Assembly: GCF_000316665.1 (NCBI RefSeq)
Contig: NC_019678.1
Location: 2,728,001 to 2,792,000 of the forward strand
Length of the DNA: 64,000 bases
Reading direction: 5' to 3'
DNA from: Rivularia sp. PCC 7116
GTDB taxonomy: Bacteria > Cyanobacteriota > Cyanobacteriia > Cyanobacteriales > Nostocaceae
Shown: positions 1 through 64,000 of the stretch, in pieces
How positions within the stretch are numbered: position 1 is the stretch's first letter
How the letters are laid out: each line of letters opens with the position of its first letter
Notes under the pieces: generated by a model
Databases searched by the model: none
Seen by the model: the letters and a program-made list of their open reading frames with translations, nothing else
What the model was told of the DNA's origin: nothing
Translations under genes and position numbers: made by a program

Positions 1-1
1 G

Positions 2-283
2 GGAATTTCTGTGACTATTCACCGTTTAACGCAACAAACACCTCAAGAAAGTAAGAAAATAATTATTGTCCATCGTCAATTTAAAAACCAGTCTTTTGAC
101 GATATCAACAAAAATTTAATTTTTAAGCTGGATGAATCCCATACTTCACTTTTTGCAAAAGATGCTTCGGAGATTAAAAAGCTAAAGTTTTATAAGTATT
201 TACCTCCTGCTTATACAGAAGGCAATAACTTATTGCAAAATATAGACTTCAATAAAATTACAATCGATGAATCTTTGTTTTAG
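2..283 (+). CDS. C-terminal end of an unidentified protein, cut by the window edge
   Basis: The reading frame is open to the left edge of the window and ends with TAG at 281-283. An internal GTG at 11 could be read as a start but has no obvious ribosome-binding site, so this is most likely the tail of a longer gene. The visible part, about 93 residues, is lysine- and asparagine-rich, with no membrane segment and no motif I recognise. Function unknown. Confidence 0.4.
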   Translation, partial: GISVTIHRLTQQTPQESKKIIIVHRQFKNQSFDDINKNLIFKLDESHTSLFAKDASEIKKLKFYKYLPPAYTEGNNLLQNIDFNKITIDESLF

Positions 284-380
284 TCTGCAAATATCGCAAC
301 AATAGCAACGGTGAATTTTAGATTTTTGATTTTGCCAAAGTGCGTGTCGAAGACAAAAATTGTGAGAAGAATATCTTTTT

Positions 381-515
381 TTAGGTACCGTTTATTTTTT
401 TCTTCAAACTTTTCAAGACAGATTTTAGATTATTTATATGTTGTCTTTCTTGTCTCTTGAATTCTTCAAAATTTAATTCTCCTTCTCTAATGCCGGGGTA
501 AGCCAAATTATCCAT
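381..515 (-). CDS. Possible small protein (44 residues) or gene remnant
   Basis: Reads from an ATG at 515 and ends KSLKKKINGT. It is highly charged and predicted helical. The frame stays open upstream to 677, but that extension overlaps the start of the glycosyltransferase on the other strand and looks like noise. No family is recognised. It occupies most of the spacer between the truncated first gene and the glycosyltransferase, so it may be a decayed gene rather than a functional peptide. Confidence 0.25.
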   Translation of the reverse strand: MDNLAYPGIREGELNFEEFKRQERQHINNLKSVLKSLKKKINGT

Positions 516-597
516 CGAGAACAAACAGGAGAAGTAGGCAGTGTCTTTAAAATCTAAAACCTTACGGCTTATCTTAATTATGTAAAGGTTTCTAACA

Positions 598-1854
598 ATG
601 AAATTTTGGGCGATCGCACTGCTGCAAACTTTGCTAGGTTGGCTGTTTATCCAGATAGGTTTAACGCTTATCTTCATCTTTTACCTTTATTCAAATAAAG
701 CTAATTCCCTCTGTGACAGCCAACTTCCTAAAACAGCAGTAATTTTATGCTTGCGGGGGGCAGATCCTTTTCTCCCCAACTGTATAAGAGCTTTATTAGA
801 GCAAGACTATCCGCAATATGAATTAAAAATTATAGTTGATAGTCAGGAAGATCCAGCATGGCAAGTGGCTAACGATACTGTTGCTGAATCTAATGCTACA
901 AATGTTCAAATCAGCCCTTTAAAAATAGCTAGTACTGTTTGTAGCTTAAAATGCAGTTCTTTAATACAGGCTGTTTCTGAGTTAGATAGCTCTTACAAAG
1001 TAGTTGCTTTAGTAGATGCCGATGCAGTAGTTCATCCTACTTGGTTGCGCGAATTAGTTTCGCCTTTAATGCACCCCAAAGTTGGAGCAACTACAGGTAA
1101 TCGCTGGTATCTATCCAAAGGCAAATATTGGGGCACTTTAATCAGGTACATATGGAATATATCGGCAGTAATACAGATGTATTTATACGGTATCTGTTGG
1201 GGAGGTACTTTAGCGATTAAAACACAAGTGATTCACGAAAGCCGAATACTTGAAAAATGGGCAAGAGCTTTAAGCGAAGATACGATGTTGAAAGCTATCC
1301 TCGCCGAGCATGATTTACAGGTTAAATTCGTGCCTTCTTTGTTAATTCTCAATCGCGAAGAATGTACTTTACCAAGCTTAAGTAACTGGATAAAACGTCA
1401 ACTATTGATTTCTAGGCTATATCATCCCCAATGGTGGTTGGTAGTAGTGGAAGCAATATTTTCTATTTTGTTACCAAGCGTAATCTTTGCGTTCATGTTG
1501 CTAAATTGTCTTTTAGGGAATTGGGACATTTCCGGACTTTTACTGACTTGCTACAGTCTCTATATATTCGCCTTACTGCTAATTACAATTGCTGTAGAAA
1601 TAGCAGTGAGAAAGGTCATAAACTATCGGTGGTTAATGCCAAACTTATCATTAACAACATTCATGAAAAATCTAATCGGAATCCCTTTAACACATTGGTT
1701 TTATGGATTTGCTTTAGTATCATCAATGTGGATATCAAAAGTATCTTGGCGTAACATTGTCTACCGTATAAAAAAGCCCTTTAATATTCAGCTAACCCAA
1801 TATAAACCTTATCAATCAGACAATCAACCAGTTGACGATAAAGTTTCTCTTTAG
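598..1854 (+). CDS. Membrane glycosyltransferase, family 2
   Basis: A 418-residue GT-A type glycosyltransferase that should move a sugar from a nucleotide donor to a lipid or polysaccharide acceptor at the cytoplasmic membrane. An N-terminal membrane segment (about residues 5-30) precedes the catalytic domain, where I see the metal-binding DADAVVHP motif, the SEDTML acceptor-site acidic motif and a KRQLLISR sequence matching the Q/RxxRW-like region. Two or three further hydrophobic segments (about 280-380) form a C-terminal membrane domain, as in ceramide-glucosyltransferase-like and cellulose-synthase-like enzymes. A GT4 glycosyltransferase follows 43 bp downstream on the same strand, suggesting a shared glycolipid or envelope-polysaccharide role. 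Donor and acceptor cannot be read from the sequence. Confidence 0.8.
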   Translation: MKFWAIALLQTLLGWLFIQIGLTLIFIFYLYSNKANSLCDSQLPKTAVILCLRGADPFLPNCIRALLEQDYPQYELKIIVDSQEDPAWQVANDTVAESNATNVQISPLKIASTVCSLKCSSLIQAVSELDSSYKVVALVDADAVVHPTWLRELVSPLMHPKVGATTGNRWYLSKGKYWGTLIRYIWNISAVIQMYLYGICWGGTLAIKTQVIHESRILEKWARALSEDTMLKAILAEHDLQVKFVPSLLILNREECTLPSLSNWIKRQLLISRLYHPQWWLVVVEAIFSILLPSVIFAFMLLNCLLGNWDISGLLLTCYSLYIFALLLITIAVEIAVRKVINYRWLMPNLSLTTFMKNLIGIPLTHWFYGFALVSSMWISKVSWRNIVYRIKKPFNIQLTQYKPYQSDNQPVDDKVSL

Positions 1855-1897
1855 AACGAGAAATAACTAGGTAGCCTCTCTTCAATTCTATTAAATC

Positions 1898-3166
1898 ATG
1901 TTAAAGCAACCCCTTCGCCTTGCAATCGCTACAGGATTATACGCTCCATTTTTAACTGGGGTTTCTGTTGCAGTACATCAACGAGTTAGATGGTTTTTGC
2001 AACAAGGACATCAAGTATTTCTGATTCACCCCCAAATCAACAATCAGTATCCAAGCAGTGTTGGTAAACGTCCGATGGCAGGATTGGATGAATTACACCA
2101 ATATCCCAACTTTACTTCCTATGCATTTCCGACACAACCATTAATATTTTACAAATCTCTTCCCCAACCATTAAGCTATCGGCATTGGAGCGATACGAAA
2201 TTATTAGCAGATTTTAATCCCGATATTGTATTAGTAGAAGAAGCAGCACAAATGAGGGGACTATATTCGCTGTTTTTACAAGGTTATGGTCGTCCTGTCG
2301 CAGTAGAATACGCGAAAAAGAAAGGTACTCCAGTAATATCTTTATTCCATACCGATATAGTTGCCTATATTCAATATTACTTAGGTAATCAATTATTTAG
2401 TTTAATTCGTCCGTTTCTTCCCAAGCTAATTAAGCAATTTAGCGAGTCATATGACCTAAGTTTATTTTCTTCAAAAGAACAACTTGCTAAATATCAAGCC
2501 ATGAAATGTCAGCGTAGCGAATATTTTCCCTACCAAGGCGTTGACTGTAAAAAATTCAATCCCGAAAACACTATCTTTAATCCGATTCCTAACGATAATA
2601 GACCAACTTTATTATTTGTAGGGCGTATTACAGCAGAAAAAAATGTCAATCAACTTTTGGATATATATCCCATAGTTGCCGACAAAATAAAAGACGTTCA
2701 CTTAGTGATTGTTGGTAGCGGTCCCATAGAAGCAGAAATCAAGCAGCGCGCTCAACAATTTGGTTCCGGCGTAACAGTTTGGGGAGAATCTCATGGGGAA
2801 GAACTTTTAGGATGGTTTGCTCGTGCGGATTTATTTGTTAACCCTTCAATCACCGAAAACTTCTGTACCACAAATAACGAAGCTTTAGCTTCCGGTACTC
2901 CCGTAGTTGCTGCGATCGCGCCTTCTACAGCAGAGCAAGTTACGCCTGGTAGTAACGGCTTTTTAGCAGAACCCAACAATCCCGCAGATTTCGCCGAAAA
3001 AATCATTCAAATTCTCGGAAACCCTCAATTAAAAGAGCAGATGACAGCCAATGCTCGTCCTTCAATTTTGGAATTTGATTGGTCAGCTTGTATGGAAAAA
3101 TTTGAGACGAAGCTTTATCAAGTTGTTGGAGAATCGCAGAAAAAATTGACTGGTGTTGGTTTGTAA
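1898..3166 (+). CDS. Glycosyltransferase family 4 (GT-B)
   Basis: A 422-residue soluble or peripheral GT-B glycosyltransferase. The N-terminal domain has the acceptor-side pattern GLYAPFLTGVSVAVHQRV. The C-terminal domain has LFVGRITAEKN, the usual donor-domain opening, and the retaining-enzyme E-x7-E region in ENFCTTNNEALASGTPVVAA. Overall it resembles sulfolipid (SqdX-like) or mannosyl/glucosyl transferases acting on glycerolipids, but I cannot assign the product. It lies 43 bp after the family 2 glycosyltransferase and is probably cotranscribed with it. A hairpin-rich repeat follows its stop. Confidence 0.8.
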   Translation: MLKQPLRLAIATGLYAPFLTGVSVAVHQRVRWFLQQGHQVFLIHPQINNQYPSSVGKRPMAGLDELHQYPNFTSYAFPTQPLIFYKSLPQPLSYRHWSDTKLLADFNPDIVLVEEAAQMRGLYSLFLQGYGRPVAVEYAKKKGTPVISLFHTDIVAYIQYYLGNQLFSLIRPFLPKLIKQFSESYDLSLFSSKEQLAKYQAMKCQRSEYFPYQGVDCKKFNPENTIFNPIPNDNRPTLLFVGRITAEKNVNQLLDIYPIVADKIKDVHLVIVGSGPIEAEIKQRAQQFGSGVTVWGESHGEELLGWFARADLFVNPSITENFCTTNNEALASGTPVVAAIAPSTAEQVTPGSNGFLAEPNNPADFAEKIIQILGNPQLKEQMTANARPSILEFDWSACMEKFETKLYQVVGESQKKLTGVGL

Positions 3167-3179
3167 TAAAATACTTTCT

Positions 3180-3335
3180 TGATCGCATATTAGCCCTCAC
3201 CCTCGAAGGGTGGGGCTATACTTACAAAGCCCAACTGCATGGGCTAAAAATCTCGTTACGATGCATCTAATTTAGCCCACGGAGGTGGGCTTTGCAATTT
3301 TAGCCCGACTCTAGAAGAGTGGGGGCGATTCAGTT
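3180..3335. repeat. Dispersed hairpin repeat, AGCCCA/TGGGCT family, copy 1
   Basis: Between the GT4 gene and the aminotransferase lie nested short palindromes: CCCTC/GAGGG-like arms, then AAGCCCA...TGGGCTAA, then AGCCCACGG...GTGGGCTTTG. The same AAAGCCCAnCT-CATGGGCT module recurs at about 8100-8290. This is a non-coding dispersed repeat that could fold strongly in RNA. An apparent GTG start for the next gene at 3319 falls inside it and was not used. Confidence 0.6.
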
Positions 3336-3390
3336 TAAAATATATACCTATAATCCTGCACTTCCTATCAAACAGGTAGCATCTACCATC

Positions 3391-4539
3391 ATGACGCAAG
3401 CATTACCTGCAAAAAACAACCAAAAATTACAGCTATCACCCTTAAATATACCTAACCGCTTGCTGCTCGGTCCCGGTCCATCAAATGCTCACCCCGACGT
3501 ACTCAAAGCAATGAACACTGCCCCTGTAGGGCATCTTGACCCAGCTTTCTTGACGCTGATGGATGAAATTCAATCACTGCTACGCTATGTATGGCAAACA
3601 GAAAACCCCTTGACAATAGCAGTTAGCGGCACCGGAAGCGCTGCAATGGAAGCGACAATTGCGAATGCAGTAGAGCCGGGTGATGTTGTATTAATTGGTG
3701 TTATTGGATACTTTGGTAATCGTTTGGTTGACATGGCTGGACGTTATGGTGCAGATGTACGAACTATTACCAAGCCTTGGGGACAGGTATTTTCATTAGA
3801 TGAATTAAAAACCGCTATAGAAACTCATCATCCGAGAATAGTGGCATTGGTTCACGCCGAAACTTCTACGGGTGCGCGTCAACCTTTGGAAGGAGTCAGC
3901 GAATTATGTCGCGAGCATGATAGTTTGCTGCTGGTAGATTCCGTCACAAGCATGGGCGGCGTACCTTTATATTTGGATGAGTGGGGAGTGGATTTAGCTT
4001 ATAGCTGTAGTCAGAAAGGTTTGGGTTGTCCTCCTGGAGCTTCACCTTTTACTATGAGTTCCCGTGCAATGGAGAAATTGCAAAAGCGTCAAACCAAAGT
4101 TGCAAACTGGTACTTAGACATGAACCTGTTAAGCAAATATTGGGGTAAAGAACGCACATATCATCATACAGCCCCCATAAATTTATATTATGCTTTGCGG
4201 GAATCCCTACGTTTACTTGCAGAAGAAGGGGTAGAAAATAGTTGGGAAAGGCATCAAAAAAACGCGGAATATCTTTGGCAAGGTTTAGAAGATTTAGGAA
4301 TGACTTTGCATGTTGAAAGACAGTACAGATTACCAACACTTACCACAGTAAGAATCCCCGAAGGAATTGACGGTAAAGCAGTTGCGCGAGAAATGCTGTT
4401 AGAAGACAATCTTGAAGTTGGTGGTGGACTCGGCGAATTAGGTGGCAAGGTTTGGCGCATCGGATTGATGGGTTACAACAGCCGCAAAGAAAATGTAGAT
4501 AGACTTTTGGAAGTATTGCAGAAGAAGATTAAAAGTTAA
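3391..4539 (+). CDS. Class V aminotransferase, alanine (serine)-glyoxylate type
   Basis: A 382-residue PLP-dependent enzyme of the alanine-glyoxylate/serine-glyoxylate/phosphoserine family. It probably converts photorespiratory glyoxylate to glycine using alanine or serine as amino donor. Visible signatures are LLLGPGPSNAHPDVLKA near the start, HAETSTGARQPL, LLVDSVTSMGG (PLP ring contact), and the Schiff-base lysine in SCSQKGLGCPPG. The ATG at 3391 is chosen because the frame's earlier GTG at 3319 lies in a repeat and family members begin close to this ATG. The glycolate dehydrogenase genes glcE and glcF, which would supply glyoxylate, lie about 10 kb downstream but are not in an operon with it. 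Confidence 0.85.
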   Translation: MTQALPAKNNQKLQLSPLNIPNRLLLGPGPSNAHPDVLKAMNTAPVGHLDPAFLTLMDEIQSLLRYVWQTENPLTIAVSGTGSAAMEATIANAVEPGDVVLIGVIGYFGNRLVDMAGRYGADVRTITKPWGQVFSLDELKTAIETHHPRIVALVHAETSTGARQPLEGVSELCREHDSLLLVDSVTSMGGVPLYLDEWGVDLAYSCSQKGLGCPPGASPFTMSSRAMEKLQKRQTKVANWYLDMNLLSKYWGKERTYHHTAPINLYYALRESLRLLAEEGVENSWERHQKNAEYLWQGLEDLGMTLHVERQYRLPTLTTVRIPEGIDGKAVAREMLLEDNLEVGGGLGELGGKVWRIGLMGYNSRKENVDRLLEVLQKKIKS

Positions 4540-4545
4540 TAATTG

Positions 4546-4665
4546 GGAATTGGGCATGGGTAATTGGTAATTGGTAATTGGTAGTTGGTAATGGGTAGTT
4601 GGTAGTTGGTAACTAGCTACTTGCTACTCATAACTGCTCACTGCTCACTGCTAACTGTTCCCCCC
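4546..4665. repeat. TTGGTAA short tandem repeats plus TGCTCAC repeats
   Basis: After the aminotransferase stop, variants of the heptamer GGTAATT/GGTAGTT repeat about nine times, followed by ACTGCTCACTGCTCACTGC. These are short tandemly repeated repetitive sequences typical of heterocyst-forming cyanobacteria. Similar tracts occur at about 7920-7960, 10160-10210, 15925-16050, 42230-42270, 46280-46345 and 47350-47515. Confidence 0.7.
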
Positions 4666-4801
4666 TCTCCCCATACCGGTAATTTTTCCTAAAAGTAGAA
4701 GAAACCCCCATCTTTTAGTACGGTTTAACTGACTGCCTCTGGATGAAAAAGCTGTTACATTTATTTATGTAAGTTGAAAAAAACCTCACACATAAAATAT
4801 C

Positions 4802-5146
4802 GTGAATAATATAGACCAGCGCAATCCAGAATTCTTCGATAATCAAACAGCAGGCGCTAATTCTTTGTTAGAGTACATTAAATCTTTGAGTCCAGAAACA
4901 ATCGGTCAACTTTCTAAACCTGCTTCTTCAGGAGTTATGGAAGCAATTGAACGTACTATCTCTGGTATGTTGGGTGGTTTACCTGGGGATGATTTTAACG
5001 TTATGGTAACTACCAATCGTGAAAGCTTAGGAAAACTTTTAGCTTCTGCAATGCTTAATGGTTATTTGTTACGTAATGCCGAGCAGCGTATGGCATTTGA
5101 AACTACTTTGCAATCTTTAGAAGCTGATTCTCAGGATAATGAGTGA
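4802..5146 (+). CDS. DUF760 family protein
   Basis: A 114-residue soluble protein matching the cyanobacterial/plastid DUF760 family as I know it: SLLEYIKSLSPETIGQLSKP at the front, then a helical domain ending with MLNGYLLRNAEQRMAFE. Molecular function is not established for the family. The start is a GTG at 4802. A strong factor-independent terminator follows the stop, so it is probably a single-gene transcript. Confidence 0.8.
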   Translation: MNNIDQRNPEFFDNQTAGANSLLEYIKSLSPETIGQLSKPASSGVMEAIERTISGMLGGLPGDDFNVMVTTNRESLGKLLASAMLNGYLLRNAEQRMAFETTLQSLEADSQDNE

Positions 5147-5171
5147 AAAAAATAATTTAGCTTCTCAATTA

Positions 5172-5199
5172 ACCCCAGTCCCCCCGACTGGGGTTTTTT
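5172..5199 (+). terminator. Rho-independent terminator
   Basis: A perfect 9-bp stem, ACCCCAGTC with GACTGGGGT, closes a CCCCC loop and runs into six T residues. It lies 26 bp after the DUF760 stop codon on the same strand. Confidence 0.9.
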
Positions 5200-5349
5200 G
5201 TTATATTCTTTAATAGCAATAGGCTGTTTGTAGTTCCTTTTCGTAACAGAAAAAAATAAAATGAAGAATCTTCCCATTTTGTGGAAACAACTTTGAAGTA
5301 TGAGTAATAAGAAAATAAGGTTCTAATTTATCTTTTATTTTTCTCAATT

Positions 5350-6045
5350 ATGTACAAGCGACTTTTACTGATATTTAGCTTGATTTCAGGTTGTGTGGGT
5401 ATTGCGACATTTGTAGTTTGGCAACAAGCAATGCAGTTACCCGAATGGTATATTCAATCGGGAGCAACGGAAAAAGTAATTTCTTCTACGGAACAAGTTA
5501 AGACAGCAAATGCTGAAGAAGTATTGCGTAAAGTTTCAGATAATTTGACAGCTAAAACTACAGGAGAAGTAGAGCTTGATGCAGAAGAAGTCAACTCATT
5601 AATTATTTCTTCGATAGAAAAAAAAGATAATACAAAGAAATTTGCTACCGCAATTAAAGGTACAAATACAAAAATTCAAAACGGGAAAATCTCTGTAGGT
5701 GCTGTTGTTGAAACTTCATCTATCCCCATACAAGATTTATCTGGAAGAAATAAAACGAAAATTATCCAATTATTGCAGCGTTTACCCGGAAAAGAGAAAC
5801 GTGTTTATATCGGTATTGAAGGAAAACCCAGCATTCGTAACCAAGAATTCAGCTTTGATGACACAACTCGTGTTTCTCTAGGTTATTTTAGCTTTCCGAT
5901 TGCTGAAGTTTCGCAAAATATAGGTATTCCTCAAGATAGTATTAATCGGCTGCTTTCTCAAGAAATTAAAAAATTACCTATCAAACTTGAAAGCATAAAT
6001 GTTCAGGGCGAGCGGGTGGTAATTCGTGGTTCAAGGAATCAGTGA
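5350..6045 (+). CDS. Membrane-anchored protein of unknown function
   Basis: 231 residues. It begins with a hydrophobic segment at about residues 4-24 (RLLLIFSLISGCVGIATFVV), read as an uncleaved signal anchor placing the rest outside the cytoplasm. The remainder is polar with alternating beta-like stretches, for example GEVELDAEEVNSLI and NGKISVGAVVETSSI, resembling extracytoplasmic lipid- or ligand-binding domains. No family name can be given. It stands alone between a terminator and an oppositely oriented small gene. Confidence 0.55.
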   Translation: MYKRLLLIFSLISGCVGIATFVVWQQAMQLPEWYIQSGATEKVISSTEQVKTANAEEVLRKVSDNLTAKTTGEVELDAEEVNSLIISSIEKKDNTKKFATAIKGTNTKIQNGKISVGAVVETSSIPIQDLSGRNKTKIIQLLQRLPGKEKRVYIGIEGKPSIRNQEFSFDDTTRVSLGYFSFPIAEVSQNIGIPQDSINRLLSQEIKKLPIKLESINVQGERVVIRGSRNQ

Positions 6046-6119
6046 AGAGTTAGGGATTAAGAATTTTAACCTTTAATTTTTAACCTTTAATTTTTAACCT
6101 TTAACCTTTTACCTTTAAC

Positions 6120-6227
6120 CTATTTTTTCCAGGGTAATTTAGTTCCCATCTCTGTAAGTGCGGAGAAAATCAGATAAGTAATTAGTAAGGCAACACTAAG
6201 TATAAAGATAATTAAGTCTTTGTCCAT
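6120..6227 (-). CDS. Small single-span membrane protein, 35 residues
   Basis: A complete ATG-to-TAG frame: MDKDLIIFILSVALL at the start, a single membrane helix (about residues 5-23), then a short basic tail ending KLPWKK. Size and topology (short acidic N-terminus, one helix, basic C-terminus) match accessory peptides of thylakoid complexes such as Psb, Pet or Ndh small subunits. It does not match the PetG, PetL, PetM, PetN, PsbN or PsaM sequences I remember. It stands alone on the minus strand in a 600-bp spacer. Function unknown. Confidence 0.5.
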   Translation of the reverse strand: MDKDLIIFILSVALLITYLIFSALTEMGTKLPWKK

Positions 6228-6346
6228 AATTATGATTTATTTTGAAGTCCTGTTAGTAAATGTTTCTACATATTCATAAAAAAGCTTGTTAAGCAGATTG
6301 TACAAGAAAATTGATCCTGAATTATATCAAATTCGGCTAATTATTC

Positions 6347-6490
6347 GGCGTTGCTGATTACAAGTATGATTTTGCCCCCCAACCCCCTACTCTACGGGAG
6401 AAAGATAATTTAAAGTCCCACAATTTTGGGGAATTTAGGGGGCTTTACTAAAACCAGAAACATAAATTCATACTTCAATTCAGCAACGCC
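6347..6490. repeat. MITE-like element A, copy 1 (144 bp)
   Basis: Bounded by inverted repeats GGCGTTGCTGATT and ATTCAGCAACGCC. Inside is a second pair, AGTATGA...TCATACT, and a CCCCCCAACCCCC / TTAGGGGGC core. A related copy with the same termini and core order lies at 17531-17665. There is no coding capacity, so if mobile it would need a transposase in trans. Confidence 0.65.
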
Positions 6491-6650
6491 AATTATTCAC
6501 TATATAACTCAGGATTTGATAATTTTTTATTACCAATCACCAATTACCAATTACCGATTACCGAAACATTATATTACTTCTCGATCTTTATCTTAAACTC
6601 TACAACTCATATTAAGATTACTATATCCCTATTTGCTGCTAACTATAGTT

Positions 6651-7886
6651 ATGCATTCTAAAGATTCCGCTCCTAAATTAGATATCCCAACATCGTTGAT
6701 TGCATCTGTAGATGGTGGTTTTACCGAGCATACGGTAATAAATAGAATGCCTAATATTGCTCGTCGAGTCATTGAGGAAAATGATTTCTCAGATGAGATT
6801 AACCAAAGTCTTGAAAAACTAGCAAATGATTTATCATCAGGTAATTTGTTACCACTTGTTGATGATACTGGTGTAGATGTTATTGCATGGCAGCATTATT
6901 TGCACTCTTATCAAGCACAACGTTGGGTTGATATTCCTTGGTTTGTAGCTGAAACTTATTTTTATCGTCTAATTCTGAACATCACAAATTATTTTACTCC
7001 TGGAGAATATCAATATATAGATCCGTTTAAATTACAAAAGTCTCAAGGCTTAGAAAAATCTCTAGATTCAATAGTTGCTTTGTGCAAGCAAGCTTCTGTT
7101 TGGTTTTCCCAAACCAATTCTACAGAAACTAGTTTGATTGGACTATTATATTTCTCGCTGTGGGGAAATCGTGTAGACTTAAGTTTATGGTCGGCAATAG
7201 AAGATAGCGATCGCAGTAATTTTAATATAGAAAGTCAGCAAGCTCATATATTAGTAGACGATTCAGCAAAAGTTATAGATTTATTAGTCAACAAAACCTC
7301 AAACAAGCAAAATCAGGTTGATTTAGTTGCAGACAATGCTGGATTTGAATTAGTTTGTGACTTATGTTTGCTAGATTTTATATTAAATCGTGGTTTAGTC
7401 GATACAGTAAAGCTACATTTGAAACCCCACCCGACTTTTGTTTCTGATGCAATGATTAAAGATGTGCATCATACAATTGATTATCTTCGTAATAGCTCGA
7501 GTTTGGAAGTAAAAAACTTTGCTAGTCGCTTGCAAAATTATGTCGCTTCGGGACAGTTAATTTTAAGTGAAGACTATTTTTGGACATCTCCTTTAGCCTT
7601 TTGGGAAATACCAGAATCTAAAAGAAACGAATTAAGCAATTCGAGTTTACTTATAGTTAAAGGAGATGCTAATTATCGACGTTTGTTAGGAGATAGACAT
7701 TGGGATTACAGCAGCAATTTTATGGATATAGTTTGTTATTTACCCGTACCAACCTTAGCTCTGCGTACTTTGAAATCCGAAGTAGCAGCAGGTATTCCAC
7801 CATTAACAATTGATAAAGTTGCAAAATCCGATCCTGACTGGTTGACTAATGGAAGTTGGGGTTTGATTCAGTTAGCAGCTATATGA
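6651..7886 (+). CDS. DUF89 / ARMT1-type protein (metal-dependent phosphatase family)
   Basis: About 411 residues. It carries the DUF89 signatures: DDSAKVIDLL, then LVADNAGFELVCDLCLLDF with the metal-binding Asp-Asn pair, KPHPTFVSDAM, and GDANYRRLLGDRHW. DUF89 proteins are Mn/Ni-dependent phosphatases proposed to remove damaged phosphometabolites; the ARMT1 branch was first described as a protein-glutamate methyltransferase. The ATG at 6651 is preferred over an upstream TTG at 6633. The substrate here is unknown. Confidence 0.8.
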   Translation: MHSKDSAPKLDIPTSLIASVDGGFTEHTVINRMPNIARRVIEENDFSDEINQSLEKLANDLSSGNLLPLVDDTGVDVIAWQHYLHSYQAQRWVDIPWFVAETYFYRLILNITNYFTPGEYQYIDPFKLQKSQGLEKSLDSIVALCKQASVWFSQTNSTETSLIGLLYFSLWGNRVDLSLWSAIEDSDRSNFNIESQQAHILVDDSAKVIDLLVNKTSNKQNQVDLVADNAGFELVCDLCLLDFILNRGLVDTVKLHLKPHPTFVSDAMIKDVHHTIDYLRNSSSLEVKNFASRLQNYVASGQLILSEDYFWTSPLAFWEIPESKRNELSNSSLLIVKGDANYRRLLGDRHWDYSSNFMDIVCYLPVPTLALRTLKSEVAAGIPPLTIDKVAKSDPDWLTNGSWGLIQLAAI

Positions 7887-8773
7887 TTCGGTAAAACACG
7901 TATCATATCTTTGGGGTTTGGTGATAGGTAATTGGTAATTGGTAATTGGTAATTGGCAATAAAGAATTTTTCTTAAACTGTATATTGCATCAATTATTTT
8001 GAACGATATATGGCTTAAAAGAAGCGCACAGTAGCATTTTGAGTAAACGAACATCGGGAGCATCCCGATGCCGGAACAAACATTTTACCCGACACCCTGC
8101 AAGGGTGCGGCTACATAAACAAAGCCCATCTACATGGGCTAAGAATCTTAGTAGCCCAGGTCGTCGGGCTTCGTAGTATTAGCCCCAGACTTTTAGTCTG
8201 TGGGCTTTTTGCGAAATTGGGATGCTCCCATTTTACCCGACACCATAGAAGGGTACGGCTACATAAACAAAGCCCATCTACATGGGCTATATTCGGCGCA
8301 TCTTTATAAAGAAATAATATAAGGAATAAAAATCCTGCAAAACTCTATATCTCTCCTTTTCTTCTCGATTGCTTCCCTAGAATATCTCGATTGTTATCTA
8401 AAACTAGGAACAAGGAAAAGGTAAATAAACATGTGAAATTACTTAAGCTGACGGTTTATTGATTAACCAAAAATATGCTTAGCATTAAAGTTACTAAAGT
8501 GACTTAATAGCTAAGTCTATTTACTAGCTATATTTTTTACAAAAAAAATGTCTTAAATATACAATATTCACTCAAAGCTATTGCCGATGATTATTTTGAG
8601 AGTAAAATATTTGTTAAGAGAATATTCAAAAGATACAAAAATTACAGGATATGTGTATCATTAACTACTTTTAATCAAAATAAGATGTAAATTGCAAACA
8701 GAACCCTCTGTTAAAAATGGTGAAAATTTGTTAAGAATGGTGACAGGAAAGTACATGGGAGTAACAAAATATT
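7887..8773. repeat. Repeat-rich spacer with AGCCCA/TGGGCT hairpins
   Basis: 887 bp without a gene. It holds a GGTAATT tandem tract (about 7920-7960), then a compound hairpin repeat (8050-8230) bracketed by GGGAGCATCCC and GGGATGCTCCC arms, and a second partial copy (8231-8290) of the TACATAAACAAAGCCCATCTACATGGGCT module also seen at 3210-3250. The last 450 bp are AT-rich and should contain the promoter of the NADH dehydrogenase gene. I could not fix its -10 and -35 boxes. Confidence 0.6.
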
Positions 8774-10135
8774 ATGGAAAATAAAGCTGGGAGTAAGCCG
8801 CCACATCATGTAGTTATCGTTGGTGGAGGTTTTGGAGGATTATATACAGCAAAAGCGCTAAATAGTAAGGATATAAAGGTTACTTTAATAGACAAAAGAA
8901 ATTTTCACTTGTTTCAACCGTTGCTGTATCAAGTAGCTACCGGTACTTTATCGCCTGCTGATATTTCATCACCATTGCGTTCGGTACTTAAAAACAGTAA
9001 AAATACTAAAGTTTTGCTGGGAGAGGTTTCTGATATAGATCCAGAGAAGCAAAACGTGGTTATGAGGGGTGAAAACATCCCTTACGACAGTTTGATTATT
9101 GCTACAGGTGCCAAGCATTCATATTTTGGTAAAGATGAGTGGGAAGATTACGCACCCGGTTTAAAAACTGTGGAAGATGCGATTGAAATGCGTCGTCGTA
9201 TATTTATGGCATTTGAAGCAGCAGAGCAAGAGACTGATGAAGAAAAACGTCGTGCTTTGTTGACATTTGTGGTGGTTGGTGGTGGTCCGACTGGGGTAGA
9301 ATTAGCGGGTGCGATCGCTGAATTAGCTTACGGTATTCTCAAGGAAGATTTTCGTAATATTGATACTTCCGAGACGCAGGTATTGCTTTTAGAAGGAATG
9401 GATCGAGTTTTACCACCGTTTGCGCCGGAATTATCGGAAAAAGCACAAAAGTCTTTGGAAGGTTTAGGTGTTAATGTAGTCACAAAAACTTTAGTAACTG
9501 GTATCGAAGGAGATATAGTTACTGTTAAGCAAGGTGACGAAACTAAACAGTTTGGAGCTAACACAGTATTGTGGGCGGCAGGTGTAAAAGCTTCAGCCTT
9601 GGGTAAAATAGTATCGGAAAAAACCGGTGCGGAAACCGATAGAGCGGGAAGAGTAATTGTTGAACCAGACTTAAGTTTGAAGGGTTATCCGAATATATAT
9701 GTAATCGGAGATTTGGCACATTTTGCTCATCAGACGGGTAAACCTTTACCAGGTGTTGCACCAGTTGCCATGCAGGAAGGGGAATATGTTGCAAAATCGA
9801 TTAAGCAGCAGTTAAAAGGCAATACTTTACCAGCATTCAGATATTCTGATAAAGGTAGTTTAGCTGTAATCGGACAACATGCCGCTGTAGTCGATTTAGG
9901 CTTTATGAAACTAACAGGTTTCCTAGCTTGGCTATTCTGGCTATTAATTCATATTTATTATTTAGTTGAATTTGACAACAAGCTCGTAGTCATGATTCAG
10001 TGGGTTTGGAATTATTTTACTCGCAATCGTGGTGCAAGGTTGATTACAGGAAAAGACTTACCAGTGCCTGTTGAAGTTAATAGCAAGGTAGATTATTATC
10101 CGCCAGTGAATGAGAAAAAAGCTGTTAATGTTTAG
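8774..10135 (+). CDS. ndh: Type II NADH:quinone dehydrogenase (NDH-2)
   Basis: 453-residue FAD enzyme that passes electrons from NAD(P)H to quinone without pumping protons. The FAD-binding Rossmann motif is VIVGGGFGGLYTAKAL (about 14-29), followed by RNFHLFQPLLYQVATGTLSPADI, which is strongly typical of NDH-2. The NAD(P)H-binding motif is VVVGGGPTGVELAGAIAEL (about 165-183). PNIYVIGDLAH contacts FAD. The C-terminus has a hydrophobic membrane-binding helix (LAWLFWLLIHIYYLVEF) and ends RGARLITG. It belongs to the cyanobacterial Ndb group, but I cannot say whether NdbA, B or C. A likely role is plastoquinone-pool redox control or demethylnaphthoquinone reduction. Confidence 0.85.
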   Translation: MENKAGSKPPHHVVIVGGGFGGLYTAKALNSKDIKVTLIDKRNFHLFQPLLYQVATGTLSPADISSPLRSVLKNSKNTKVLLGEVSDIDPEKQNVVMRGENIPYDSLIIATGAKHSYFGKDEWEDYAPGLKTVEDAIEMRRRIFMAFEAAEQETDEEKRRALLTFVVVGGGPTGVELAGAIAELAYGILKEDFRNIDTSETQVLLLEGMDRVLPPFAPELSEKAQKSLEGLGVNVVTKTLVTGIEGDIVTVKQGDETKQFGANTVLWAAGVKASALGKIVSEKTGAETDRAGRVIVEPDLSLKGYPNIYVIGDLAHFAHQTGKPLPGVAPVAMQEGEYVAKSIKQQLKGNTLPAFRYSDKGSLAVIGQHAAVVDLGFMKLTGFLAWLFWLLIHIYYLVEFDNKLVVMIQWVWNYFTRNRGARLITGKDLPVPVEVNSKVDYYPPVNEKKAVNV

Positions 10136-10283
10136 TATGTAGGGAATTGGGCATAGGGCATGGGGCATGGGTAATTGGTAATTGGTAATTGGTAATGGGT
10201 AATTGGTAAGAATTAGAAATTAATGTTTTTCTCCTCTTCTCCCCATCCCCCCATCTCCTTATCTCCCCATGTCCCCATTCCAT
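10136..10283. repeat. Short interspersed repeats (GGGCATGGG, GGTAATT, CCCCAT)
   Basis: Between the two convergent genes lie GGGCATAGGGCATGGGGCATGGG, a GGTAATT tandem, then CCCCATCCCCCCATCTCC. This is low-complexity repeat material with no recognisable terminator. Confidence 0.5.
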
Positions 10284-11411
10284 TCATTCCAGCGGAATAG
10301 TAACAATAAACGTAGTTCCCACTCCTTCCTTACTAATTAAACTGATTTCTCCTTGATGGAGTTCAACATATTGTTTGACAATTGATAATCCTAATCCATG
10401 TCCGGGGATTTGACCAACATTACTACCTCTTTGAAAAGAATCGAATAAGTTATCTTGCTCTATTTGTGGAATTCCAATACCTTCATCTTGAATGCGGAAA
10501 ATAGCTTCTCCTTGTAAACAAAATAAATCAAATTGTATGCTTCCACCTTGAGGAGAATATTTAATTGCATTGGATAGCAGATTGGTAAAGATATGCCGCA
10601 GAAGTTTTTCATCTAAAAGAGGTAATTTTATATCTGCGGATGCGCTATTTTTTTCTTGTTGCGAACAGCATCCTTGAACTTTTAAAATAATTTGATGTTT
10701 TTCGGTTGCGATTAGTTTGACTTCTTCTACTAAATCTATGCAAAATTTTTCTAAATCTAAAGGTGCCCGATTGAATTGAGTTTGATGGACTTCTGCTTTA
10801 CCTACTAATAATACATCGCTTAACAGTTGGTTCAGATGTTTTACGGAATTTTGTATGTGATACAAGTATTCATCTTTTTTGTTTTCTGTTAACTGCTGAT
10901 TGTGATTGGCAAGTAATTCAGTAGTATTTAAAATTGTGCTTAATGGATTGCGAAATTCGTGGCTAACCATTGATACAAAACGAGATTTTAATTCCCTCAT
11001 TTCTTTTTCCTTTTGCAATTCATCTCTCATTACAATTTCTTTTTGATGCTTGCTTAAAGCTATTTCAATAGTAGTAATGAGTTGAGTTTCTTCAAAAGGT
11101 TTGAGTACGTAACCAAAAGGTTGGGTTGCCTTGGCTTTTTTAATAGTACTTTCATCGGAATGAGCCGTGAGAAAAACTACCGGAATATTATAATTATTCA
11201 TAATAATTTCGGCAGCTTCGATTCCATTCATCGCGCCTTTAAGCATCATATCCATCAACACTAAATCTGGCTGTAATTCTTCTACCAGAGAAATCGCTTT
11301 TTCTCCATAAGCGACAACTTCGACGACGATATATTCGTGGCTTTCTAAACAATATTTGATATCGCAGGCAATAATTCTTTCATCTTCTACAACCAGGATT
11401 TTCTCTTTCAT
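10284..11411 (-). CDS. Response regulator-histidine kinase hybrid
   Basis: 375 residues: an N-terminal receiver domain (about 1-120; phospho-Asp in LVLMDMML, conserved Lys in YVLKPF), a short linker helix, a HisKA dimerisation domain with the phospho-His in [12 protein letters not shown] (about 145-210), and a HATPase domain with [16 protein letters not shown] and GHGLGLSIV boxes. It is a cytoplasmic member of a cyanobacterial multistep phosphorelay. Its start overlaps the end of the upstream kinase gene by 4 bp (ATGA), so the two are translationally coupled and very likely a cognate pair. No DNA-binding output is present. Confidence 0.9.
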
Positions 11412-13996
11412 TTTTCTTCTCCTTGGTTAATCTCAGTAAATGTAATTCTAAATGAAGTACCTAGCTTAGAACTATATATAATTGTTCCTTCTAATTGTTC
11501 TACCAAATTCCACACAAGTTCTAAGCCAAGAGATTGTTTTTTCAAGGAATTAATATTTTCCGATGCTCCCGTACCATTATCGCTAACGGATAAAGAATAC
11601 TTCCCTTCCTGCAAATTTATAAACTCCACGTATATTTCTCCTTCTTCAGCGTTTTTAAAAGCATGTTTAATAGCATTAGAAATCAGTTCGTTGATAATTA
11701 AACCACAAGGAATAGCTGTATCAATTTTCAAAAATGTTTTTTCTATATTAGTATTTATCTGAATATTATTAATGTTATAACAGCGAATTAGATTATGTTT
11801 TAATTTGCGAATATACTCGGCAAATTCTATTTTTGCTAAATCGTTGGTTTGATATAGATTTTCGTGAATTAAAGCCATTGCTCGCACGCGGTTTTGGCTA
11901 TCTTTAAAGATTTCTAGAGCTTGTTTATCTTTAATATATCCAGATTGCAAACGTAACAAACTAGAAATTATCTGTAAATTATTTTTAACTCGGTGATGAA
12001 TCTCTTTGAGTAATACTTCTTTTTCTTTTAAAGAAGCCTTCAGTTTATTTTCGACTTGCTTGCGAACTGTAATATCGGTACTTGAACCAGCCATAAAAGC
12101 CGGTACTCCATTATCATCCCGAATTACCGTACCGCGTGTTAAAAATGCTAAGGCATTTCCTTCTCTGTGTACCATTCGGTGTTCAATCTCATATTTAGGA
12201 ATTAATTCTTCTAAATAAGCGTTGATTTCAGCTTTGACTAAATCTACGTCACCCGAATGTACAAATCGTAACCAACTGCTGAATTGATTGGCTATTTCTT
12301 CATCTTTATACCCAAGCATTGCTTTTAAATTAGAGTCAATATAAACTTCGTTAGTGTGAATATTCCACTCCCAAACCCCTACCTTCCCGGCACTTATTGC
12401 TCGCGCATATCTTTCCTCGCTTACCCTTAAAGCTTCTTCAACTCGCTTACGCCCCAAAACATTTCCCAGCATCTCTGCTACTATTTTGAGCAGGATAATG
12501 CTGTTTTCCGTCCATGTAGTAGTAGTCAAAGATTCAAAACCGAGAAAACCGATTAAATTACTGCTACAAGTAATCGGTAAAATAATCAAAGATTTAATAT
12601 CTTGAGTTTTAAAAACTTCTGTTTCAAATGTTTCTTGTGCAAGTAAATTCTGTACATCCTGTAATTGCAAAGTTTCACCAGAGTGAAGCTTTTCTACAAA
12701 CAAAGTTACATCTTCAACATAAATATCTTGCAAATCATCTATGCGGCATGGAATTTCTGAAACACACCATTCATGCGTGTTATTAATCTTTTCGCTGTTA
12801 TCTGTTAATAAAAATACATAACTACGGTCAACTCCAACAAATTCACCAATAGATTTTAATGCTTGATTGATACCGTTATCTGTTTGATTCGGAGCTAGAT
12901 TAATAAAATCAGTGGATATAGTAGTAATTAACTTTTCAAATTCTATTCGATAGCGAAGTTCTTCTTCAATTCGCTGACGTTCGATAATTTCTTGTCGCAA
13001 ACGAGAGTTTGTATTTTGTAATTCGTAAGTACGTTTCTCTACTCTAATTTCTAATTCGTCTTTAGCGGTTTGTAATTCTATTTCTGCTTGCTTGCGTTCG
13101 GTTATATCTCGAACAATAACTATAATATTATCTGCAATCGTCTTTTGAAGTCGTGCTTCAAAATTTTTTTCTCCAGATGCTAACGATAAACAATATTCGA
13201 TTGCAACTAAGGAATTAGTTTCCAGCACTTGAGAAATAGTTTTCTGAAATTGAGCAGCAATCTCTGATGGTATTACATCTTGTATTTTTTTACCTAAAAA
13301 TGGTTCGGGTGGCAAATACAAATCAGAAATGTTGTTAGCGTGACAGCTAAGAATAGTACCGTCACTTTTCAAACGAAAGTAGATATCGGGGAAAGCTTGA
13401 AATAACTCTTGTAATTCATTAGTTGTTTGCAAAAGTTGTGCTTCTGTTGCAAGACTATCGCATATTTTATGCTGCAATAATTTATTTTTACTTGCTAAAT
13501 TATCTCGTTCTGCTTTTAATTTGTTATGTTCATTTATGCTTGCTTGTAGCTGTTGGCTCAAATCATCAAAATCTGTTTTATCGTTTTTATTTGTCTTTTG
13601 ATTATTAATTTCTAGCTGTATTTTTTGAGCGATATCTCTTAAATTGACGATTTCTAATATCTCTCCTGCTTCATCAATAACAGGTAAATGTAAAATACTA
13701 TTTTCTTGCATCAAAGATAAAGCTTGATGATATTCATAGTCAGATTTTAAAGTAATTGCGGGCTTCATTGCATCCACCACTTTAGTTTCGTCTATGTTCC
13801 TTTCTGAATTAATTATACAAACTAAATCTATAATTCTAATAATTCCTAATAGCTTCAAGTTTTCTATAACAAATAATTGTTGAAATTTAAAATTATCTTT
13901 TCTGCTTTTTTCGATTAAATTGAAAATTTCTGTTAAATAAGTTTCTGGGGAAACCTTTAGGCTGAAGTCTTGAATGGCATCTGCAACTAAAAGCAT
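11408..13996 (-). CDS. Multisensor histidine kinase: CBS-PAS-GAF-PAS-HisKA_2
   Basis: 862-residue soluble sensor kinase. In order: a pair of CBS motifs (about 1-125, adenosyl-ligand or energy sensing), coiled coil, PAS (about 195-300), coiled coil, GAF (about 350-520), PAS with PAC (about 530-655), then a HisKA_2 dimerisation domain with the phospho-His in [22 protein letters not shown] and a HATPase domain ([30 protein letters not shown]). No membrane segment is seen. The promoter should lie in the AT-rich spacer upstream of 13996. It overlaps the downstream receiver-kinase gene by 4 bp. The signal sensed is unknown. Confidence 0.9.
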
Positions 13997-14635
13997 AGCA
14001 ATAATTTATAAAAGCTACATTCATGCTGTAGCAAATAGTTTTATATAATTATGTATTATTAATATTATTTTAATAGCTAGTCTATTTGTGATATTTAACT
14101 AAATTAAACAAAGCTTGATATTAAACTCAAACTTAAAGTAGTTTTATATAATACAAAGACAATAAAACCAGAAAAACAATATTGCAATTGATTATTACAG
14201 CAAAATATAAAGATGAAATTGAATTAGTAAGATAATATAAATTGCTAGATAAGTATAGATATATAATAAGTTGAAAATTTAGAATTATAGCTAAGCAGTA
14301 TTATTCAAATCCACATAAGCATATTGCGTCAAATAATGCTTGATGGTAGGCGTAAAAATATTTTTTTTAAAGATAATTAACATTGCTACCCCGATAAAAA
14401 TATGCTCTCTCCAGTTGCTAGCTTAAGTCAAAAATGAGGCTATAGCATCGTGGTTACTACTGACTTGCTAATTATGTTGGAATAAGTGCTGAATAATTGA
14501 GATTAAGAAACCATGAAGAGATACTGAATGTTTTTTAACTACCATTAATAGTAATCAAAAAAATATTTATCGCATTTTCGCTGTATAAAACAGTAAATTA
14601 AGATTAAGCAATCAAAAAATATACCGGGGAAACCG
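13997..14635. other. AT-rich divergent spacer, no gene seen
   Basis: 639 bp between the divergently transcribed kinase operon and glcE. It is rich in TATAAT-like hexamers, so promoters cannot be picked by eye. No RNA gene, repeat family or open frame with coding character was recognised. Confidence 0.5.
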
Positions 14636-15925
14636 ATGTCTAGCGAACAGGGTACGCTGAACGTCTACCATTCTATTCTTGCATCTATTGTAGGAGAAGA
14701 AAATCTAACTTATGAATTGGGTAGCAAACAGGTAAAGCAAGCGATATCACCGGGGAATCTTCCCAAGTGTGTGGTTTATCCTCAAACCCAGGAACAGCTT
14801 GCCGCAGTTATTAGCGAAGCTTATCGCAATAAATGGCGTGTTTTACCTTGTGGAAACGGCAGTAAACTCAAATGGGGTAGTCTGGCAACAGATATTGATA
14901 TCGTTGTTAGTACGCAACGTCTAAACAAAATTATCAATCATGCTGTAGGTGATTTAACTCTAACAGTAGAAGCAGGAGTCAAATTTGCCGATATTCAAAC
15001 AATTTTAGCCAAACACAATCAAATCTTTGCCCTTAACCCAACAGTGCCCAATTTAGCAACGATTGGTGGCATAATAGCTACCGGCGATACGGGGTCTTTA
15101 CGACAGCGTTACGGTAGCGTCCGCGACCAATTATTAGGTGTCACCTTCGTGCGTGCTGACGGTCAAATTGCTCGTGCTGGTGGCAGAGTCGTCAAAAATG
15201 TTGCCGGTTACGATCTGATGAAATTATTTACCGGTTCTTACGGTACTCTCAGCATAATTACAGAAGCTACATTTCGGTTATATCCGATGCAGTCAGCTTC
15301 GGGTACGGCGATGTTATTGGGTAGTAAAGCAGCCATATCGCAAGCAGCAGATACCATTCGCGGTTCTGCTTTAACACCTACACAAGCAGACTTACTTTCC
15401 GCTCAACTAGTATCGAGTATGGGATTGGGAAAAGAATTAGCCTTAGTTGTTCGCTTCGAGAGTATTGCCGAAAGCGTAAAGGAACAGTTAAATCAAGTTT
15501 TGCAAATAGGGGAAAAATTAGGATTAGCGAAAGTAACTTATTCCGGCGAAGAAGAACAAAGCTTATGGCAGAGATTGCCAGAACAAATACATTTAGCTGA
15601 GCCTGGAGCGGAAATTACCTGCAAAATAGGAGTATTGCCAAATACTGCCGTAGAAATTTTAGATCGAGCACAATTGGGTTTGATTAATATATCTAGCGGC
15701 TTGGGAATGTTGAGAATTGAAGATGAAACAAGGGTGTTAGAAATGCGAAAATTGTGCGAGCTACATAGTGGTTTTCTAACGATATTATCAGCACCAATAG
15801 AAGTTAAGCAAAAGCTAGATGTTTGGGGTTATAGCGGTAATGGATTGGAATTAATGCGAGCAATTAAAAAACAATTTGATAGCGAGAATGTTTTAAGTCC
15901 AGGCAGATTTGTAGGGGGAATTTAA
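14636..15925 (+). CDS. glcE: Glycolate dehydrogenase FAD-binding subunit GlcE
   Basis: 429 residues. It has the FAD-linked oxidase (FAD_binding_4) fold: VLPCGNGSKLKWG, a PNLATIGGIIATGDTGSLRQ stretch and GGRVVKNVAGYDLMKLFTGSYGTL-type contacts with the flavin, which together separate GlcE from the longer GlcD. The complex oxidises glycolate to glyoxylate in photorespiration. The partner glcF follows on the same strand after 141 bp of repeats. The catalytic glcD is not in this window. The ATG at 14636 is preceded by GGGGAAACCG, a weak ribosome-binding site. Confidence 0.9.
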   Translation: MSSEQGTLNVYHSILASIVGEENLTYELGSKQVKQAISPGNLPKCVVYPQTQEQLAAVISEAYRNKWRVLPCGNGSKLKWGSLATDIDIVVSTQRLNKIINHAVGDLTLTVEAGVKFADIQTILAKHNQIFALNPTVPNLATIGGIIATGDTGSLRQRYGSVRDQLLGVTFVRADGQIARAGGRVVKNVAGYDLMKLFTGSYGTLSIITEATFRLYPMQSASGTAMLLGSKAAISQAADTIRGSALTPTQADLLSAQLVSSMGLGKELALVVRFESIAESVKEQLNQVLQIGEKLGLAKVTYSGEEEQSLWQRLPEQIHLAEPGAEITCKIGVLPNTAVEILDRAQLGLINISSGLGMLRIEDETRVLEMRKLCELHSGFLTILSAPIEVKQKLDVWGYSGNGLELMRAIKKQFDSENVLSPGRFVGGI

Positions 15926-16066
15926 GAGCAGTTAACAGTGAACAGTGAGCAGTGAACAGTTATCAGTCGCAAGTAGCGAGTTAGCAATTACCAATGCCCC
16001 ATGCCCCATGCCCAATTACCAATTACCAATTACCCATTACCAATTCCCATCTACTAACAATTAATT
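15926..16066. repeat. Short interspersed repeats between glcE and glcF
   Basis: CAGTTAACAGTGAACAGTGAG, then CATGCCCCATGCCC, then AATTACC heptamers in tandem. The intercistronic space of the glc operon is almost entirely repeat, which suggests that repeats of this class insert here without abolishing cotranscription. Confidence 0.65.
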
Positions 16067-17434
16067 ATGCAACTTTCAGAAAATAACGAAAATAAGAAAG
16101 AAAATAAGATTGCTTCTTTGGAAAATCTACAAGGCTTTGATGATAATCATCCGCCGGAACCCAAATTAATTGATACCTGTGTCCATTGCGGTTTTTGTCT
16201 TTCAACTTGTCCCAGTTACAGGGTAATCGGCAAAGAAATGGATTCCCCACGCGGAAGAATCTATTTAATGGATGCTGTGAATGAAGGAGAAATTGCTTTA
16301 AATACGGCAACAACTCAACATTTTGATTCTTGTTTGGGCTGTTTAGCTTGCGTCACTACTTGCCCTTCCGGTGTAGAATACGACAAATTAATAAGCGCTA
16401 CTCGTCACCAAGTTGCTCGCAATTATCCCCGCAGTTTACCAGATAAGTTATTTCGACAATTAATTTTTTCACTGTTTCCTTATCCCCAAAGATTGCGACT
16501 TCTATTAGTGCCTTTATTTATTTATCAAAAGTTGGGATTACCAAAATTAATTAGAGCCACTGGTTTACTTGAAAAGATATCTCCCCGCTTAGCGGCGATG
16601 GAATCTATTCTTCCAGAAGTTACCGGCAAATCTTTTAGAGATAATTATCCTACGATTATTCCAGCGCAGAATGAAAAACGTTACCGGGTAGGAGTAATTT
16701 TAGGATGCGTGCAGCGGTTATTTTTCTCCCCCGTAAATGAAGCCACCGTGCGAGTATTAACCGCGAATGGTTGCGAAGTGGTAATTCCCAAATCTCAAGG
16801 CTGTTGTGCTGCACTTCCAGAACATCAGGGGCAAACCGCACAAGCTCAAGCTTTGGCAAGACAGATGATTGATAGTTTTGCAGACATGGATGTAGACTAT
16901 GTAATTATCAATGCCGCCGGTTGCGGTCATACTTTGAAAGAATACGGTCATATTTTAGAAGATGACCCAGAATATAAAGATAAAGCCCAAGAATTTGCTA
17001 ATAAGGTTAAAGATTCGCAAGAATTTCTAGTTATGGTAGGTTTAACGGCTAAATTATCGCCTTTGACAGATGAAACCCTGACAATGGTTTATCAAGATGC
17101 TTGTCATTTATTACACGGGCAAAAAATCAGCGTTCAACCCCGTCAACTGTTGCGTCAGATTCCTAATATACAATTACGCGAGCCTCTTGATGCGGCTTTA
17201 TGTTGCGGTAGCGCAGGAGTTTATAACATGCTGCAACCGGAAGTAGCGGAAGAATTAGGAGAGCAAAAAGCCAGAAACTTGGTGAATACAGGTGCTTCGA
17301 TGATTGCTTCCCCAAATCCTGGCTGTAGTTTGCAAATTACTAAGCATTTAAATAAGCAGGATAAGCAAATAAAGGTAATGCATCCTATGGAGTTGTTGGA
17401 TTACGCCATCAGAGGGGTTAAGTTGCAAGAATAA
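16067..17434 (+). CDS. glcF: Glycolate dehydrogenase iron-sulfur subunit GlcF
   Basis: 455 residues. Two 4Fe-4S ferredoxin-type motifs are visible: CVHCGFCLSTCPSY (about 38-51) and CLGCLACVTTCPSG (about 89-102). Two CCG domains follow, with GCCAALPEHQGQ and DACHLLHGQ...ALCCGSAGVYN, which in heterodisulfide-reductase-like proteins bind further clusters or haem. GlcF carries electrons from the flavin subunits towards the quinone pool. Length and motif order are normal for the family. Confidence 0.92.
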   Translation: MQLSENNENKKENKIASLENLQGFDDNHPPEPKLIDTCVHCGFCLSTCPSYRVIGKEMDSPRGRIYLMDAVNEGEIALNTATTQHFDSCLGCLACVTTCPSGVEYDKLISATRHQVARNYPRSLPDKLFRQLIFSLFPYPQRLRLLLVPLFIYQKLGLPKLIRATGLLEKISPRLAAMESILPEVTGKSFRDNYPTIIPAQNEKRYRVGVILGCVQRLFFSPVNEATVRVLTANGCEVVIPKSQGCCAALPEHQGQTAQAQALARQMIDSFADMDVDYVIINAAGCGHTLKEYGHILEDDPEYKDKAQEFANKVKDSQEFLVMVGLTAKLSPLTDETLTMVYQDACHLLHGQKISVQPRQLLRQIPNIQLREPLDAALCCGSAGVYNMLQPEVAEELGEQKARNLVNTGASMIASPNPGCSLQITKHLNKQDKQIKVMHPMELLDYAIRGVKLQE

Positions 17435-17530
17435 ATGACTGAATTATTCACGTCTTCCTAACAAGCCTGCCTTTCGATTAAAAGTCCCACGGGTAAAATC
17501 CGTGGGAATCTGTACGGGTGTCAGGTAAAA

Positions 17531-17665
17531 AGCGTTGCTGATTAAAAATATGAATAGCCCCCCAAGCCTGGGAGGGAAATATATTTCAAACTCCCTCAAA
17601 ATTGGGAGATTTAGGGGGTTGCTGTTAGATACCAAAATAAATTCATATCTGTATTCGGCAGCGCC
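17531..17665. repeat. MITE-like element A, copy 2
   Basis: Begins GCGTTGCTGATTA and ends ATTCGGCAGCGCC, with internal CCCCCCAAGCC and TTAGGGGGTTGCT blocks and ATATGAAT...ATTCATAT inner arms. Same organisation as the copy at 6347-6490, with diverged sequence. Confidence 0.6.
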
Positions 17666-17678
17666 AGGTAAAATATTT

Positions 17679-18119
17679 CTACTGAACTTTCTGTCCTACA
17701 TTTAACGAATTAATTCCCTGGTTTACCCAGCACCAGCATTCATATTCTGAATTAAATAACTTTGGTGCGGCAATATTATTTAATGAGTCTGGTAGATAAT
17801 GGTCGTAATAATATTTACCGGCTTCTTGAGAAACAATAATTAAATTATTGCGGAATACATAGCGGTGTTTAAACATATCGCCATCGCTAACAAAATCTGA
17901 ATTATTTTCAATGTGTTCTTTAGCGATATTTATTATATTCTCAATGCTACTGCCATAAATTTTTGCGGGATTCTCTGCCTTATGGTACTGACTTTTAGAC
18001 CCAATTTGCGATAACAATTTATACGAATAAATTTCGTAATTATCTGCTTTACCGAATACAAATGGTATTATGAGATATCCTTTATAGGACACTGACTCTT
18101 CATAAAGTAAGTTGTTCAT
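17679..18119 (-). CDS. Hypothetical protein, 146 residues
   Basis: A soluble, aromatic-rich protein (YKGYLIIPFVFGK, AGKYYYDHYLPD, SEYECWCWVNQG). The pattern of a short beta-rich N-terminus followed by a helical segment that ends with a Trp-Cys-Trp cluster is not one I can assign. It is a stand-alone gene on the minus strand, bounded downstream by a MITE-like repeat and upstream by an empty AT-rich stretch. Confidence 0.5.
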   Translation of the reverse strand: MNNLLYEESVSYKGYLIIPFVFGKADNYEIYSYKLLSQIGSKSQYHKAENPAKIYGSSIENIINIAKEHIENNSDFVSDGDMFKHRYVFRNNLIIVSQEAGKYYYDHYLPDSLNNIAAPKLFNSEYECWCWVNQGINSLNVGQKVQ

Positions 18120-18500
18120 AGAAACTTCCTGATATATAAATGCGACCCAAGGAGATAAAGTAGTATCGCAAAAGTAGTGGGGGAAGTTTTAGCAAGCAGA
18201 ATTATCAATCCTTTACAATATAAATTGCAAATGGATTTAGAAAAGCTAATACGATACCATTTAGATAATTTTTCTTGACAGAGATAATAAATTTTTTTGA
18301 TAAAAAACCAGCGAACTGCCAAAAGTTTGAAATGGTATTTACTGCTGCTAAAAGTTACTTCTACATTACGAGTATATAGAAGTTTTCAGAATCTTTAAAG
18401 GTAGATGAATATTTGCATCAACCTTCAAGGAAATTCTATATTTTTGCGATTAATTTTTATCTACTTCTTTCAACTTACCACAACTAGCTAATAGTGCAAG
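18120..18500. other. Gap without a convincing gene
   Basis: 381 bp. An open frame at 18116-18322 on the minus strand (68 codons) is cysteine-, lysine- and tyrosine-rich without a family match, so I treat it as chance. No repeat family is seen. The promoter of the 146-residue hypothetical protein gene should lie near 18120-18200. Confidence 0.4.
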
Positions 18501-19355
18501 TCACCAGAGACTTAGTTGTTTTGGATGATGATTATTTTGATTCCAAGGTAGGGGTGAGACACCTATATCCCTTTGTGCTAATAAGTTGTAAAAGCTGCGG
18601 GCTGTTTGCGGCGACTTTTCTTCCTGGGGACAGTGGACAAAGAAGTAAATTTGCTTGTCTGATTGCAACCATTCTTTAATATAAGTTACCCACTCTTCCA
18701 TAAACGGCTGATTTATGGATGAATTGGGGTGAGATATAAAGCGAATCAAAGTAAATGGTGCCGTAAGTTCAAATAAAACTGGTAATTGAGGTTTTCGTCG
18801 TTCTGAACCGAGTTGTGGGTCATTTTCTCCCGTATAAATCGGACGAGAATCGAGTATGACTTTTCCTACACCGAATTTGTGCAAAAGGTTTGTTAACTTA
18901 TCTGCGTGGGGTTGTTTGAACCAATCGCGATGTCTGACTTCTATTGCTAAAGGTAGTTGTGTTTGTTGCCAAGCTTCGATGAATGCGGTTAAATCGCCGA
19001 GTGATGAGGGTGCATAAGAAGGTGGTAACTGTGCAAATATCGGCGCTAAACGAGTATCTAAAGGACGCATAATTTCCGCAAATTTTAAAGCATCTTTGAT
19101 ATGAGGTTTGAGCGAGCCGTTATGAGTAATATTTCGCGATAACTTTAAACAAAATTTAAACTCTGGGGGCGTTTGAGCAGCCCAACGTTTAACAGTTTCT
19201 TGACTTGGTAATGCATAAAAAGTAGTGTTCCCTTCTACAGTGGTGAAGCGACGACTGTAGAGACGGAGAAAATCTTTTGGTGGAGTACCTTGAGGATAAA
19301 ATTCGCCTACCCAACCTTTATAAGACCAAACAGCGCACCCAATGAAGAAATTCAC
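18501..19355 (-). CDS. DUF72 (YecE-like) protein
   Basis: 284 residues with the DUF72 layout: IGCAVWSYKGWVGEFYP near the N-terminus, FTTVEGNTTFYALPS, FKFCLKLSRNITH, IFAQLPPSY, AIEVRHRDWF, and a C-terminal YFFVHCPQEEKSPQTAR block. The family adopts a TIM-barrel-like fold; its biochemical role is not settled. Single gene. Confidence 0.85.
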   Translation of the reverse strand: MNFFIGCAVWSYKGWVGEFYPQGTPPKDFLRLYSRRFTTVEGNTTFYALPSQETVKRWAAQTPPEFKFCLKLSRNITHNGSLKPHIKDALKFAEIMRPLDTRLAPIFAQLPPSYAPSSLGDLTAFIEAWQQTQLPLAIEVRHRDWFKQPHADKLTNLLHKFGVGKVILDSRPIYTGENDPQLGSERRKPQLPVLFELTAPFTLIRFISHPNSSINQPFMEEWVTYIKEWLQSDKQIYFFVHCPQEEKSPQTARSFYNLLAQRDIGVSPLPWNQNNHHPKQLSLW

Positions 19356-19487
19356 AATCCAATTTTAAGATAGTTGATATTTTCAACATATCATTTCAGC
19401 CGGGAATGGGGAATTGGGCATGGGGCATGGGAAATGTCTTTTAAGTAAATAAACGCCCATAGCAATTCTATGCCCAATAACATTTTT

Positions 19488-21665
19488 TTAACTAACTGCG
19501 AATTGATTTTCACCTACATTTATAAAGTATTCTGCATTTTGAATTTCTTGGACTTTGGTATTTTTAAGGAATGCGATAATTTCTGAACCAGCCATAATTA
19601 ATGTTCCATTGGATGATTCTTCAAAAGTTAGTTGATCGAAGCTCATGTCTGTCAAACCAATTTTATCGATACCAAGTTCAAAGTCTTCAATAATATTGGT
19701 ACTCGATTTATCTGCACCACCATCACCGGGTTTGAAAATAAATGTGTCTATTCCAGCACCACCATTAAGAATATCTGTACCGATGCCACCGATAAGAATA
19801 TCGTCGTTATCATCGCCGAGAATCATATCATTACCAGATTCACCAAAGAAAATATCATTATGGTCACCAGCGTAGGGACTATCTGCACCAAAATTTAATA
19901 AATCTGTACCGTGCATTTCTTCATTGGTGTAACTTCCGATAACTATGTCGTCTTGATTTCCTGCTTTTAATATTCCAGCTAATGAAGTTACTAAGTTGTC
20001 TTCGTTAACATTAATAATTCCTTTGAAACCTTTGTCGCTTCCTTCAATAATTTGTAACTCTCCTAAATCATCAATGGACATTGTTTCAAGGGATTGATAA
20101 GCATCCAATCCAAGTAAATCTCCGAGTACACCTTGTTGATTGATTGTATTTATGAAAGCACTAACAACTCTAGTGTGTTCCCTACCAAAATCGGTAAGTT
20201 CGGAGTTAGTTCCGAAAGTCATTTCAAAAGCTTCGTCAGCACCAAGAGCTAATACTTTATTTCCGGCAATACTTTTTTCACCCACATATGCTCTAGAAAA
20301 TACCGAAGTATCTGCAAATGTTTGGGGGGTTTGAATACCTTCTATCCTGCCATCTACATCATAGATATCTTCAAGAGGATCTACAGCCAATGGATTTTCA
20401 TCGCGATTTCTTGCTGAGGGAGGATCTAAAGCGGTGATTGTTCTAGCACCTTCATTGTTGCCAGTTACTACAGTTTCGTTTTCTACAGTTAATCCGTCTC
20501 GATAAAGTCTTCCTATTTCCGCGCTTACCAAAGAACCCAAACTATGACCAATTAAGTTTAAACTTTGGGAAGCTCCCAGACTATCTATGCCGTAATAATC
20601 ATTTAGTGCTTCCACTGCGAATTCAGCCACCGGATCGATCCAGCTAGCTGCTCGGAAATTCCCTTTACCTAAAGCACTCAAATCAATTCCATTAATCCCG
20701 TCTGCGTTATAAGCTGCTTCTCTCCAGTCTAATAAGAGTACGCGATCGCCAGTATTTGCAGCAGCAATTTCTTGTGCTAATTCTGTAAATTGTCCATCGG
20801 GTGTATCGTTCCAACCGTGGATAATCACCCAAGTTTGTTGAGCGTCAGCAGGATTGTTAAATTCTCTAAAGCCTACATTGCGGATGCTGGGATTGTTTTC
20901 TATTTCTGAGTTGAGTAAAATTCCCTCTTCGCTTCCACCAGTAATAGTGCCTTGAACTGGTAAAACGCTCGGATCTAAATACTCGCCCTTATCTTGGGAA
21001 TTGAATGTTGCATCTTGAAAACTTTGTGTTTGCAATATGCTTTGATTATCAAAAGTTTCATCGGATGCAACTCCGTTATGATTAGCGTACTGATTTCCTT
21101 CAACCTGACTAAGTGAAATGTCGTTTAAATGACCAGTATCATCACCTACGGTTTGGATATTTATTTCAAGATTGTTTACATCAGAAGCTGGTAATGTATC
21201 GAAAGAATTAACGTTCTTATAAGGCGATTCTTCAGCAACCGTAACTGCCGCATTCTGATTCCCTATAACTGTGTTATCTGTAAAGTTTTTTGAGGAGTTT
21301 TTTGAGGATAAATTAACCTGGCTATTCCCATCTAAATTGTCATTGAAAACAGGAATACTTATTCTTTTTCCTATTTCTCCATCAATAAACTCTATAGAGA
21401 TAGGAGTTTCATTGAAAGCGGCTTCAGGTTGAAGATCTTCTGACTTCAGATCCACAAACTGCGAAATTAAAACTTTATCTGTGACTTCACTCGAAAAGTC
21501 TTCTTCAAAACTAAGAGGATGAGATTGAGACGATCCAGTTAATGAATGGTTTCTAAAATGTTCTCCGAGATAGTTGTCAGTAGAGAGTACGTCTTTATGC
21601 AATGAGTGGTGAGATGCGGTATTGTTATTCATTTTTAAATTTGTTTCGAGACTTTGTAGATTCAT
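19488..21665 (-). CDS. Secreted lipase-like alpha/beta hydrolase with RTX calcium-binding repeats
   Basis: 725 residues in three parts. Residues 1-265 are a Ser/Asn/Asp-rich low-complexity region without a signal peptide. Residues about 270-505 are a pancreatic-lipase-like domain: oxyanion HGW at about 284, nucleophile motif GHSLG (about 373-377), acid in TALDPPS (about 414) and His in GREHTRV (about 497). Residues about 565-645 hold nonapeptide repeats of the GGxGxDxL type (GESGNDMILGDDNDD, GGIGTDILNGGAGIDTF). RTX repeats with no N-terminal signal point to type I export via a C-terminal signal and calcium-triggered folding outside. No transporter genes are nearby. A secreted lipase or phospholipase is likely; the substrate is unknown. 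Confidence 0.85.
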   Translation of the reverse strand: MNLQSLETNLKMNNNTASHHSLHKDVLSTDNYLGEHFRNHSLTGSSQSHPLSFEEDFSSEVTDKVLISQFVDLKSEDLQPEAAFNETPISIEFIDGEIGKRISIPVFNDNLDGNSQVNLSSKNSSKNFTDNTVIGNQNAAVTVAEESPYKNVNSFDTLPASDVNNLEINIQTVGDDTGHLNDISLSQVEGNQYANHNGVASDETFDNQSILQTQSFQDATFNSQDKGEYLDPSVLPVQGTITGGSEEGILLNSEIENNPSIRNVGFREFNNPADAQQTWVIIHGWNDTPDGQFTELAQEIAAANTGDRVLLLDWREAAYNADGINGIDLSALGKGNFRAASWIDPVAEFAVEALNDYYGIDSLGASQSLNLIGHSLGSLVSAEIGRLYRDGLTVENETVVTGNNEGARTITALDPPSARNRDENPLAVDPLEDIYDVDGRIEGIQTPQTFADTSVFSRAYVGEKSIAGNKVLALGADEAFEMTFGTNSELTDFGREHTRVVSAFINTINQQGVLGDLLGLDAYQSLETMSIDDLGELQIIEGSDKGFKGIINVNEDNLVTSLAGILKAGNQDDIVIGSYTNEEMHGTDLLNFGADSPYAGDHNDIFFGESGNDMILGDDNDDILIGGIGTDILNGGAGIDTFIFKPGDGGADKSSTNIIEDFELGIDKIGLTDMSFDQLTFEESSNGTLIMAGSEIIAFLKNTKVQEIQNAEYFINVGENQFAVS

Positions 21666-22237
21666 TTTGATTAAATAATATATATGTGGCGTTTAAATGT
21701 ATTTAAAGACGCAGTCTTGAAAATGCTATATAGATATTATGGTTTTATAGCTCCAGAACTAGCGCAGCTCATAGCATCAATAAATTGCTACTGGATTGAT
21801 ATGAAAATAAATTATGTTCCAATCTTTAAAGCGGTTGGAACGAGATTTAGATCGATTAATTAGAAATGATTGATCGAGAAACGATTTATCTGGAAATGAT
21901 TATGCTAGATCATCTCGATATTTATCATCTAACTAAAGAAATATTCTCTAGAAAAAATTTAATTTCAGTAAGTATTTAAGCCGATTTTCATATCAAACGG
22001 ATTGCTTGAAATAATTTGTGAATTATAAAAAATTTTGTTTAGTAAATACAAAACATAGTGTTAATAAAATAAAGTTTTTTTTGTTATTTAAACTAAATTC
22101 TATTTTTGCAAAGAGAAAGTGACATTGAAGATATTATTGTTACTTTTTAGTATTTAGTTTTAGTAGTGTAGGTTACAGTTTAGATATTAATAGTCGCGAA
22201 GTCGATTCTGTGGAGCAAGGATACCTACTCCAGAGTT
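21666..22237. other. AT-rich spacer upstream of the RTX lipase
   Basis: 572 bp with no coding frame of note. It contains imperfect echoes such as GAAATGATT...GATCGAGAAACGATT...GGAAATGATT (about 21855-21905) that could be degenerate repeats. The promoter of the RTX gene should lie close to 21670-21750. Confidence 0.4.
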
Positions 22238-22873
22238 TTAAGCATAATTCCGTCGAATTCGAGCAATCGCCGCATTCAGCCCATCGCTATGAATCCAGCC
22301 AACAAAACCACCGTAAATCATATTGTCATTTCTATCGGCAATAAAAACGTGGTCAACCCCAAAGGGATTTTTCCAAGTTTTGACAACCGAACCATCCCTT
22401 AACCGCATAACTGGATTAGAACTTTTAAAATCTCGATGATGAGCGCGAGTCATACCGGGAACATACTCTAAAATAGCAATAACTTCTTCGGTATCATCTG
22501 TAATTGCTTGAGCAACTATAGTATTACAGCCACATACATCCGTTACCGTAGCTTTGAGTCTTTCTTTTAAATCACCATCAAATAGCGATAAAAAATTAAT
22601 TTCTTCTAATAATTTTCCCTGGGGTTCCGATTGTCTTCTCTGACAATAAACTGCTGTTAGCAACTCTTCTAAACCGACATTTGTTAAAGCATCTGCAATC
22701 AATCCCGTTAATCCCAAAACTGTGATTCCACCAAGCATTCCGGCTGGACCACCTAAAAACGCTAAAGCAGCAGTAATTGCAGCAGCACCTGTTAAACCTG
22801 TACTTGCCATAACTGCGATTAATATGATTCCAGGAAATCCTAATCCGGCGATTTTTTTGATAAGTTCGTCCAT
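22238..22873 (-). CDS. Unknown protein: Gly/Ala-rich hydrophobic hairpin plus C-terminal domain
   Basis: 211 residues. Residues about 10-68 form two hydrophobic Gly/Ala-rich helices (FPGIILIAVMASTGLTGAAA; GGPAGMLGGITVLGLTGLIA) that look like a membrane-inserting hairpin. Residues about 150-211 form a small domain with TRAHHRDFKSSNPVMRL, WKNPFGVDHVFIADRND and GGFVGW motifs. Between them is a pair of Cys-Gly-Cys residues. I know similar hydrophobic hairpins from cyanobacterial hypothetical proteins and pore-forming peptides but cannot name a family. Confidence 0.5.
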   Translation of the reverse strand: MDELIKKIAGLGFPGIILIAVMASTGLTGAAAITAALAFLGGPAGMLGGITVLGLTGLIADALTNVGLEELLTAVYCQRRQSEPQGKLLEEINFLSLFDGDLKERLKATVTDVCGCNTIVAQAITDDTEEVIAILEYVPGMTRAHHRDFKSSNPVMRLRDGSVVKTWKNPFGVDHVFIADRNDNMIYGGFVGWIHSDGLNAAIARIRRNYA

Positions 22874-23107
22874 TACACCCTTATCCTCAATAAATATTTT
22901 TATCTTTTATAACACCATAACTTCTGCTTATTGAACCGTTCTAGAATTTCCTATCTCTGTTGACTTCTTTCCTTGATATTCTCTGTGTTTTGTTAATCAG
23001 TAATCTTCTAGCAGGATAGGAATAATTGTAGTTTACAGAAATTATGGCAACAAATCTAGGAAGCGAATTAAGCTATTAGTAATCGCTGAAATACTGGGAG
23101 TGGTAAT

Positions 23108-23752
23108 ATGCTCTTAAGCATTAGACGTATTGATGTTCCACCAGGACAAAGGGTATTGTTACGTGATGTCACCTGGGAAGAATTTGAAGCAATTATTGAA
23201 GAACTCGGAGAACATCGGGCTGCGCGTATTGCTTATGATAGAGGGGTGCTGGAAATTATGGCTCCATTACCAGAACATGAAGATGATAAAGAAATAATTG
23301 GTGATTTAGTAAAAGCACTTTTAGAAGAATTAGAAATTGAATTTAGAAGTTTGGGTTCCACGACTTTTAAAAATCAGATAATGCTTCAAGGAATAGAACC
23401 AGACCAATGTTTTTATATAGAAAATGAAAGCAAAATCCGTGGGAAAAAGCGACTCGACCTAACACAAGATCCACCTCCCGATTTAGCTCTAGAAATTGAT
23501 GTTACTTCTCGAACTCATCCAAGTATTTATGAAGCGTTGAAAGTCCCAGAACTTTGGCGATTTGAAAAAGGTAAATTACAAATAAATTTATTACAAAATG
23601 GTGATTATGTAGTATCCGAGCAAAGTAAAACCTTTCCTAATTTTGATTTAGCTGAAATTTTACCTCAATACCTTGAACAAAGTAAAACAGCAGGTAGAAA
23701 TTTTGTAATCAAAGCTTTTAGAAATTGGGTAAGAGAGCAAATACAGAATTAA
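23108..23752 (+). CDS. Uma2-family (DUF820) restriction-endonuclease-like protein
   Basis: 214 residues of the large cyanobacterial Uma2 group, which has a PD-(D/E)XK nuclease-like fold. Typical elements are VLLRDVTWEEFEAIIEELGEHR near the start, GVLEIMAPLPEHE, and the putative catalytic PDLALEIDVTSRTH with a downstream ALKVPELWRFEKGKL. In vivo function is unknown; members are often near mobile elements. Its stop is only 36 bp from the left end of the proposed Tn7-like island, so it probably belongs to the flanking chromosome. Confidence 0.85.
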   Translation: MLLSIRRIDVPPGQRVLLRDVTWEEFEAIIEELGEHRAARIAYDRGVLEIMAPLPEHEDDKEIIGDLVKALLEELEIEFRSLGSTTFKNQIMLQGIEPDQCFYIENESKIRGKKRLDLTQDPPPDLALEIDVTSRTHPSIYEALKVPELWRFEKGKLQINLLQNGDYVVSEQSKTFPNFDLAEILPQYLEQSKTAGRNFVIKAFRNWVREQIQN

Positions 23753-23788
23753 TACGATTGCTTTTTAAGTGTTGTGTTTATAAATAAT

Positions 23789-23930
23789 TGTCGGCGTACA
23801 ATAAAATTGTACAATTTCAAATCCTGGAATACCTATTATATCGTTGCAAATTTCGGATACTTGAAAAAATAAAGTTGTACAATTTGTGTCAGCTATTCTC
23901 AAAAATTGAACAATCAAGTTGTACATTTTT
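23789..23930. mobile_element. Left end of a Tn7-like transposon
   Basis: Starts TGTCGGCGTACAATAAA, which agrees with the Tn7 terminus as I remember it (TGTGGGCGGACAATAAA) at 15 of 17 positions. Three TTGTACA sites follow at 23807, 23875 and 23919, spaced about 68 and 44 bp apart; Tn7-left also has three separated transposase-binding sites. The opposite end, near glmS at 39587-39639, carries the same CGTACAATA and AAAATTGTACAA sequences in inverted orientation. Confidence 0.75.
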
Positions 23931-24219
23931 CCTAATGCTTGCCATATAAGGGTTTGAAGCGCTGCAAAAAGAACAAATCTTTTGATTTTTACATTGGCTT
24001 TCTTCTAGCTTTTATTTTAGTCATATCACTAAGCAAATATAGGTTTATGAATAGGTTTTTCATAAGTAAATATATCATTAAAAGTAATAATCATTACTAT
24101 TATAGTTTTACTTCAAAGGGCGATCGCTCTCAATATGTAATCTCCTAAAACGTTTTTACTGAAATCAAAAATGCAATTTCTTCAACATAAGAAATGAAAT
24201 AACTAAGATTAAATTAGAT
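23931..24219. other. Spacer between the transposon left end and drmC
   Basis: No convincing gene. A TTG-initiated frame at 23939-24148 is rich in Phe, Tyr, Lys and Ser and looks like chance. No terminator for the drm operon is evident. Confidence 0.4.
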
Positions 24220-25014
24220 TTAAATCAATATTGGACGTAAGATTTTTTGAGATACTAAAGCATCAAACTGTAGACGCAATGCTTGGGCTATGCTTGTATC
24301 GTTCAGTAATACACCTGCTTCAATATTCCGTTCGTGAGCCGCTTGTGTAAAATTGGCGGATGTTACGAGTACTTGTGCTTCATCTACAGCAATACATTTG
24401 GCGTGTAAACAAGATTTTTGTTTGGTATCTAGTGCTAAGGAGCGGGTGTCATAAAATAGTTTCGGCAGTCTTTTCCCAGACCAAATATCATGACGAAAGG
24501 TGTCTGCAAATTCTCTCAATAAAATTGACTCTGCAACTTTGCTTTGATGAGGACGTTTGATATTAAGAAACATCTGAACATCAAGTTCTGGGTTTACTTC
24601 CATTCGTTGTGCAAGTACTTCAAATAATCTCTGGGCTTTTTCGCCTTTATCAATAGCAAAACTGGAAATCAAAACGCTTTTTTTGGCTTTACTGAAAAGT
24701 TCGCGGACGACTACACCAGTATCGCGACTTCGGGAACCAGTAATTTCTGGACCAGTCCATACTAAATTAATGCGATCGCGTATTCGTTGAGAATTATCTT
24801 TTTCTTGTGCAAGCAAGCGTAAGGTATAAGCAATGTGTTTACAGTCTACACCTTGGGAATTTAAGCGATTTAGTTCGTCTACTATTTCTTGGCTTAAATT
24901 TACGGGTACGTAATTGAGAATACTGGATATGAGAAAGGGTGGGGAAAGTCTTCTGGTAAGAAGCGCTGTTGCCAGTTTATCCAAGTTAGGACGACTGAGT
25001 TTAAGAAAGGTCAT
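24220..25014 (-). CDS. drmC: DISARM protein DrmC (phospholipase D-like)
   Basis: 264 residues. A single PLD-type HKD motif is visible at about residue 205: HAKCIAVDEAQ followed by VLVTSANFTQAAHERNIE. An SSFAIDKGEKAQRLFEVL stretch precedes it, as in phosphodiesterase nucleases. DrmC is a conserved accessory of DISARM, reported as not strictly essential for defence. It starts only 5 bp after the drmB stop on the same strand, so the two are cotranscribed. It is the last gene of the locus before the transposon left end. Confidence 0.85.
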   Translation of the reverse strand: MTFLKLSRPNLDKLATALLTRRLSPPFLISSILNYVPVNLSQEIVDELNRLNSQGVDCKHIAYTLRLLAQEKDNSQRIRDRINLVWTGPEITGSRSRDTGVVVRELFSKAKKSVLISSFAIDKGEKAQRLFEVLAQRMEVNPELDVQMFLNIKRPHQSKVAESILLREFADTFRHDIWSGKRLPKLFYDTRSLALDTKQKSCLHAKCIAVDEAQVLVTSANFTQAAHERNIEAGVLLNDTSIAQALRLQFDALVSQKILRPILI

Positions 25015-25019
25015 TATAG

Positions 25020-26882
25020 TTAACTGCGGAAAAACTCTGCTCCCAAACTTTCAACTGTAGACACAACCAAAGCCCTATCCAAAAATTCATTACGACGTTC
25101 GCACGATGTTTCTGCAATCAACAAGCATCCGTGACAAGCGGAACCGTGTAAAAATCTTTCTTCTTCTTCGTTATCTGCTTTGTGTTGGGCGCAAACTGGG
25201 TCATTTGAACATAATTTACCTTGTTCTAAGGCTGATTCTAAATGGTATTCAATCCGTTTCCCAACTTCTACTAATCCGCCTAATGTACCTTCCGAACCTG
25301 CGGAACCTGTATATAAAAGTATTCCATATCCCGCTTCACCAGCATAAACACGTTCGCGGATGGAACTTGCTGCATAACCGCATTCGAGGGATACTGCTGT
25401 AATTAGTAAGTGTGACAAGGAATGCAGCATTACATATGGCAGTCCGGGAAATTTGACTTTATCTACTTCTTGGTCGATACCTTTACGAGCGCACCAGATA
25501 TCAAATCCCCTTGATAATTCTCGTCCCCGTTTTTTCACTGCTTGTCGCTGTAACCATTCTTCAATGGCTTCGTTACGAAAAGCAATAAATACACCTTCGC
25601 CTCTATTCTCAATTGCAGGAACCCAAGTAGGTTCAACATCCAATGCAGCACGTCTGACGCTGATATCAAGTTCGCCATCAATATCGGGCATTTCGGCTTC
25701 AAAGCGGGTAAAACCTACTTGAGCGATAACTTCCCGGAGACGATGAACTAAAACGATACGCTCAATCAGCGAAGTAAATTTAGGTTTTAAATTACTTAAA
25801 TCTCTGGCTGTAGCGTAAAAATCGCTTTCGGGTACGTCTTCTCCAACTTCTACGGGACTTGAAAGTAATGTCTCAATTTCTACTTGTTTAATGCTTTTAT
25901 GTTCTTTGACTTGTCCGCTTTGTCGGCGTTGAATTTCCTGCCAAACTTCCTCATCGCTAAATCTTTCTATTGCTACGAATACCTTTTGTTTTTTACGTTC
26001 TTTTCTTACATCCCTAGCATCTTCTGCATACTGTAGAAAATCTTCGTAGACTATACTAACCGCGTCTCGCAAAGCTGTGTCTGAGTCTGGAAGGGAAATA
26101 ACGCTGAGAAGTTGAGAAAAATAAGCGTTGCTAGCAGAACGAACTAATAAACGATTATATTCGGGTTTACCTTTCTTTTCGTTTATACATTGGGGTTCTT
26201 TGGCAAAATCACCAATCCAGGGGCGATGTCCTTCACAAGGACCCAAAACTTTTGCGTTGGGAACTGTTGCATCTGCAAGGGGACGACGAGCTTTGCAGGC
26301 TTCGCAACGGACGTAAATTTCTGCAAAGTCATTACCGGAACCTCCTTCATCTAACCATAATTGTCCTCGACATCTTTTTTGGGAGTCTTGATGTACGAAG
26401 GTATACCAATCAATATCGCTAAGATGTCCTTTGACGCAGGCTTGAACGAAGCGAACGGGTACAACAGGTACTTTCTTTTTTTCAGAATTGAGATATTTCC
26501 CAGAAACTAAACTTCCCCAAGGTAATAGGGGACGAGTACGATAATTTTTTTGAGTTTTGCTATCAAACCAAGTTTCCTCTACCTGAGCTAAAAACCAAGT
26601 AGGAAACATAAAAGCATTTATTCCTGTACGGTTTGCTTTTGGGTCTTGTTCGTTAACTGGTGGCGCATACAGTTTGATACTCGAAACTTGTAAGATTTCA
26701 GCAACTCTGGCTTGTAAACGTTCTTCTGATATGTTTCTTTTATCACCACGCCAATGGCTTAAACCTGCGATTAATACGGAATGTTCCGGTAAATCTACCA
26801 TCGAACCGGAACCGAATGTCGAAAGAATTTGACTTTGGCGAATTTGTCCTGCTGGGGGAATTTTTTTGTTAGATTTACTCAT
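25020..26882 (-). CDS. drmB: DISARM protein DrmB (DUF1998)
   Basis: 620 residues, typical DrmB length. The start, PPAGQIRQSQILSTFGSGSMVDL, is a family hallmark. A Cys-containing block lies near residue 190 (CEACKARRPL). The C-terminal DUF1998 region (about 465-610) has YVMLHSLSHLLITAVSLECG, GILLYTGSAGSEGTLGGLV, CSNDPVC and GSACHGCLLIAETSCERRN, the last being a probable zinc site. DrmB forms a complex with DrmA that loads on and restricts incoming DNA. A 411-bp repeat-filled gap separates it from drmA, and drmC follows immediately. Confidence 0.9.
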   Translation of the reverse strand: MSKSNKKIPPAGQIRQSQILSTFGSGSMVDLPEHSVLIAGLSHWRGDKRNISEERLQARVAEILQVSSIKLYAPPVNEQDPKANRTGINAFMFPTWFLAQVEETWFDSKTQKNYRTRPLLPWGSLVSGKYLNSEKKKVPVVPVRFVQACVKGHLSDIDWYTFVHQDSQKRCRGQLWLDEGGSGNDFAEIYVRCEACKARRPLADATVPNAKVLGPCEGHRPWIGDFAKEPQCINEKKGKPEYNRLLVRSASNAYFSQLLSVISLPDSDTALRDAVSIVYEDFLQYAEDARDVRKERKKQKVFVAIERFSDEEVWQEIQRRQSGQVKEHKSIKQVEIETLLSSPVEVGEDVPESDFYATARDLSNLKPKFTSLIERIVLVHRLREVIAQVGFTRFEAEMPDIDGELDISVRRAALDVEPTWVPAIENRGEGVFIAFRNEAIEEWLQRQAVKKRGRELSRGFDIWCARKGIDQEVDKVKFPGLPYVMLHSLSHLLITAVSLECGYAASSIRERVYAGEAGYGILLYTGSAGSEGTLGGLVEVGKRIEYHLESALEQGKLCSNDPVCAQHKADNEEEERFLHGSACHGCLLIAETSCERRNEFLDRALVVSTVESLGAEFFRS

Positions 26883-26904
26883 ATCTATTCATAAAATCTT
26901 TTAT

Positions 26905-27131
26905 TCACAGAGTCACAGAGATTGAAAATCTCTGTCTCATAGCTAAATTCCTCTGGAAGAGGAATAAACTATGATTGATTATTTGTTCCACAGTCGTCTT
27001 AAGACACAGAGATTGAAAATCTCTGTCTCATAGCTAAATTCATCTGGAAGATGAATAAACCATGATTGATTATTTGTTCCACAGTCGTCTTAAGACGACT
27101 TTTGCTTTTAGACAGGGATTTTCAATCCCTG
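26905..27131. repeat. REP-like hairpin cluster between drmB and drmA
   Basis: Two near-identical left half-units: AGAGATTGAAAATCTCT hairpin, then GTCTCATAGCTAAA, then a TTCnTCTGGAAGAnGAA hairpin, each followed by the shared TGATTATTTGTTCCACAGTCG. One right half-unit follows: AGTCGTCTTAAGACGACT, then TTTTAGACA, then GGGATTTTCAATCCC. The same grammar is found at 31383-31530, 32060-32310 and 35467-35600. Confidence 0.8.
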
Positions 27132-27133
27132 AT

Positions 27134-27287
27134 TAAATATCGTTGGTTAATTATCGTTGGTTAATTATCATGGGCTAAATATCATTGGCTAAATATCCCT
27201 GGCTAAATATCCCTGACTAATTATCATTGGCTAAATATCGTTGGTTAATTATCATGGGCTAAATATTCCTGGCTGAATATCTGGTTC
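27134..27287. repeat. 14-bp tandem repeat, about 11 copies
   Basis: Units of the form TAAWTATCnYTGGY follow each other without spacers, for example TAAATATCGTTGGT, TAATTATCATGGGC and TAAATATCCCTGGC. The array abuts the drmA stop codon (27294) and the REP-like cluster, and occupies the intercistronic space of drmA and drmB. Shorter, degenerate runs of the same unit occur at 31530-31585 and 32300-32345. Confidence 0.85.
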
Positions 27288-27293
27288 GATTAC

Positions 27294-30200
27294 TTATTTT
27301 TTTACCTCCTCTACCTCATCTCCATTGGGGTTAATTACCCACAGATTGACTGTTGGTTCGACATCGCGCAAACTGCGTTGGGCTTTAAATTTGCGTGCTT
27401 CTAAGGGCTGGTTTAGTAATTCGGGGTCTAGGGGTTCAAATATTAATGGAGGTGCTTCCCCGACTTCGCGCTGGTATTGTAGGTTTATTTTGTCATTGGC
27501 TATTCGTTCCCACAGGTCGAGTAAATCTTTAACGGTGTTTCTAACTTTTTGACGCAATGCTTCACTATCGCTAGCGCTGAGTTCCTTGTCGTGCATTTCT
27601 GCTCGTTGGGCTATTTTATCCACAACAAATTCCAATTCTTGGCGATTTTGAAGAATTTCAATTGCATTTGTTGGTGCTGTCATTTTTGTATGTCCCAGAC
27701 GAGCCAAAGCAACGGTAATAGCTGCAATTCCTCGGTCAATAGCGCGGGGAGAAAAGGGAGTCACGCTAGTTGCTTCTACAGCGCGGTAAAATGATGAATG
27801 CCAAGCACAGAAGCGTTCGTAGTGGGAACGGTCCCTGGGTCGATGAATGTTAAGTAATGTCACTACTAATCCCGGTCGTTTTTCATCTCTTCCTACACGG
27901 CTGGTAGCTTGAATATATTCTGCTGCTGTTTTGGGTTGACCGAGAACTACCATTAAACCCAAGCGGGTAATATCCAAACCTACGGATATCATGTTTGTTG
28001 CTAAGACAACATCTACTTTATCGTTTTTATCGAAGGTGGATTCTAGTCTTTGTTTGGTATTAGCTACTTCGCTGGTGCTGACGCGGGATGTCAGTTCTTC
28101 GGGTTCGTCATCAATTTTACGGTCGGCAAATAATCCGGAGGCTTCACCAATTCGCTTGCGTTGACTGTAGCGATTCAAGCGTGTTTTAACTTCATCTTCG
28201 ACGATGCGACGGCTTCCTCCCAGTTCCCGCAGAGAATTAAAGTAACCTAATAATGTCATGTAGGGGTCGGCTGGATTATCAGGGTTTTTCTTTCCTCCGG
28301 CAGCTAACCAGTGTTTTTGAGCCGCCCCTAACAATGCTAAATAAGTACGTAATAATACTACTTTGGCGCTGCGTCCTTGGGCTGCAATTCCGACATAGGT
28401 ACGAGCGTTTTTCTCACTTGCGGGGACGGTTTTAGCAAAAAACGAGTCGCGTCTATCGGGTCCCGGTGGAGGGAAAATATCGACTTCGCTACGACCAAAT
28501 AAGGCTTGAATTTGTTTACTAGCGCGACGAACTGTAGCTGTAGAAGCCACTATTTTAGGTCGGGTTGGTTTACCGTTGATTTCGCGACTGCATAAAGCAT
28601 CAATTGCAGTTTCATACAGTCCTACCATTGTTCCTAAAGGACCCGATATTAAATGTAATTCGTCTTGAATAATTAAATCTGGTGGAGGTAAATGACTTCC
28701 TAAAGCTTTACCACGTCCGGGTTGAGTCGGTCCATAAAAACCATTTTGGTCGTAGCGGTCTACTTTTCCGAATAATGCACCTGTTTCTCCTACCCAAGGT
28801 AGACTAGCGAATTTATCAACTGTGGCAATTATAAAGCAGGGTAAACGACGATAAATTGGTTCGTCTACGGTGACAATTGGTAAATTCTTACCTTTTCTAC
28901 CGGAGAAATCACAGCGACGGTTGCTGCAATATACGTGTAAGTTGCTTGGTTGGTCGGGGTTGGGATGTAATTGGAATGAGTTACGGTCAAATTTGGTTCC
29001 GCACCAAGGACAATTTTCTAAAGGTATGGGTGAGGGGTTGCGATTATTTTTCTGAAAATCAAGGGTACGTTTTCTAGCGCTATAGTCGTCGTTATCTCCT
29101 TTTTTACCCATGCGGTTGGGAGTCGCTGCTTGTCCTACCCAAAGTCCGATTTCAAAAGACCATGTTCCCAATAGTTCGGGATTTTTTTCCCGTTCTAATT
29201 CTAAAGCGCAAATCATCGCTGCTGCACGTCCGAGTTGGTCGAGGGTGAGAAGTCGCAATGTATAGCGCATGAGAACGCTTAAACCAGCAGATTTTATTTT
29301 TGTTTTTGGGTCTGGGTTATGCAGTCTTCGCAGTACTAAGGTAAATGCAGCAAGTCCTAAATAAGCTTCGGTTTTACCACCACCTGTAGGGAAGAATAGC
29401 AAATCAACTAATTCCCTTTCGTTATGTTCGGGGTTAGCTACTCCCAATAAGTTCATCAAGATAAAAGCTAACTGAAAAGGTCGCCATTTTGGAGGTGCGA
29501 TACTTTCCGGTGTAATATTTTGACCGTGGGTTTTACGCTGACGGATATAAGTGGCGATCGCCCGATTTCCAATTTGGAATGCTGTAAATATATCGGGGTC
29601 TGTTAATGCTTGTATTCCCGCATTAATCCGATTTTTGGCAATTTCCGCACGATTTAACAAGTCAGATGCAATATTGAAGCGTTTGGGTTCTTGTGGAGAT
29701 GTTAAGCGCTGTTGTTCAATCCAATCACCATAAGCATTCACCATTGGACTCAGCATATTTTGTAAAGCTTCCGGTGTTTGGGCTTTAGCTAGTTCCTCCA
29801 TCCCCAATTCCACATCTTTGAATTCATCTTCCGTCGCAATTACCTTTTCTACATCCGCAGTCGGTATCCAAGCGGTACGAACATAATTGCAATTTCCATC
29901 GACATTAGTAACAGCTACAGCCGAAACATTATGACCAACAGCATATTCATAATTATCCCGGTATTGCAAATCCGCAACACTTTCATCCCAATCATCATTA
30001 TCCCTTCCGCGTAAATTGGGACGGGGAACAAAAGGTTCTATGGTGCGAATAGCTAAACTAGTTTGAAAAGTATAGGTTGTATCGCGTTCTTTATCGTTTG
30101 TAGGAACGCGCTTATTTACCAGAAATACCGAAACCGAGAGACTACCAGCCGGAACAAGTTCTTTAGAAGCAACCGGACGAACCGAAACGACTAACTCTAA

Positions 30201-30821
30201 ACCGTTGCTATCCGGTATGGGAATATTTAAATTTGGCGATACCCCACCTTTATTAAGAGGTAATTCTAGTTGCTTGGGATTATGTTCCCCTATCGGAATA
30301 GTAATTTCTTGTTGACGAGGAATCCGCTTCCAACATCCGGGAATTGTTTGTGTTTGTTTTTCGTCTGTAGCTTCTAACTGTTCCTCTTGCGGAATAGTTT
30401 TATTTTCTGTATCAGTATCAATATTTTCTTTATAAGGATAATAGTCACCCCAAGCGACGGTGACATTAAGATGACTAGTATTTTGATTAACAAGTAAACT
30501 TAAACCGATTGATGAAGGGAAAAAAGCTTTTTTTGCAAAGGTTTTTTCGGGGACATTTTCATCTTCACCCGCAGCACCACCGCTAACTTGGTCTAACTCA
30601 TCATCCCCATTATCATCAGTACGCTGTTCGATAGAAGCACCATAAGGAACGAGAAAACCCGTCAAATAACCTTTTGATGGCGCTTGGTCGAGAATTTCCT
30701 CTGCGTAATTAATATCGTCGGGAGTGGGTCCTATGAGGTCGAGTTGTAAAGCTTCGATGAGATGCGCTCGGACGGTAGAGGATTGGTTAGATTGCACTTG
30801 GTTAGGAATTGCTGCTGTCAT
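27294..30821 (-). CDS. drmA: DISARM helicase DrmA
   Basis: 1175 residues. A superfamily 2 helicase of the DISARM core: Walker A in FFPTGGGKTEAYLGLAAF (about 475), DEAH-type box in LIIQDELHLISGPLGTM (about 718), motif III in IVASTATVRRAS, and motifs V and VI in VLATNMISVGLDITRLGL and YIQATSRVGRDEK (about 973). A Cys4 zinc-binding insert is seen (CPWCGTKF...CSNRRCDF). DrmA with DrmB binds and translocates on foreign DNA and discriminates self partly through methylation and DNA ends. It is the first drm gene after the HigA/RAYT interruption, and its own promoter probably lies in 30822-31072. Confidence 0.93.
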   Translation of the reverse strand: MTAAIPNQVQSNQSSTVRAHLIEALQLDLIGPTPDDINYAEEILDQAPSKGYLTGFLVPYGASIEQRTDDNGDDELDQVSGGAAGEDENVPEKTFAKKAFFPSSIGLSLLVNQNTSHLNVTVAWGDYYPYKENIDTDTENKTIPQEEQLEATDEKQTQTIPGCWKRIPRQQEITIPIGEHNPKQLELPLNKGGVSPNLNIPIPDSNGLELVVSVRPVASKELVPAGSLSVSVFLVNKRVPTNDKERDTTYTFQTSLAIRTIEPFVPRPNLRGRDNDDWDESVADLQYRDNYEYAVGHNVSAVAVTNVDGNCNYVRTAWIPTADVEKVIATEDEFKDVELGMEELAKAQTPEALQNMLSPMVNAYGDWIEQQRLTSPQEPKRFNIASDLLNRAEIAKNRINAGIQALTDPDIFTAFQIGNRAIATYIRQRKTHGQNITPESIAPPKWRPFQLAFILMNLLGVANPEHNERELVDLLFFPTGGGKTEAYLGLAAFTLVLRRLHNPDPKTKIKSAGLSVLMRYTLRLLTLDQLGRAAAMICALELEREKNPELLGTWSFEIGLWVGQAATPNRMGKKGDNDDYSARKRTLDFQKNNRNPSPIPLENCPWCGTKFDRNSFQLHPNPDQPSNLHVYCSNRRCDFSGRKGKNLPIVTVDEPIYRRLPCFIIATVDKFASLPWVGETGALFGKVDRYDQNGFYGPTQPGRGKALGSHLPPPDLIIQDELHLISGPLGTMVGLYETAIDALCSREINGKPTRPKIVASTATVRRASKQIQALFGRSEVDIFPPPGPDRRDSFFAKTVPASEKNARTYVGIAAQGRSAKVVLLRTYLALLGAAQKHWLAAGGKKNPDNPADPYMTLLGYFNSLRELGGSRRIVEDEVKTRLNRYSQRKRIGEASGLFADRKIDDEPEELTSRVSTSEVANTKQRLESTFDKNDKVDVVLATNMISVGLDITRLGLMVVLGQPKTAAEYIQATSRVGRDEKRPGLVVTLLNIHRPRDRSHYERFCAWHSSFYRAVEATSVTPFSPRAIDRGIAAITVALARLGHTKMTAPTNAIEILQNRQELEFVVDKIAQRAEMHDKELSASDSEALRQKVRNTVKDLLDLWERIANDKINLQYQREVGEAPPLIFEPLDPELLNQPLEARKFKAQRSLRDVEPTVNLWVINPNGDEVEEVKK

Positions 30822-30944
30822 AGGATAATATTTTTAACTTTTTTATTACAGATAAAAATAAATATTGTAAGTAAATATTCAGATATCAAAGGTATAACCA
30901 ATCAATGTTAGCTCATAGATATCGAAAACTTGTGGTAATTTGTC

Positions 30945-30957
30945 TTGTATAGTACAA
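30945..30957. promoter_or_regulatory. Candidate operator between drmA and the HigA-like gene
   Basis: TTGTA-TAG-TACAA is a perfect 5-bp inverted repeat in the 251-bp divergent spacer, about 125 bp from each start codon. Small XRE/HigA proteins bind such short palindromes, so it may mediate control of drmA and of the regulator. It also resembles the TTGTACAA sites of the transposon ends, so an alternative is a stray transposase-binding site. Confidence 0.35.
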
Positions 30958-31072
30958 TTGTTTTATGAATGATTGATTTTTAGCGAAACTTTTTATAAAA
31001 GAAACATCATTAAAACTAGAGAGCATAATAGGTATTTAGAAGAAATTTAATTATAAAATTGGCTATAGGAAT

Positions 31073-31333
31073 ATGACCCAGAATTTAACATCAGCAAGAG
31101 CTATTTCACCAGGAAAAGTTTTACATCGAGAATTACAAGCTCGTGGTTGGACACAAAAATATTTAGCTGAAATTATGGGTTGTGGGGTTAAAAACATTAA
31201 CGAAATTATTCAGGAAGCGAAGGAAGTTACACCAGAAATCGCAATCGAATTATCTCAAGTGTTGGGTACTTCTGCTGAGTTTTGGACAAACTTGGAAACA
31301 AAATATCAGCTTCATTTAAGCGGGAAAGAATGA
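31073..31333 (+). CDS. Orphan HigA-type XRE-family antitoxin/regulator
   Basis: 86 residues. The sequence ISPGKVLHRELQARGWTQKYLAEIMGCGVKNINEIIQEAKEVTPEIAIELSQVLGTSAEFW has the HigA-style helix-turn-helix (GWTQKYLAEIMG ... INEIIQ) and the usual C-terminal NLETKYQL. HigA normally pairs with an upstream HigB toxin, but there is no toxin frame on either side. It is divergent from drmA inside the DISARM locus. It may be a left-over of a toxin-antitoxin pair or a dedicated regulator of the locus. The ATG at 31073 has AGGAAT just upstream. Confidence 0.8.
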   Translation: MTQNLTSARAISPGKVLHRELQARGWTQKYLAEIMGCGVKNINEIIQEAKEVTPEIAIELSQVLGTSAEFWTNLETKYQLHLSGKE

Positions 31334-31382
31334 TAAGATATTTCAAATATTCCAGATATTTCAAATATTCCGAATTTAACCA

Positions 31383-31585
31383 TATCCAGAGGTTGAAAAC
31401 CTCTGTCTAATAGCTAAAATCATCTAAAGATGATTGAAAAAATGCACATCAAAATAAAAAATCAACCCACTTCCCCAGTCCTCTTATAGAGGACTTTAGC
31501 TATCAGACAGGGATTTTCAATCCCTGGCTGAATGACTGGCTTGCTGGCTAAATTTGGCTAATTTTGGCTAAATCTAGCTAAATCA
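31383..31585. repeat. REP-like paired hairpins upstream of the RAYT gene
   Basis: Left half-unit AGAGGTTGAAAACCTCT, GTCTAATAGCTAAA, ATCATCTAAAGATGAT, then 40 bp of spacer, then right half-unit AGTCCTCTTATAGAGGACT, TTAGCTATCAGACA, GGGATTTTCAATCCC. The central GTCTnATAGCTAAA and TTTAGCTATCAGAC are inverted copies of each other. The cluster sits at the 3' side of the transposase gene and ends in degenerate TGGCTAAAT tandem units. Confidence 0.8.
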
Positions 31586-31587
31586 AT

Positions 31588-31992
31588 TTAAACATTTTCC
31601 AAATACGAATTAGTTGTTCCTTGTGAATGATGTATTTTTTGATTTTTGACATAAATAACTGCTTTTTCAAGTTGTTTGCTTCCTAACGAAAAAACACCAT
31701 ATCCTTCTTGCCAAGAAAATTTATCTGAGGTCGTAGGAGTATTATGATTAATATGATAAGAACTACTTCCTTTTACTTTTTTGACATATTCAGAAATCGC
31801 TATTGTTGGTGGAATAGATACAATTACATGAATGTGGTCTTCCATGCCACCTATAGCGTGAATTATGCAATTTAGAAAATCAGATTTACCGATTATATAA
31901 TTATAAAGTTCTGGTTCTTTGTCAGCACTAATTAAAGGTTGGCGTTGTTTTGTTGTCCAAATAATATGGTAATAGATTCGCCACAAAGACAT
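31588..31992 (-). CDS. IS200/IS605-family Y1 transposase, REP-associated (RAYT) type
   Basis: 134 residues. MSLWRIYYHIIWTTKQRQPLI is the standard opening. The metal-binding HUH motif is DHIHVIVSIPP, and the catalytic tyrosine is in VIYVKNQKIHH. It is flanked on both sides by REP-like hairpin pairs, the arrangement expected for a single-copy domesticated or REP-mobilising tyrosine transposase rather than a full IS605 with tnpB. It lies between the drmMI remnant and drmA, so it interrupts the defence operon. Confidence 0.85.
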   Translation of the reverse strand: MSLWRIYYHIIWTTKQRQPLISADKEPELYNYIIGKSDFLNCIIHAIGGMEDHIHVIVSIPPTIAISEYVKKVKGSSSYHINHNTPTTSDKFSWQEGYGVFSLGSKQLEKAVIYVKNQKIHHSQGTTNSYLENV

Positions 31993-32054
31993 AAATTTTT
32001 ATCATTTGCTGTTGAACTATATTTAATAGGTTGCCCATTTTCGTTAAATAAATT

Positions 32055-32345
32055 AATATCCAGAGATTGAAAACCTCTGTCTCATAGCTAAAATCATCTA
32101 AAGATGGTTGGGAAAATTGCACATCAAAACAAAAAATAAACCCATTTATTCACCAGAGGTTGAAAACCTCTGTCTCATAGCTAAAATCATCTAAAGATGA
32201 TTAAAAAAATTGCACATCAAAACAAAAAATAAAATAATATAATTTTCCCAGTCCTCTTACAGAGGACTTTAGCTATCAGACGGGGATTTTCAATCCCTGG
32301 CTTATGGAATCCCTGGCTTATTTAATCCCTGGCTTATTTAATCCC
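32055..32345. repeat. REP-like hairpin cluster between drmMI remnant and RAYT gene
   Basis: Two left half-units (32060-32107 and 32155-32203: AGAGGTTGAAAACCTCT, GTCTCATAGCTAAA, ATCATCTAAAGATG) and one right half-unit (32249-32299: AGTCCTCTTACAGAGGACT, TTAGCTATCAGAC, GGGATTTTCAATCCC). They are followed by tandem TCCCTGGCTTATTTAA units. The last units run into the 3' end of the methyltransferase remnant and encode its final residues. Confidence 0.8.
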
Positions 32346-33728
32346 CGGTATATCTGGCAAATTTTCAACAACCTTTTTCGATTTTGTTTTATTAGATTTC
32401 TTTTTCTTACCTTTACCTTTACCCTTACCAGCAACCTTCCCACCTAAAATTTCCTCTTGATGACGCTGTTGATTCAAATCCAACAACCGCGCTAATACCT
32501 CATCATGAGTTTCTTCACCCCAACGATAGCGCCAGGGTTTTTTCTTTTGTCGTCCCCCCTCTCTTTGATAAGGAGAGGGGTTGGGGGTGAGGTTGTCGTC
32601 TTCTTCTTCTTCGTAATCTAGGAGAAAATCGCAGTCGGTGGGAATATCTAACCAACCGTAAGCATCGAGGACAGCTTTATCCATTGCGGTGTGGAGTTCC
32701 CGGAGTTTGATGATTTCCGGGTCGTATTCGTCGGGGTCGTGGAAGCGGTTGTAGGTGTCAGTGAGTCCTTGGTTGTTGCGAACCATTAAAGCTGCGCGGT
32801 ATTCGTAGTATTCTTTGCCTGCTGCTTCTAGGGTGGGGTTGGTTTCCCAGTTTTCGGGGAAGGGGAAGGTTTCAAAGCAGTTGGAGGGAGTATAGCGAAG
32901 GTCATCTTTCATAGATGAACTAAAAAATCTTGCCCAAATTTCATGAATGCGCGATTGCATAATGCAGAATGCAGAGTAGGTTGATAGTGGGAAAATGGCA
33001 AGAGTATTAGCAAATACCATTCTTGATGATTGAAACGAAAATGATATATAAGTACTAGCCCCGCAATTAGTAACTAACACACGTTCGAGAGGTGCGATCG
33101 CTTTAAATAAACCTGATGTATATCTACCCCAAAGCCACCAATTTTTTTTACGTCTTCGAGCATCAGCATTATCGCCTAATTTTAACCTCTCAGGCTTAAC
33201 ATTCTCTTCTACAATCTTGATTAAATCAGGATATTCCCTAGCCTCATCCTCACTCATTTCACCAAAATTAATTACGTACCTATGATGTTTATGAGTCGGA
33301 CTTGAATTAACCTCTTCCCCACCAATATAAGGAAAAATCCGCTCTTGATTTTTAGAATTTTGTTCAATTAGTCGCTGCATTTCTGCAATAGGTGTACCGT
33401 CAGGCTTAGAATCATCAAAGGTAAAACCCATACCCAACACAATACTACCCTGAAAACTTTTATCGGCATTTGCTAATAAAACAGCAGGATTGTTATTTCC
33501 ACCTGATTTAAATAAAAACGCGGAAATTAAATCTACTTTGCGTCCATCTAATGATTTTACCCCTTGATAATCACCTTTAAAAACATTAATAACACTAACA
33601 ATAACAGCCGCTAACCCAACCCATTTAACTCGTTTTTGAGCATTGTAAATAGTTCCGCCATTTTCACAAATATATCTCAATCCAGTGCTGCGAGTATCAC
33701 CTTGAGCAATGGTATTTGTAGCAATCAA
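32334..33728 (-). pseudogene. drmMI: drmMI remnant, C-terminal half (DISARM adenine methyltransferase)
   Basis: 464 codons matching the C-terminal half of PglX/DrmMI-type N6-adenine methyltransferases: FGLIATNTIAQGDTRSTGLR, the target-recognition and helical region (WWLWGRYTSGLFKAI, YTPSNCFETFPFPENWE), and a basic tail. The frame stays open upstream of its TTG to about 33773 (FFRRAFTLLRKN), which is the sequence normally just after the NPPY catalytic motif. So this is the continuation of the upstream piece with the SAM-binding core missing. An in-frame insertion near 32560-32605 adds LTPNPSPYQREG, a translated dispersed repeat. Without its N-terminal half it cannot methylate DNA. Confidence 0.85.
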
Positions 33729-33748
33729 ACCAAAGGAAGCATTCTTTC

Positions 33749-35380
33749 TTAAAAGTGTAAAAGCCCTGCGGAAAAAGTGCGTCGTCTTTCCTCTCCCGGT
33801 TGCAAAAACAATGAACCAGCAGGTAATACAGTCGGGGTTTGTGGGGATATTTTTCTTCCTAAAGCTGCAATTAAATCCTCTGTGGTTTTAGCTTGTTTTA
33901 ATTCTTTAAGTGATTTCCCTGAAATTTCACAGCCCGCAACTTTTTTTAAATACTTGGCTCGGTCATTGGCTTTATTTGCTAAAATCTCATCAACGCTGAC
34001 AACCACAGTTACAGAAGATTTAGCGCTTTTAGGTTTACTCCATACACCTATAGATTGTGAAGTAGCTAATTTTACCTCAAAGCCCATTATCGCCGAATAC
34101 ACTGAGCCGATTTGTTCAACGTCCAAAGAGCGGTAGGATAAACGCTCTCCATCAAGAACGAGTAAGCTTTGCAAGGCTTTATGAATAATATCATCCGAAA
34201 GGCGGGGTGGTTCAATCAATTCCCATTCTTTATAGGTAGTATTGCGAGAGCGACCTTCTAAAAATGCGTATTCATCGGGGTCAAAAAGTTGTCCGTGACG
34301 GGCTGGTAAGTATAAATCTGCATGACAACCGCCATCGTACACCAAGCGAAACAGACTGAGCAACCAAGCCCAAGCACCATAACGCTGATCCATTGTGTCG
34401 GGATAGTTTCCTGCATCCTCGCGCAATCTTTCATAGAGTCCAGTTACGGAATAATTGCGCGTATAAATTGAACCTTGGGGCATTAATCCTTCATCTTCAG
34501 CATACAGCAGAAATACTAACCGCAGTAATACCGTAATTAATCCCCCGTAGATATGTTGGGGGTCATTTTTGGCAATGTCATCAAGTAAAATTCCGTTAAC
34601 TGCTGCATTGGCAGTTTGAAAACCACGCAGTAATTCCCACAAAGCATCAAGTACTTGTTCTGACAACTTAGTAGAAACTTCATTTTGATATTTGCGGCTA
34701 TTTTGCAGCACTGCGACCAAACTACGGTCTGCTGGTGCATTGAACACTCGTTGTTCTTCGAGCAACATATGCATTGCACCTAAAATCAACCGTCCCGAAA
34801 CTTCACACATAGCCTGTACGGGAAACGTCAGATGTCCGGAAGATTCCCCTTGTGGAGCATATACCAAACGTAATTCTGTACCGTTGCACAATATACCTAC
34901 AGGAATTTCCTTTTCCCGCAATAATCGCTCAAACTTAGCTTGGGGACTAGCGTGCCATCCTGTCGATTTTGTATCTTCGCTGACTCTATCAAAGTCAGTA
35001 CCCGGAGAAATCACCTGTACCAGCATCAGCCAACCATCATCGTTATCCGGGTCAGTTACAGCATAGGTTGGCTGTAAAATTTCACCGTATTCCGGTAGCG
35101 ATACCGTCAAATCCTCTGGACAATCAACTAAATCTTCAGCCTGCCAATCTAAAACTTCAACGGTAAACTCGGCAAAGTCAGAAATTATAGAAATATTTTC
35201 AGTACTGTAACTGGAAAAATCCCGGTTGACTACTTCAATTAAGCGTTGCTGTAAATCAACCACATTGCGATTCACCGACATTTGAGCATTATTTAACGCT
35301 GTTGGTGAGACTACCAATCCAACAGGTTGAAGAAAACCCAACCATTCCTTATGCGCTTGAATTTCTCTATCCCTTGCCAT
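33749..35380 (-). pseudogene. drmMI: drmMI remnant, N-terminal half
   Basis: 543 codons. The start MARDREIQAHKEWLGFLQPV and the helical N-terminal domain are typical of class 1 DISARM DrmMI. It runs normally to PAGSLFLQPGEERRRT, where intact family members continue into GSHYTPR and the SAM-binding and NPPY motifs. Here the frame switches to FSAGLLHF and stops at 33749. At about 33771-33777 it is joined to DNA that encodes the post-catalytic part in another frame. I infer an internal deletion of roughly 300-400 codons plus a frameshift. drmD lies upstream after a 269-bp repeat-containing gap. Confidence 0.85.
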
Positions 35381-35466
35381 ATTTACCTTTGAAAACTTTT
35401 TATTAATTGGTTTATTAATTAGTCTTTGAATTAGTCAGAGTTTTGGGAATAAATATCCCAGTCACA

Positions 35467-35600
35467 GAGTCAGAGGTTGAAAACCTCTGCCTGATAGCTA
35501 AAATCATCTGAAGATGATTGTGTCCGCAGGTTGTGGGATAAAATACCCCAGTCCTCTTCCAGAGGACTTTAGCTATTAGACAGGGATTTTGAATCCCTGG
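35467..35600. repeat. REP-like hairpin pair between drmMI remnant and drmD
   Basis: Left half-unit AGAGGTTGAAAACCTCT, GCCTGATAGCTAAA, ATCATCTGAAGATGAT, then right half-unit AGTCCTCTTCCAGAGGACT, TTAGCTATTAGACA, GGGATTTTGAATCCC. This is the cleanest single pair of the family and shows the full nested order. Confidence 0.8.
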
Positions 35601-35649
35601 CTGTGGTGTGGCTTTTTAAGCCTTGGTTTTTTACGGGGTCTAATGGTTG

Positions 35650-38600
35650 TCAACCAGAAACAGACCACAAATAAACCAAACCCACAGGCTCAACTCGCAC
35701 CGCTTTCACCTGGTAAGAAGCTTCAATTCGGGCAGGTTCGGAATTAATTTCTTCTGCAAGTGCTTTCAATCGCTTTTCCCAGTGACGACGGTCTGCTTCT
35801 AATTGCCGTTTTTCCTCAGCCTCAGTAGGGAGCAAGGATAATTGCTTTGGTTGTTTTTGTTCCTCGTCGATTTCCTGCTTGCGTTGATTAATCCTCTGCT
35901 GCTGCTGTTCGAGAATTTTTTTCATTTCAACAGCTTCTTTCTTACCCCGTTCGCTCAATTTCTTCTCAGCCCTTGTTGCTAAAACCTCAGCACGACGTTC
36001 TAAATGGGGAATCAAATCGGCAATATCTTGGGTTGCATTCTGTTTGAGCAGTGTTTTCACCGTTTCCGGTGCTTTTTGTAATCGAGGAGAAGCTAAGGAA
36101 TCCTCTAAGGTCGCAAGTACATTATCTCTCTCTCCTTCATTTAGCGGTTGTAGTTTCTTGCGTTTCTTTGCTGCTGGTTCTGATAAATTTGCTGCAATTG
36201 CAATTACCTCATCATGTAACCGTGACGCACCCTGTCCGTAAATAGATAAACGTCCCAAAGCAATAACTTTCGGAATTGGGTCATCGGTTAGACAAACACA
36301 AGCACGAGTCAATTCATCGTGTAAAAACCCTTGCGCTAGAAATCTACTTAATAAACGCTGTACAACCCGATGCTCTAAATGCAAGTGAACTACGTCCCCA
36401 TCCAAACAACCGGGGTCGCGAAATACTACCGGACGAATCGGTGATTCTCGTCTCCATTCCCAAGGCTTTTGTCCTTTTTGACGCTGAGGTCTTAAGGTAT
36501 CAAAAGTATTCGCCCATGTGGAATCGGTACTTTGGTCAAGGGGTGGCAACGTCCAACGTGCAGTAGCTGAATCTTGACAAGCTTCATTACTATCGACTGG
36601 AGTAAGAGGAGTAGCATCGAGAATTTCTAAAGAAGCAGAAATAGCATTGCGGAAGTGTTCATCACTCAATCCCAACCAATCCCGCGAATCTTTCAGCATC
36701 TTTTGCAAGCGAGATAATTCTTTAGTTAATTCTTCCTTCCGCAGTCGATTTTCTTCTAACTCCTGATTAATTACCTCCAAATTAGGTAATTCGGCTTCTT
36801 CAATAGAATTGGTAATATTACTTGCACTATTGTGGCTAATACCACCATTCAATAGCCGCGATAAATTCTTTTGTACCACAGGAGACAGGCTTCCCAATTC
36901 TTTTTGAATTGTTGCTGTCTTCCTCACCAGCGCTTTTAATACTTTATCTTCCGTCCGTTGTGCAAACACAAAATAGTAGCAATGTACAACTTGCGCTCGC
37001 TGTAACTTTCTGTCAATACGTCCGTTACGCTGCTCCATTCTTGATGGATTCCAAGGTACATCAAAATGATAGAGGTCAGCACAATTATTTTGCAGGTTTA
37101 CTCCTTCCCGTGCTGCATCCGTAGCAATTAAAATTCGTAGAGGATGACGAGATGGGTCAGCATTGAAAGCTTTTTTGATAGCTTCCCGACGCTCCTCTCC
37201 AATTCCACCATGAAACACATCAATGCGTTCCCTTTCTTTCTCGGAACCTGCAATAGCTTCTTGGAGTTTTTGCTGTAAGTAGCGTTTTGTATCTGTATAT
37301 TCAGTAAATATAATGACTCGTTTATCTAACCAAGCTGCATTTGGTTTACCTAAATCCGGACAAAGATTTTCTTTAATCCAGTTCATCAACCGTTCAACTC
37401 TTGCATCTGCTAGGTATCTAGCTTGGTTAGCAATATCGGTCATCTCCTCCAAGATGTCTAACTCCCGATTGCTCAAACCACAGCTTGCAGCAGCAACTGT
37501 AGCAACCTTTACCTGATTATCTTCCTCCGCTTGTACCTCTTCTTCGGTTAATTCTGCCCGCTCATCGTCAGCACCAGGAGGTTCTAACAGTAACGGTAAA
37601 TTTTCCACAGTATTGGTAGAAAGTTTCGCAGCTTGCTTTTCAATCGCTGCACGATGAACCTTCAAAGTACGCGCAAAAGCTTCTATAGAAGACAACAAAC
37701 GCTTTTGTAAGGAAATTATTACCAGCATCGCTGTATTTTGCGTTGACTTCGATGCATCCCTTAACCGCTCTTCCCGCAGATGACGATACTCTTGTAATAA
37801 CCGCGACAACTTCAACTCTGGTGCATCTTCCTCAAGATTATCGATAACAATAGGAATCACCCGTCGTTCGGGAAACTCCTCGCCAATCTCCCGTAAATCT
37901 TGCTTTAACCGACGCACCATTACCGTATCTAAAAGTTTGCGATCGCGCACGGGTACACCACGACAAAACCGTTGCGGGTCAAGGATTTCCAACAAAGCAG
38001 CAAAGCTATTAGAATGTCCGTTATGAGGAGTCGCAGACAGGAATAACTTATGCTCAAATCTTGGTGCAATATCGCGGACAGTGCGAGTTAATTGAGAATC
38101 CACAGCATACTTTGCACCACTCGCTGGGGCTGCATTATGGGCTTCATCAAGAATCAACATCGATGCGCTACTCATATCTCCCAACCAATCCCGTAAAGGA
38201 GCAGCATAGGTTTCATCCCGCAACAAAGCATGAGAAATAATAAAACGGGTGTGAGTCGTCCAAGGATTAATCCCATAACCCCGTTCTTGACGACGAATAG
38301 CCACAAACTCGCGGTCAAAAATCACAAAAGTTAAGCCAAACCGGCTTTCCATTTCCTCCTGCCATTGTCGTACAACAGAAGGTGGACAAGAAATCACAAC
38401 GCGACGAACTTTTTGCCGCATCAGCATCTCGCGCAGAATCAGCCCTGCTTCAATAGTTTTTCCCAAACCAACATCATCAGCAATAAACAAACCAACTCTA
38501 GGCATTAATAAAGCCTTGCGGAGTGGTTCAAGTTGGTAAGCTTTGACTTCAATACCCGCTCGATAAGGAGCCTGAAAAAGTTTCGGGTCAGTTGAGGTGA

Positions 38601-38874
38601 CGCAATTCCAGCGTAGAGTATGGAGATAAGCCGAAAATAAACGAGGATTATCAAAACCGCGATTTACTATAGACTCCCAAGAAGTTTTACCTATAACTTT
38701 GGCATCAACTTCTCTTTCCCAAAGAATTTCTAACTGTTCTCCCAATGCATCATCTTCTAAACAAGAAAGACGAACTAAAGTGTCTTCATTCAAAGATGGT
38801 TTAGTTACTACATCTTCTACAAGATACTGCCTAGAGCGAACCCGAACAATTTTACCTGCATCAACCAACATCAC
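35650..38874 (-). CDS. drmD: DISARM protein DrmD (SNF2-like helicase), class 1 marker
   Basis: 1074 residues. SNF2/RapA-like superfamily 2 helicase: Walker A in LFIADDVGLGKTIEAGLIL (about 137), DEAH in LILDEAHNAAP (about 241), FLSATPHNGHSNSF, and C-terminal motifs RILIATDAAREGVNLQ and NPSRMEQRNGRIDR (about 617). The last 300 residues are charged coiled coil. DrmD with an adenine methyltransferase defines class 1 DISARM. Two adjacent ATG codons open the frame and either may be used. It is the first gene of the locus after the transposon right end. Confidence 0.92.
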   Translation of the reverse strand: MMLVDAGKIVRVRSRQYLVEDVVTKPSLNEDTLVRLSCLEDDALGEQLEILWEREVDAKVIGKTSWESIVNRGFDNPRLFSAYLHTLRWNCVTSTDPKLFQAPYRAGIEVKAYQLEPLRKALLMPRVGLFIADDVGLGKTIEAGLILREMLMRQKVRRVVISCPPSVVRQWQEEMESRFGLTFVIFDREFVAIRRQERGYGINPWTTHTRFIISHALLRDETYAAPLRDWLGDMSSASMLILDEAHNAAPASGAKYAVDSQLTRTVRDIAPRFEHKLFLSATPHNGHSNSFAALLEILDPQRFCRGVPVRDRKLLDTVMVRRLKQDLREIGEEFPERRVIPIVIDNLEEDAPELKLSRLLQEYRHLREERLRDASKSTQNTAMLVIISLQKRLLSSIEAFARTLKVHRAAIEKQAAKLSTNTVENLPLLLEPPGADDERAELTEEEVQAEEDNQVKVATVAAASCGLSNRELDILEEMTDIANQARYLADARVERLMNWIKENLCPDLGKPNAAWLDKRVIIFTEYTDTKRYLQQKLQEAIAGSEKERERIDVFHGGIGEERREAIKKAFNADPSRHPLRILIATDAAREGVNLQNNCADLYHFDVPWNPSRMEQRNGRIDRKLQRAQVVHCYYFVFAQRTEDKVLKALVRKTATIQKELGSLSPVVQKNLSRLLNGGISHNSASNITNSIEEAELPNLEVINQELEENRLRKEELTKELSRLQKMLKDSRDWLGLSDEHFRNAISASLEILDATPLTPVDSNEACQDSATARWTLPPLDQSTDSTWANTFDTLRPQRQKGQKPWEWRRESPIRPVVFRDPGCLDGDVVHLHLEHRVVQRLLSRFLAQGFLHDELTRACVCLTDDPIPKVIALGRLSIYGQGASRLHDEVIAIAANLSEPAAKKRKKLQPLNEGERDNVLATLEDSLASPRLQKAPETVKTLLKQNATQDIADLIPHLERRAEVLATRAEKKLSERGKKEAVEMKKILEQQQQRINQRKQEIDEEQKQPKQLSLLPTEAEEKRQLEADRRHWEKRLKALAEEINSEPARIEASYQVKAVRVEPVGLVYLWSVSG

Positions 38875-39302
38875 CCATTCCTCCCCTTAATGTACAGGCA
38901 CCTCCTTTGCAAGCGAAAACATCTGCTCAGCTATTGCTTGCAGTTGCGATTGGATGAATTATCAATCGCTCAAAAGGTAAAAATATTGTTTAAAAAACAA
39001 AAAAAACAACCTAATACAAGTCGCAAAATATACTTAGTTAATTAAAATAAATTTATCTCTCAGTATAAAGACATACAATTTAGATCGGCATAAAAATATT
39101 GATAATTAAACCTTTCATAAAATTTATACTGCTTCAGTTTAAAATAGCAATTAAAGACTTCATGTGCCTTCAGTGACATCACGATTAGTAATAACACTGT
39201 TTTGAGATTCTACAAAAATATAACTAGAAGTCAGGATAAAACAGCTACCTTTATCAAAATAAAATAATTGCTGTATTTGGAATAACTAAAAGTTCTTCTT
39301 AA

Positions 39303-39374
39303 CTCCTAACTTACACATTTTTAAACCCTTGCCCAATAAGGATTTGAAATTTAATTTAATGTGTAAGTTAGGAG
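39303..39374. repeat. 72-bp palindromic element with 17-bp arms
   Basis: CTCCTAACTTACACATT (39303-39319) is exactly repeated in inverted form as AATGTGTAAGTTAGGAG (39358-39374), with a core containing AACCCTTGCCCAATAAGGATT. It looks like a miniature insertion element or solo end pair. It abuts the truncated end of the tnsA fragment, so it may mark the deletion or insertion that removed the rest of the tns genes. Confidence 0.65.
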
Positions 39375-39383
39375 ATGATGCTC

Positions 39384-39540
39384 TCAGCTTGTTTTCCAAC
39401 CTGATGGTCTGGACACCCTACCCTTCGACGGGAAATCTTGAATCTTAATCCAGGGTTGGTATTTTTTCCCACTACCTTTACCCCAACCTTCCTTAACGCT
39501 CAAACTTGGCTTTAGTCCACTCTTGATTACTTCTAGCCAT
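39384..39540 (-). pseudogene. tnsA fragment (Tn7-like transposon endonuclease), frame-broken
   Basis: From the ATG at 39540 the frame reads MARSNQEWTKAKFER and then stops. One base-shift later the next frame reads VKEGWGKGSGKKYQPWIKIQDFPSKGRVSR...GWKTS. Together these give the N-terminal signature of cyanobacterial TnsA proteins (ARxxxxW...KEGRGxGxGxxYxPWLxxxDxPSxGRS). The rest of the endonuclease domain and all other tns genes are missing. It reads away from glmS and begins about 100 bp inside the right end, exactly the position of tnsA in Tn7. Confidence 0.65.
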
Positions 39541-39586
39541 ATACAAAATCTCCCACAGGTAAAATAAAATTTACCCACAGGAGAAT

Positions 39587-39639
39587 TTGTATAACTTTGT
39601 TATGTGTTGTACAATTTTATTGTGTATTGTACGAATTCA
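39587..39639. mobile_element. Right (glmS-proximal) end of the Tn7-like element
   Basis: Three sites, TTGTATAA, TTGTACAA and TTGTACGA, start at 39587, 39607 and 39627: an exact 20-bp period, like the contiguous TnsB sites of the Tn7 right end. Read inward on the minus strand, the tip is TGAATTCGTACAATA and continues to AAAATTGTACAA. This matches the left end (TGTCGGCGTACAATA) in the CGTACAATA part but differs in the outer eight bases. The tip is 37 bp from the glmS stop codon. Confidence 0.7.
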
Positions 39640-39676
39640 TTATTATTTGATAAAAAAATAAATTACGTAATTACAC

Positions 39677-41575
39677 TTACTCAACAGTAACAGATTTAGC
39701 CAAGTTTCTCGGCTGGTCAACATCCAAACCGCGACGAGCAGCGATGTGATAAGCCAATAGCTGTAAAGGTATTACTGTCAAAATCGGCGAAAGCAATTCA
39801 TCAACGGTTGTAACTGGAATTAAATCGTTGAAGACTTCTGCTACTTCTTCATCGTCGGCAGGTGCAATTCCAATTAATCTGGAATCTCTTGCTTTGGCTT
39901 CCTGAGCGTTGGAAATCACTTTTTCGTGTACGCCACCCGGCATGGCGATCGCTACAACTGGAACTTTCTCATCTAAAAGGGCGATGGGGCCATGTTTCAT
40001 TTCACCGGCGGGATATCCTTCGGCGTGAATATAGCTGATTTCTTTTAATTTTAAAGCGCCTTCTAAGGCTATAGGGAAATTAATTCCTCTTCCTAAAAAT
40101 ATAAAGTCTCTGGTTTCGGTAAATTCGTGTGCTAGCTGTTCGGTTAATTGTTCTTGTTTTTGAAGTGTTTCTTCAATTTCTTGAGGAATCATCCGCAATC
40201 CGGCAATCATCTCGACGATTCTTTCGCTAGAAACGGTTTTACAGCGATAAGCTAAGTCTAAAGATAATGCATAAAATGCCATCAATTGAGCCACAAAGGT
40301 TTTTGTAGCCGCTACACCAATTTCAATTCCGGCAAGGGTATTAATAATATGGGGAACCATCAATCCCAAGCTGCTTTCGGGACGATTAGTTATACCCAAA
40401 AGTCTGGGTTGAAATTTCGCTTCTTTTGCTTCCCGACGTTGTTTTTCCATCGCTAAAGCTGCCAAAGTATCCGCAGTTTCACCGGATTGAGTTACGCCGA
40501 TTATTAATGTATTTGGAGTTAAAGGTGTTGGAGAATAGCGGAATTCGGAAGCATAATGCACGTGAGTAGGAATTCCGGCAAATTGTTCTAATAAATATTT
40601 TCCGACTAATGCCGCGTGCCAACTCGTACCGCAGGCAACTATCTGTATTTGTTCTAAATCTGTATAAAGTTCTTCTGGTAAACCCAAGTTGACGGGAGAA
40701 TTTGTATAGTCAAGAGTATCTTGATGGCTGAAATAAGCATCCAAACAAGCTCTTACCACTCCAGGTTGTTCGTAGATTTCCTTGAGCATAAAGTGCTTGA
40801 ATCCCTGCTTTTCCACCATTACAGGGTTCATATTCAGCAACCTGGGCTGCTTTTTCAACCTTTCCCCGGCGAAGTTATAAACCTCTACACCCAAAGGCGT
40901 TAAACGTGCCATTTCTCCATTATCGAGATTTAGCACCGCACGGGTATGAGAAATAATCGCTGGAGTATCCGAAGCGCAGAAAAATTCCCCTTGTCCGAAA
41001 CCAATAACTAAAGGTGCTTGTTGACGTACCAAGATAATTTCATCGGAGAAATCAGCACAAATAACAGCAACGGCAAATGCACCAGTTAGCTGATTGACTG
41101 CTTTTCGTACTGCTTCATAAAACATCAAATCCGGATAAGTTTCCCCGAGAGCAACTTCTTCCTTAAGAAATTGAGCGATTAAATGGGGGATAACCTCAGT
41201 GTCGGTATCCGAACGAAATTCATGCCCTTGAGCCTTTAAATCTTCTCGTAGCTCGCGGTAATTTTCAACAATACCATTCATCACTACCGCCACCCGCATA
41301 GCATTATCCATATGGGGGTGAGCGTTGTATTCTTCCGGCTTACCATGAGTTGCCCATCTGGTATGTCCAATACCAACACGCGCCGGATTTTCTAATTGCT
41401 CTAACTTAGAACGTAAATTATGTAACTTCCCTTTTGCTCGAACACTAGTTACTTCACCTTCAGATATCGTGGCGATTCCAGCAGAATCATAGCCCCGATA
41501 TTCCAACTTTTCCAAACCCGAGAGCAAAACCTCCGTCGCCACCTGCGTACCGATATAACCAACGATTCCGCACAT
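39677..41575 (-). CDS. glmS: Glutamine-fructose-6-phosphate aminotransferase (isomerizing)
   Basis: 632 residues, full length. Makes glucosamine-6-phosphate for peptidoglycan and other amino sugars. The N-terminal glutaminase starts MCGIVGYIGTQVATEVLLSG, with catalytic Cys-2 after Met removal, and has GIGHTRWATHG. Two SIS domains follow (VACGTSWHAALVGKYLLEQF; FLGRGINFPIALEGALKLKE; HAEGYPAGEMKHGPIALL). It ends in PRNLAKSVTVE, the invariant tail whose coding sequence is the Tn7 attachment recognition site in many bacteria. Just beyond the stop codon begins the Tn7-like island. Confidence 0.96.
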   Translation of the reverse strand: MCGIVGYIGTQVATEVLLSGLEKLEYRGYDSAGIATISEGEVTSVRAKGKLHNLRSKLEQLENPARVGIGHTRWATHGKPEEYNAHPHMDNAMRVAVVMNGIVENYRELREDLKAQGHEFRSDTDTEVIPHLIAQFLKEEVALGETYPDLMFYEAVRKAVNQLTGAFAVAVICADFSDEIILVRQQAPLVIGFGQGEFFCASDTPAIISHTRAVLNLDNGEMARLTPLGVEVYNFAGERLKKQPRLLNMNPVMVEKQGFKHFMLKEIYEQPGVVRACLDAYFSHQDTLDYTNSPVNLGLPEELYTDLEQIQIVACGTSWHAALVGKYLLEQFAGIPTHVHYASEFRYSPTPLTPNTLIIGVTQSGETADTLAALAMEKQRREAKEAKFQPRLLGITNRPESSLGLMVPHIINTLAGIEIGVAATKTFVAQLMAFYALSLDLAYRCKTVSSERIVEMIAGLRMIPQEIEETLQKQEQLTEQLAHEFTETRDFIFLGRGINFPIALEGALKLKEISYIHAEGYPAGEMKHGPIALLDEKVPVVAIAMPGGVHEKVISNAQEAKARDSRLIGIAPADDEEVAEVFNDLIPVTTVDELLSPILTVIPLQLLAYHIAARRGLDVDQPRNLAKSVTVE

Positions 41576-41852
41576 AATTCACACCACTCCGTTTTCAGTA
41601 TGACTCAACTGGTTATAGTAGTTAACACATACTTCGCGGTTAAGCCAAGGAAAACGGAGTAAATTAAAAATTTATTTGATACCGTTGGAGGTAATAGGAA
41701 TTGATGGTTAGGCATTGGGCATTGTTAGAGGGGGAAGAGGGGGAGGGGGAAGATAGGGTAGACAATTAATAATTCCTAATTCGTGATTATCAACTCTTAA
41801 CTCCTAACTTCTAACTATTCCCTTCGGCTAAATGCCCAATTCCCCATTTTAA

Positions 41853-42098
<246 letters not shown>

Positions 42099-42534
42099 TT
42101 AAAAAAACTCCTTTCCGAGTGTTCAACTCTATCGAAAGAATAATAATCAAGGGCTAGTTTACCTCAGCGCCTTAGTGGTTGTATTCAAAAGGCTACATAA
42201 CTTTAAAGAACGTAACTTAATTGGGAATTGATAATTGCTAATTGGTAATTGGTAATAGGTAATTGGGTATAGCTCATAGACTAGCAAGTAGCGAGTAATG
42301 GAGTGATAAAGTAATGGGAATTTTTTCTTCTATAATCTATCTCCATGCCCCATGCCCCATGCCCCGTGCCCCAATGTCCCATCCGGGGAATTCCGAACTA
42401 TTGTATAAATATGTATTGGGAAATCTTTAGTTGTAACCAAGATTGCAGCATAATAACAAAATTTGACAAACAATTAAGCAAATACACGACTGAATAACTC
42501 ATAATGGCAGTAGATTTGCCATTCAATTCGCCTT
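42099..42534. repeat. Spacer upstream of psaC with short interspersed repeats
   Basis: The first ~110 bp before psaC are repeat-free and should hold its promoter and leader. At 42230-42270 are TAATTGGTAATTGGTAATAGG heptamers and at 42345-42375 CATGCCCCATGCCCCATGCCC tandem units. The end of the spacer is the leader of the J-domain gene. Confidence 0.5.
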
Positions 42535-43326
42535 ATGAGAGAACTGGAGCGGTACTATAGAGTTTTGGAATTGGAGCCTGGAGCCTCGCTTGAGGAAGTT
42601 AACCAGGCTTATAGGGATTTGGCTTTTATTTGGCACCCGGATCGGATTCCTCAAGAAAAACATCGGTTGCAAGAAAAAGCACGCAGAAAGTTACAAGAAA
42701 TTAATGAAGCTCGGGACAAATTGCGCTCTGTTAAGGCTAAATATAAATCTAAGTCTGGTAGCAACGCGCCTTATCAACCGAGAAAAACTGCTTCGCCTAG
42801 CAGTGAATCTAGGACAGAATGGCCTTCTTCGCCTTATCCTTATCAACCGAAAAAAACTGCTGCTCCTAGTGGTAGTAGAGAGAATTCTTATGCACCTTAT
42901 CAACAAAAATGGACTCCTAAATCAACACCCACACCGAATAAAACTTATCAACCTCCCCAACAATCCGATTTGAGCGGACAAGATTTTCGTCGCGCTAATC
43001 TCAAGGGAAGGGATTTATCCGGAAGAAATCTTAGTTATGCCAAATTAAATGGCGCTAATCTCAGCGATGCTTTTATGCATAAAGTTGTTTTACGAGGTGC
43101 CGATCTTTCGGATGCTAATTTGTTCAGAGCAAATTTACTTTTAGCCGATATGAAGGAAGCTAATTTGCAAGGAGCCGACTTGATTGGTGCCGATTTGAGT
43201 GGTGCCGATTTACGCGGTGCTGATTTGAGAGGAGCTAGAATTCGTTCGGGCGATCGCCTACTCGTCAAACTCATTGGAGCTAATTTATCTGGAGCAATTA
43301 TGCCCGATGGTTCGATCCATCAATAG
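42535..43326 (+). CDS. J-domain protein fused to pentapeptide repeats
   Basis: 263 residues. The N-terminal J domain (about 1-65) is YYRVLELEPGASLEEVNQAYRDLAFIWHPDR with the HPD tripeptide that stimulates DnaK ATPase. A Pro/Ser/Lys-rich linker (about 75-145) has repeated PYQPRK/YQPKKTA motifs. The C-terminus (about 148-262) is a pentapeptide-repeat helix of A(D/N)LxxA units, with about 18-20 quintets (LKGRDLSGRNLSYAKLNGAN). A DnaK co-chaperone with a right-handed beta-helix adaptor is likely; the client is unknown. The ATG at 42535 opens the J domain directly. Confidence 0.88.
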   Translation: MRELERYYRVLELEPGASLEEVNQAYRDLAFIWHPDRIPQEKHRLQEKARRKLQEINEARDKLRSVKAKYKSKSGSNAPYQPRKTASPSSESRTEWPSSPYPYQPKKTAAPSGSRENSYAPYQQKWTPKSTPTPNKTYQPPQQSDLSGQDFRRANLKGRDLSGRNLSYAKLNGANLSDAFMHKVVLRGADLSDANLFRANLLLADMKEANLQGADLIGADLSGADLRGADLRGARIRSGDRLLVKLIGANLSGAIMPDGSIHQ

Positions 43327-43853
43327 CCCCTAGAGGATTAAGTCGTATATCTGGCTGGCAATAAAAATTTGATCGGTGTTAATATTGCAGTCCCTTTAAT
43401 CTATCAATCAATCGGTTTATTTATATAATTTTTAAATTTTCTAAATTTTCTAAATGTTTAAATTTTTTAAATTTTTAAATTTTTTGTTGAGAAATATACT
43501 GACACTGCATTGATAAATCAAATTGCTAGCATTTGAATTAATTCTTTTAGGATTTTAGCCTTTGACTTGCAAATCAATTAAATTAATACCAAATTTATCG
43601 GATTTGGTATAAAAAATTAATATCTTAATCGCTTTATATTGATGAGATATAGAGATATTTTGTCAAAAAATTTGTTAAAGTAATCAAACAAATATGATGA
43701 GAAAGTTATGTTAAAGCTACAAACCTATAAATATAAACACGTAATTAAGTGTTCGTCAATGATTGTAAACAATGTCACTAATGTTTCTATTTTGTTATGA
43801 AGTGCGTGGGATATGAGAAACTTGGCAATAGTCCTTATTAAACAAAAAGAAGA
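43327..43853. other. Low-complexity AT spacer with a palindrome
   Basis: 527 bp without a gene. At 43428-43490 there is a run of TTTTAAATTT/TTTCTAAA low-complexity units. At 43586-43610 there is a perfect hairpin, ATACCAAAT and ATTTGGTAT around a 7-base loop, followed by AAAAAATTAA; it could act as a weak terminator or operator. The glutathione peroxidase promoter should lie in the last ~200 bp. Confidence 0.45.
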
Positions 43854-44339
43854 ATGAGTAACGCAATATCTGACGTTATAGTCAAAACTATGGATGGGAA
43901 GGATAAGAAATTACGTGAGTACTTGAATAAGGTAGTTCTAATTGTCAATGTAGCTTCTCAATGTGGTTATACTTCACAATACGCTGGATTAGAAAAGCTG
44001 AATCAAAATTACAAAGAAGCTGGGTTAAGAATTTTAGCTTTCCCCTGTAACGATTTTGGGGCACAAGAACCCGGTACTAATGATGAGATCATAGATTTCT
44101 GTACCAGGAATTACGGTACAACTTTTGAATTATTTGATAAACTCCATGCCAAAGGTGAAGAACAGCATCCCCTTTATGCCAGATTAACAACTTCAGTTGA
44201 ACCAAAGGGACCTATTGCCTGGAACTTTGAAAAGTTTTTAGTTAATAAGCAGGGTGAAGTTGTAGCTCGATTTAAAAGTAGTGTCAAGCCAAATTCACCT
44301 GAATTGATTGCCGCCATCGAAAGAGAATTAGCGCAATAA
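43854..44339 (+). CDS. Glutathione peroxidase family protein
   Basis: 161 residues. Peroxide-reducing enzyme with a cysteine rather than selenocysteine: VNVASQCGYTSQYAGLEKLN holds the peroxidatic Cys, FPCNDFGAQEPGTNDEI holds the usual Gln-containing loop (here with Asp in place of the common Gln after Asn), and AWNFEKFLVNKQG holds the Trp-Asn of the catalytic tetrad. Cyanobacterial homologues use NADPH or thioredoxin and reduce lipid hydroperoxides. Start ATG at 43854 after AAAAAGAAGA. Confidence 0.9.
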   Translation: MSNAISDVIVKTMDGKDKKLREYLNKVVLIVNVASQCGYTSQYAGLEKLNQNYKEAGLRILAFPCNDFGAQEPGTNDEIIDFCTRNYGTTFELFDKLHAKGEEQHPLYARLTTSVEPKGPIAWNFEKFLVNKQGEVVARFKSSVKPNSPELIAAIERELAQ

Positions 44340-44442
44340 GTATCTGTAAAGGTAAGAATCTCTAAGACGGAAAGTGTAAGGAGACAATTTATTATTTCAG
44401 TTAACAGTTAGTTAACAGATAATTAAGGGTGCTGAGGTTTTT

Positions 44443-45267
44443 ATGAATATTGCAATTGTTGGTTGCGGATATGTCGGTTATGCTGTCGCTAAATACTGGA
44501 AACAAAATTCTGATTTAGTTATAACTGCAACTACAACTACTCCAGCTAAGGTATCGGCTTTACAAGAAGTTGCCCAAAAGGTAGAAGTTGTTGAAAGTTC
44601 TGATATCAAAGCTTTAAAATCTGTCCTAAAAAACCAAGATGTGGTTCTTTTAAGTGTAGGTGCAAAAAGCCGCGATTCTTATGAAGAAAGTTATTTAAAA
44701 ACTGCTGAAAATATAGTTTCAGTATTGCAAGACAATCCAACTGTAAAACAGTTGATATACACGGCAAGTTTTTCGGTTTACGGTGATATAAATGCTGCAA
44801 CAGTTGATGAAGAAACACCAACTGCACCAAGTAATGCCAATACTAAAATTTTGGATAAAGCCGAGCAAATTCTCCTTTGTGCTAGTCGCGAAAACCTAAG
44901 AGTTTGTATTTTGCGATTGGCTGGAATTTATGGCGAAGCTAGAGAATTGGTAAAAATATTTAGTAGAGCCTTTGGTGAAACTCGCCCTGGGAATGGTGAA
45001 ACTATAACAAATTGGATTCACTTAGATGATATTGTCGGTGCAATAGAATTTGCACGTCAACAGCAGCTCGATGGTATTTATAATGTAGTTGATGATGCTC
45101 GTGTTACCAGTAAAGAATTAATCGATAATTTATGTGAAAAATATAATAAACCCCAAGTTAATTGGGATGCTTCTCAAACAAAAACCCGTGGCTATAATTT
45201 TAAAGTCTCGAATCAAAAGATAAAACAAGCCGGATACGAGTTGATTCATCCTCAGATGATTTTTTGA
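44443..45267 (+). CDS. NAD(P)-dependent epimerase/dehydratase-like SDR
   Basis: 274 residues of the extended short-chain dehydrogenase fold. MNIAIVGCGYVGYAVAKYW is the dinucleotide-binding Gly motif. YTASFSVYGD carries the Ser/Tyr region but the usual YxxxK is replaced by a KILDKAEQILL stretch. RLAGIYGEARELVKIFS and WIHLDDIVGAIEFA are typical of YeeZ-like, possibly non-catalytic or atypical SDRs. An alpha/beta hydrolase gene follows 48 bp later on the same strand. Confidence 0.75.
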   Translation: MNIAIVGCGYVGYAVAKYWKQNSDLVITATTTTPAKVSALQEVAQKVEVVESSDIKALKSVLKNQDVVLLSVGAKSRDSYEESYLKTAENIVSVLQDNPTVKQLIYTASFSVYGDINAATVDEETPTAPSNANTKILDKAEQILLCASRENLRVCILRLAGIYGEARELVKIFSRAFGETRPGNGETITNWIHLDDIVGAIEFARQQQLDGIYNVVDDARVTSKELIDNLCEKYNKPQVNWDASQTKTRGYNFKVSNQKIKQAGYELIHPQMIF

Positions 45268-45315
45268 TTTTTTGATTTTTAGTTTTTTTAGTTTTTTTGG
45301 TTTTTTATTTTACCA

Positions 45316-46239
45316 ATGATTACTCAAGATAAAACAGCATCTTCCAGTCAATTCTATACCTGGAATAATTTTCGCTGTGCTTATGATGTCCAGAATCCAA
45401 CTAATTCCACAGCAGCAGGAATTCCTTTATTATTAATCCATCCCATCGGTGTTGGTTTGTCGCGGAATTTTTGGCAAAGATTTTGTGCTGAATGGTATAA
45501 GCAAAATAATCGCAATTTAATTTACAATCCTGATTTATTAGGATGTGGTGAAAGCGATATGCCCCATGTTGCTTATGCTCCTATTGATTGGGCAGAGCAA
45601 TTGCAATATTTTCTTCAAACTATAGTCAAACAACCTGTAGTTTTAGTAGTGCAGGGTGCCTTATTTCCCATAGCCATAGAGCTTGTCAAAAAGCAACCAG
45701 ATTTGATTGCCCGAATTATTTTATCAGGTCCTCCTGCTTGGAGTGTAATAACTCAACCAGCACCGGAATGGCAGCAAAAATTATTGTGGAATCTGTTGTT
45801 TGATTCACTTTCGGGAAATCTTTTTTATCGTTATGCCAGACGTAAGAAGTTTTTACAGGATTTTTCCATCAAGCAATTATTCGCTTCAGAAGCAGATGTA
45901 GACGATGAATGGTTAGATACTTTGCAGGAAGGAGCGAAAAATCCAGCAAGTCGCTATGCAGTTTTTTCGTTTTTAGCCGGATTTTGGCGAAAAAATTATC
46001 AAAATGCCATAGAATCTATACCGCAGCCTACATTAGCTGTTTTTGGTGAAATAGCATCAAGCATCAGCAAAACGGGCAAAAAAGATACAACCGAAAAACG
46101 TTTGGCTGATTATAATTTACATTTACCTCAAGGAAGCTCAATCAAAATTTCCGGAAGAAACGTCTTACCCTATGAATCAACAACTGAATTCGTCGAAGCC
46201 ATAACTCCCTTTGTGAATCAGTTAACAGCGAGCAGTTAA
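45316..46239 (+). CDS. Alpha/beta hydrolase
   Basis: 307 residues. LLLIHPIGVGLSRNFWQRF is the oxyanion-hole strand, YNPDLLGCGESDMPH the strand after it, and LVVQGALFPIAIELVKKQP the nucleophile-elbow position, where Ser is replaced by Gly-Ala (VQGAL). The canonical nucleophile therefore seems absent, as also seen in some cyanobacterial members close to chlorophyll/carotenoid-related hydrolases. A catalytic function is uncertain. Same strand as the preceding SDR gene and likely cotranscribed. Confidence 0.7.
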   Translation: MITQDKTASSSQFYTWNNFRCAYDVQNPTNSTAAGIPLLLIHPIGVGLSRNFWQRFCAEWYKQNNRNLIYNPDLLGCGESDMPHVAYAPIDWAEQLQYFLQTIVKQPVVLVVQGALFPIAIELVKKQPDLIARIILSGPPAWSVITQPAPEWQQKLLWNLLFDSLSGNLFYRYARRKKFLQDFSIKQLFASEADVDDEWLDTLQEGAKNPASRYAVFSFLAGFWRKNYQNAIESIPQPTLAVFGEIASSISKTGKKDTTEKRLADYNLHLPQGSSIKISGRNVLPYESTTEFVEAITPFVNQLTASS

Positions 46240-46352
46240 CAGTCAGCAGCGAGCAGTTGAATTAGGAGTTACGAGTTTTTAATACCCAATGCCCAATGCC
46301 CAATGCCCAATCACCAATTACCAATTACCAATTACCAATTACCTAAAAAACT

Positions 46353-47351
46353 TTGTGGTTAATTAAATTTTGGACAAATGTTCTAGCAGGATGTGCGGTA
46401 ATCGCGACAACATTATCTTTTGCTGGAAGGCAATATTGGGTGTTTGCTTTAATGGAACATCTACGAGTTCAATATTCGCTGATTTTAATTATTGCATTAT
46501 TTGTAAGTGTGTTAACTTCAAAAAAGCGAATAAAACTCTGGAATATTACATGCTTGATTGCTTTATTGATAAACTTATTCTTTATTCTTCCCTTATTTAT
46601 TCCTCCACAGCAAAATTCAATATCGTTAAATAAATCCTTAGAGTCTAATTCAGAAAGAATTCTGCTTACTCATGTAACGCTTAATAACAAAAAACCCGAT
46701 GCAACCAAAGCAATAGAGTATTTAAACAAGCAGAATACAGATATTTTATTTTTATTAGAAGTTACCCCCCAATCCTTAATACAGCTTAAACGAGGGTTGA
46801 CTAATTACCAGTTAGTTACAGCATTTCCCAAATACAATAGTCACGGAATTGCTTGGTTTGTACCCAAAGAAACAACAAAGCCAATCAAAATCAACAACTT
46901 CGGATTTATTCGTATACCAAGTTCCAACAATCGTCCTTTATTAAAAGCAAATATTTCTTTTCAAGGAAGAGAAATTGTTTTGCTTTGTTTCCACGTTATT
47001 AGCCCTCGCAATGCAAAAACAGTAGCGTATCAAGAAATAGAACTTGATGCTCTTGCTGATTGGAGTCAAAGGCTTTTACAAACTAGCGAGCAAGATTTAA
47101 TCGTCATCGGTGATTTTAATAGTACTCCTTGGTATGGAGTATTTCGCAGACTATTAAATACAAGTGGTTTGATAAATTCTCAACGCGGCTTTGGCATACA
47201 AACGACTTGGCATTCTCTTTTACCAACCGTATTAAGGATACCCATAGATAACTGCTTGCATAGTAAATCATTAACTACAGTTAGGCGTTTTATTGGGCAA
47301 GATATCAATTCAGATCATTTACCTTTGTTTATAGAATTGAAACTGAATTAG
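46353..47351 (+). CDS. Membrane-anchored endonuclease/exonuclease/phosphatase family protein
   Basis: 332 residues. Three N-terminal membrane helices (about 5-22, 38-52, 62-82) precede an EEP-fold domain: ILLTHVTLNNKKPDA, DILFLLEVTPQSL (metal-binding Glu), VLLCFHVISPRN, LIVIGDFNSTPWYGVFRRLL, and a closing SDHLPLFIEL His-containing motif. Family substrates range from DNA to phospholipids. The TTG at 46353 keeps the first membrane helix and is used provisionally; the next ATG is at residue 33. Upstream are AATTACC and TGCCCAA repeats. Confidence 0.75.
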   Translation: MWLIKFWTNVLAGCAVIATTLSFAGRQYWVFALMEHLRVQYSLILIIALFVSVLTSKKRIKLWNITCLIALLINLFFILPLFIPPQQNSISLNKSLESNSERILLTHVTLNNKKPDATKAIEYLNKQNTDILFLLEVTPQSLIQLKRGLTNYQLVTAFPKYNSHGIAWFVPKETTKPIKINNFGFIRIPSSNNRPLLKANISFQGREIVLLCFHVISPRNAKTVAYQEIELDALADWSQRLLQTSEQDLIVIGDFNSTPWYGVFRRLLNTSGLINSQRGFGIQTTWHSLLPTVLRIPIDNCLHSKSLTTVRRFIGQDINSDHLPLFIELKLN

Positions 47352-47514
47352 GTAATTGGGCATTGGGAATTGGGCATTGGGGATTGGGGATTGGGCATTG
47401 GTAATTGGTAATTGGTAATTGTGAATTGAAAACTGATGATCCACACCCTGCGGGTGAACAACTGAAAACTGTTCACTGTTCACTGATAACTGTTCACTGT
47501 TCACTAATAACTGC
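47350..47514. repeat. Short interspersed repeats (TTGGGCA, GGTAATT, CACTGTTCACTG)
   Basis: The whole space between two convergent genes is filled with GGGCATTGGGAATTGGGCATTG, GGTAATTGGTAATTG and CTGTTCACTGTTCACTG units. Confidence 0.65.
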
Positions 47515-48543
47515 TCACTGATTTAGCCAAGCTAAAATATCTTGTTTACTTTCTAGCAAGTCTTTATAAATCAAAGATTCAGGTGTCATGGATTCAATTG
47601 CAGAAATTAATTTATTTTTCAAAACAAAATCTTTTTTAATTTCCCGACAATCTCTAAAATAAGTTCTAATTGTAAAGATAGCCGCATCATATTCTGGTAA
47701 TCCCCACATTACTTGACGCTCTATTCTTAAAAATAATCTGGGATTGCTGATATCAAAATTTCTACCATACCATTGTTTTGATTCTATCCCAGAGGGTGGT
47801 TGAGGATGGTGATTTAAACGAGTATCGGTACTCAAACCCCAAGCAAAGCGCATCATTGGTTTTCTGACTATCATGGTATTCACAATCGCTTTGGCTCGCT
47901 GATTTATTTTTTCGATACCTGCTACCGGTAAGTGTACGCTAACAAAATCCTTACCTATTTTTTCTGCTGCCGAAAAATGATTGGGATAACACAAATGAAT
48001 TGCACTCATCCAATCATCGCTATTTTGATTACGACTAATCACTAGGATATCTGATTGTATTTGTGCTGCTAAAGCGTCTAAAGTAGAAATGTAATCGGGA
48101 AAAATACTTTTATCGGATGACTTATATTTTAATAGTTGAAATTTTTGATTGAAATATAGTATTTCTTTAGTTAGCTGACAGTTTAATGTTAATTGATTAC
48201 CATGATTAGCCAGATTGAAATATTGCGGATATTCTGTAGTCAGACGATTAATTATCAGTTGCGCTACTGCTTTAGCAACAGAATTACTATAGTTATAAGT
48301 TTGATAATGTTTGCTCAAAGATGATTTACGCGCTGCAAGTTTCACCTGACGATAGCTCTCAAAATTACTGTCTAATTGAAACAGCTTGCTGTCAGACTGA
48401 TTGCCGAAATCGGTATCAAAAGGCATCATTCCCGGTTTAATTTCATAGCGTCCGTTTTGTAGAGGAAAATAAGCAGCACTATCTTTAGATTCTTCTACAG
48501 TTTTAACTTCTAGCAATAAATCGGATGACATGGGTTTAATCAA
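47515..48543 (-). CDS. DUF3445 family, haem-dependent oxidative N-demethylase-like
   Basis: 342 residues. The DUF3445 pattern is visible: YEIKPGMMPFDTDFGNQSDSKLFQLDSN, DALAAQIQSDILVISR, SAIHLCYPNHFSAAEKIGKDFVSVHLPVAGIEKIN, MRFAWGLSTDTRLNHHP, LFLRIERQVMWGLPEYDAAIFTIRTY. In the characterised relative (HdmA) the family forms a PAS-like haem pocket and demethylates secondary amines such as dimethylamine. Partner subunits are not nearby, so the reaction here is uncertain. It is 24 bp downstream of the triple-GAF gene and probably shares its transcript. Confidence 0.75.
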   Translation of the reverse strand: MIKPMSSDLLLEVKTVEESKDSAAYFPLQNGRYEIKPGMMPFDTDFGNQSDSKLFQLDSNFESYRQVKLAARKSSLSKHYQTYNYSNSVAKAVAQLIINRLTTEYPQYFNLANHGNQLTLNCQLTKEILYFNQKFQLLKYKSSDKSIFPDYISTLDALAAQIQSDILVISRNQNSDDWMSAIHLCYPNHFSAAEKIGKDFVSVHLPVAGIEKINQRAKAIVNTMIVRKPMMRFAWGLSTDTRLNHHPQPPSGIESKQWYGRNFDISNPRLFLRIERQVMWGLPEYDAAIFTIRTYFRDCREIKKDFVLKNKLISAIESMTPESLIYKDLLESKQDILAWLNQ

Positions 48544-48567
48544 AAAGGTAATTACAAGTAAAAATAT

Positions 48568-51159
48568 CTAATTTTTTTGGATTACAGATGCAATTAATTT
48601 ATGAAAAGAAATCATAAAGCTTTTTAAACGTTCCCAAAACATAACTTTTTGCGTACTATTCTGAGCAAATGCTGTCAACTGGGCGAACAGGTTGGTGAAG
48701 AATTGCGATTTATCTAATATCTGCTGATTAATTTGGTTGAGAGACTCTATGTATTTTTCTAACTGCGCGGAAGCTTCTTTCTGACTATTAGCAGTTTTAG
48801 TGATTGTACTTATTAATCTACTGGTTTGAATGTTTGCAGTCACAATTGTGTCGAGTTTTTGCTTGTTGTTTTGTAATGATTGTACCCAAGTTGAAATCTC
48901 TTGATTTCTAACTTCTATTATTTCAACTATTTCGTTGATTTTTGCAATATCAGAAGTCAACAGAGGTTGAGTTTCTGCTGTAGCTCCCGAGAATTCTTCT
49001 TTTGTTATCTGGGCTTTTTCCGAGTTATTTTCTGAATTGCTTACTTGTTTGGCTATACGAACATCAAGCTGTGAAATATAATTACAGAGATTTTGGCAAT
49101 GCTCATCAAGTTGCTTCACTCTCATCTCACCATCTTTAGCAGCTTCCTGAAGTAAAGGAATATTCTCTAATGTCAATTTAATATTTTCTCTTTCTGATTC
49201 TAGTAAATCATAGTTCCTTTGTATTTGTTTTTCCACTTCCTCGCCGGTTATTTTTATGAGTTGAGCAGCATCGAGAATTTCGTGAATTTCTTTACCGCAA
49301 GCAGCAACATAATTAGAGATATTTAAAGCCTTATTCCAAAAAACCTTAAATATCATTTTGCTATCCTGAGATAGTTCGATAATTACCTTCCTCAAATCTT
49401 CTTGCTGGGGAAGAAAAAGACTTTTATTTAATTCATTTGCTTTAGCATTGCTTTCTATCAGTTTGGCATTTTCTAAAGCAAAACCTACTTGCATAGCAAT
49501 CTGGGAAAACCATCTGACTTCGTAAGAATGCCAATCGCGGAATTGAGAACATTGATTGGCAACCAACAAACCCAGCAGCTTACCTTCGTTGATAATTGGT
49601 GCGACTAAATTCGCTTTGATTTCTAATTTTTCAAGTTGAGTAATATGACAAGGAGTTAGATTGGCTTGATAAATGTTGGGAATTACTCTAACCCTACCAT
49701 TTTGATACTTGTCAAAATACTTTTCTTCAAAACATGGATCTTGCAATATCATTCCCAAACCTTTAGTGAAGCGAGGAGCTACCGATTCGGCAATTATGAC
49801 TCCATAAGAATCCTGATTTAATCCATATATTACTACGCGATCGCACTCTAATATGCGCCTTACTTCTTCGGTGGCAACTTCAAGAATATCTTCACGATTA
49901 AGAGATTGGCGAATTAGTTTTACGGTGTCGGTAAAATATTGCGTCCATTGAGCTTCGGTATCTACTTTGTCTTTAAGTGAGTCAGCTTCTGCTAAAACGT
50001 TAGCATTTTCTAAAGCGAAACCTACTTGCATGGCAATTTGAGAAAACCATCTGACTTCGTAAGAATGCCAATCGCGGAATTGAGAACATTGATTGGCAAC
50101 CAACAAACCCAGCAGCTTACCTTCGTTGATAATTGGTGCGACTAAATTCGCTTTGATTTCTAATCTTTCAAGTTGAGTAATATGGCAAGGAGTCAGATTG
50201 GCTTGATAAATATTGGGAATTACTCTAACCCTGCCATTTTGATACTTGTCAAAATACTTTTCTTCAAAACATGGATCTTGCAATATCATTCCCAAGCCTT
50301 TAGTGAAGCGAGGAGCTACCGATTCGGCAATTATGACTCCATAAGAATCTTGATTTAATCCATAGATTACTACGCGATCGCACTCTAATATCCGCCGCAC
50401 TTCTTCGGTGGCAACTTCGAGAATATCTTCACGATTAAGAGATTGGCGAATTAGTTTTACGGTGTCAGTAAAATATTGCGTCCATTGAGCTTCGCCGTCT
50501 GCTTGCTTTTTTAAATTTGCAACCTCGATTAAAATATTGGCGCTATCGAGAGCAAAACCCACTTGCATCGCAATCTGAGAAAACCAGGTAATTTCATGGG
50601 AAAGCCAATAACGTGGTTGGGAACATTGATGAGCAACCAATAAACCTATTAGCTTGCCTTCATTAATAATTGGTGCAACTAAATTCGCTTTAACTTCGAG
50701 TTTTTCTAGTTGCTCGATGTAACAAGCTGCAAGATTGGCTTCGTAAATATTGGCAATTGCCTTAACTCTTCCATCTTGATATTTTTCCATGTACCTTGCT
50801 TCAAAACAAGGATCTTTTATTATCCTTCCCAAACCTTTTGTGAAGCGAGGAGAAACCGATTCGGCACTTATCAATCCCTGTGATTGCTTATTCAAACTAT
50901 AAACTACGACGCGATCGCAATCTAATACCCGACGAACTTCTTCTGTTGCAGTTTTGAGAATATCTTCTTTAATTAGAGATTGGCGAATATATCTGACTGT
51001 TTCCGTAAAATACCGCGCCCATTCATCATCAACATTCGGTTGCTCTTCATCGATAAATGCTTGCCCAGATTCATCAACAGTAGCTTTAAGAATATGTGTT
51101 GACTCAGATTCTGAAAATTCTTGATTGTTTTCAGGCGTATTAAAGAAGTTATGTGTCAT
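48568..51159 (-). CDS. Triple-GAF sensor with cyanobacteriochrome-like cysteines and helical C-terminus
   Basis: 863 residues. Three GAF domains (about 45-210, 224-390, 403-570) each contain DPCF (C118, C297, C476), like the DXCF second-cysteine motif of blue/green cyanobacteriochromes, and a cysteine at the bilin-anchoring position (C146 in ACYI; C325 and C504 in PCHI). GAF2 and GAF3 are near-identical over some 160 residues, with a 179-residue period: a recent duplication. The C-terminal ~270 residues are coiled coil with no kinase, MCP signalling or cyclase motif. It resembles the sensory half of PixJ/HmpF-type proteins without the methyl-accepting tip. Chromophore binding is inference. 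Confidence 0.75.
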   Translation of the reverse strand: MTHNFFNTPENNQEFSESESTHILKATVDESGQAFIDEEQPNVDDEWARYFTETVRYIRQSLIKEDILKTATEEVRRVLDCDRVVVYSLNKQSQGLISAESVSPRFTKGLGRIIKDPCFEARYMEKYQDGRVKAIANIYEANLAACYIEQLEKLEVKANLVAPIINEGKLIGLLVAHQCSQPRYWLSHEITWFSQIAMQVGFALDSANILIEVANLKKQADGEAQWTQYFTDTVKLIRQSLNREDILEVATEEVRRILECDRVVIYGLNQDSYGVIIAESVAPRFTKGLGMILQDPCFEEKYFDKYQNGRVRVIPNIYQANLTPCHITQLERLEIKANLVAPIINEGKLLGLLVANQCSQFRDWHSYEVRWFSQIAMQVGFALENANVLAEADSLKDKVDTEAQWTQYFTDTVKLIRQSLNREDILEVATEEVRRILECDRVVIYGLNQDSYGVIIAESVAPRFTKGLGMILQDPCFEEKYFDKYQNGRVRVIPNIYQANLTPCHITQLEKLEIKANLVAPIINEGKLLGLLVANQCSQFRDWHSYEVRWFSQIAMQVGFALENAKLIESNAKANELNKSLFLPQQEDLRKVIIELSQDSKMIFKVFWNKALNISNYVAACGKEIHEILDAAQLIKITGEEVEKQIQRNYDLLESERENIKLTLENIPLLQEAAKDGEMRVKQLDEHCQNLCNYISQLDVRIAKQVSNSENNSEKAQITKEEFSGATAETQPLLTSDIAKINEIVEIIEVRNQEISTWVQSLQNNKQKLDTIVTANIQTSRLISTITKTANSQKEASAQLEKYIESLNQINQQILDKSQFFTNLFAQLTAFAQNSTQKVMFWERLKSFMISFHKLIASVIQKN

Positions 51160-51760
51160 TTATTTAGTAATATACAAATATGAAATAACAATGGATTCGG
51201 ATAATTAAGCTGTTGCGTATTCTATTTGTCTAAAAGAGGATTAAACATTTATTTAAACCTATTATCAATTATCCATTTCCCATCCCAATACTGCTCAGTT
51301 AAGGAATTGGACACAATGGTTAGATCCCCCAAACCCCCTTAAAAAGGGGGCTTATTTCCCTCCTTTTTAAGGAGGGTTAGGGAGGATCTCCTCTTAACTG
51401 AGCAGTATTGTTTCTCATCCTTATAATTACCATAAGTGCTTGAATCAGAACGATATAAAAGGTTGCTATTAGCTATAATTCACAACGCAATTACCGTCAT
51501 TAGATGCATGTTATTAATTAGATGTATTTCAAATAAGTTTTTCCGAAAAAGATTCAAATACATTTTAGGTAATTTGTATTTTACATCACAAAAAATCTAT
51601 ACAATACTTTAGTATGTATAGGTTTCTAGGTATTATAATAATTATTTAGCTATTTTTGAATAAAAAATAAAAATAAATTGAAAAAATGCATTTTTAAAAT
51701 ACACGATGGCTTTTGTATAGTATCTCATTAAAGCATAAAATCTTATCTTTATCTTTATCT
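51160..51760. other. Spacer upstream of the triple-GAF gene
   Basis: 601 bp. Apart from the MITE-like element listed separately, it is AT-rich with no coding frame. The triple-GAF promoter should be near 51160-51260. The segment 51580-51740 is a poly-A/T stretch preceding the end of the FkbM gene. Confidence 0.4.
51286..51410. repeat. MITE-like element B, 125 bp with perfect 18-bp terminal inverted repeats
   Basis: CAATACTGCTCAGTTAAG at the left is exactly inverted as CTTAACTGAGCAGTATTG at the right. The inside holds GATCCCCCAAACCCCC and AGGGTTAGGGAGGATC arms and a central CTTAAAAAGGGGGCTTATTT. The RNA would fold into one long hairpin. There is no coding capacity. Confidence 0.75.
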
Positions 51761-52615
51761 CTATAATTCATGGGGTTGCACTAATTGCAAAAACTGATTA
51801 TGAAGTCTCGTCGGCACTAAAAAAATCATTTTTGGACGAAAGCCTTGAGGATATTTAGTAATTTGAATAAATTTTGGCTTTAAATGCATTTTCGATTTAT
51901 CTTTGAACTTGATAAAAGCAAAAATAAGATAATCAAGTTCCTTAGCAAACTTCAAAACGCGGCTATCGGGAAAAGCTTCAGATAAAATTAAAGGCTGTTC
52001 CTTTTTAATTAAATTTTTTCCTCCTAACAACACTTCAGTATCTGCACCTTCCACATCTGTCTTAATAGCAGTCACTTTTAAATCTGGATGCTTGCTGGCA
52101 AAATTATCTAAAGTATCAACTTTCACGTTAATACAGTTATTATAATTTTTTGATTTCGTATTTAAGCTGCTTAACTCAGGTAGCTTGCTAATATCAAACT
52201 GCATTTCACCAACTTTTGAATAAACAGCTTCTTGAATAACTTGGATATTATCAACTTTTTGGGCATTTTGTTTTAAAGCCGCGATACTCCTTAAATCCGG
52301 TTCAAAAGCATAAACGCTATGACAGTAAGGAGAAACCAGTAGCGAATAGTAACCAATATTAGCGCCGATATCTAAAAAGCTTTTGGATTTATCAAGGTAT
52401 TTAATTAAATATTCTTCGCTTCCCCAATCAACAAAACCATTTTTTAAAAAAAGTTCAGTTCCAAATTTACTGTTGCGAGGAAGATTTATTGATACCCCTT
52501 GATTTAATTTCAGAATATTATCTTGTTGAAGAACGCGTTTATAAAATTGTCTGATAAAATATCTATAAAAAAACTTAGGATAGCCAACTTCACGAACAAG
52601 ATTCCAATTTAACAT
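51761..52615 (-). CDS. FkbM family methyltransferase
   Basis: 284 residues. SAM-binding motif SFLDIGANIGYYSLLVSPY, followed by VYAFEPDLRSIAALKQNAQ (acidic ribose contact) and the family feature IKTDVEGADTEVLLGGKNLI. FkbM enzymes O-methylate sugars or polyketides, often in exopolysaccharide pathways. It is a single gene here with no glycosyltransferase cluster beside it, so the substrate is unknown. Confidence 0.85.
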   Translation of the reverse strand: MLNWNLVREVGYPKFFYRYFIRQFYKRVLQQDNILKLNQGVSINLPRNSKFGTELFLKNGFVDWGSEEYLIKYLDKSKSFLDIGANIGYYSLLVSPYCHSVYAFEPDLRSIAALKQNAQKVDNIQVIQEAVYSKVGEMQFDISKLPELSSLNTKSKNYNNCINVKVDTLDNFASKHPDLKVTAIKTDVEGADTEVLLGGKNLIKKEQPLILSEAFPDSRVLKFAKELDYLIFAFIKFKDKSKMHLKPKFIQITKYPQGFRPKMIFLVPTRLHNQFLQLVQPHEL

Positions 52616-52722
52616 ATACTCATATTTGATTGATAATTGATTGATAGCAATTAGAAATTTTATAGTATTATAATTAATTCCAGAGAAAAAAACAGAAGAT
52701 AATACTGATAGAGGTGTAATTT

Positions 52723-53640
52723 TTAACCTTTAACCTGCCCAAAACCCGAAACCCAAGGGTCAATTTCAAACTCCTGTGCCAAAAAATTGATAAAACAGCG
52801 AACCTTCGCTGGTATAAATCGACCTCTTCTATAAACAGCATTTATCGGTAAAGGTGTCGGTTGATATTCTTTTAAAATAACCTTGAGTTTTCCATTATTG
52901 ATACAGTCACCAAATAACCAAATAGGCAATACAGAAATACCAATTCCAGATAAAACAGCTTCCCGGATAGCAGTAGAATTATTTGTTTGAAAATTTCCTG
53001 TAACTTTTACTTTTATAGTTTTATCTTGACTTTGAAAATACCATTCATTCCCTGTTGAAAGTCGAGTATAAACAATACAGTTATGATGAATTAACTCTTG
53101 AGGTTTTCTAGGTTCTCCATTTTCTTCAAAGTATTCATGAGAAGCAGCAGTTACACGGCGAGTAGTGCCGATACGCTGACTAATTAAAGATGTATCTTGA
53201 TGGTTGCCAATTCTAATCGCTAAATCTACTCCTTCCTCAACTAAATCGATAAAACCATCATTCATCATCAAATCCAGCTTGATATCGGGATAGCGCTGCA
53301 AAAAAGCCTTAATACGCGGAACTATTTGTAACTGTCCAAAAGATACCCCACAATTAACCCGCAGAGTACCACTAGGTTTTTTTCTTTCTCCAACGCTAGC
53401 TTCAGCTTCGGCTAACGTTTCCAAAACCCTTAGACATTGTTGATAAAACTGCTCCCCCGCCTCAGTCAAATTTAAAGTTCTCGTCGAACGTACTAAAAGC
53501 TGTACATCCAAATATTCCTCCAAAGCTGCAATTTGTTTGCTGATAGTAGGTTGCGTAGTTTCCAACTCCCGAGCCACAGCAGAAAAACTACCAGTTTCAA
53601 CCGTGCGTACAAAGCTTTGCATCCAAGCGATTCTATCCAT
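52723..53640 (-). CDS. LysR-type transcriptional regulator
   Basis: 305 residues. The N-terminal winged HTH is MDRIAWMQSFVRTVETGSFSAVARELETTQPTISKQIAALE, followed by RSTRTLNLTEAGEQFY. The substrate-binding domain starts at about 92 (GTLRVNCGVSFGQLQIVPRI). It belongs to the AaeR/DmlR-like branch. It is divergent from a peroxiredoxin-like gene 222 bp away, and the spacer has an ATTCC-n5-GGAAT palindrome, so local control of that gene is likely. Confidence 0.9.
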   Translation of the reverse strand: MDRIAWMQSFVRTVETGSFSAVARELETTQPTISKQIAALEEYLDVQLLVRSTRTLNLTEAGEQFYQQCLRVLETLAEAEASVGERKKPSGTLRVNCGVSFGQLQIVPRIKAFLQRYPDIKLDLMMNDGFIDLVEEGVDLAIRIGNHQDTSLISQRIGTTRRVTAASHEYFEENGEPRKPQELIHHNCIVYTRLSTGNEWYFQSQDKTIKVKVTGNFQTNNSTAIREAVLSGIGISVLPIWLFGDCINNGKLKVILKEYQPTPLPINAVYRRGRFIPAKVRCFINFLAQEFEIDPWVSGFGQVKG

Positions 53641-53769
53641 ATCAGTGAACAGTGAACAGTGAGCAGTTATCAGTGAGGAGAAAAATTATGTGGTGATTAA
53701 GTGATGGAATAAAAGTTATTTCTTCATCTCCTTTTCTTCCCTCTACCCTCTCTTCCCCCTCTCTCATTC

Positions 53770-53784
53770 ATTCCCATTTGGAAT
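53770..53784. promoter_or_regulatory. Candidate LysR operator
   Basis: ATTCC-CATTT-GGAAT is a perfect inverted repeat with T-n11-A geometry, lying in the divergent spacer between the LysR gene (ending its spacer side at 53640) and the peroxiredoxin start at 53863. Position and shape fit a LysR box. Confidence 0.5.
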
Positions 53785-53862
53785 AAATCATATTCTATTT
53801 TACCATCTTCTCAAACTATTAGAAATGAATCATCATAGGTATATCGAAACGAGGACGAAAAC

Positions 53863-54525
53863 ATGAATTTACAAACAGCACTAAATAACTTTCAAGCTGA
53901 ATTTAAAGAAAAAGTACCTGCTGAAGCTGCTGCAACTATGGAAAGAGCAGCAAACGAACTGCTTCAAGAGTTTGAAGCCAGAAACTTAATTAAAATTGGA
54001 GATATAGCTCCTGATTTTACTCTTGCCGATGCTGTCGGTAACAAGATTAGTCTGAAAGAGAGATTGACAAAAGGCGCTGTTATTCTTACTTTCTATCGCG
54101 GTGGCTGGTGTCCTTACTGTAATTTAGAATTACGCGCTTATCAGCAACTATTACCGGAAATTGAGAGATTGGGGGCTTCGTTGATTGCAGTTTCTCCCCA
54201 AACACCAGACGCTTCTTTAAGTACCGCAGAGAAAAACGACCTTGAATTTGATGTATTGAGCGATGTTGATTTAACTGCTGCCAGAACTTACGGGCTTGTA
54301 TTTGAGTTAAGTCAAGAATTAAAAGCGCTTTACCAGCAGTGGGGGATAGATTTACCAAAGAATAATGGCAATAATGAATGGAAATTACCCGTTCCCGGTA
54401 CATTTGTCATCGACCAAAACGGACGTATAGCCGCTTCTTACATTAATACCGACTATACCAAGAGATTGGAACCAAAAGAAGCGATCGCCGCATTACAAAA
54501 ATTGTCTCATGCAGCTGCTGTTTAA
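53863..54525 (+). CDS. Peroxiredoxin-like (AhpC/TSA) protein
   Basis: 220 residues with a redoxin domain at about 45-205. The active-site region is FYRGGWCPYCNLELRAYQ, with a CxxC rather than the single peroxidatic Cys of AhpC, as in the cyanobacterial PrxQ-like/‘AhpC-TSA family’ subgroup. The N-terminal 45 residues are a helical extension. It is likely to reduce peroxides with thioredoxin. Divergent LysR neighbour suggests regulated expression. Confidence 0.85.
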   Translation: MNLQTALNNFQAEFKEKVPAEAAATMERAANELLQEFEARNLIKIGDIAPDFTLADAVGNKISLKERLTKGAVILTFYRGGWCPYCNLELRAYQQLLPEIERLGASLIAVSPQTPDASLSTAEKNDLEFDVLSDVDLTAARTYGLVFELSQELKALYQQWGIDLPKNNGNNEWKLPVPGTFVIDQNGRIAASYINTDYTKRLEPKEAIAALQKLSHAAAV

Positions 54526-54583
54526 TGTTTCTACCGCAATCAAAGTTTGTAGTAAAGGCTAAACCCCTTGCTACAAAACCTCT

Positions 54584-55198
54584 TTAACCTTTCACCGCCA
54601 CCCCTTGATACATATATCCCAAAAACTTGGGTGTCTTATCTGCATAAAATTCTTCTACATTTACCCGAATAAATTGTTGTTGCACAATAGAGCGAATATT
54701 TCGATTGAGGTTGCAGCCATCGGCAATCACATTCTGTATCGGATTTAACCGATTTTGCCAAGTTTGAATTGATGGCTCATTACTCAAACCGTGCTCTATA
54801 AAAAAGAATTTTCCACCCGGTTTTAATACTCGATGAATTTCTTTGACAGCTTGTTCAACTTTTTCTATACTGCATAAAGTCCAAGTACTAACAACGCTAT
54901 CAAAAGTGTTATCAGCCATCGGTAGATTTTCGCCACTTAAGATTCTATGGTCTACCGTTATGGAAGATTTTTCGATTCGCTTTTGCGCCAGTTTATTAAC
55001 TCCCGGATTATTATCAACAGTAATTATTTTATGAATTTCATCTGGATAGAAGGAAAGATTTAAACCCGTACCAAAACCAATTTCTAATACTTCTCCTTCA
55101 ACTTCTGCTAAAACTTCTTGACGATATTGATTAAAAGTAGAATCTGATAGCGACCAGTCAAGAAGATAAGGAAAAATTTTCTGCGAATAGAATCCCAT
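54584..55198 (-). CDS. Class I SAM-dependent methyltransferase
   Basis: 204 residues. Motif I is VEGEVLEIGFGTGLNLSFYP, motif II is ITVDNNPGVNKLAQ, then AFDSVVSTWTLCSI-type motif IV (NTFDSVVSTWTLCSIEK) and LKPGGKFFFIEHG. It resembles the methyltransferase 11 group of small-molecule enzymes, including phosphatidylethanolamine or thiol methyltransferases. The substrate cannot be read. Convergent with the peroxiredoxin gene. Confidence 0.85.
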   Translation of the reverse strand: MGFYSQKIFPYLLDWSLSDSTFNQYRQEVLAEVEGEVLEIGFGTGLNLSFYPDEIHKIITVDNNPGVNKLAQKRIEKSSITVDHRILSGENLPMADNTFDSVVSTWTLCSIEKVEQAVKEIHRVLKPGGKFFFIEHGLSNEPSIQTWQNRLNPIQNVIADGCNLNRNIRSIVQQQFIRVNVEEFYADKTPKFLGYMYQGVAVKG

Positions 55199-55642
55199 AG
55201 GTTTTTGTAAAAATAATAGTTGTCAAAGTTCAAGGTTTTAATACAAACTTCTATCTTGATTGTAATATTAATTGCTTTTTTAGTTCCTAATTTCTCATAG
55301 GCAAATAATATTTAAAGGCTCTGCCATCTGATTATATTAACAACCATTTTTCAAAAACAAATATTAGTATATATAGATACTTTTGATTCGGGCTAATTAC
55401 TTAATACATATTTGCTATTACCTATAAAATTTACGAGCTACTCAGTATCATATATTCCCAAAAGCCCTTATTCTAAGGTTTTTACTCGCTTTGGTAACAT
55501 CAAAATGTTTTGATATCTTAACAAAATTAAGTAAAGATTATTAACGATTTGCTGTATTATTATCTACATTAATTCTAGCTTATGAATAGGAATTTACATA
55601 ATTTGTAAAGGTTGTTCTGAGTGGATTTGTGAGGAGTAGCAA
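55199..55642. other. Spacer upstream of the iron-uptake porin
   Basis: 444 AT-rich bases without a coding frame. GAGGAG at 55631-55636 is a good ribosome-binding site for the GTG start at 55643. I looked for a clear Fur-box 19-mer and did not find one by eye. Confidence 0.45.
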
Positions 55643-57367
55643 GTGATACAGAATATTTCTAAATTATGGATTTGTAGTCCTGCTTTATTAGGTACTACGT
55701 TAATCATGGCAACTGCTACAGTAGGTTTAACACCACAGTTAGCAACAGCAGCCCAGAGCGATTCTGAGGTAATTGTTGAAGATTTAAGTCATGTAGAAAA
55801 GACATCTTTTCAGTTAAGTGAAATTCCTCAAAATCAGGAAAATAAGATAGATTTATCAGTTGATTCTAAGCAAAATTCAAACGTATTATCTGTAGATAAA
55901 CTGGCTCAAGCCAAGAAAAAGCCAGTAAAATCTCAAGTCACTTCAGTCTCTCAACTATCAGATGTTCAGCCTACAGATTGGGCATTTGCAGCTTTACAAT
56001 CATTAGTCGAACGCTACGGTTGTATAGCGGGTTATCCGAATGGAACTTATCGCGGCAATCGTGCTTTAACTCGTTACGAATTCGCGGCTGGTTTGAATGC
56101 TTGTTTGGATAGAGTTAATGAGTTGATTGCTACTGCTACTGCTGATATCGTATCTCGTGAAGATTTAGCAACCCTACAGCGCTTGCAGGAAGAATTTTCT
56201 GCCGAACTTGCAACTCTGCGCGGTAGAGTTGATGCTTTAGAAGCTCGTACAGCAGAACTCGAAGCAAATCAATTTTCTACTACCACCAAACTTCAGGGTG
56301 AAGCAGCATTTACCCTTGCTGGTGTTGAAGGAGATGATGTAGATGCTGAAATTGTATTTAACGAAAGAATTCGTCTTCAGTTAGTATCTAGTTTCACGGG
56401 TAAAGATAAGTTATTTACTCGTTTAACCACTGGAAACATCGGTAACTCATTTGCGGACGAAATCGGTACTAACGAAGGTCGTTTTGCTTTTGACGGTCCC
56501 GGAACCAATGATGTTGTCCTTGATAGATTGCACTATGTCTTCCCGGTGGGTGACAAACTCAAAGTTACTACAATGGCAAGTTTGGGAGCGCACCACTTCT
56601 ATGCAGATGTGTTCAACTCCGGCTTAAATGCTGGTGGTGGTGCAACTGGTGCAATGTCCCGATTCGCGGAACGAAATCCGATTTATCGCTTAGGAATTGC
56701 TGGCTCTACAACAGGTGTTGGTTTTAGCTATAAGTTAGCTGATGCCATTAAAATTGAGGGCGGTTATCTTGCTAAAAATGGTTCCGATCCTGACGAAAAA
56801 GCAGGATTATTTAATGGCAACTATTCTGCTATGGGACAGCTTGTCTTTCAACCAGCTAAAAGATTTAAATTCGGTTTGACTTATGTAAACGGTTACGATC
56901 CAGGTGATGGAACTTTTGCTTGGGGCGGAACCGGAACCGACTTTGCTAATTTGAATGATACAGGAGCAAGACGAATTAACAGTAATTCCTACGGCGTACA
57001 GGCTCAACTCGATCTCAGTTCTAAATTCAGCATTCGCGGTTGGGGTAGTTATACCGATGTCGATTTTCGCGGCGGAGGAGATGCCGAAATCTGGAACTAT
57101 GCCCTAGCTTTAGTGTTCCCCGACTTGGGTAAAAAAGGTGGTTTAGGTGCAATTATTGCAGGTGCGGAACCTTATGCTGGCGAAATTTCACCAAGACCTG
57201 CTAACTTTGAAAATGACACACCCCTACATGTTGAAGCGTTATACAAATATCCTATCAACGACAACATTTCAATTACACCAGGAATCATTTGGTTAAAGTC
57301 TCCCAATCAAGACGAAGATAATGAAGATGTCTTCATTGGTGCATTGAGAACTACGTTTACTTTTTAA
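55643..57367 (+). CDS. Outer-membrane iron-uptake porin with SLH domain
   Basis: 574 residues. A signal peptide spans about 1-37 (KLWICSPALLGTTLIMATAT...ATAAQ). An SLH domain follows at about 105-160 (DVQPTDWAFAALQSLVERYG, TYRGNRALTRYEFAAGLNACLD), which binds peptidoglycan-linked polymer. A short coiled coil (about 170-210) leads into an OprB-type beta-barrel ending in the outer-membrane C-terminal Phe (LRTTFTF). This is the cyanobacterial ‘iron uptake porin’ (Slr1908-like) group, proposed to pass inorganic iron. Start is GTG at 55643 with GAGGAG 7 bp upstream. Confidence 0.92.
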   Translation: MIQNISKLWICSPALLGTTLIMATATVGLTPQLATAAQSDSEVIVEDLSHVEKTSFQLSEIPQNQENKIDLSVDSKQNSNVLSVDKLAQAKKKPVKSQVTSVSQLSDVQPTDWAFAALQSLVERYGCIAGYPNGTYRGNRALTRYEFAAGLNACLDRVNELIATATADIVSREDLATLQRLQEEFSAELATLRGRVDALEARTAELEANQFSTTTKLQGEAAFTLAGVEGDDVDAEIVFNERIRLQLVSSFTGKDKLFTRLTTGNIGNSFADEIGTNEGRFAFDGPGTNDVVLDRLHYVFPVGDKLKVTTMASLGAHHFYADVFNSGLNAGGGATGAMSRFAERNPIYRLGIAGSTTGVGFSYKLADAIKIEGGYLAKNGSDPDEKAGLFNGNYSAMGQLVFQPAKRFKFGLTYVNGYDPGDGTFAWGGTGTDFANLNDTGARRINSNSYGVQAQLDLSSKFSIRGWGSYTDVDFRGGGDAEIWNYALALVFPDLGKKGGLGAIIAGAEPYAGEISPRPANFENDTPLHVEALYKYPINDNISITPGIIWLKSPNQDEDNEDVFIGALRTTFTF

Positions 57368-57467
57368 TAGGCATTGGTGAATTGGGGGATGGTTAAGAGT
57401 TAGCAGTTATAAGTAGCGAGCAGGGAGTAGTGACTCCCTTCTCGTTAGAAAATCTCCTATAACGTAG

Positions 57468-57686
57468 GTTGAGTTAAAAAACAATTTGAATCTTGAAGAA
57501 GTATTAAATAATATAGATTTCCGATCTAATGTAGAAGATACAGATATTTTTGCAGATTGATTCAGCATTAATTTTGCTACTTCTTCCAGTAATGATAATT
57601 ATCAAGACTTTATTGATGGTATAAATAAAAGTTTGTCTGGAGTCGAAAGTTTTATGATCGAGGAAAGCGATAATATTATTACCTGA
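57468..57686 (+). pseudogene. Short decayed coding remnant with one in-frame stop
   Basis: After a TAG at 57465 one frame reads NLEEVLNNIDFRSNVEDTD...FAD, meets TGA at 57558, then continues ...NDNYQDFIDGINKSLSGVES and ends at TGA 57684. Amino-acid use on both sides of the stop is protein-like. No family recognised. It lies 16 bp before the glyoxalase start, so it may instead be chance sequence in its leader. Confidence 0.3.
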
Positions 57687-57701
57687 TAAGAAAATTTTCT
57701 C

Positions 57702-58142
57702 ATGGAATATCTACACACAATGGTTCGCGTCAGCGATTTAGAAAAATCGCTCGACTTTTATTGCAAAAAGCTCGGATTAGTCGAAGTTAGGAGAAAAGAA
57801 AGCGAAAAAGGACGTTTTACTTTAGTTTTTCTTGCCGCACCTCAAGACGTTGACAAAGTAAAAGAATCAACCTCTCCCCTAGTAGAACTTACTTACAACT
57901 GGGACCCCGAAGATTATCAAGGTGGACGCAATTTTGGACACCTTGCCTATCGAGTTGATGATATTTACGAAACCTGCGAACGTCTGAAATCAGGCGGCGT
58001 TACCATCAATCGCCCCCCACGCGACGGACACATGGCATTCGTGCGATCGCCTGATAATATCTCCATAGAACTCCTGCAAAAAGGAGACGCACTACCACCG
58101 AAAGAACCTTGGGCTTCAATGCAAAATACTGGAAGCTGGTAA
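57702..58142 (+). CDS. gloA: Glyoxalase I (lactoylglutathione lyase)
   Basis: 146 residues, a single VOC domain pair. [26 protein letters not shown] gives the metal-binding His, [30 protein letters not shown] has Glu and His, and SIELLQKG the last Glu. It isomerises the methylglyoxal-glutathione hemithioacetal to lactoylglutathione. It starts with ATG at 57702. A CT-rich microsatellite and the TetR operator follow. Confidence 0.93.
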
Positions 58143-58270
58143 TGGGCATGGGGCATGGGGCATGGGGCATTGGGCATTGGTAATTGGTAATTTTGTCTAC
58201 CCCCTCTCTCCCTCTCTCCCTCTCTCCCTCTCTCCCTCTCCCCCTCTCCCCCTCTCCCCCTCTTACCCCT
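58140..58270. repeat. CATGGGG repeat and (CTCTCCCT) microsatellite
   Basis: GGGCATGGGGCATGGGGCATG is followed by TTGGTAATTGG and then about 60 bp of CTCTCCCTCTCTCCCTCTC and CCCTCTCC. This pyrimidine run may cause slippage or unusual DNA structure. Confidence 0.7.
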
Positions 58271-58304
58271 TGACCCAAAATCATTTATCCTCTAAACTAA
58301 AATC

Positions 58305-58316
58305 GACCAATCGGTC
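58305..58316. promoter_or_regulatory. Candidate TetR operator 1
   Basis: GACC-AATC-GGTC lies 12 bp before the TetR start codon. The same GACC...GGTC half-sites recur upstream of the next gene at 58967-58980, suggesting autoregulation and regulation of the following hydrolase. Confidence 0.6.
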
Positions 58317-58328
58317 TGAAGCCTACTA

Positions 58329-58922
58329 ATGTCCAAAGGTAAAGAAACCAAAGAAAAAATATTGCACCAAGCAGCCGGATTGTTTAACACTCGTGGCTAT
58401 GCTGGTGCGTCTATTTCCGACATCATGCAGGTGACAGGATTAAAGAAGGGGGGGATTTATAATCATTTCCAAAGCAAAGACGATTTAGCATTGCAAGCAT
58501 TTGACTATGCAGTTGATCTGATAAAACAGCGTTATCGCGGTGCTTTGAAAAATAAACGTCATGCAGTTGAACGTTTACGAGGAATTATCAGCGTATTTCG
58601 CGCTAATATCGATAATCCAGCGATTGAGGGAGGATGTCCCTTGATGAATACTGCGATTGAAAGCGATGATGCTCACCCGTTGTTACGACAACGCGCTCAA
58701 ACGGTAATGGATGATTGGCGAGAGATGGTTTGCAAGGTGATCGAAAAAGGAATTGCGAGGGGTGAAATTCGTTCCGGAGTGAATCCCGATGAAGTTGCAA
58801 CCGTAATGATTACATTACTCGAAGGTGCGGTAATGATGAGCAAATTGTATGATGATGGGATTCACTTGGAGAGAGCAATTAACCATTTGAATCATTATAT
58901 TAAGGTTGAATTACAAGCGTAG
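58329..58922 (+). CDS. TetR/AcrR family transcriptional repressor
   Basis: 197 residues. HTH region: KEKILHQAAGLFNTRGYAGASISDIMQVTGLKKGGIYNHFQSKDDLALQAFDY. The C-terminal ligand domain includes GGCPLMNTAIESDDAHPLLRQRAQ, typical of a cyanobacterial/NemR-like TetR subgroup (TetR_C). Two palindromes of shared sequence flank the gene. Downstream on the same strand are an alpha/beta hydrolase and a glutathione S-transferase, so it may control an electrophile or xenobiotic response together with glyoxalase I upstream. Confidence 0.92.
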   Translation: MSKGKETKEKILHQAAGLFNTRGYAGASISDIMQVTGLKKGGIYNHFQSKDDLALQAFDYAVDLIKQRYRGALKNKRHAVERLRGIISVFRANIDNPAIEGGCPLMNTAIESDDAHPLLRQRAQTVMDDWREMVCKVIEKGIARGEIRSGVNPDEVATVMITLLEGAVMMSKLYDDGIHLERAINHLNHYIKVELQA

Positions 58923-58966
58923 AAAAATATTCGCAATAAAAGGGGTATATTTTTTTGGACAAAAAC

Positions 58967-58980
58967 AGACCAAATGGTCT
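58967..58980. promoter_or_regulatory. Candidate TetR operator 2
   Basis: AGACCA-AA-TGGTCT lies between the TetR gene and the alpha/beta hydrolase. It shares the GACC...GGTC arms with operator 1. It sits inside a longer TTG-initiated reading of the hydrolase (58955), which argues that the true start is the ATG at 59015. Confidence 0.65.
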
Positions 58981-59014
58981 TAAAAATATAGAGAGGATAG
59001 CTAAAGCAAAAACT

Positions 59015-59821
59015 ATGACACAGCAAGAAAAAACAACTTCAGCTAGTGATTGTCTCACCGCTCAGCAAGCCTTTGAGAAATTTTTTACTCCACCTAGAAA
59101 GTTACCAACAGAGCAAGAACAAAAGTTTCAAGAACAAGCAGATATTTTCACAATTCCTGCACAACCAGCAGAGCTTACAGCATATTCCTGGGGGAAAGGT
59201 AAAACTATTTTATTAGTTCATGGATGGGGAGGGCGTGCTACACAATTAGGTTCTTTCGTCGAACCTTTAGTAGAGTTAGGTTATCGGGTTCTTGCTTTTG
59301 ATGCACCTGCACATGGTAAAACAGCAGGTACGCAAACGAATGTGCTGCAATTTGCTCAAGCAATTAAAACTGTTGTTGAAAAAGAAGGTTCAATAGATAG
59401 CATAATTGCTCATTCATTGGGAAGTGCAAGTACGTCAATAGTATTAAATGAAGGACTTCAAGTCCGCAAAATAATTTTTTTAGGGGCTGTTTGTTACATA
59501 TCAACTACAGTAAAAATGTTTTGTAAATCAGCAAAACTTTCTCCAGAATTAGAACAAGAATTACGTAGTTTAATGGAAATTAAATTTGGTCGAGATGTTT
59601 GGCAAGAGTTGTCAGTTGATAAGAGAGTTAACAGCTTAAAAATACCAGCTTTGCTATTTCACGATCGCAATGACAGAGAAATACCATTAGAAGAAAGTAT
59701 TGCAATCAATAAGTCATGGTCAGATAGTCAATTAATTACAACTTCTCGACTTGGACATAGGCGAATTCTTAGGAATGAAGAAGTTATTCAACAAACAATA
59801 AAATTCATTGCTTCTAAATAG
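59015..59821 (+). CDS. Alpha/beta hydrolase
   Basis: 268 residues. LLVHGWGGRATQLGSFVEPLVELGY gives the oxyanion HGWGG, VLAFDAPAHGKT the following strand, and IIAHSLGSASTSIVLNEG the nucleophile elbow (AHSLGS). ALLFHDRNDREIPLEES has the acid and TSRLGHRRILRNEEVI the His. It is a complete triad of a serine hydrolase; substrate unknown. The ATG at 59015 is chosen over the TTG at 58955 because the upstream stretch contains the TetR operator. Confidence 0.88.
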   Translation: MTQQEKTTSASDCLTAQQAFEKFFTPPRKLPTEQEQKFQEQADIFTIPAQPAELTAYSWGKGKTILLVHGWGGRATQLGSFVEPLVELGYRVLAFDAPAHGKTAGTQTNVLQFAQAIKTVVEKEGSIDSIIAHSLGSASTSIVLNEGLQVRKIIFLGAVCYISTTVKMFCKSAKLSPELEQELRSLMEIKFGRDVWQELSVDKRVNSLKIPALLFHDRNDREIPLEESIAINKSWSDSQLITTSRLGHRRILRNEEVIQQTIKFIASK

Positions 59822-59926
59822 AGCTAATCAAAAAAGCAATCAAGCATCTTAACTGAAAGATTTATGTTTAAAGTTCTTTTCTTAGATGTATATATCGCTT
59901 TGACCTTTAACCTCTTTTAACCAATC

Positions 59927-60577
59927 ATGCTCAAATTTTACTACAATCCCCGTTCACCTATGGCTCGTCGTGTATGGCGAGGTTTGCTAGAAAAAGATAT
60001 TCCCTTTGAAGGAATAGTGATGAATTTGAATGGAGACCAATTTCAGCCAGATTATCTACAAATACATCCTTTCCATCACGTTCCGGCAATAGATGATGAT
60101 GGATTTAAGATGATAGAATCCATTGCGATTTTAGAATATTTAGAAACAAAATATCCAAATCCCACACTGTTACCAAAAGACACTCAATCTTTAGCAACAG
60201 TAAGAATGGTACAGATGGTTTCTACAAACGAATTAGTTCCGAAAGTACTGCCTTTAATGTTGGAAAAACAAGATTCACCAAAGTTGATTGCAGCGAAAGA
60301 ACACGTTGAAAAAGTATTAGCTTTTTTTGCCGATAATCTCAAAGATAATTCTTACTTTGGAGGTGAAAATTTAAGCTTGGCAGATATTATCGTCGGGACA
60401 GATATTTCATCCTTACCGCACTTAGGAATTGATTTTAGTAAATATCCTAATCTAAATAAATGGTTTGAACAATTAATGCAGCGTCCATCATGGCAAACAA
60501 CAGAAATGAGTCCAGAAGATTTTGAAAAATTTCGACGGATTGTAACTAGGATGGTTCAGCAAAAAATGAAGCCATAA
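59927..60577 (+). CDS. Glutathione S-transferase family protein
   Basis: 216 residues. N-terminal thioredoxin-like domain: MLKFYYNPRSPMARRVWRGLLEKDIPFEGIVMNL with the Ser-containing start of the catalytic helix, then HVPAIDDDGFKMIESIAILEYLETKYP (glutathione Pro/Glu-Ser contact). C-terminal helical domain ends LNKWFEQLMQRPSWQTTE. It conjugates or reduces electrophiles with glutathione. Probable operon with the hydrolase 105 bp upstream and under the TetR regulator. Confidence 0.9.
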   Translation: MLKFYYNPRSPMARRVWRGLLEKDIPFEGIVMNLNGDQFQPDYLQIHPFHHVPAIDDDGFKMIESIAILEYLETKYPNPTLLPKDTQSLATVRMVQMVSTNELVPKVLPLMLEKQDSPKLIAAKEHVEKVLAFFADNLKDNSYFGGENLSLADIIVGTDISSLPHLGIDFSKYPNLNKWFEQLMQRPSWQTTEMSPEDFEKFRRIVTRMVQQKMKP

Positions 60578-60956
60578 ATTCATAGTTATTAACAAAAAAT
60601 TAATGGAGACGGGGCGCAGTGCTACGTCTCCGCATAAGTACTGAATAATGTCAAATGACTGAGATTATCAACGCGATAATAAATATTCTATTGTCACGCA
60701 ACAACCCAGTATTGTGAAGCTCGCAAAATTCCTGATAGCTAATAATCTATTTTCAGTAATTAGACGTAAGAAAATCTATAAAATAGATGTTAAATTGTAT
60801 TTTAAAAATATTGCTATCGTCGTAAAAGTATCGCATTTTGTCTACTAACCGGTCATATTAACTAATATAATTATCTGTTGCAGACAGTTTATTTAACATA
60901 AAAATTACGGGTGTAGCCAATATTTAAAATCTACCAAACAAACTTTGAGAAAGAAA
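60578..60956. other. Spacer with a GGAGACG/CGTCTCC hairpin
   Basis: 379 bp. GGAGACG (60605-60611) and CGTCTCC (60625-60631) form a 7-bp stem 28 bp after the GST stop; no T-run follows, so it is a repeat or processing site rather than a classical terminator. At about 60690-60740 a short stretch resembles the Cys-rich relic at 61530-61715 (both contain TGTCACGCAnCAACC). The rest is AT-rich and unassigned. Confidence 0.4.
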
Positions 60957-61502
60957 ATGAACCCTAATTATTTGAAGTACACAGTTACAATAGATGATTT
61001 AGTAGCTTTCCTAATCCATCATTGTCGTACTTCTCCCCGCGAACTAAAAACATTTCATCTTTATCAGAGAAAAACACCTATTGCAATTTTCAATATATTT
61101 TTATTTCAAGCGATTCTACAAAGAAATCTTAAAGCTTTAATTACTGGTACAATCATTGCGCTATCAATATGCCTTTTTGCGACTTTATTCAATTACTTTG
61201 CTCTAAAAGAAAATAACGTTAAAAAAATGTTGGTAGAAAGAAATCGTCAAGGAGAAACAGGAGAACATATATTAGAGTTAACAGATACTGAAATTATAGA
61301 AAAAACGAGAGTTAATGAGACTAAAACCAAAATTTCATTTTTAGATAAGATTGTAAATTTACCAGATTATGCTTTGATTTATATTAGTTCTGTTGAAGCT
61401 TATGTAATACCAAGGTCATCTATAAGTGAAGGTAATCTTGAAAAATTTTTAGAAGAACTTAACATAAAAATAGAAGAGAACTCGCACGCTTCTGACAACT
61501 AA
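60957..61502 (+). CDS. YcxB-like membrane protein
   Basis: 181 residues from the ATG at 60957. MNPNYLKYTVTIDDLVAFLIHH opens a YcxB/DUF-type arrangement. Two hydrophobic segments lie at about 38-57 and 62-85 (AIFNIFLFQAILQ; ALITGTIIALSICLFATLF). The C-terminal domain has the typical EIIEKTRVNETKTKISFLDKIV and YISSVEAYVIPRSSIS sequences. Function unknown. The ATG is preferred over the TTG at 60945 because GAGAAAG precedes it. Confidence 0.7.
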   Translation: MNPNYLKYTVTIDDLVAFLIHHCRTSPRELKTFHLYQRKTPIAIFNIFLFQAILQRNLKALITGTIIALSICLFATLFNYFALKENNVKKMLVERNRQGETGEHILELTDTEIIEKTRVNETKTKISFLDKIVNLPDYALIYISSVEAYVIPRSSISEGNLEKFLEELNIKIEENSHASDN

Positions 61503-61529
61503 ATGAGTTTGATAATAGCAATCTTATTT

Positions 61530-61715
61530 CAGTAGGAATGGCCGCAACTGGCACATTTTCCTTGTAGGGGAGGCAAAAAGGGGTGTAGATAATATCCCCC
61601 TTTATTGCCGTTGCTAGTACACTGATTGATTCTAAGGCAATAATAAGGTTTTTCTGTCACGCACCAACCAAAGCCTTATGACAATTGCGGGCATTCCTGT
61701 TCAGGTGAAATAAAT
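61530..61715 (-). pseudogene. Cysteine-rich small-protein relic
   Basis: The minus-strand frame reads PEQECPQLS, then TAA, then GFGWCVTEKPYYCL...NQCTSNGNKGG...QGKCASCGHSY and stops at 61530. The CxxC near the end and the earlier Cys residues suggest a small zinc-ribbon protein broken by a stop. A GTG after the stop could start a 43-residue peptide. Partial similarity to 60690-60740 suggests duplicated fragments. Confidence 0.3.
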
Positions 61716-61727
61716 AAAAGTATCCGA

Positions 61728-61752
61728 AAACCCGGTAAAAAAAACCGGGTTT
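61728..61752. terminator. Hairpin between convergent genes
   Basis: AAACCCGGT and ACCGGGTTT form a 9-bp stem around an all-A (plus strand) loop. On the minus strand it is followed by TTTTC. It lies between the YcxB-like gene and the convergent kinase-like gene, and could terminate the latter. Confidence 0.6.
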
Positions 61753-61799
61753 ATCAATTATCACTACTTTTTTGTCAACTACTAGCTACCCATTACCCA

Positions 61800-62474
61800 T
61801 TACCCATTCCCTTTTCCCGTCAACCTCTTCGTGAAAGAAGAAACAAACCGATAACCCTTACGCACAACATTCAACAAAGAAAGCGGTATCCGTAATTTCA
61901 ATGGATAAATCAAAGGAAGATATACCCAGTAATATGCTTTCTTAACGTTATCCCACTTAGAACATTTTTCTTGTTGCAGAAAATCTGATATATCTACAAC
62001 TAATCCCCTACCTTCATGCATCATTACATTGCGTGCGTGAATATCGTGGGGGAAAAGTCCGCGACTTCTCGCGTAATCTAAAGCTTTATCAATTTCTTTT
62101 ATAACTTTTTTGGGAACGCGGATACCAAGTTGAATGCAGTCCCATATTGTAACTCCGTATAGCCGTTTCAATACTAAAAAACCGTCTTCAGCGAAGAATA
62201 ATTGTGAGAAAGCAGGATGTTCACCCAAACGTTTGTAAACTTCTACCTCTTCCTCAAAACCAGGTCTTCCCGGTGCGTAAATCTTAACTACTAAATCTTG
62301 ATAATCTGGATGATGAACCACGGCAGCGTAGTTTCCGGTACCAAGTAAAATCCAAGGGGGTGGTATATGACGAACTTTTACCGGATCGTGAGGATTAACG
62401 CTTTCTATTTGAAGTTTCGGAAGTAATTCAACCTGAATATTCTTGACGAAGCGATTTATCTGCAAGGTTTCCAT
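61800..62474 (-). CDS. Small serine/threonine-kinase-like protein
   Basis: 224 residues from the ATG at 62474; a GTG at 62531 would add 19. The fold shows kinase signatures: a Gly-rich-loop-like ILLGTGNYAAVVHH, the ATP-binding lysine in LVVKIYAP, GFEEEVEVYKRL (Glu of helix C), the catalytic loop HDIHARNVMMHEG (HxDxxxxN with HD in the HRD position) and DISD in place of DFG. It ends with a basic membrane-proximal tail. It is a lipopolysaccharide-kinase/RIO-like small kinase of cyanobacteria. Substrate unknown. Confidence 0.75.
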   Translation of the reverse strand: METLQINRFVKNIQVELLPKLQIESVNPHDPVKVRHIPPPWILLGTGNYAAVVHHPDYQDLVVKIYAPGRPGFEEEVEVYKRLGEHPAFSQLFFAEDGFLVLKRLYGVTIWDCIQLGIRVPKKVIKEIDKALDYARSRGLFPHDIHARNVMMHEGRGLVVDISDFLQQEKCSKWDNVKKAYYWVYLPLIYPLKLRIPLSLLNVVRKGYRFVSSFTKRLTGKGNG

Positions 62475-62531
62475 ATAAAATAAACACCCTGGTTTAACGA
62501 TTGATGAGAATTCATCCCGAATCAAAGTCAC

Positions 62532-62777
62532 AATAAAGTTATCACACAGCTATCATCAAATATAAGTAGTAACTACACACACAAAATTATTTTTACGAAT
62601 TGGAAAAGGAGATGGTAAGCTACTGCGTTGCGGAGGTTCCCGCAGTACTTAGCAAATAGCACCACCCGAAGGGAGACAAGGAAATGGAGTTAAGAGTTAT
62701 GAGTTAATAAAGATTACCCCATTGCCAATCCCGATCCCCTATGCCCCATGCCCAATGCCCTATCTAAAATCTAAAAT
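62532..62777. repeat. Spacer with dispersed Nostocales-type repeat
   Basis: The sequence around 62622-62647 (ACTGCGTTGCGGAGGTTCCC, then GCAGT) folds on itself and belongs to a repeat common in heterocyst-forming cyanobacteria. CATGCCCAATGCCC follows at about 62745. The leader of trmFO occupies the end. Confidence 0.5.
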
Positions 62778-64000
62778 ATGAATCCTATAACAGTAATTGG
62801 TGGTGGATTAGCTGGAACTGAAGCAGCTTGGCAAATAGCTCAAGCTGGAATTCCAGTCATTTTTTATGAAATGCGTCCCACACGTTTTGGAGGAGCGCAC
62901 CATACAGAACATTTAGCAGAATTAGTATGTAGTAATTCTTTCGGAGCAATGGCAAGCGATCGCGCTGCTGGTTTGCTGCATGAAGAATTGCGCCGTCTCG
63001 GTTCTATCGTGATTTCCAAAGCTGACGAGCATAAAGTTCCTGCTGGTGGGGCATTAGCGGTTGATAGAGGTGTGTTTAGTCAAGATTTGACGGAAACTCT
63101 GGCGAAACATCCTTTAATAGACTTTCGCCGCGAAGAATTACGAGAAATTCCTGAAGGTATTGTAGTTTTGGCAACCGGTCCTCTGACAAGTCCCGATTTA
63201 GCTGAAGATTTGCGTCGTTTCACGGGCATGGAATATCTCAGCTTTTTTGATGCAGCTAGTCCCATAGTTGTAGGAGAATCCATAAATCACGATGTTGCTT
63301 TCATGGCATCCCGTTACGACAAAGGGGAAGCAGCTTATCTTAATTGTCCCATGAATAAAGAGCAATATCTCAGATTCTGGGAAGAATTGCGTCAAGCCGA
63401 ACAAGTTGAATTGAAAGGCTTTGAAAGAGAAAACGCCAAATTTTTTGAAGCTTGTTTACCCATTGAAGAACAAGCACAACGCGGTGAAGACACCATGCGT
63501 TATGGCCCCCTCAAGCCAGTTGGTTTAACTCCCCCTACAATTGCGGGATGGGGTAATGATGCTCCTCCTCCAGAAGTTCAAGAAGGAGAAGAAGTTAAAA
63601 AACAACGTCCTTATGCAGTAGTGCAGTTACGTCAAGAAGACAAAGCTGGAAAACTGTGGAATATGGTGGGTTTCCAAACAAACTTGCGCTGGGGAGAACA
63701 AAAGCGGATATTCCAAATGATTCCCGGTTTAGAAAATGCCGAATTTGTACGATTAGGAGTAATGCATCGCAACACCTTTATTAATGCACCCCAATTAATG
63801 ATTCCCACACTGCAATTTAAATCTCGTCCTACCTTGCTTGCAGCCGGACAAATCATTGGTACAGAAGGATACACAGCCGCATCAGCCGGAGGTTGGTTAG
63901 CAGGAACTAACGCCGCTCGCATCGCTTTAGGAAAAGAACCCTTAACCATGCCAAACGCAACCATGATGGGAGCTTTATTCGACTTTATCAGTTCTGCTTC
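62778..64000 (+). CDS. trmFO: tRNA (uracil-5-)-methyltransferase TrmFO, truncated by window end
   Basis: 407 codons are visible and the frame is still open at the right edge; the full family length is about 435-450. The FAD/folate-dependent enzyme methylates U54 of tRNA using methylenetetrahydrofolate. The FAD motif is [21 protein letters not shown], then [35 protein letters not shown] holding the conserved Cys, GPLKPVGL, and [21 protein letters not shown] near the C-terminus. Start ATG at 62778. Confidence 0.95.

Follow-up and report, generated by a model that had tools for sequence, protein, structure and literature searches.

We asked how a class 1 DISARM locus came to lie directly beyond glmS, the Tn7 attachment site, in the cyanobacterium Rivularia sp. 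PCC 7116. The analysis covered a stretch of 64,000 nt (contig NC_019678.1, positions 2,728,001 to 2,792,000, assembly GCF_000316665.1), referred to here as the window, and all positions below are relative to it; genomes of relatives are given as G numbers. A preliminary description had proposed that Tn7-like ends enclose DISARM at glmS, an observation that is confirmed here with corrections. With a probability of roughly three in four, we regard the interval from ∼23789 to ∼39652 as what remains of a Tn7-like transposon of the CRISPR-associated type I-B1, which entered about 25 bp past glmS with class 1 DISARM as its cargo and later suffered a deletion.

Tn7-like ends around the DISARM locus

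The DISARM genes recognized by PADLOC (24220-38874) are enclosed by two Tn7-like ends, the left with its terminus at 23789 and the right just past glmS. The features of the locus are as follows:

23108-23752, plus strand: gene of the Uma2 family, the nearest chromosomal gene beyond the left end
23789-24070, no strand: left end, terminus TGTCGGCGTACAATAAAATTGTACAA with spaced TTGTACA(A) sites, putatively TnsB binding
24220-25014, minus strand: drmC, nuclease of the PLD family with an intact reading frame (PADLOC DrmC, 6.6e-131; PLDc_2)
25020-26882, minus strand: drmB, intact, with an MZB (MrfA Zn-binding) domain (PADLOC DrmB; Pfam MZB)
27294-30821, minus strand: drmA, helicase, intact (PADLOC DrmA)
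31070-31333, plus strand: small HTH frame, passenger of the DISARM locus, HigA-like as judged by eye only
31588-31992, minus strand: Y1 transposase of the IS200 type, a passenger located between drmMI and drmA (Pfam Y1_Tnp)
32334-33728, minus strand: C-terminal piece of drmMI, target recognition domain (PADLOC DrmMI; Pfam MmeI_TRD)
33749-35380, minus strand: N-terminal piece of drmMI, joining the C-terminal piece in another frame
35650-38874, minus strand: drmD, SNF2-type helicase, intact (PADLOC DrmD)
39293-39369, no strand: dispersed sequence bordering the tnsA remnant and bounded by inverted repeats
39366-39540, minus strand: remnant of tnsA with a frameshift, comprising codons 1-15 and 17-60
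39550-39583, no strand: inverted repeat between the right-end sites and the tnsA start, kept in related right ends
39587-39652, no strand: right end, three TnsB-like sites ∼20 bp apart and a decayed terminus at ∼39652
39677-41575, minus strand: glmS, chromosomal flank and attachment gene

At the left end, the terminal site at 23789 is followed by further TTGTACA sites at 23874 and 23918. Under a strict criterion, which leaves the right-end cluster uncounted, no other place in the 64 kb has three sites within 130 bp, and none of 100 first-order Markov sequences contained such a cluster; a looser scan of the window returned both ends and one extra cluster at 36871-36981, inside drmD. Other glmS loci have left ends homologous to this one; in a small database of fetched stretches, the E-values were 6e-15 (G417), 6e-18 (G479), 9e-13 (G270), 2e-23 (G464), and 8e-21 (G376, contig C58). 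Searched per whole genome, the same places gave 1e-5, 4e-10, 3e-4, 3e-16, and 3e-14, respectively, and the own genome (G000) gave one match each for the right and the left end. These searches scored only three candidates per genome, and their tallies are lower bounds, because known scars were missed (G001 and G004 appeared without a right end there, yet matched in another comparison). A search of Rivularia's own genome for further left-end copies returned nothing beyond a 23-bp match.

The right end together with the tnsA start shows 82% identity over ∼270 bp to G416, G433, and G417 (matches up to 6e-75), and its terminus aligns to ∼39652, 24 bases after the glmS stop, with the TGT decayed. 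The preliminary description was thus correct about the left terminus, the presence of a right end, and the position directly past glmS, but had put the right terminus at 39639, 13 bp short. Among 19 relatives, the TGT terminus lies at +25 past glmS in 10 (G417, G503, G048, G433, G005, G006, G001, G002, G007, and G019), at +26 in G479, at +22 in G270, and at +5 in G530, and was not found in G003 and G464; in the remaining four, where the script chose an earlier TGT, we placed it by eye at +25 (G385), +24 (G414), +26 (G376), and +23 (G004). The window has two features by which type I-B1 elements are recognized, insertion about 25 bp downstream of glmS and two ends with TnsB sites of the family type (the right one without an intact TGT).

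Could the ends and the hairpin be ordinary glmS terminator or intergenic sequence that resembles Tn7 by chance? The inverted repeat at 39550-39583 is followed by T-rich sequence and could terminate glmS transcription, and the window lacks a target duplication. Yet the right end with its tnsA start matches intact elements over the ∼270 bp mentioned above, the left end matches to 3e-16 even per genome, the sister species G005 has a further right-end copy at a distance of 11 kb from glmS, and in G003, where the right end is missing, glmS is followed by a different hairpin. Judged by these homologies, a chance resemblance is already contradicted and has a negligible probability.

The flanks of the window's element differ, and no 5-bp target-site duplication is present. 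When ten loci were inspected by eye, only the intact copy in G417 had a perfect duplication (GTAAT), G376 had 4 of 5 bp, reading GTAG(T/C), and duplications were absent in the window, G005, G479, G385, G530, G503, G048, and G270. Likewise, no precise empty site, with the junction of ∼23788 to ∼39640 that the preliminary description had named as support, was found among the relatives, and a single, simple insertion is only one possible history. The arrangement in G003 is suggestive of an empty site, though not of a precise junction: glmS is followed by ∼0.5 kb, another Uma2-type gene (identified by eye), and the start of the window's 211-amino-acid gene.

The tnsA remnant and the probable parent element

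The tnsA remnant that had been reported inside the glmS-proximal end is real but short, with TnsA residues 1 to 15 in one frame and 17 to 60 in the other. Its identity is 86% of 35 residues to G416 and G417, 83% to G186, and 74% to G376; the low last value counts against the reading preferred here. The dispersed sequence at its edge has eight matches in the own genome including this copy (four over ∼70 to 88 bp and four short) and is also present in G005. Searching the own genome for TnsA gave a TnsA-containing protein of 908 amino acids at C1:6.19 Mb, which belongs to a different element and is not the parent, and, besides this, one match under the cutoff.

Full sets of tnsA, tnsB, tnsC, tniQ, cas6, cas8b, cas7, cas5, and tnsD, in this gene order, are found at glmS in six loci (G376, G417, G479, G530, G385, and G526), so that the relatives with tns genes between the same kind of ends, which the preliminary description had suggested looking for, do exist as type I-B1 elements with homologous ends. 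Like them, the window has glmS as its attachment site, Tn7-like TnsA sequence, TnsB-like sites spaced along its ends, and a cyanobacterial host, but it differs from these relatives in that its 64 kb gave no match to TnsB, TnsC, TniQ, a glmS-type TnsD, cas6, cas8b, cas7, cas5, or the CRISPR repeat core of G376; separate TnsA, TnsB, and TnsC were not found. Given that cas, tnsB, tnsC, and tnsD have left no trace, the type I-B1 label is founded on the ends and the 60 tnsA codons. On the strength of these sequence matches, the parent was likely a type I-B1 CRISPR-associated Tn7-like transposon at glmS; the window copy is no longer alive as a transposon.

A relative with both parts is Calothrix sp. 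FI2-JRJ7 (G376), in which a single contig carries glmS, the tns and cas set, tnsD, and then drmD-drmMI-drmA-drmB-drmC; its left end, however, is on a second contig (C58) of the same metagenome-assembled genome, and a fragment of DISARM lies outside this end. We consider it likely that DISARM was carried by a Tn7-like element; a tnsD-drmD junction shared with the window was not demonstrable, as the sequence upstream of drmD is too diverged. We envisage that a type I-B1 element would have inserted ∼25 bp downstream of glmS via TnsD-type targeting, bringing class 1 DISARM with it. A later deletion would have removed the stretch from tnsA codon 60 to the region upstream of drmD, corresponding in G376 to the remaining part of tnsA plus tnsB, tnsC, tniQ, the cas genes, and tnsD, all of which would once have been present here; the dispersed repeat now sits at the presumed breakpoint. 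Such a deletion would have kept the ends and the cargo at the cost of mobility.

DISARM as probable cargo and other defense systems at glmS

All DISARM genes of the window are on the minus strand, codirectional with glmS. The locus contains all five genes of class 1 DISARM, namely, the drmA, drmB, and drmC core, drmD, and drmMI in two pieces, in the order seen in G376, G033, G530, and others. It differs from this class in its DrmMI and in the HTH frame and Y1 transposase between drmMI and drmA. Among the 15 other DISARM loci examined, 6 match the HTH frame at the corresponding place and 7 match the transposase upstream of drmA. The window's DrmMI is without residues 533 to 849 of the intact G376 protein, which has Eco57I, N6_Mtase, and MmeI_Mtase matches, and a complete methyltransferase domain was not found in the window's version. 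Given that most of the methyltransferase core is deleted, self-marking methylation by the locus is predicted to be gone (the DISARM mechanism is described in passages of PMC9142583). This lends no support to the earlier idea that DISARM was fixed after the tns genes were lost; the system has itself decayed. The drmA, drmB, drmC, and drmD frames are still open, and any present action against phages is putative.

In the drmA and drmB trees, the window groups with G019, G376, and G439, and in three of these four loci DISARM lies downstream of glmS in the same orientation. The window stands beside the G019/G376/G439 group in all four per-gene trees, with G383, G438, or G441 intervening for drmD and drmMI. 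The drmD and drmMI genes of G376 are less identical to those of the window than are several loci away from glmS; a mosaic origin, based on the higher identity of the window's drmD and drmMI to G303 and G379, is not claimed, because of the consistent placement in the per-gene trees. In G439, DISARM starts 1.5 kb past glmS and no recognizable ends were seen at this locus, which, like the lower identity of the G376 genes, counts against the preferred reading. Ends were also not found at glmS in G438 and G441, where sequence outside the G376 left end aligned only in short stretches.

Across the family, 51 drmB places occur in 46 of 217 genomes, and a DrmB search of genome contigs gave four loci. 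Only 3 of the 51 places share a contig with glmS at a distance of up to 30 kb (draft assemblies put many of the others on separate contigs), and among these 3, only G376 has a linked full-length tnsA. The proposal that Tn7-like transposition has spread DISARM is supported in part by the joint contig of G376, but DISARM is not generally spread by this route.

The preliminary description had taken relatives that lack DISARM but keep the ends as evidence against it, and such relatives exist in part: G005 has both ends, and right-end sequence without DISARM is found in six of seven congeners (G001, G002, G004, G005, G006, and G007). The ends are therefore not specific to DISARM, which does not make them false, and the scar may predate DISARM. 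G005 has a left end 87% identical to that of the window and the same flanking genes, with Hma inside instead of DISARM; a Uma2 homologue follows glmS in G005, G001, and G002 (part only). The right-end sequences in these six congeners favor an alternative in which the ends at glmS stem from an old element that had already decayed in the ancestor of the genus, and DISARM came in afterwards through homologous recombination or a different mobile element, as do the sister pair's different cargo between homologous ends, a right-end divergence near that of glmS DNA (87% versus 91% for window and G005, 84% versus 89% for window and G006), and the location of most DISARM loci away from glmS. We consider it unlikely, given that in G376, from another genus, DISARM follows tnsD next to a complete element at this very site, that DISARM occupies the interval in the window, and that the Hma of the sister species recurs as cargo in the glmS elements of G270 and G503. 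In the preferred reading, DISARM would have arrived by transposition rather than by recombination into a scar.

The order in G005 is right end, cargo, left end, second right end, and Uma2, and the two right ends mean that those of the window need not derive from one element. The window could thus be a fusion of two tandem insertions, with DISARM from one of them, which would be compatible with transposon carriage in general. In keeping with this, the window's right end resembles the second right end of G005 (87% over 123 bp), and no matching target duplication is seen; on the other hand, both window ends share the site motif, no further end-like pair was seen between them (the one other cluster is inside drmD), and one element with a decayed duplication is simpler. 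A fusion therefore seems rather doubtful to us, and we retain a single type I-B1 remnant as the preferred reading.

Possible immobile defense islands at glmS

A defense system was found in five of six other glmS elements searched for cargo: Hma in G270 and G503, BREX genes in G417 and G479, and a type I restriction-modification (R-M) system in G530, while the G385 element carries a helicase and a PRTase-CE protein. The glmS-linked Hma islands (G005, G270, G464, and G503) resemble the window in their site, their homologous left end (weaker in G503), and their large defense locus, and differ in the Hma cargo and, for G503, in retaining most tns genes; in G464, the Hma assignment is based on the starts of open reading frames only, and a right end was not seen. 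A defense system between Tn7-type ends is also known from Tn7-like transposons surveyed in PMC8649781, whose main text lists R-M, Gabija, CBASS, BREX, and others as cargo. The main texts of PMC8649781, PMC10293859, and PMC11406308 do not mention DISARM by name, and DISARM as cargo of Tn7-like or CRISPR-associated transposons was not reported in the titles and abstract openings returned by our literature searches; a part of PMC12458937 describes DISARM-related ARMADA systems on satellite-phage-like elements.

The window suggests how CRISPR-guided Tn7-family elements can leave immobile defense islands. Three stages are seen at one site, namely, a complete element in G376, ends with a tnsA stub in the window, and no recognizable ends in G439, and these, together with a sister pair carrying different cargo between homologous ends, make the exchange and immobilization of cargo at glmS directly testable. 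We tentatively propose that RNA-guided, glmS-homing transposons might be a recurrent source of such islands in filamentous cyanobacteria, repeatedly delivering very large systems (DISARM, Hma, BREX, and type I R-M) and then losing their transposition and CRISPR genes while keeping ends and cargo. Here, the loss of most of the DrmMI methyltransferase core could leave a derepressed, methylation-free DISARM, and this deletion offers a natural test of whether DISARM is tolerated without its own methylation.

Ends of the DISARM island and the tnsA remnant

In the window, which covers 2728001-2792000 of contig C1 in the 8.73-Mb host genome (three contigs), PADLOC identifies a class 1 DISARM locus, with all of its genes on the minus strand, adjoining the 3' end of glmS:

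39677-41575, minus strand, glmS
35650-38874, minus strand, drmD
33749-35380 and 32334-33728, minus strand, drmMI, in two pieces
27294-30821, minus strand, drmA
25020-26882, minus strand, drmB
24220-25014, minus strand, drmC
23108-23752, Uma2-family gene beyond the other side of DISARM

We consider it likely, with a probability of about three in four, that this island is what remains of a type I-B1 CRISPR-associated transposon whose content is DISARM. The preliminary description had placed inverted ends at 23789 and 39639. The left end stands, reading TGTCGGCGTACAATAAAATTGTACAA at 23789, followed by more TTGTACA sites at 23874 and 23918; under a strict site definition no other place in the 64 kb has three sites within 130 bp, and such a cluster occurred in 0 of 100 first-order Markov sequences. 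A looser definition returns three places in the window, namely, the two ends and one further cluster (36871-36981). The right end is also real, with three sites ∼20 bp apart at 39587, 39606, and 39626, but its position had to be revised, since alignment with relatives puts the terminus at ∼39652, which is 24 bases beyond the stop codon of glmS. The terminal TGT has decayed to TAT here, and the window lacks a target-site duplication, the five flanking bases of both ends being different. Among 19 relative cyanobacterial genomes (G numbers), a script placed this TGT at +25 in 10 (G417, G503, G048, G433, G005, G006, G001, G002, G007, and G019), at +26 in G479, at +22 in G270, and at +5 in G530; it chose an earlier TGT in four genomes whose terminus by eye lies at +25 (G385), +24 (G414), +26 (G376), and +23 (G004), while G003 and G464 have no terminal TGT at glmS.

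Inward from the right end, the three sites are followed by an inverted repeat (39550-39583) and then by the start of tnsA. This repeat, CTCCTRTGGGT...ACCTGTRGGAG, immediately precedes tnsA and is retained in several complete-element right ends and in scars; it may insulate tnsA from glmS, as a terminator or a regulatory site.

The tnsA remnant proposed just inside the glmS-proximal end was borne out, as the frame there matches TnsA. Its 35 residues are matched at an E value of 0.01 or better in 36 of 388 genomes of the order, the window's own included, and comparison with the full-length TnsA of Calothrix sp. FI2-JRJ7 (G376, a MAG) recovers residues 1 to 15 and 17 to 60 in two frames. The homology ends at ∼39366-39372, where it reaches the border of a dispersed sequence (39293-39369) with eight matches in its own genome, including this copy, and one in the sister species (G005). 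No other tns or cas gene of G376 is detectable within the 64 kb. The tnsA comparison gives no preference for G376 as the closest relative of the window, which slightly reduces our confidence in the I-B1/DISARM reading.

The same chromosome carries another Tn7-like element at ∼6.19 Mb of contig C1 (fetched stretch L044:6916-12159), encoding a 908-amino-acid protein of the fused TnsAB type together with proteins that resemble, by eye, TnsC and TniQ. We rejected it as the parent of the glmS remnant.

Type I-B1 elements and DISARM in relatives

TnsA homologues adjoin glmS in other filamentous cyanobacteria, and in six genomes (G376, G417, G479, G530, G385, and G526) the genes run tnsA-tnsB-tnsC-tniQ-cas6-cas8b-cas7-cas5-tnsD. 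In G376, Pfam matches were obtained for TnsA, TnsB (Mu-transpos_C), TnsC (TniB), TniQ, Cas6, Cas5, and TnsD, with Cas8b_N just under the cutoff; for Cas7, the search covered part of the frame and gave no Pfam match, so that this assignment rests on position and on frame similarity between genomes. Partial sets occur in G186 (where TnsD is matched no further than residue 485), G433 (where tnsB is split in two and the contig ends within tnsD), G416 and G414 (where a search of the first 20 kb gave no tnsD match), G503 (with incomplete tnsC and cas8b), G487, G506, G507, and G048. This gene set agrees with the type I-B1 CRISPR-associated transposon, which, according to PMC11406308, targets glmS via TnsD and occurs naturally only in cyanobacteria. 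The right end of the window is 82% identical over ∼270 bp to those of G416, G417, and G433, and its left end is ∼68 to 72% identical over ∼158 to 169 bp to those of G417, G479, G376 (contig C58), and G464. GTAAT flanks the G417 element at either end and so fixes where elements of this family terminate; inspection by eye showed no match between the flanks in G479, G385, G530, G503, G005, G048, and G270.

In G376, a single contig carries glmS, tnsA to tnsD, and, after 0.9 kb, drmD, drmMI (intact, 1,318 amino acids), drmA, drmB, and drmC. We detected no left end in the interval from tnsD to drmD or in the sequence up to the contig end. A left end was found on contig C58, where its flank, GTAGC, agrees in 4 of 5 positions with GTAGT at the right end; outside it (stretch L169) lies a fragment resembling the drmA start plus DISARM intergenic sequence, perhaps an older DISARM element. 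Given this location of the left end and the fragment outside it, DISARM is likely, not proven, to lie inside the G376 element.

A drmB match is present in 68 of the 388 order genomes and, at 1e-100 or better, in 46 of 217 family genomes (51 places). In three of these 46, drmB and glmS share a contig and lie no more than 30 kb apart: 12.8 kb in the window, 27.1 kb in G376, and 16.6 kb in Calothrix sp. NIES-4105 (G439). This count is a lower bound, as many other copies lie on separate contigs of draft genomes. DISARM begins ∼1.5 kb after glmS in G439, in the same orientation and with drmC interrupted; no transposon ends are detectable there. The window clusters with G019, G376, and G439 in the drmA and drmB trees (support, 1.000 and 0.979) and stands beside them in the drmD and drmMI trees, where the four form no clean clade. 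G019 has DISARM on a contig other than that of glmS and keeps right-end sequence at glmS.

Decay and recurrent defense cargo at glmS

Within the genus, seven congeners (G001 to G007) were compared. G005, whose GlmS protein is 98% identical to that of the window, has the same flanking genes (Uma2, a 211-amino-acid gene, and a lipase); from glmS to Uma2 it carries a short right end, Hma genes, a left end that shares 87% identity with that of the window, and one more right end. Its cargo comprises long HmaA and HmaC, the C-terminal part only of HmaB, a DUF559 gene, and a YhcG-type gene. G001, G002, G004, G006, and G007 retain right-end sequence with DISARM absent there, and G003 has no right-end sequence at glmS; the contigs of G003 and G007 stop within ∼2 kb of glmS. 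No drmB was found in G002 to G007, and G001 has a more distant one (69%) on another contig. Right ends without DISARM across congeners suggest that the scar is old or that the site was hit repeatedly, and the right end of the window may be older than its DISARM.

A left end with defense cargo, with tns genes absent or only truncated, was also found in G005, G270 (tnsA cut; HmaC and HmaA by PADLOC), and G464 (Hma read only from open reading frame [ORF] starts, and a right end not seen). Judged solely by its ORF starts, the cargo of G012 looks like type I restriction-modification. Among elements that have tns/cas genes, G417 and G479 carry BREX genes, G530 type I restriction-modification, G503 Hma, and G376 DISARM; the Pfam search named no defense system in the G385 cargo. 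The pattern may reflect either selection that retains cargo or simple decay. In G448, both ends lie within ∼0.4 kb: a right end, a tnsA stub, and a left end (stretch L176:3130-3600) form a miniature remnant beside glmS, apparently with another right end next to it.

State of the DISARM locus

Compared with the intact G376 protein, only residues 1 to 532 and 850 to 1316 of DrmMI are matched in the window, in different frames. By domain matches on the G376 protein, the lost stretch covers most of the Eco57I (622 to 875) and N6_Mtase (526 to 648) matches and includes the start of the best MmeI_Mtase stretch (808 to 915).

Several other features lie within the locus. An IS200-type Y1 transposase gene (31588-31992) just upstream of drmA has a counterpart, mostly ∼70 to 78% identical, in 7 of the 15 further DISARM loci that were compared, from different genera, the place lying outside some of the 15 stretches; it may be an inherited insertion or a domesticated part. 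An HTH antitoxin-like frame (31070-31333), on the strand opposite to DISARM, has a counterpart in 6 of the 15. The intergenic gaps (26882-27294 and others) contain short repeats that recur in gaps of other cyanobacterial DISARM loci and in a few other places.

Published work (PMC9142583) points to methylation as a repressor of DISARM and to DrmAB as a sensor of DNA structure. A DISARM locus that lacks its methylase might be de-repressed or harmful, or it might be silent. Defense cargo in Tn7-like elements is of a known kind, with no mention of DISARM in the main text of PMC8649781. The link of DISARM to Tn7-like elements, together with stages of decay at one site, looks new as far as literature searches show.
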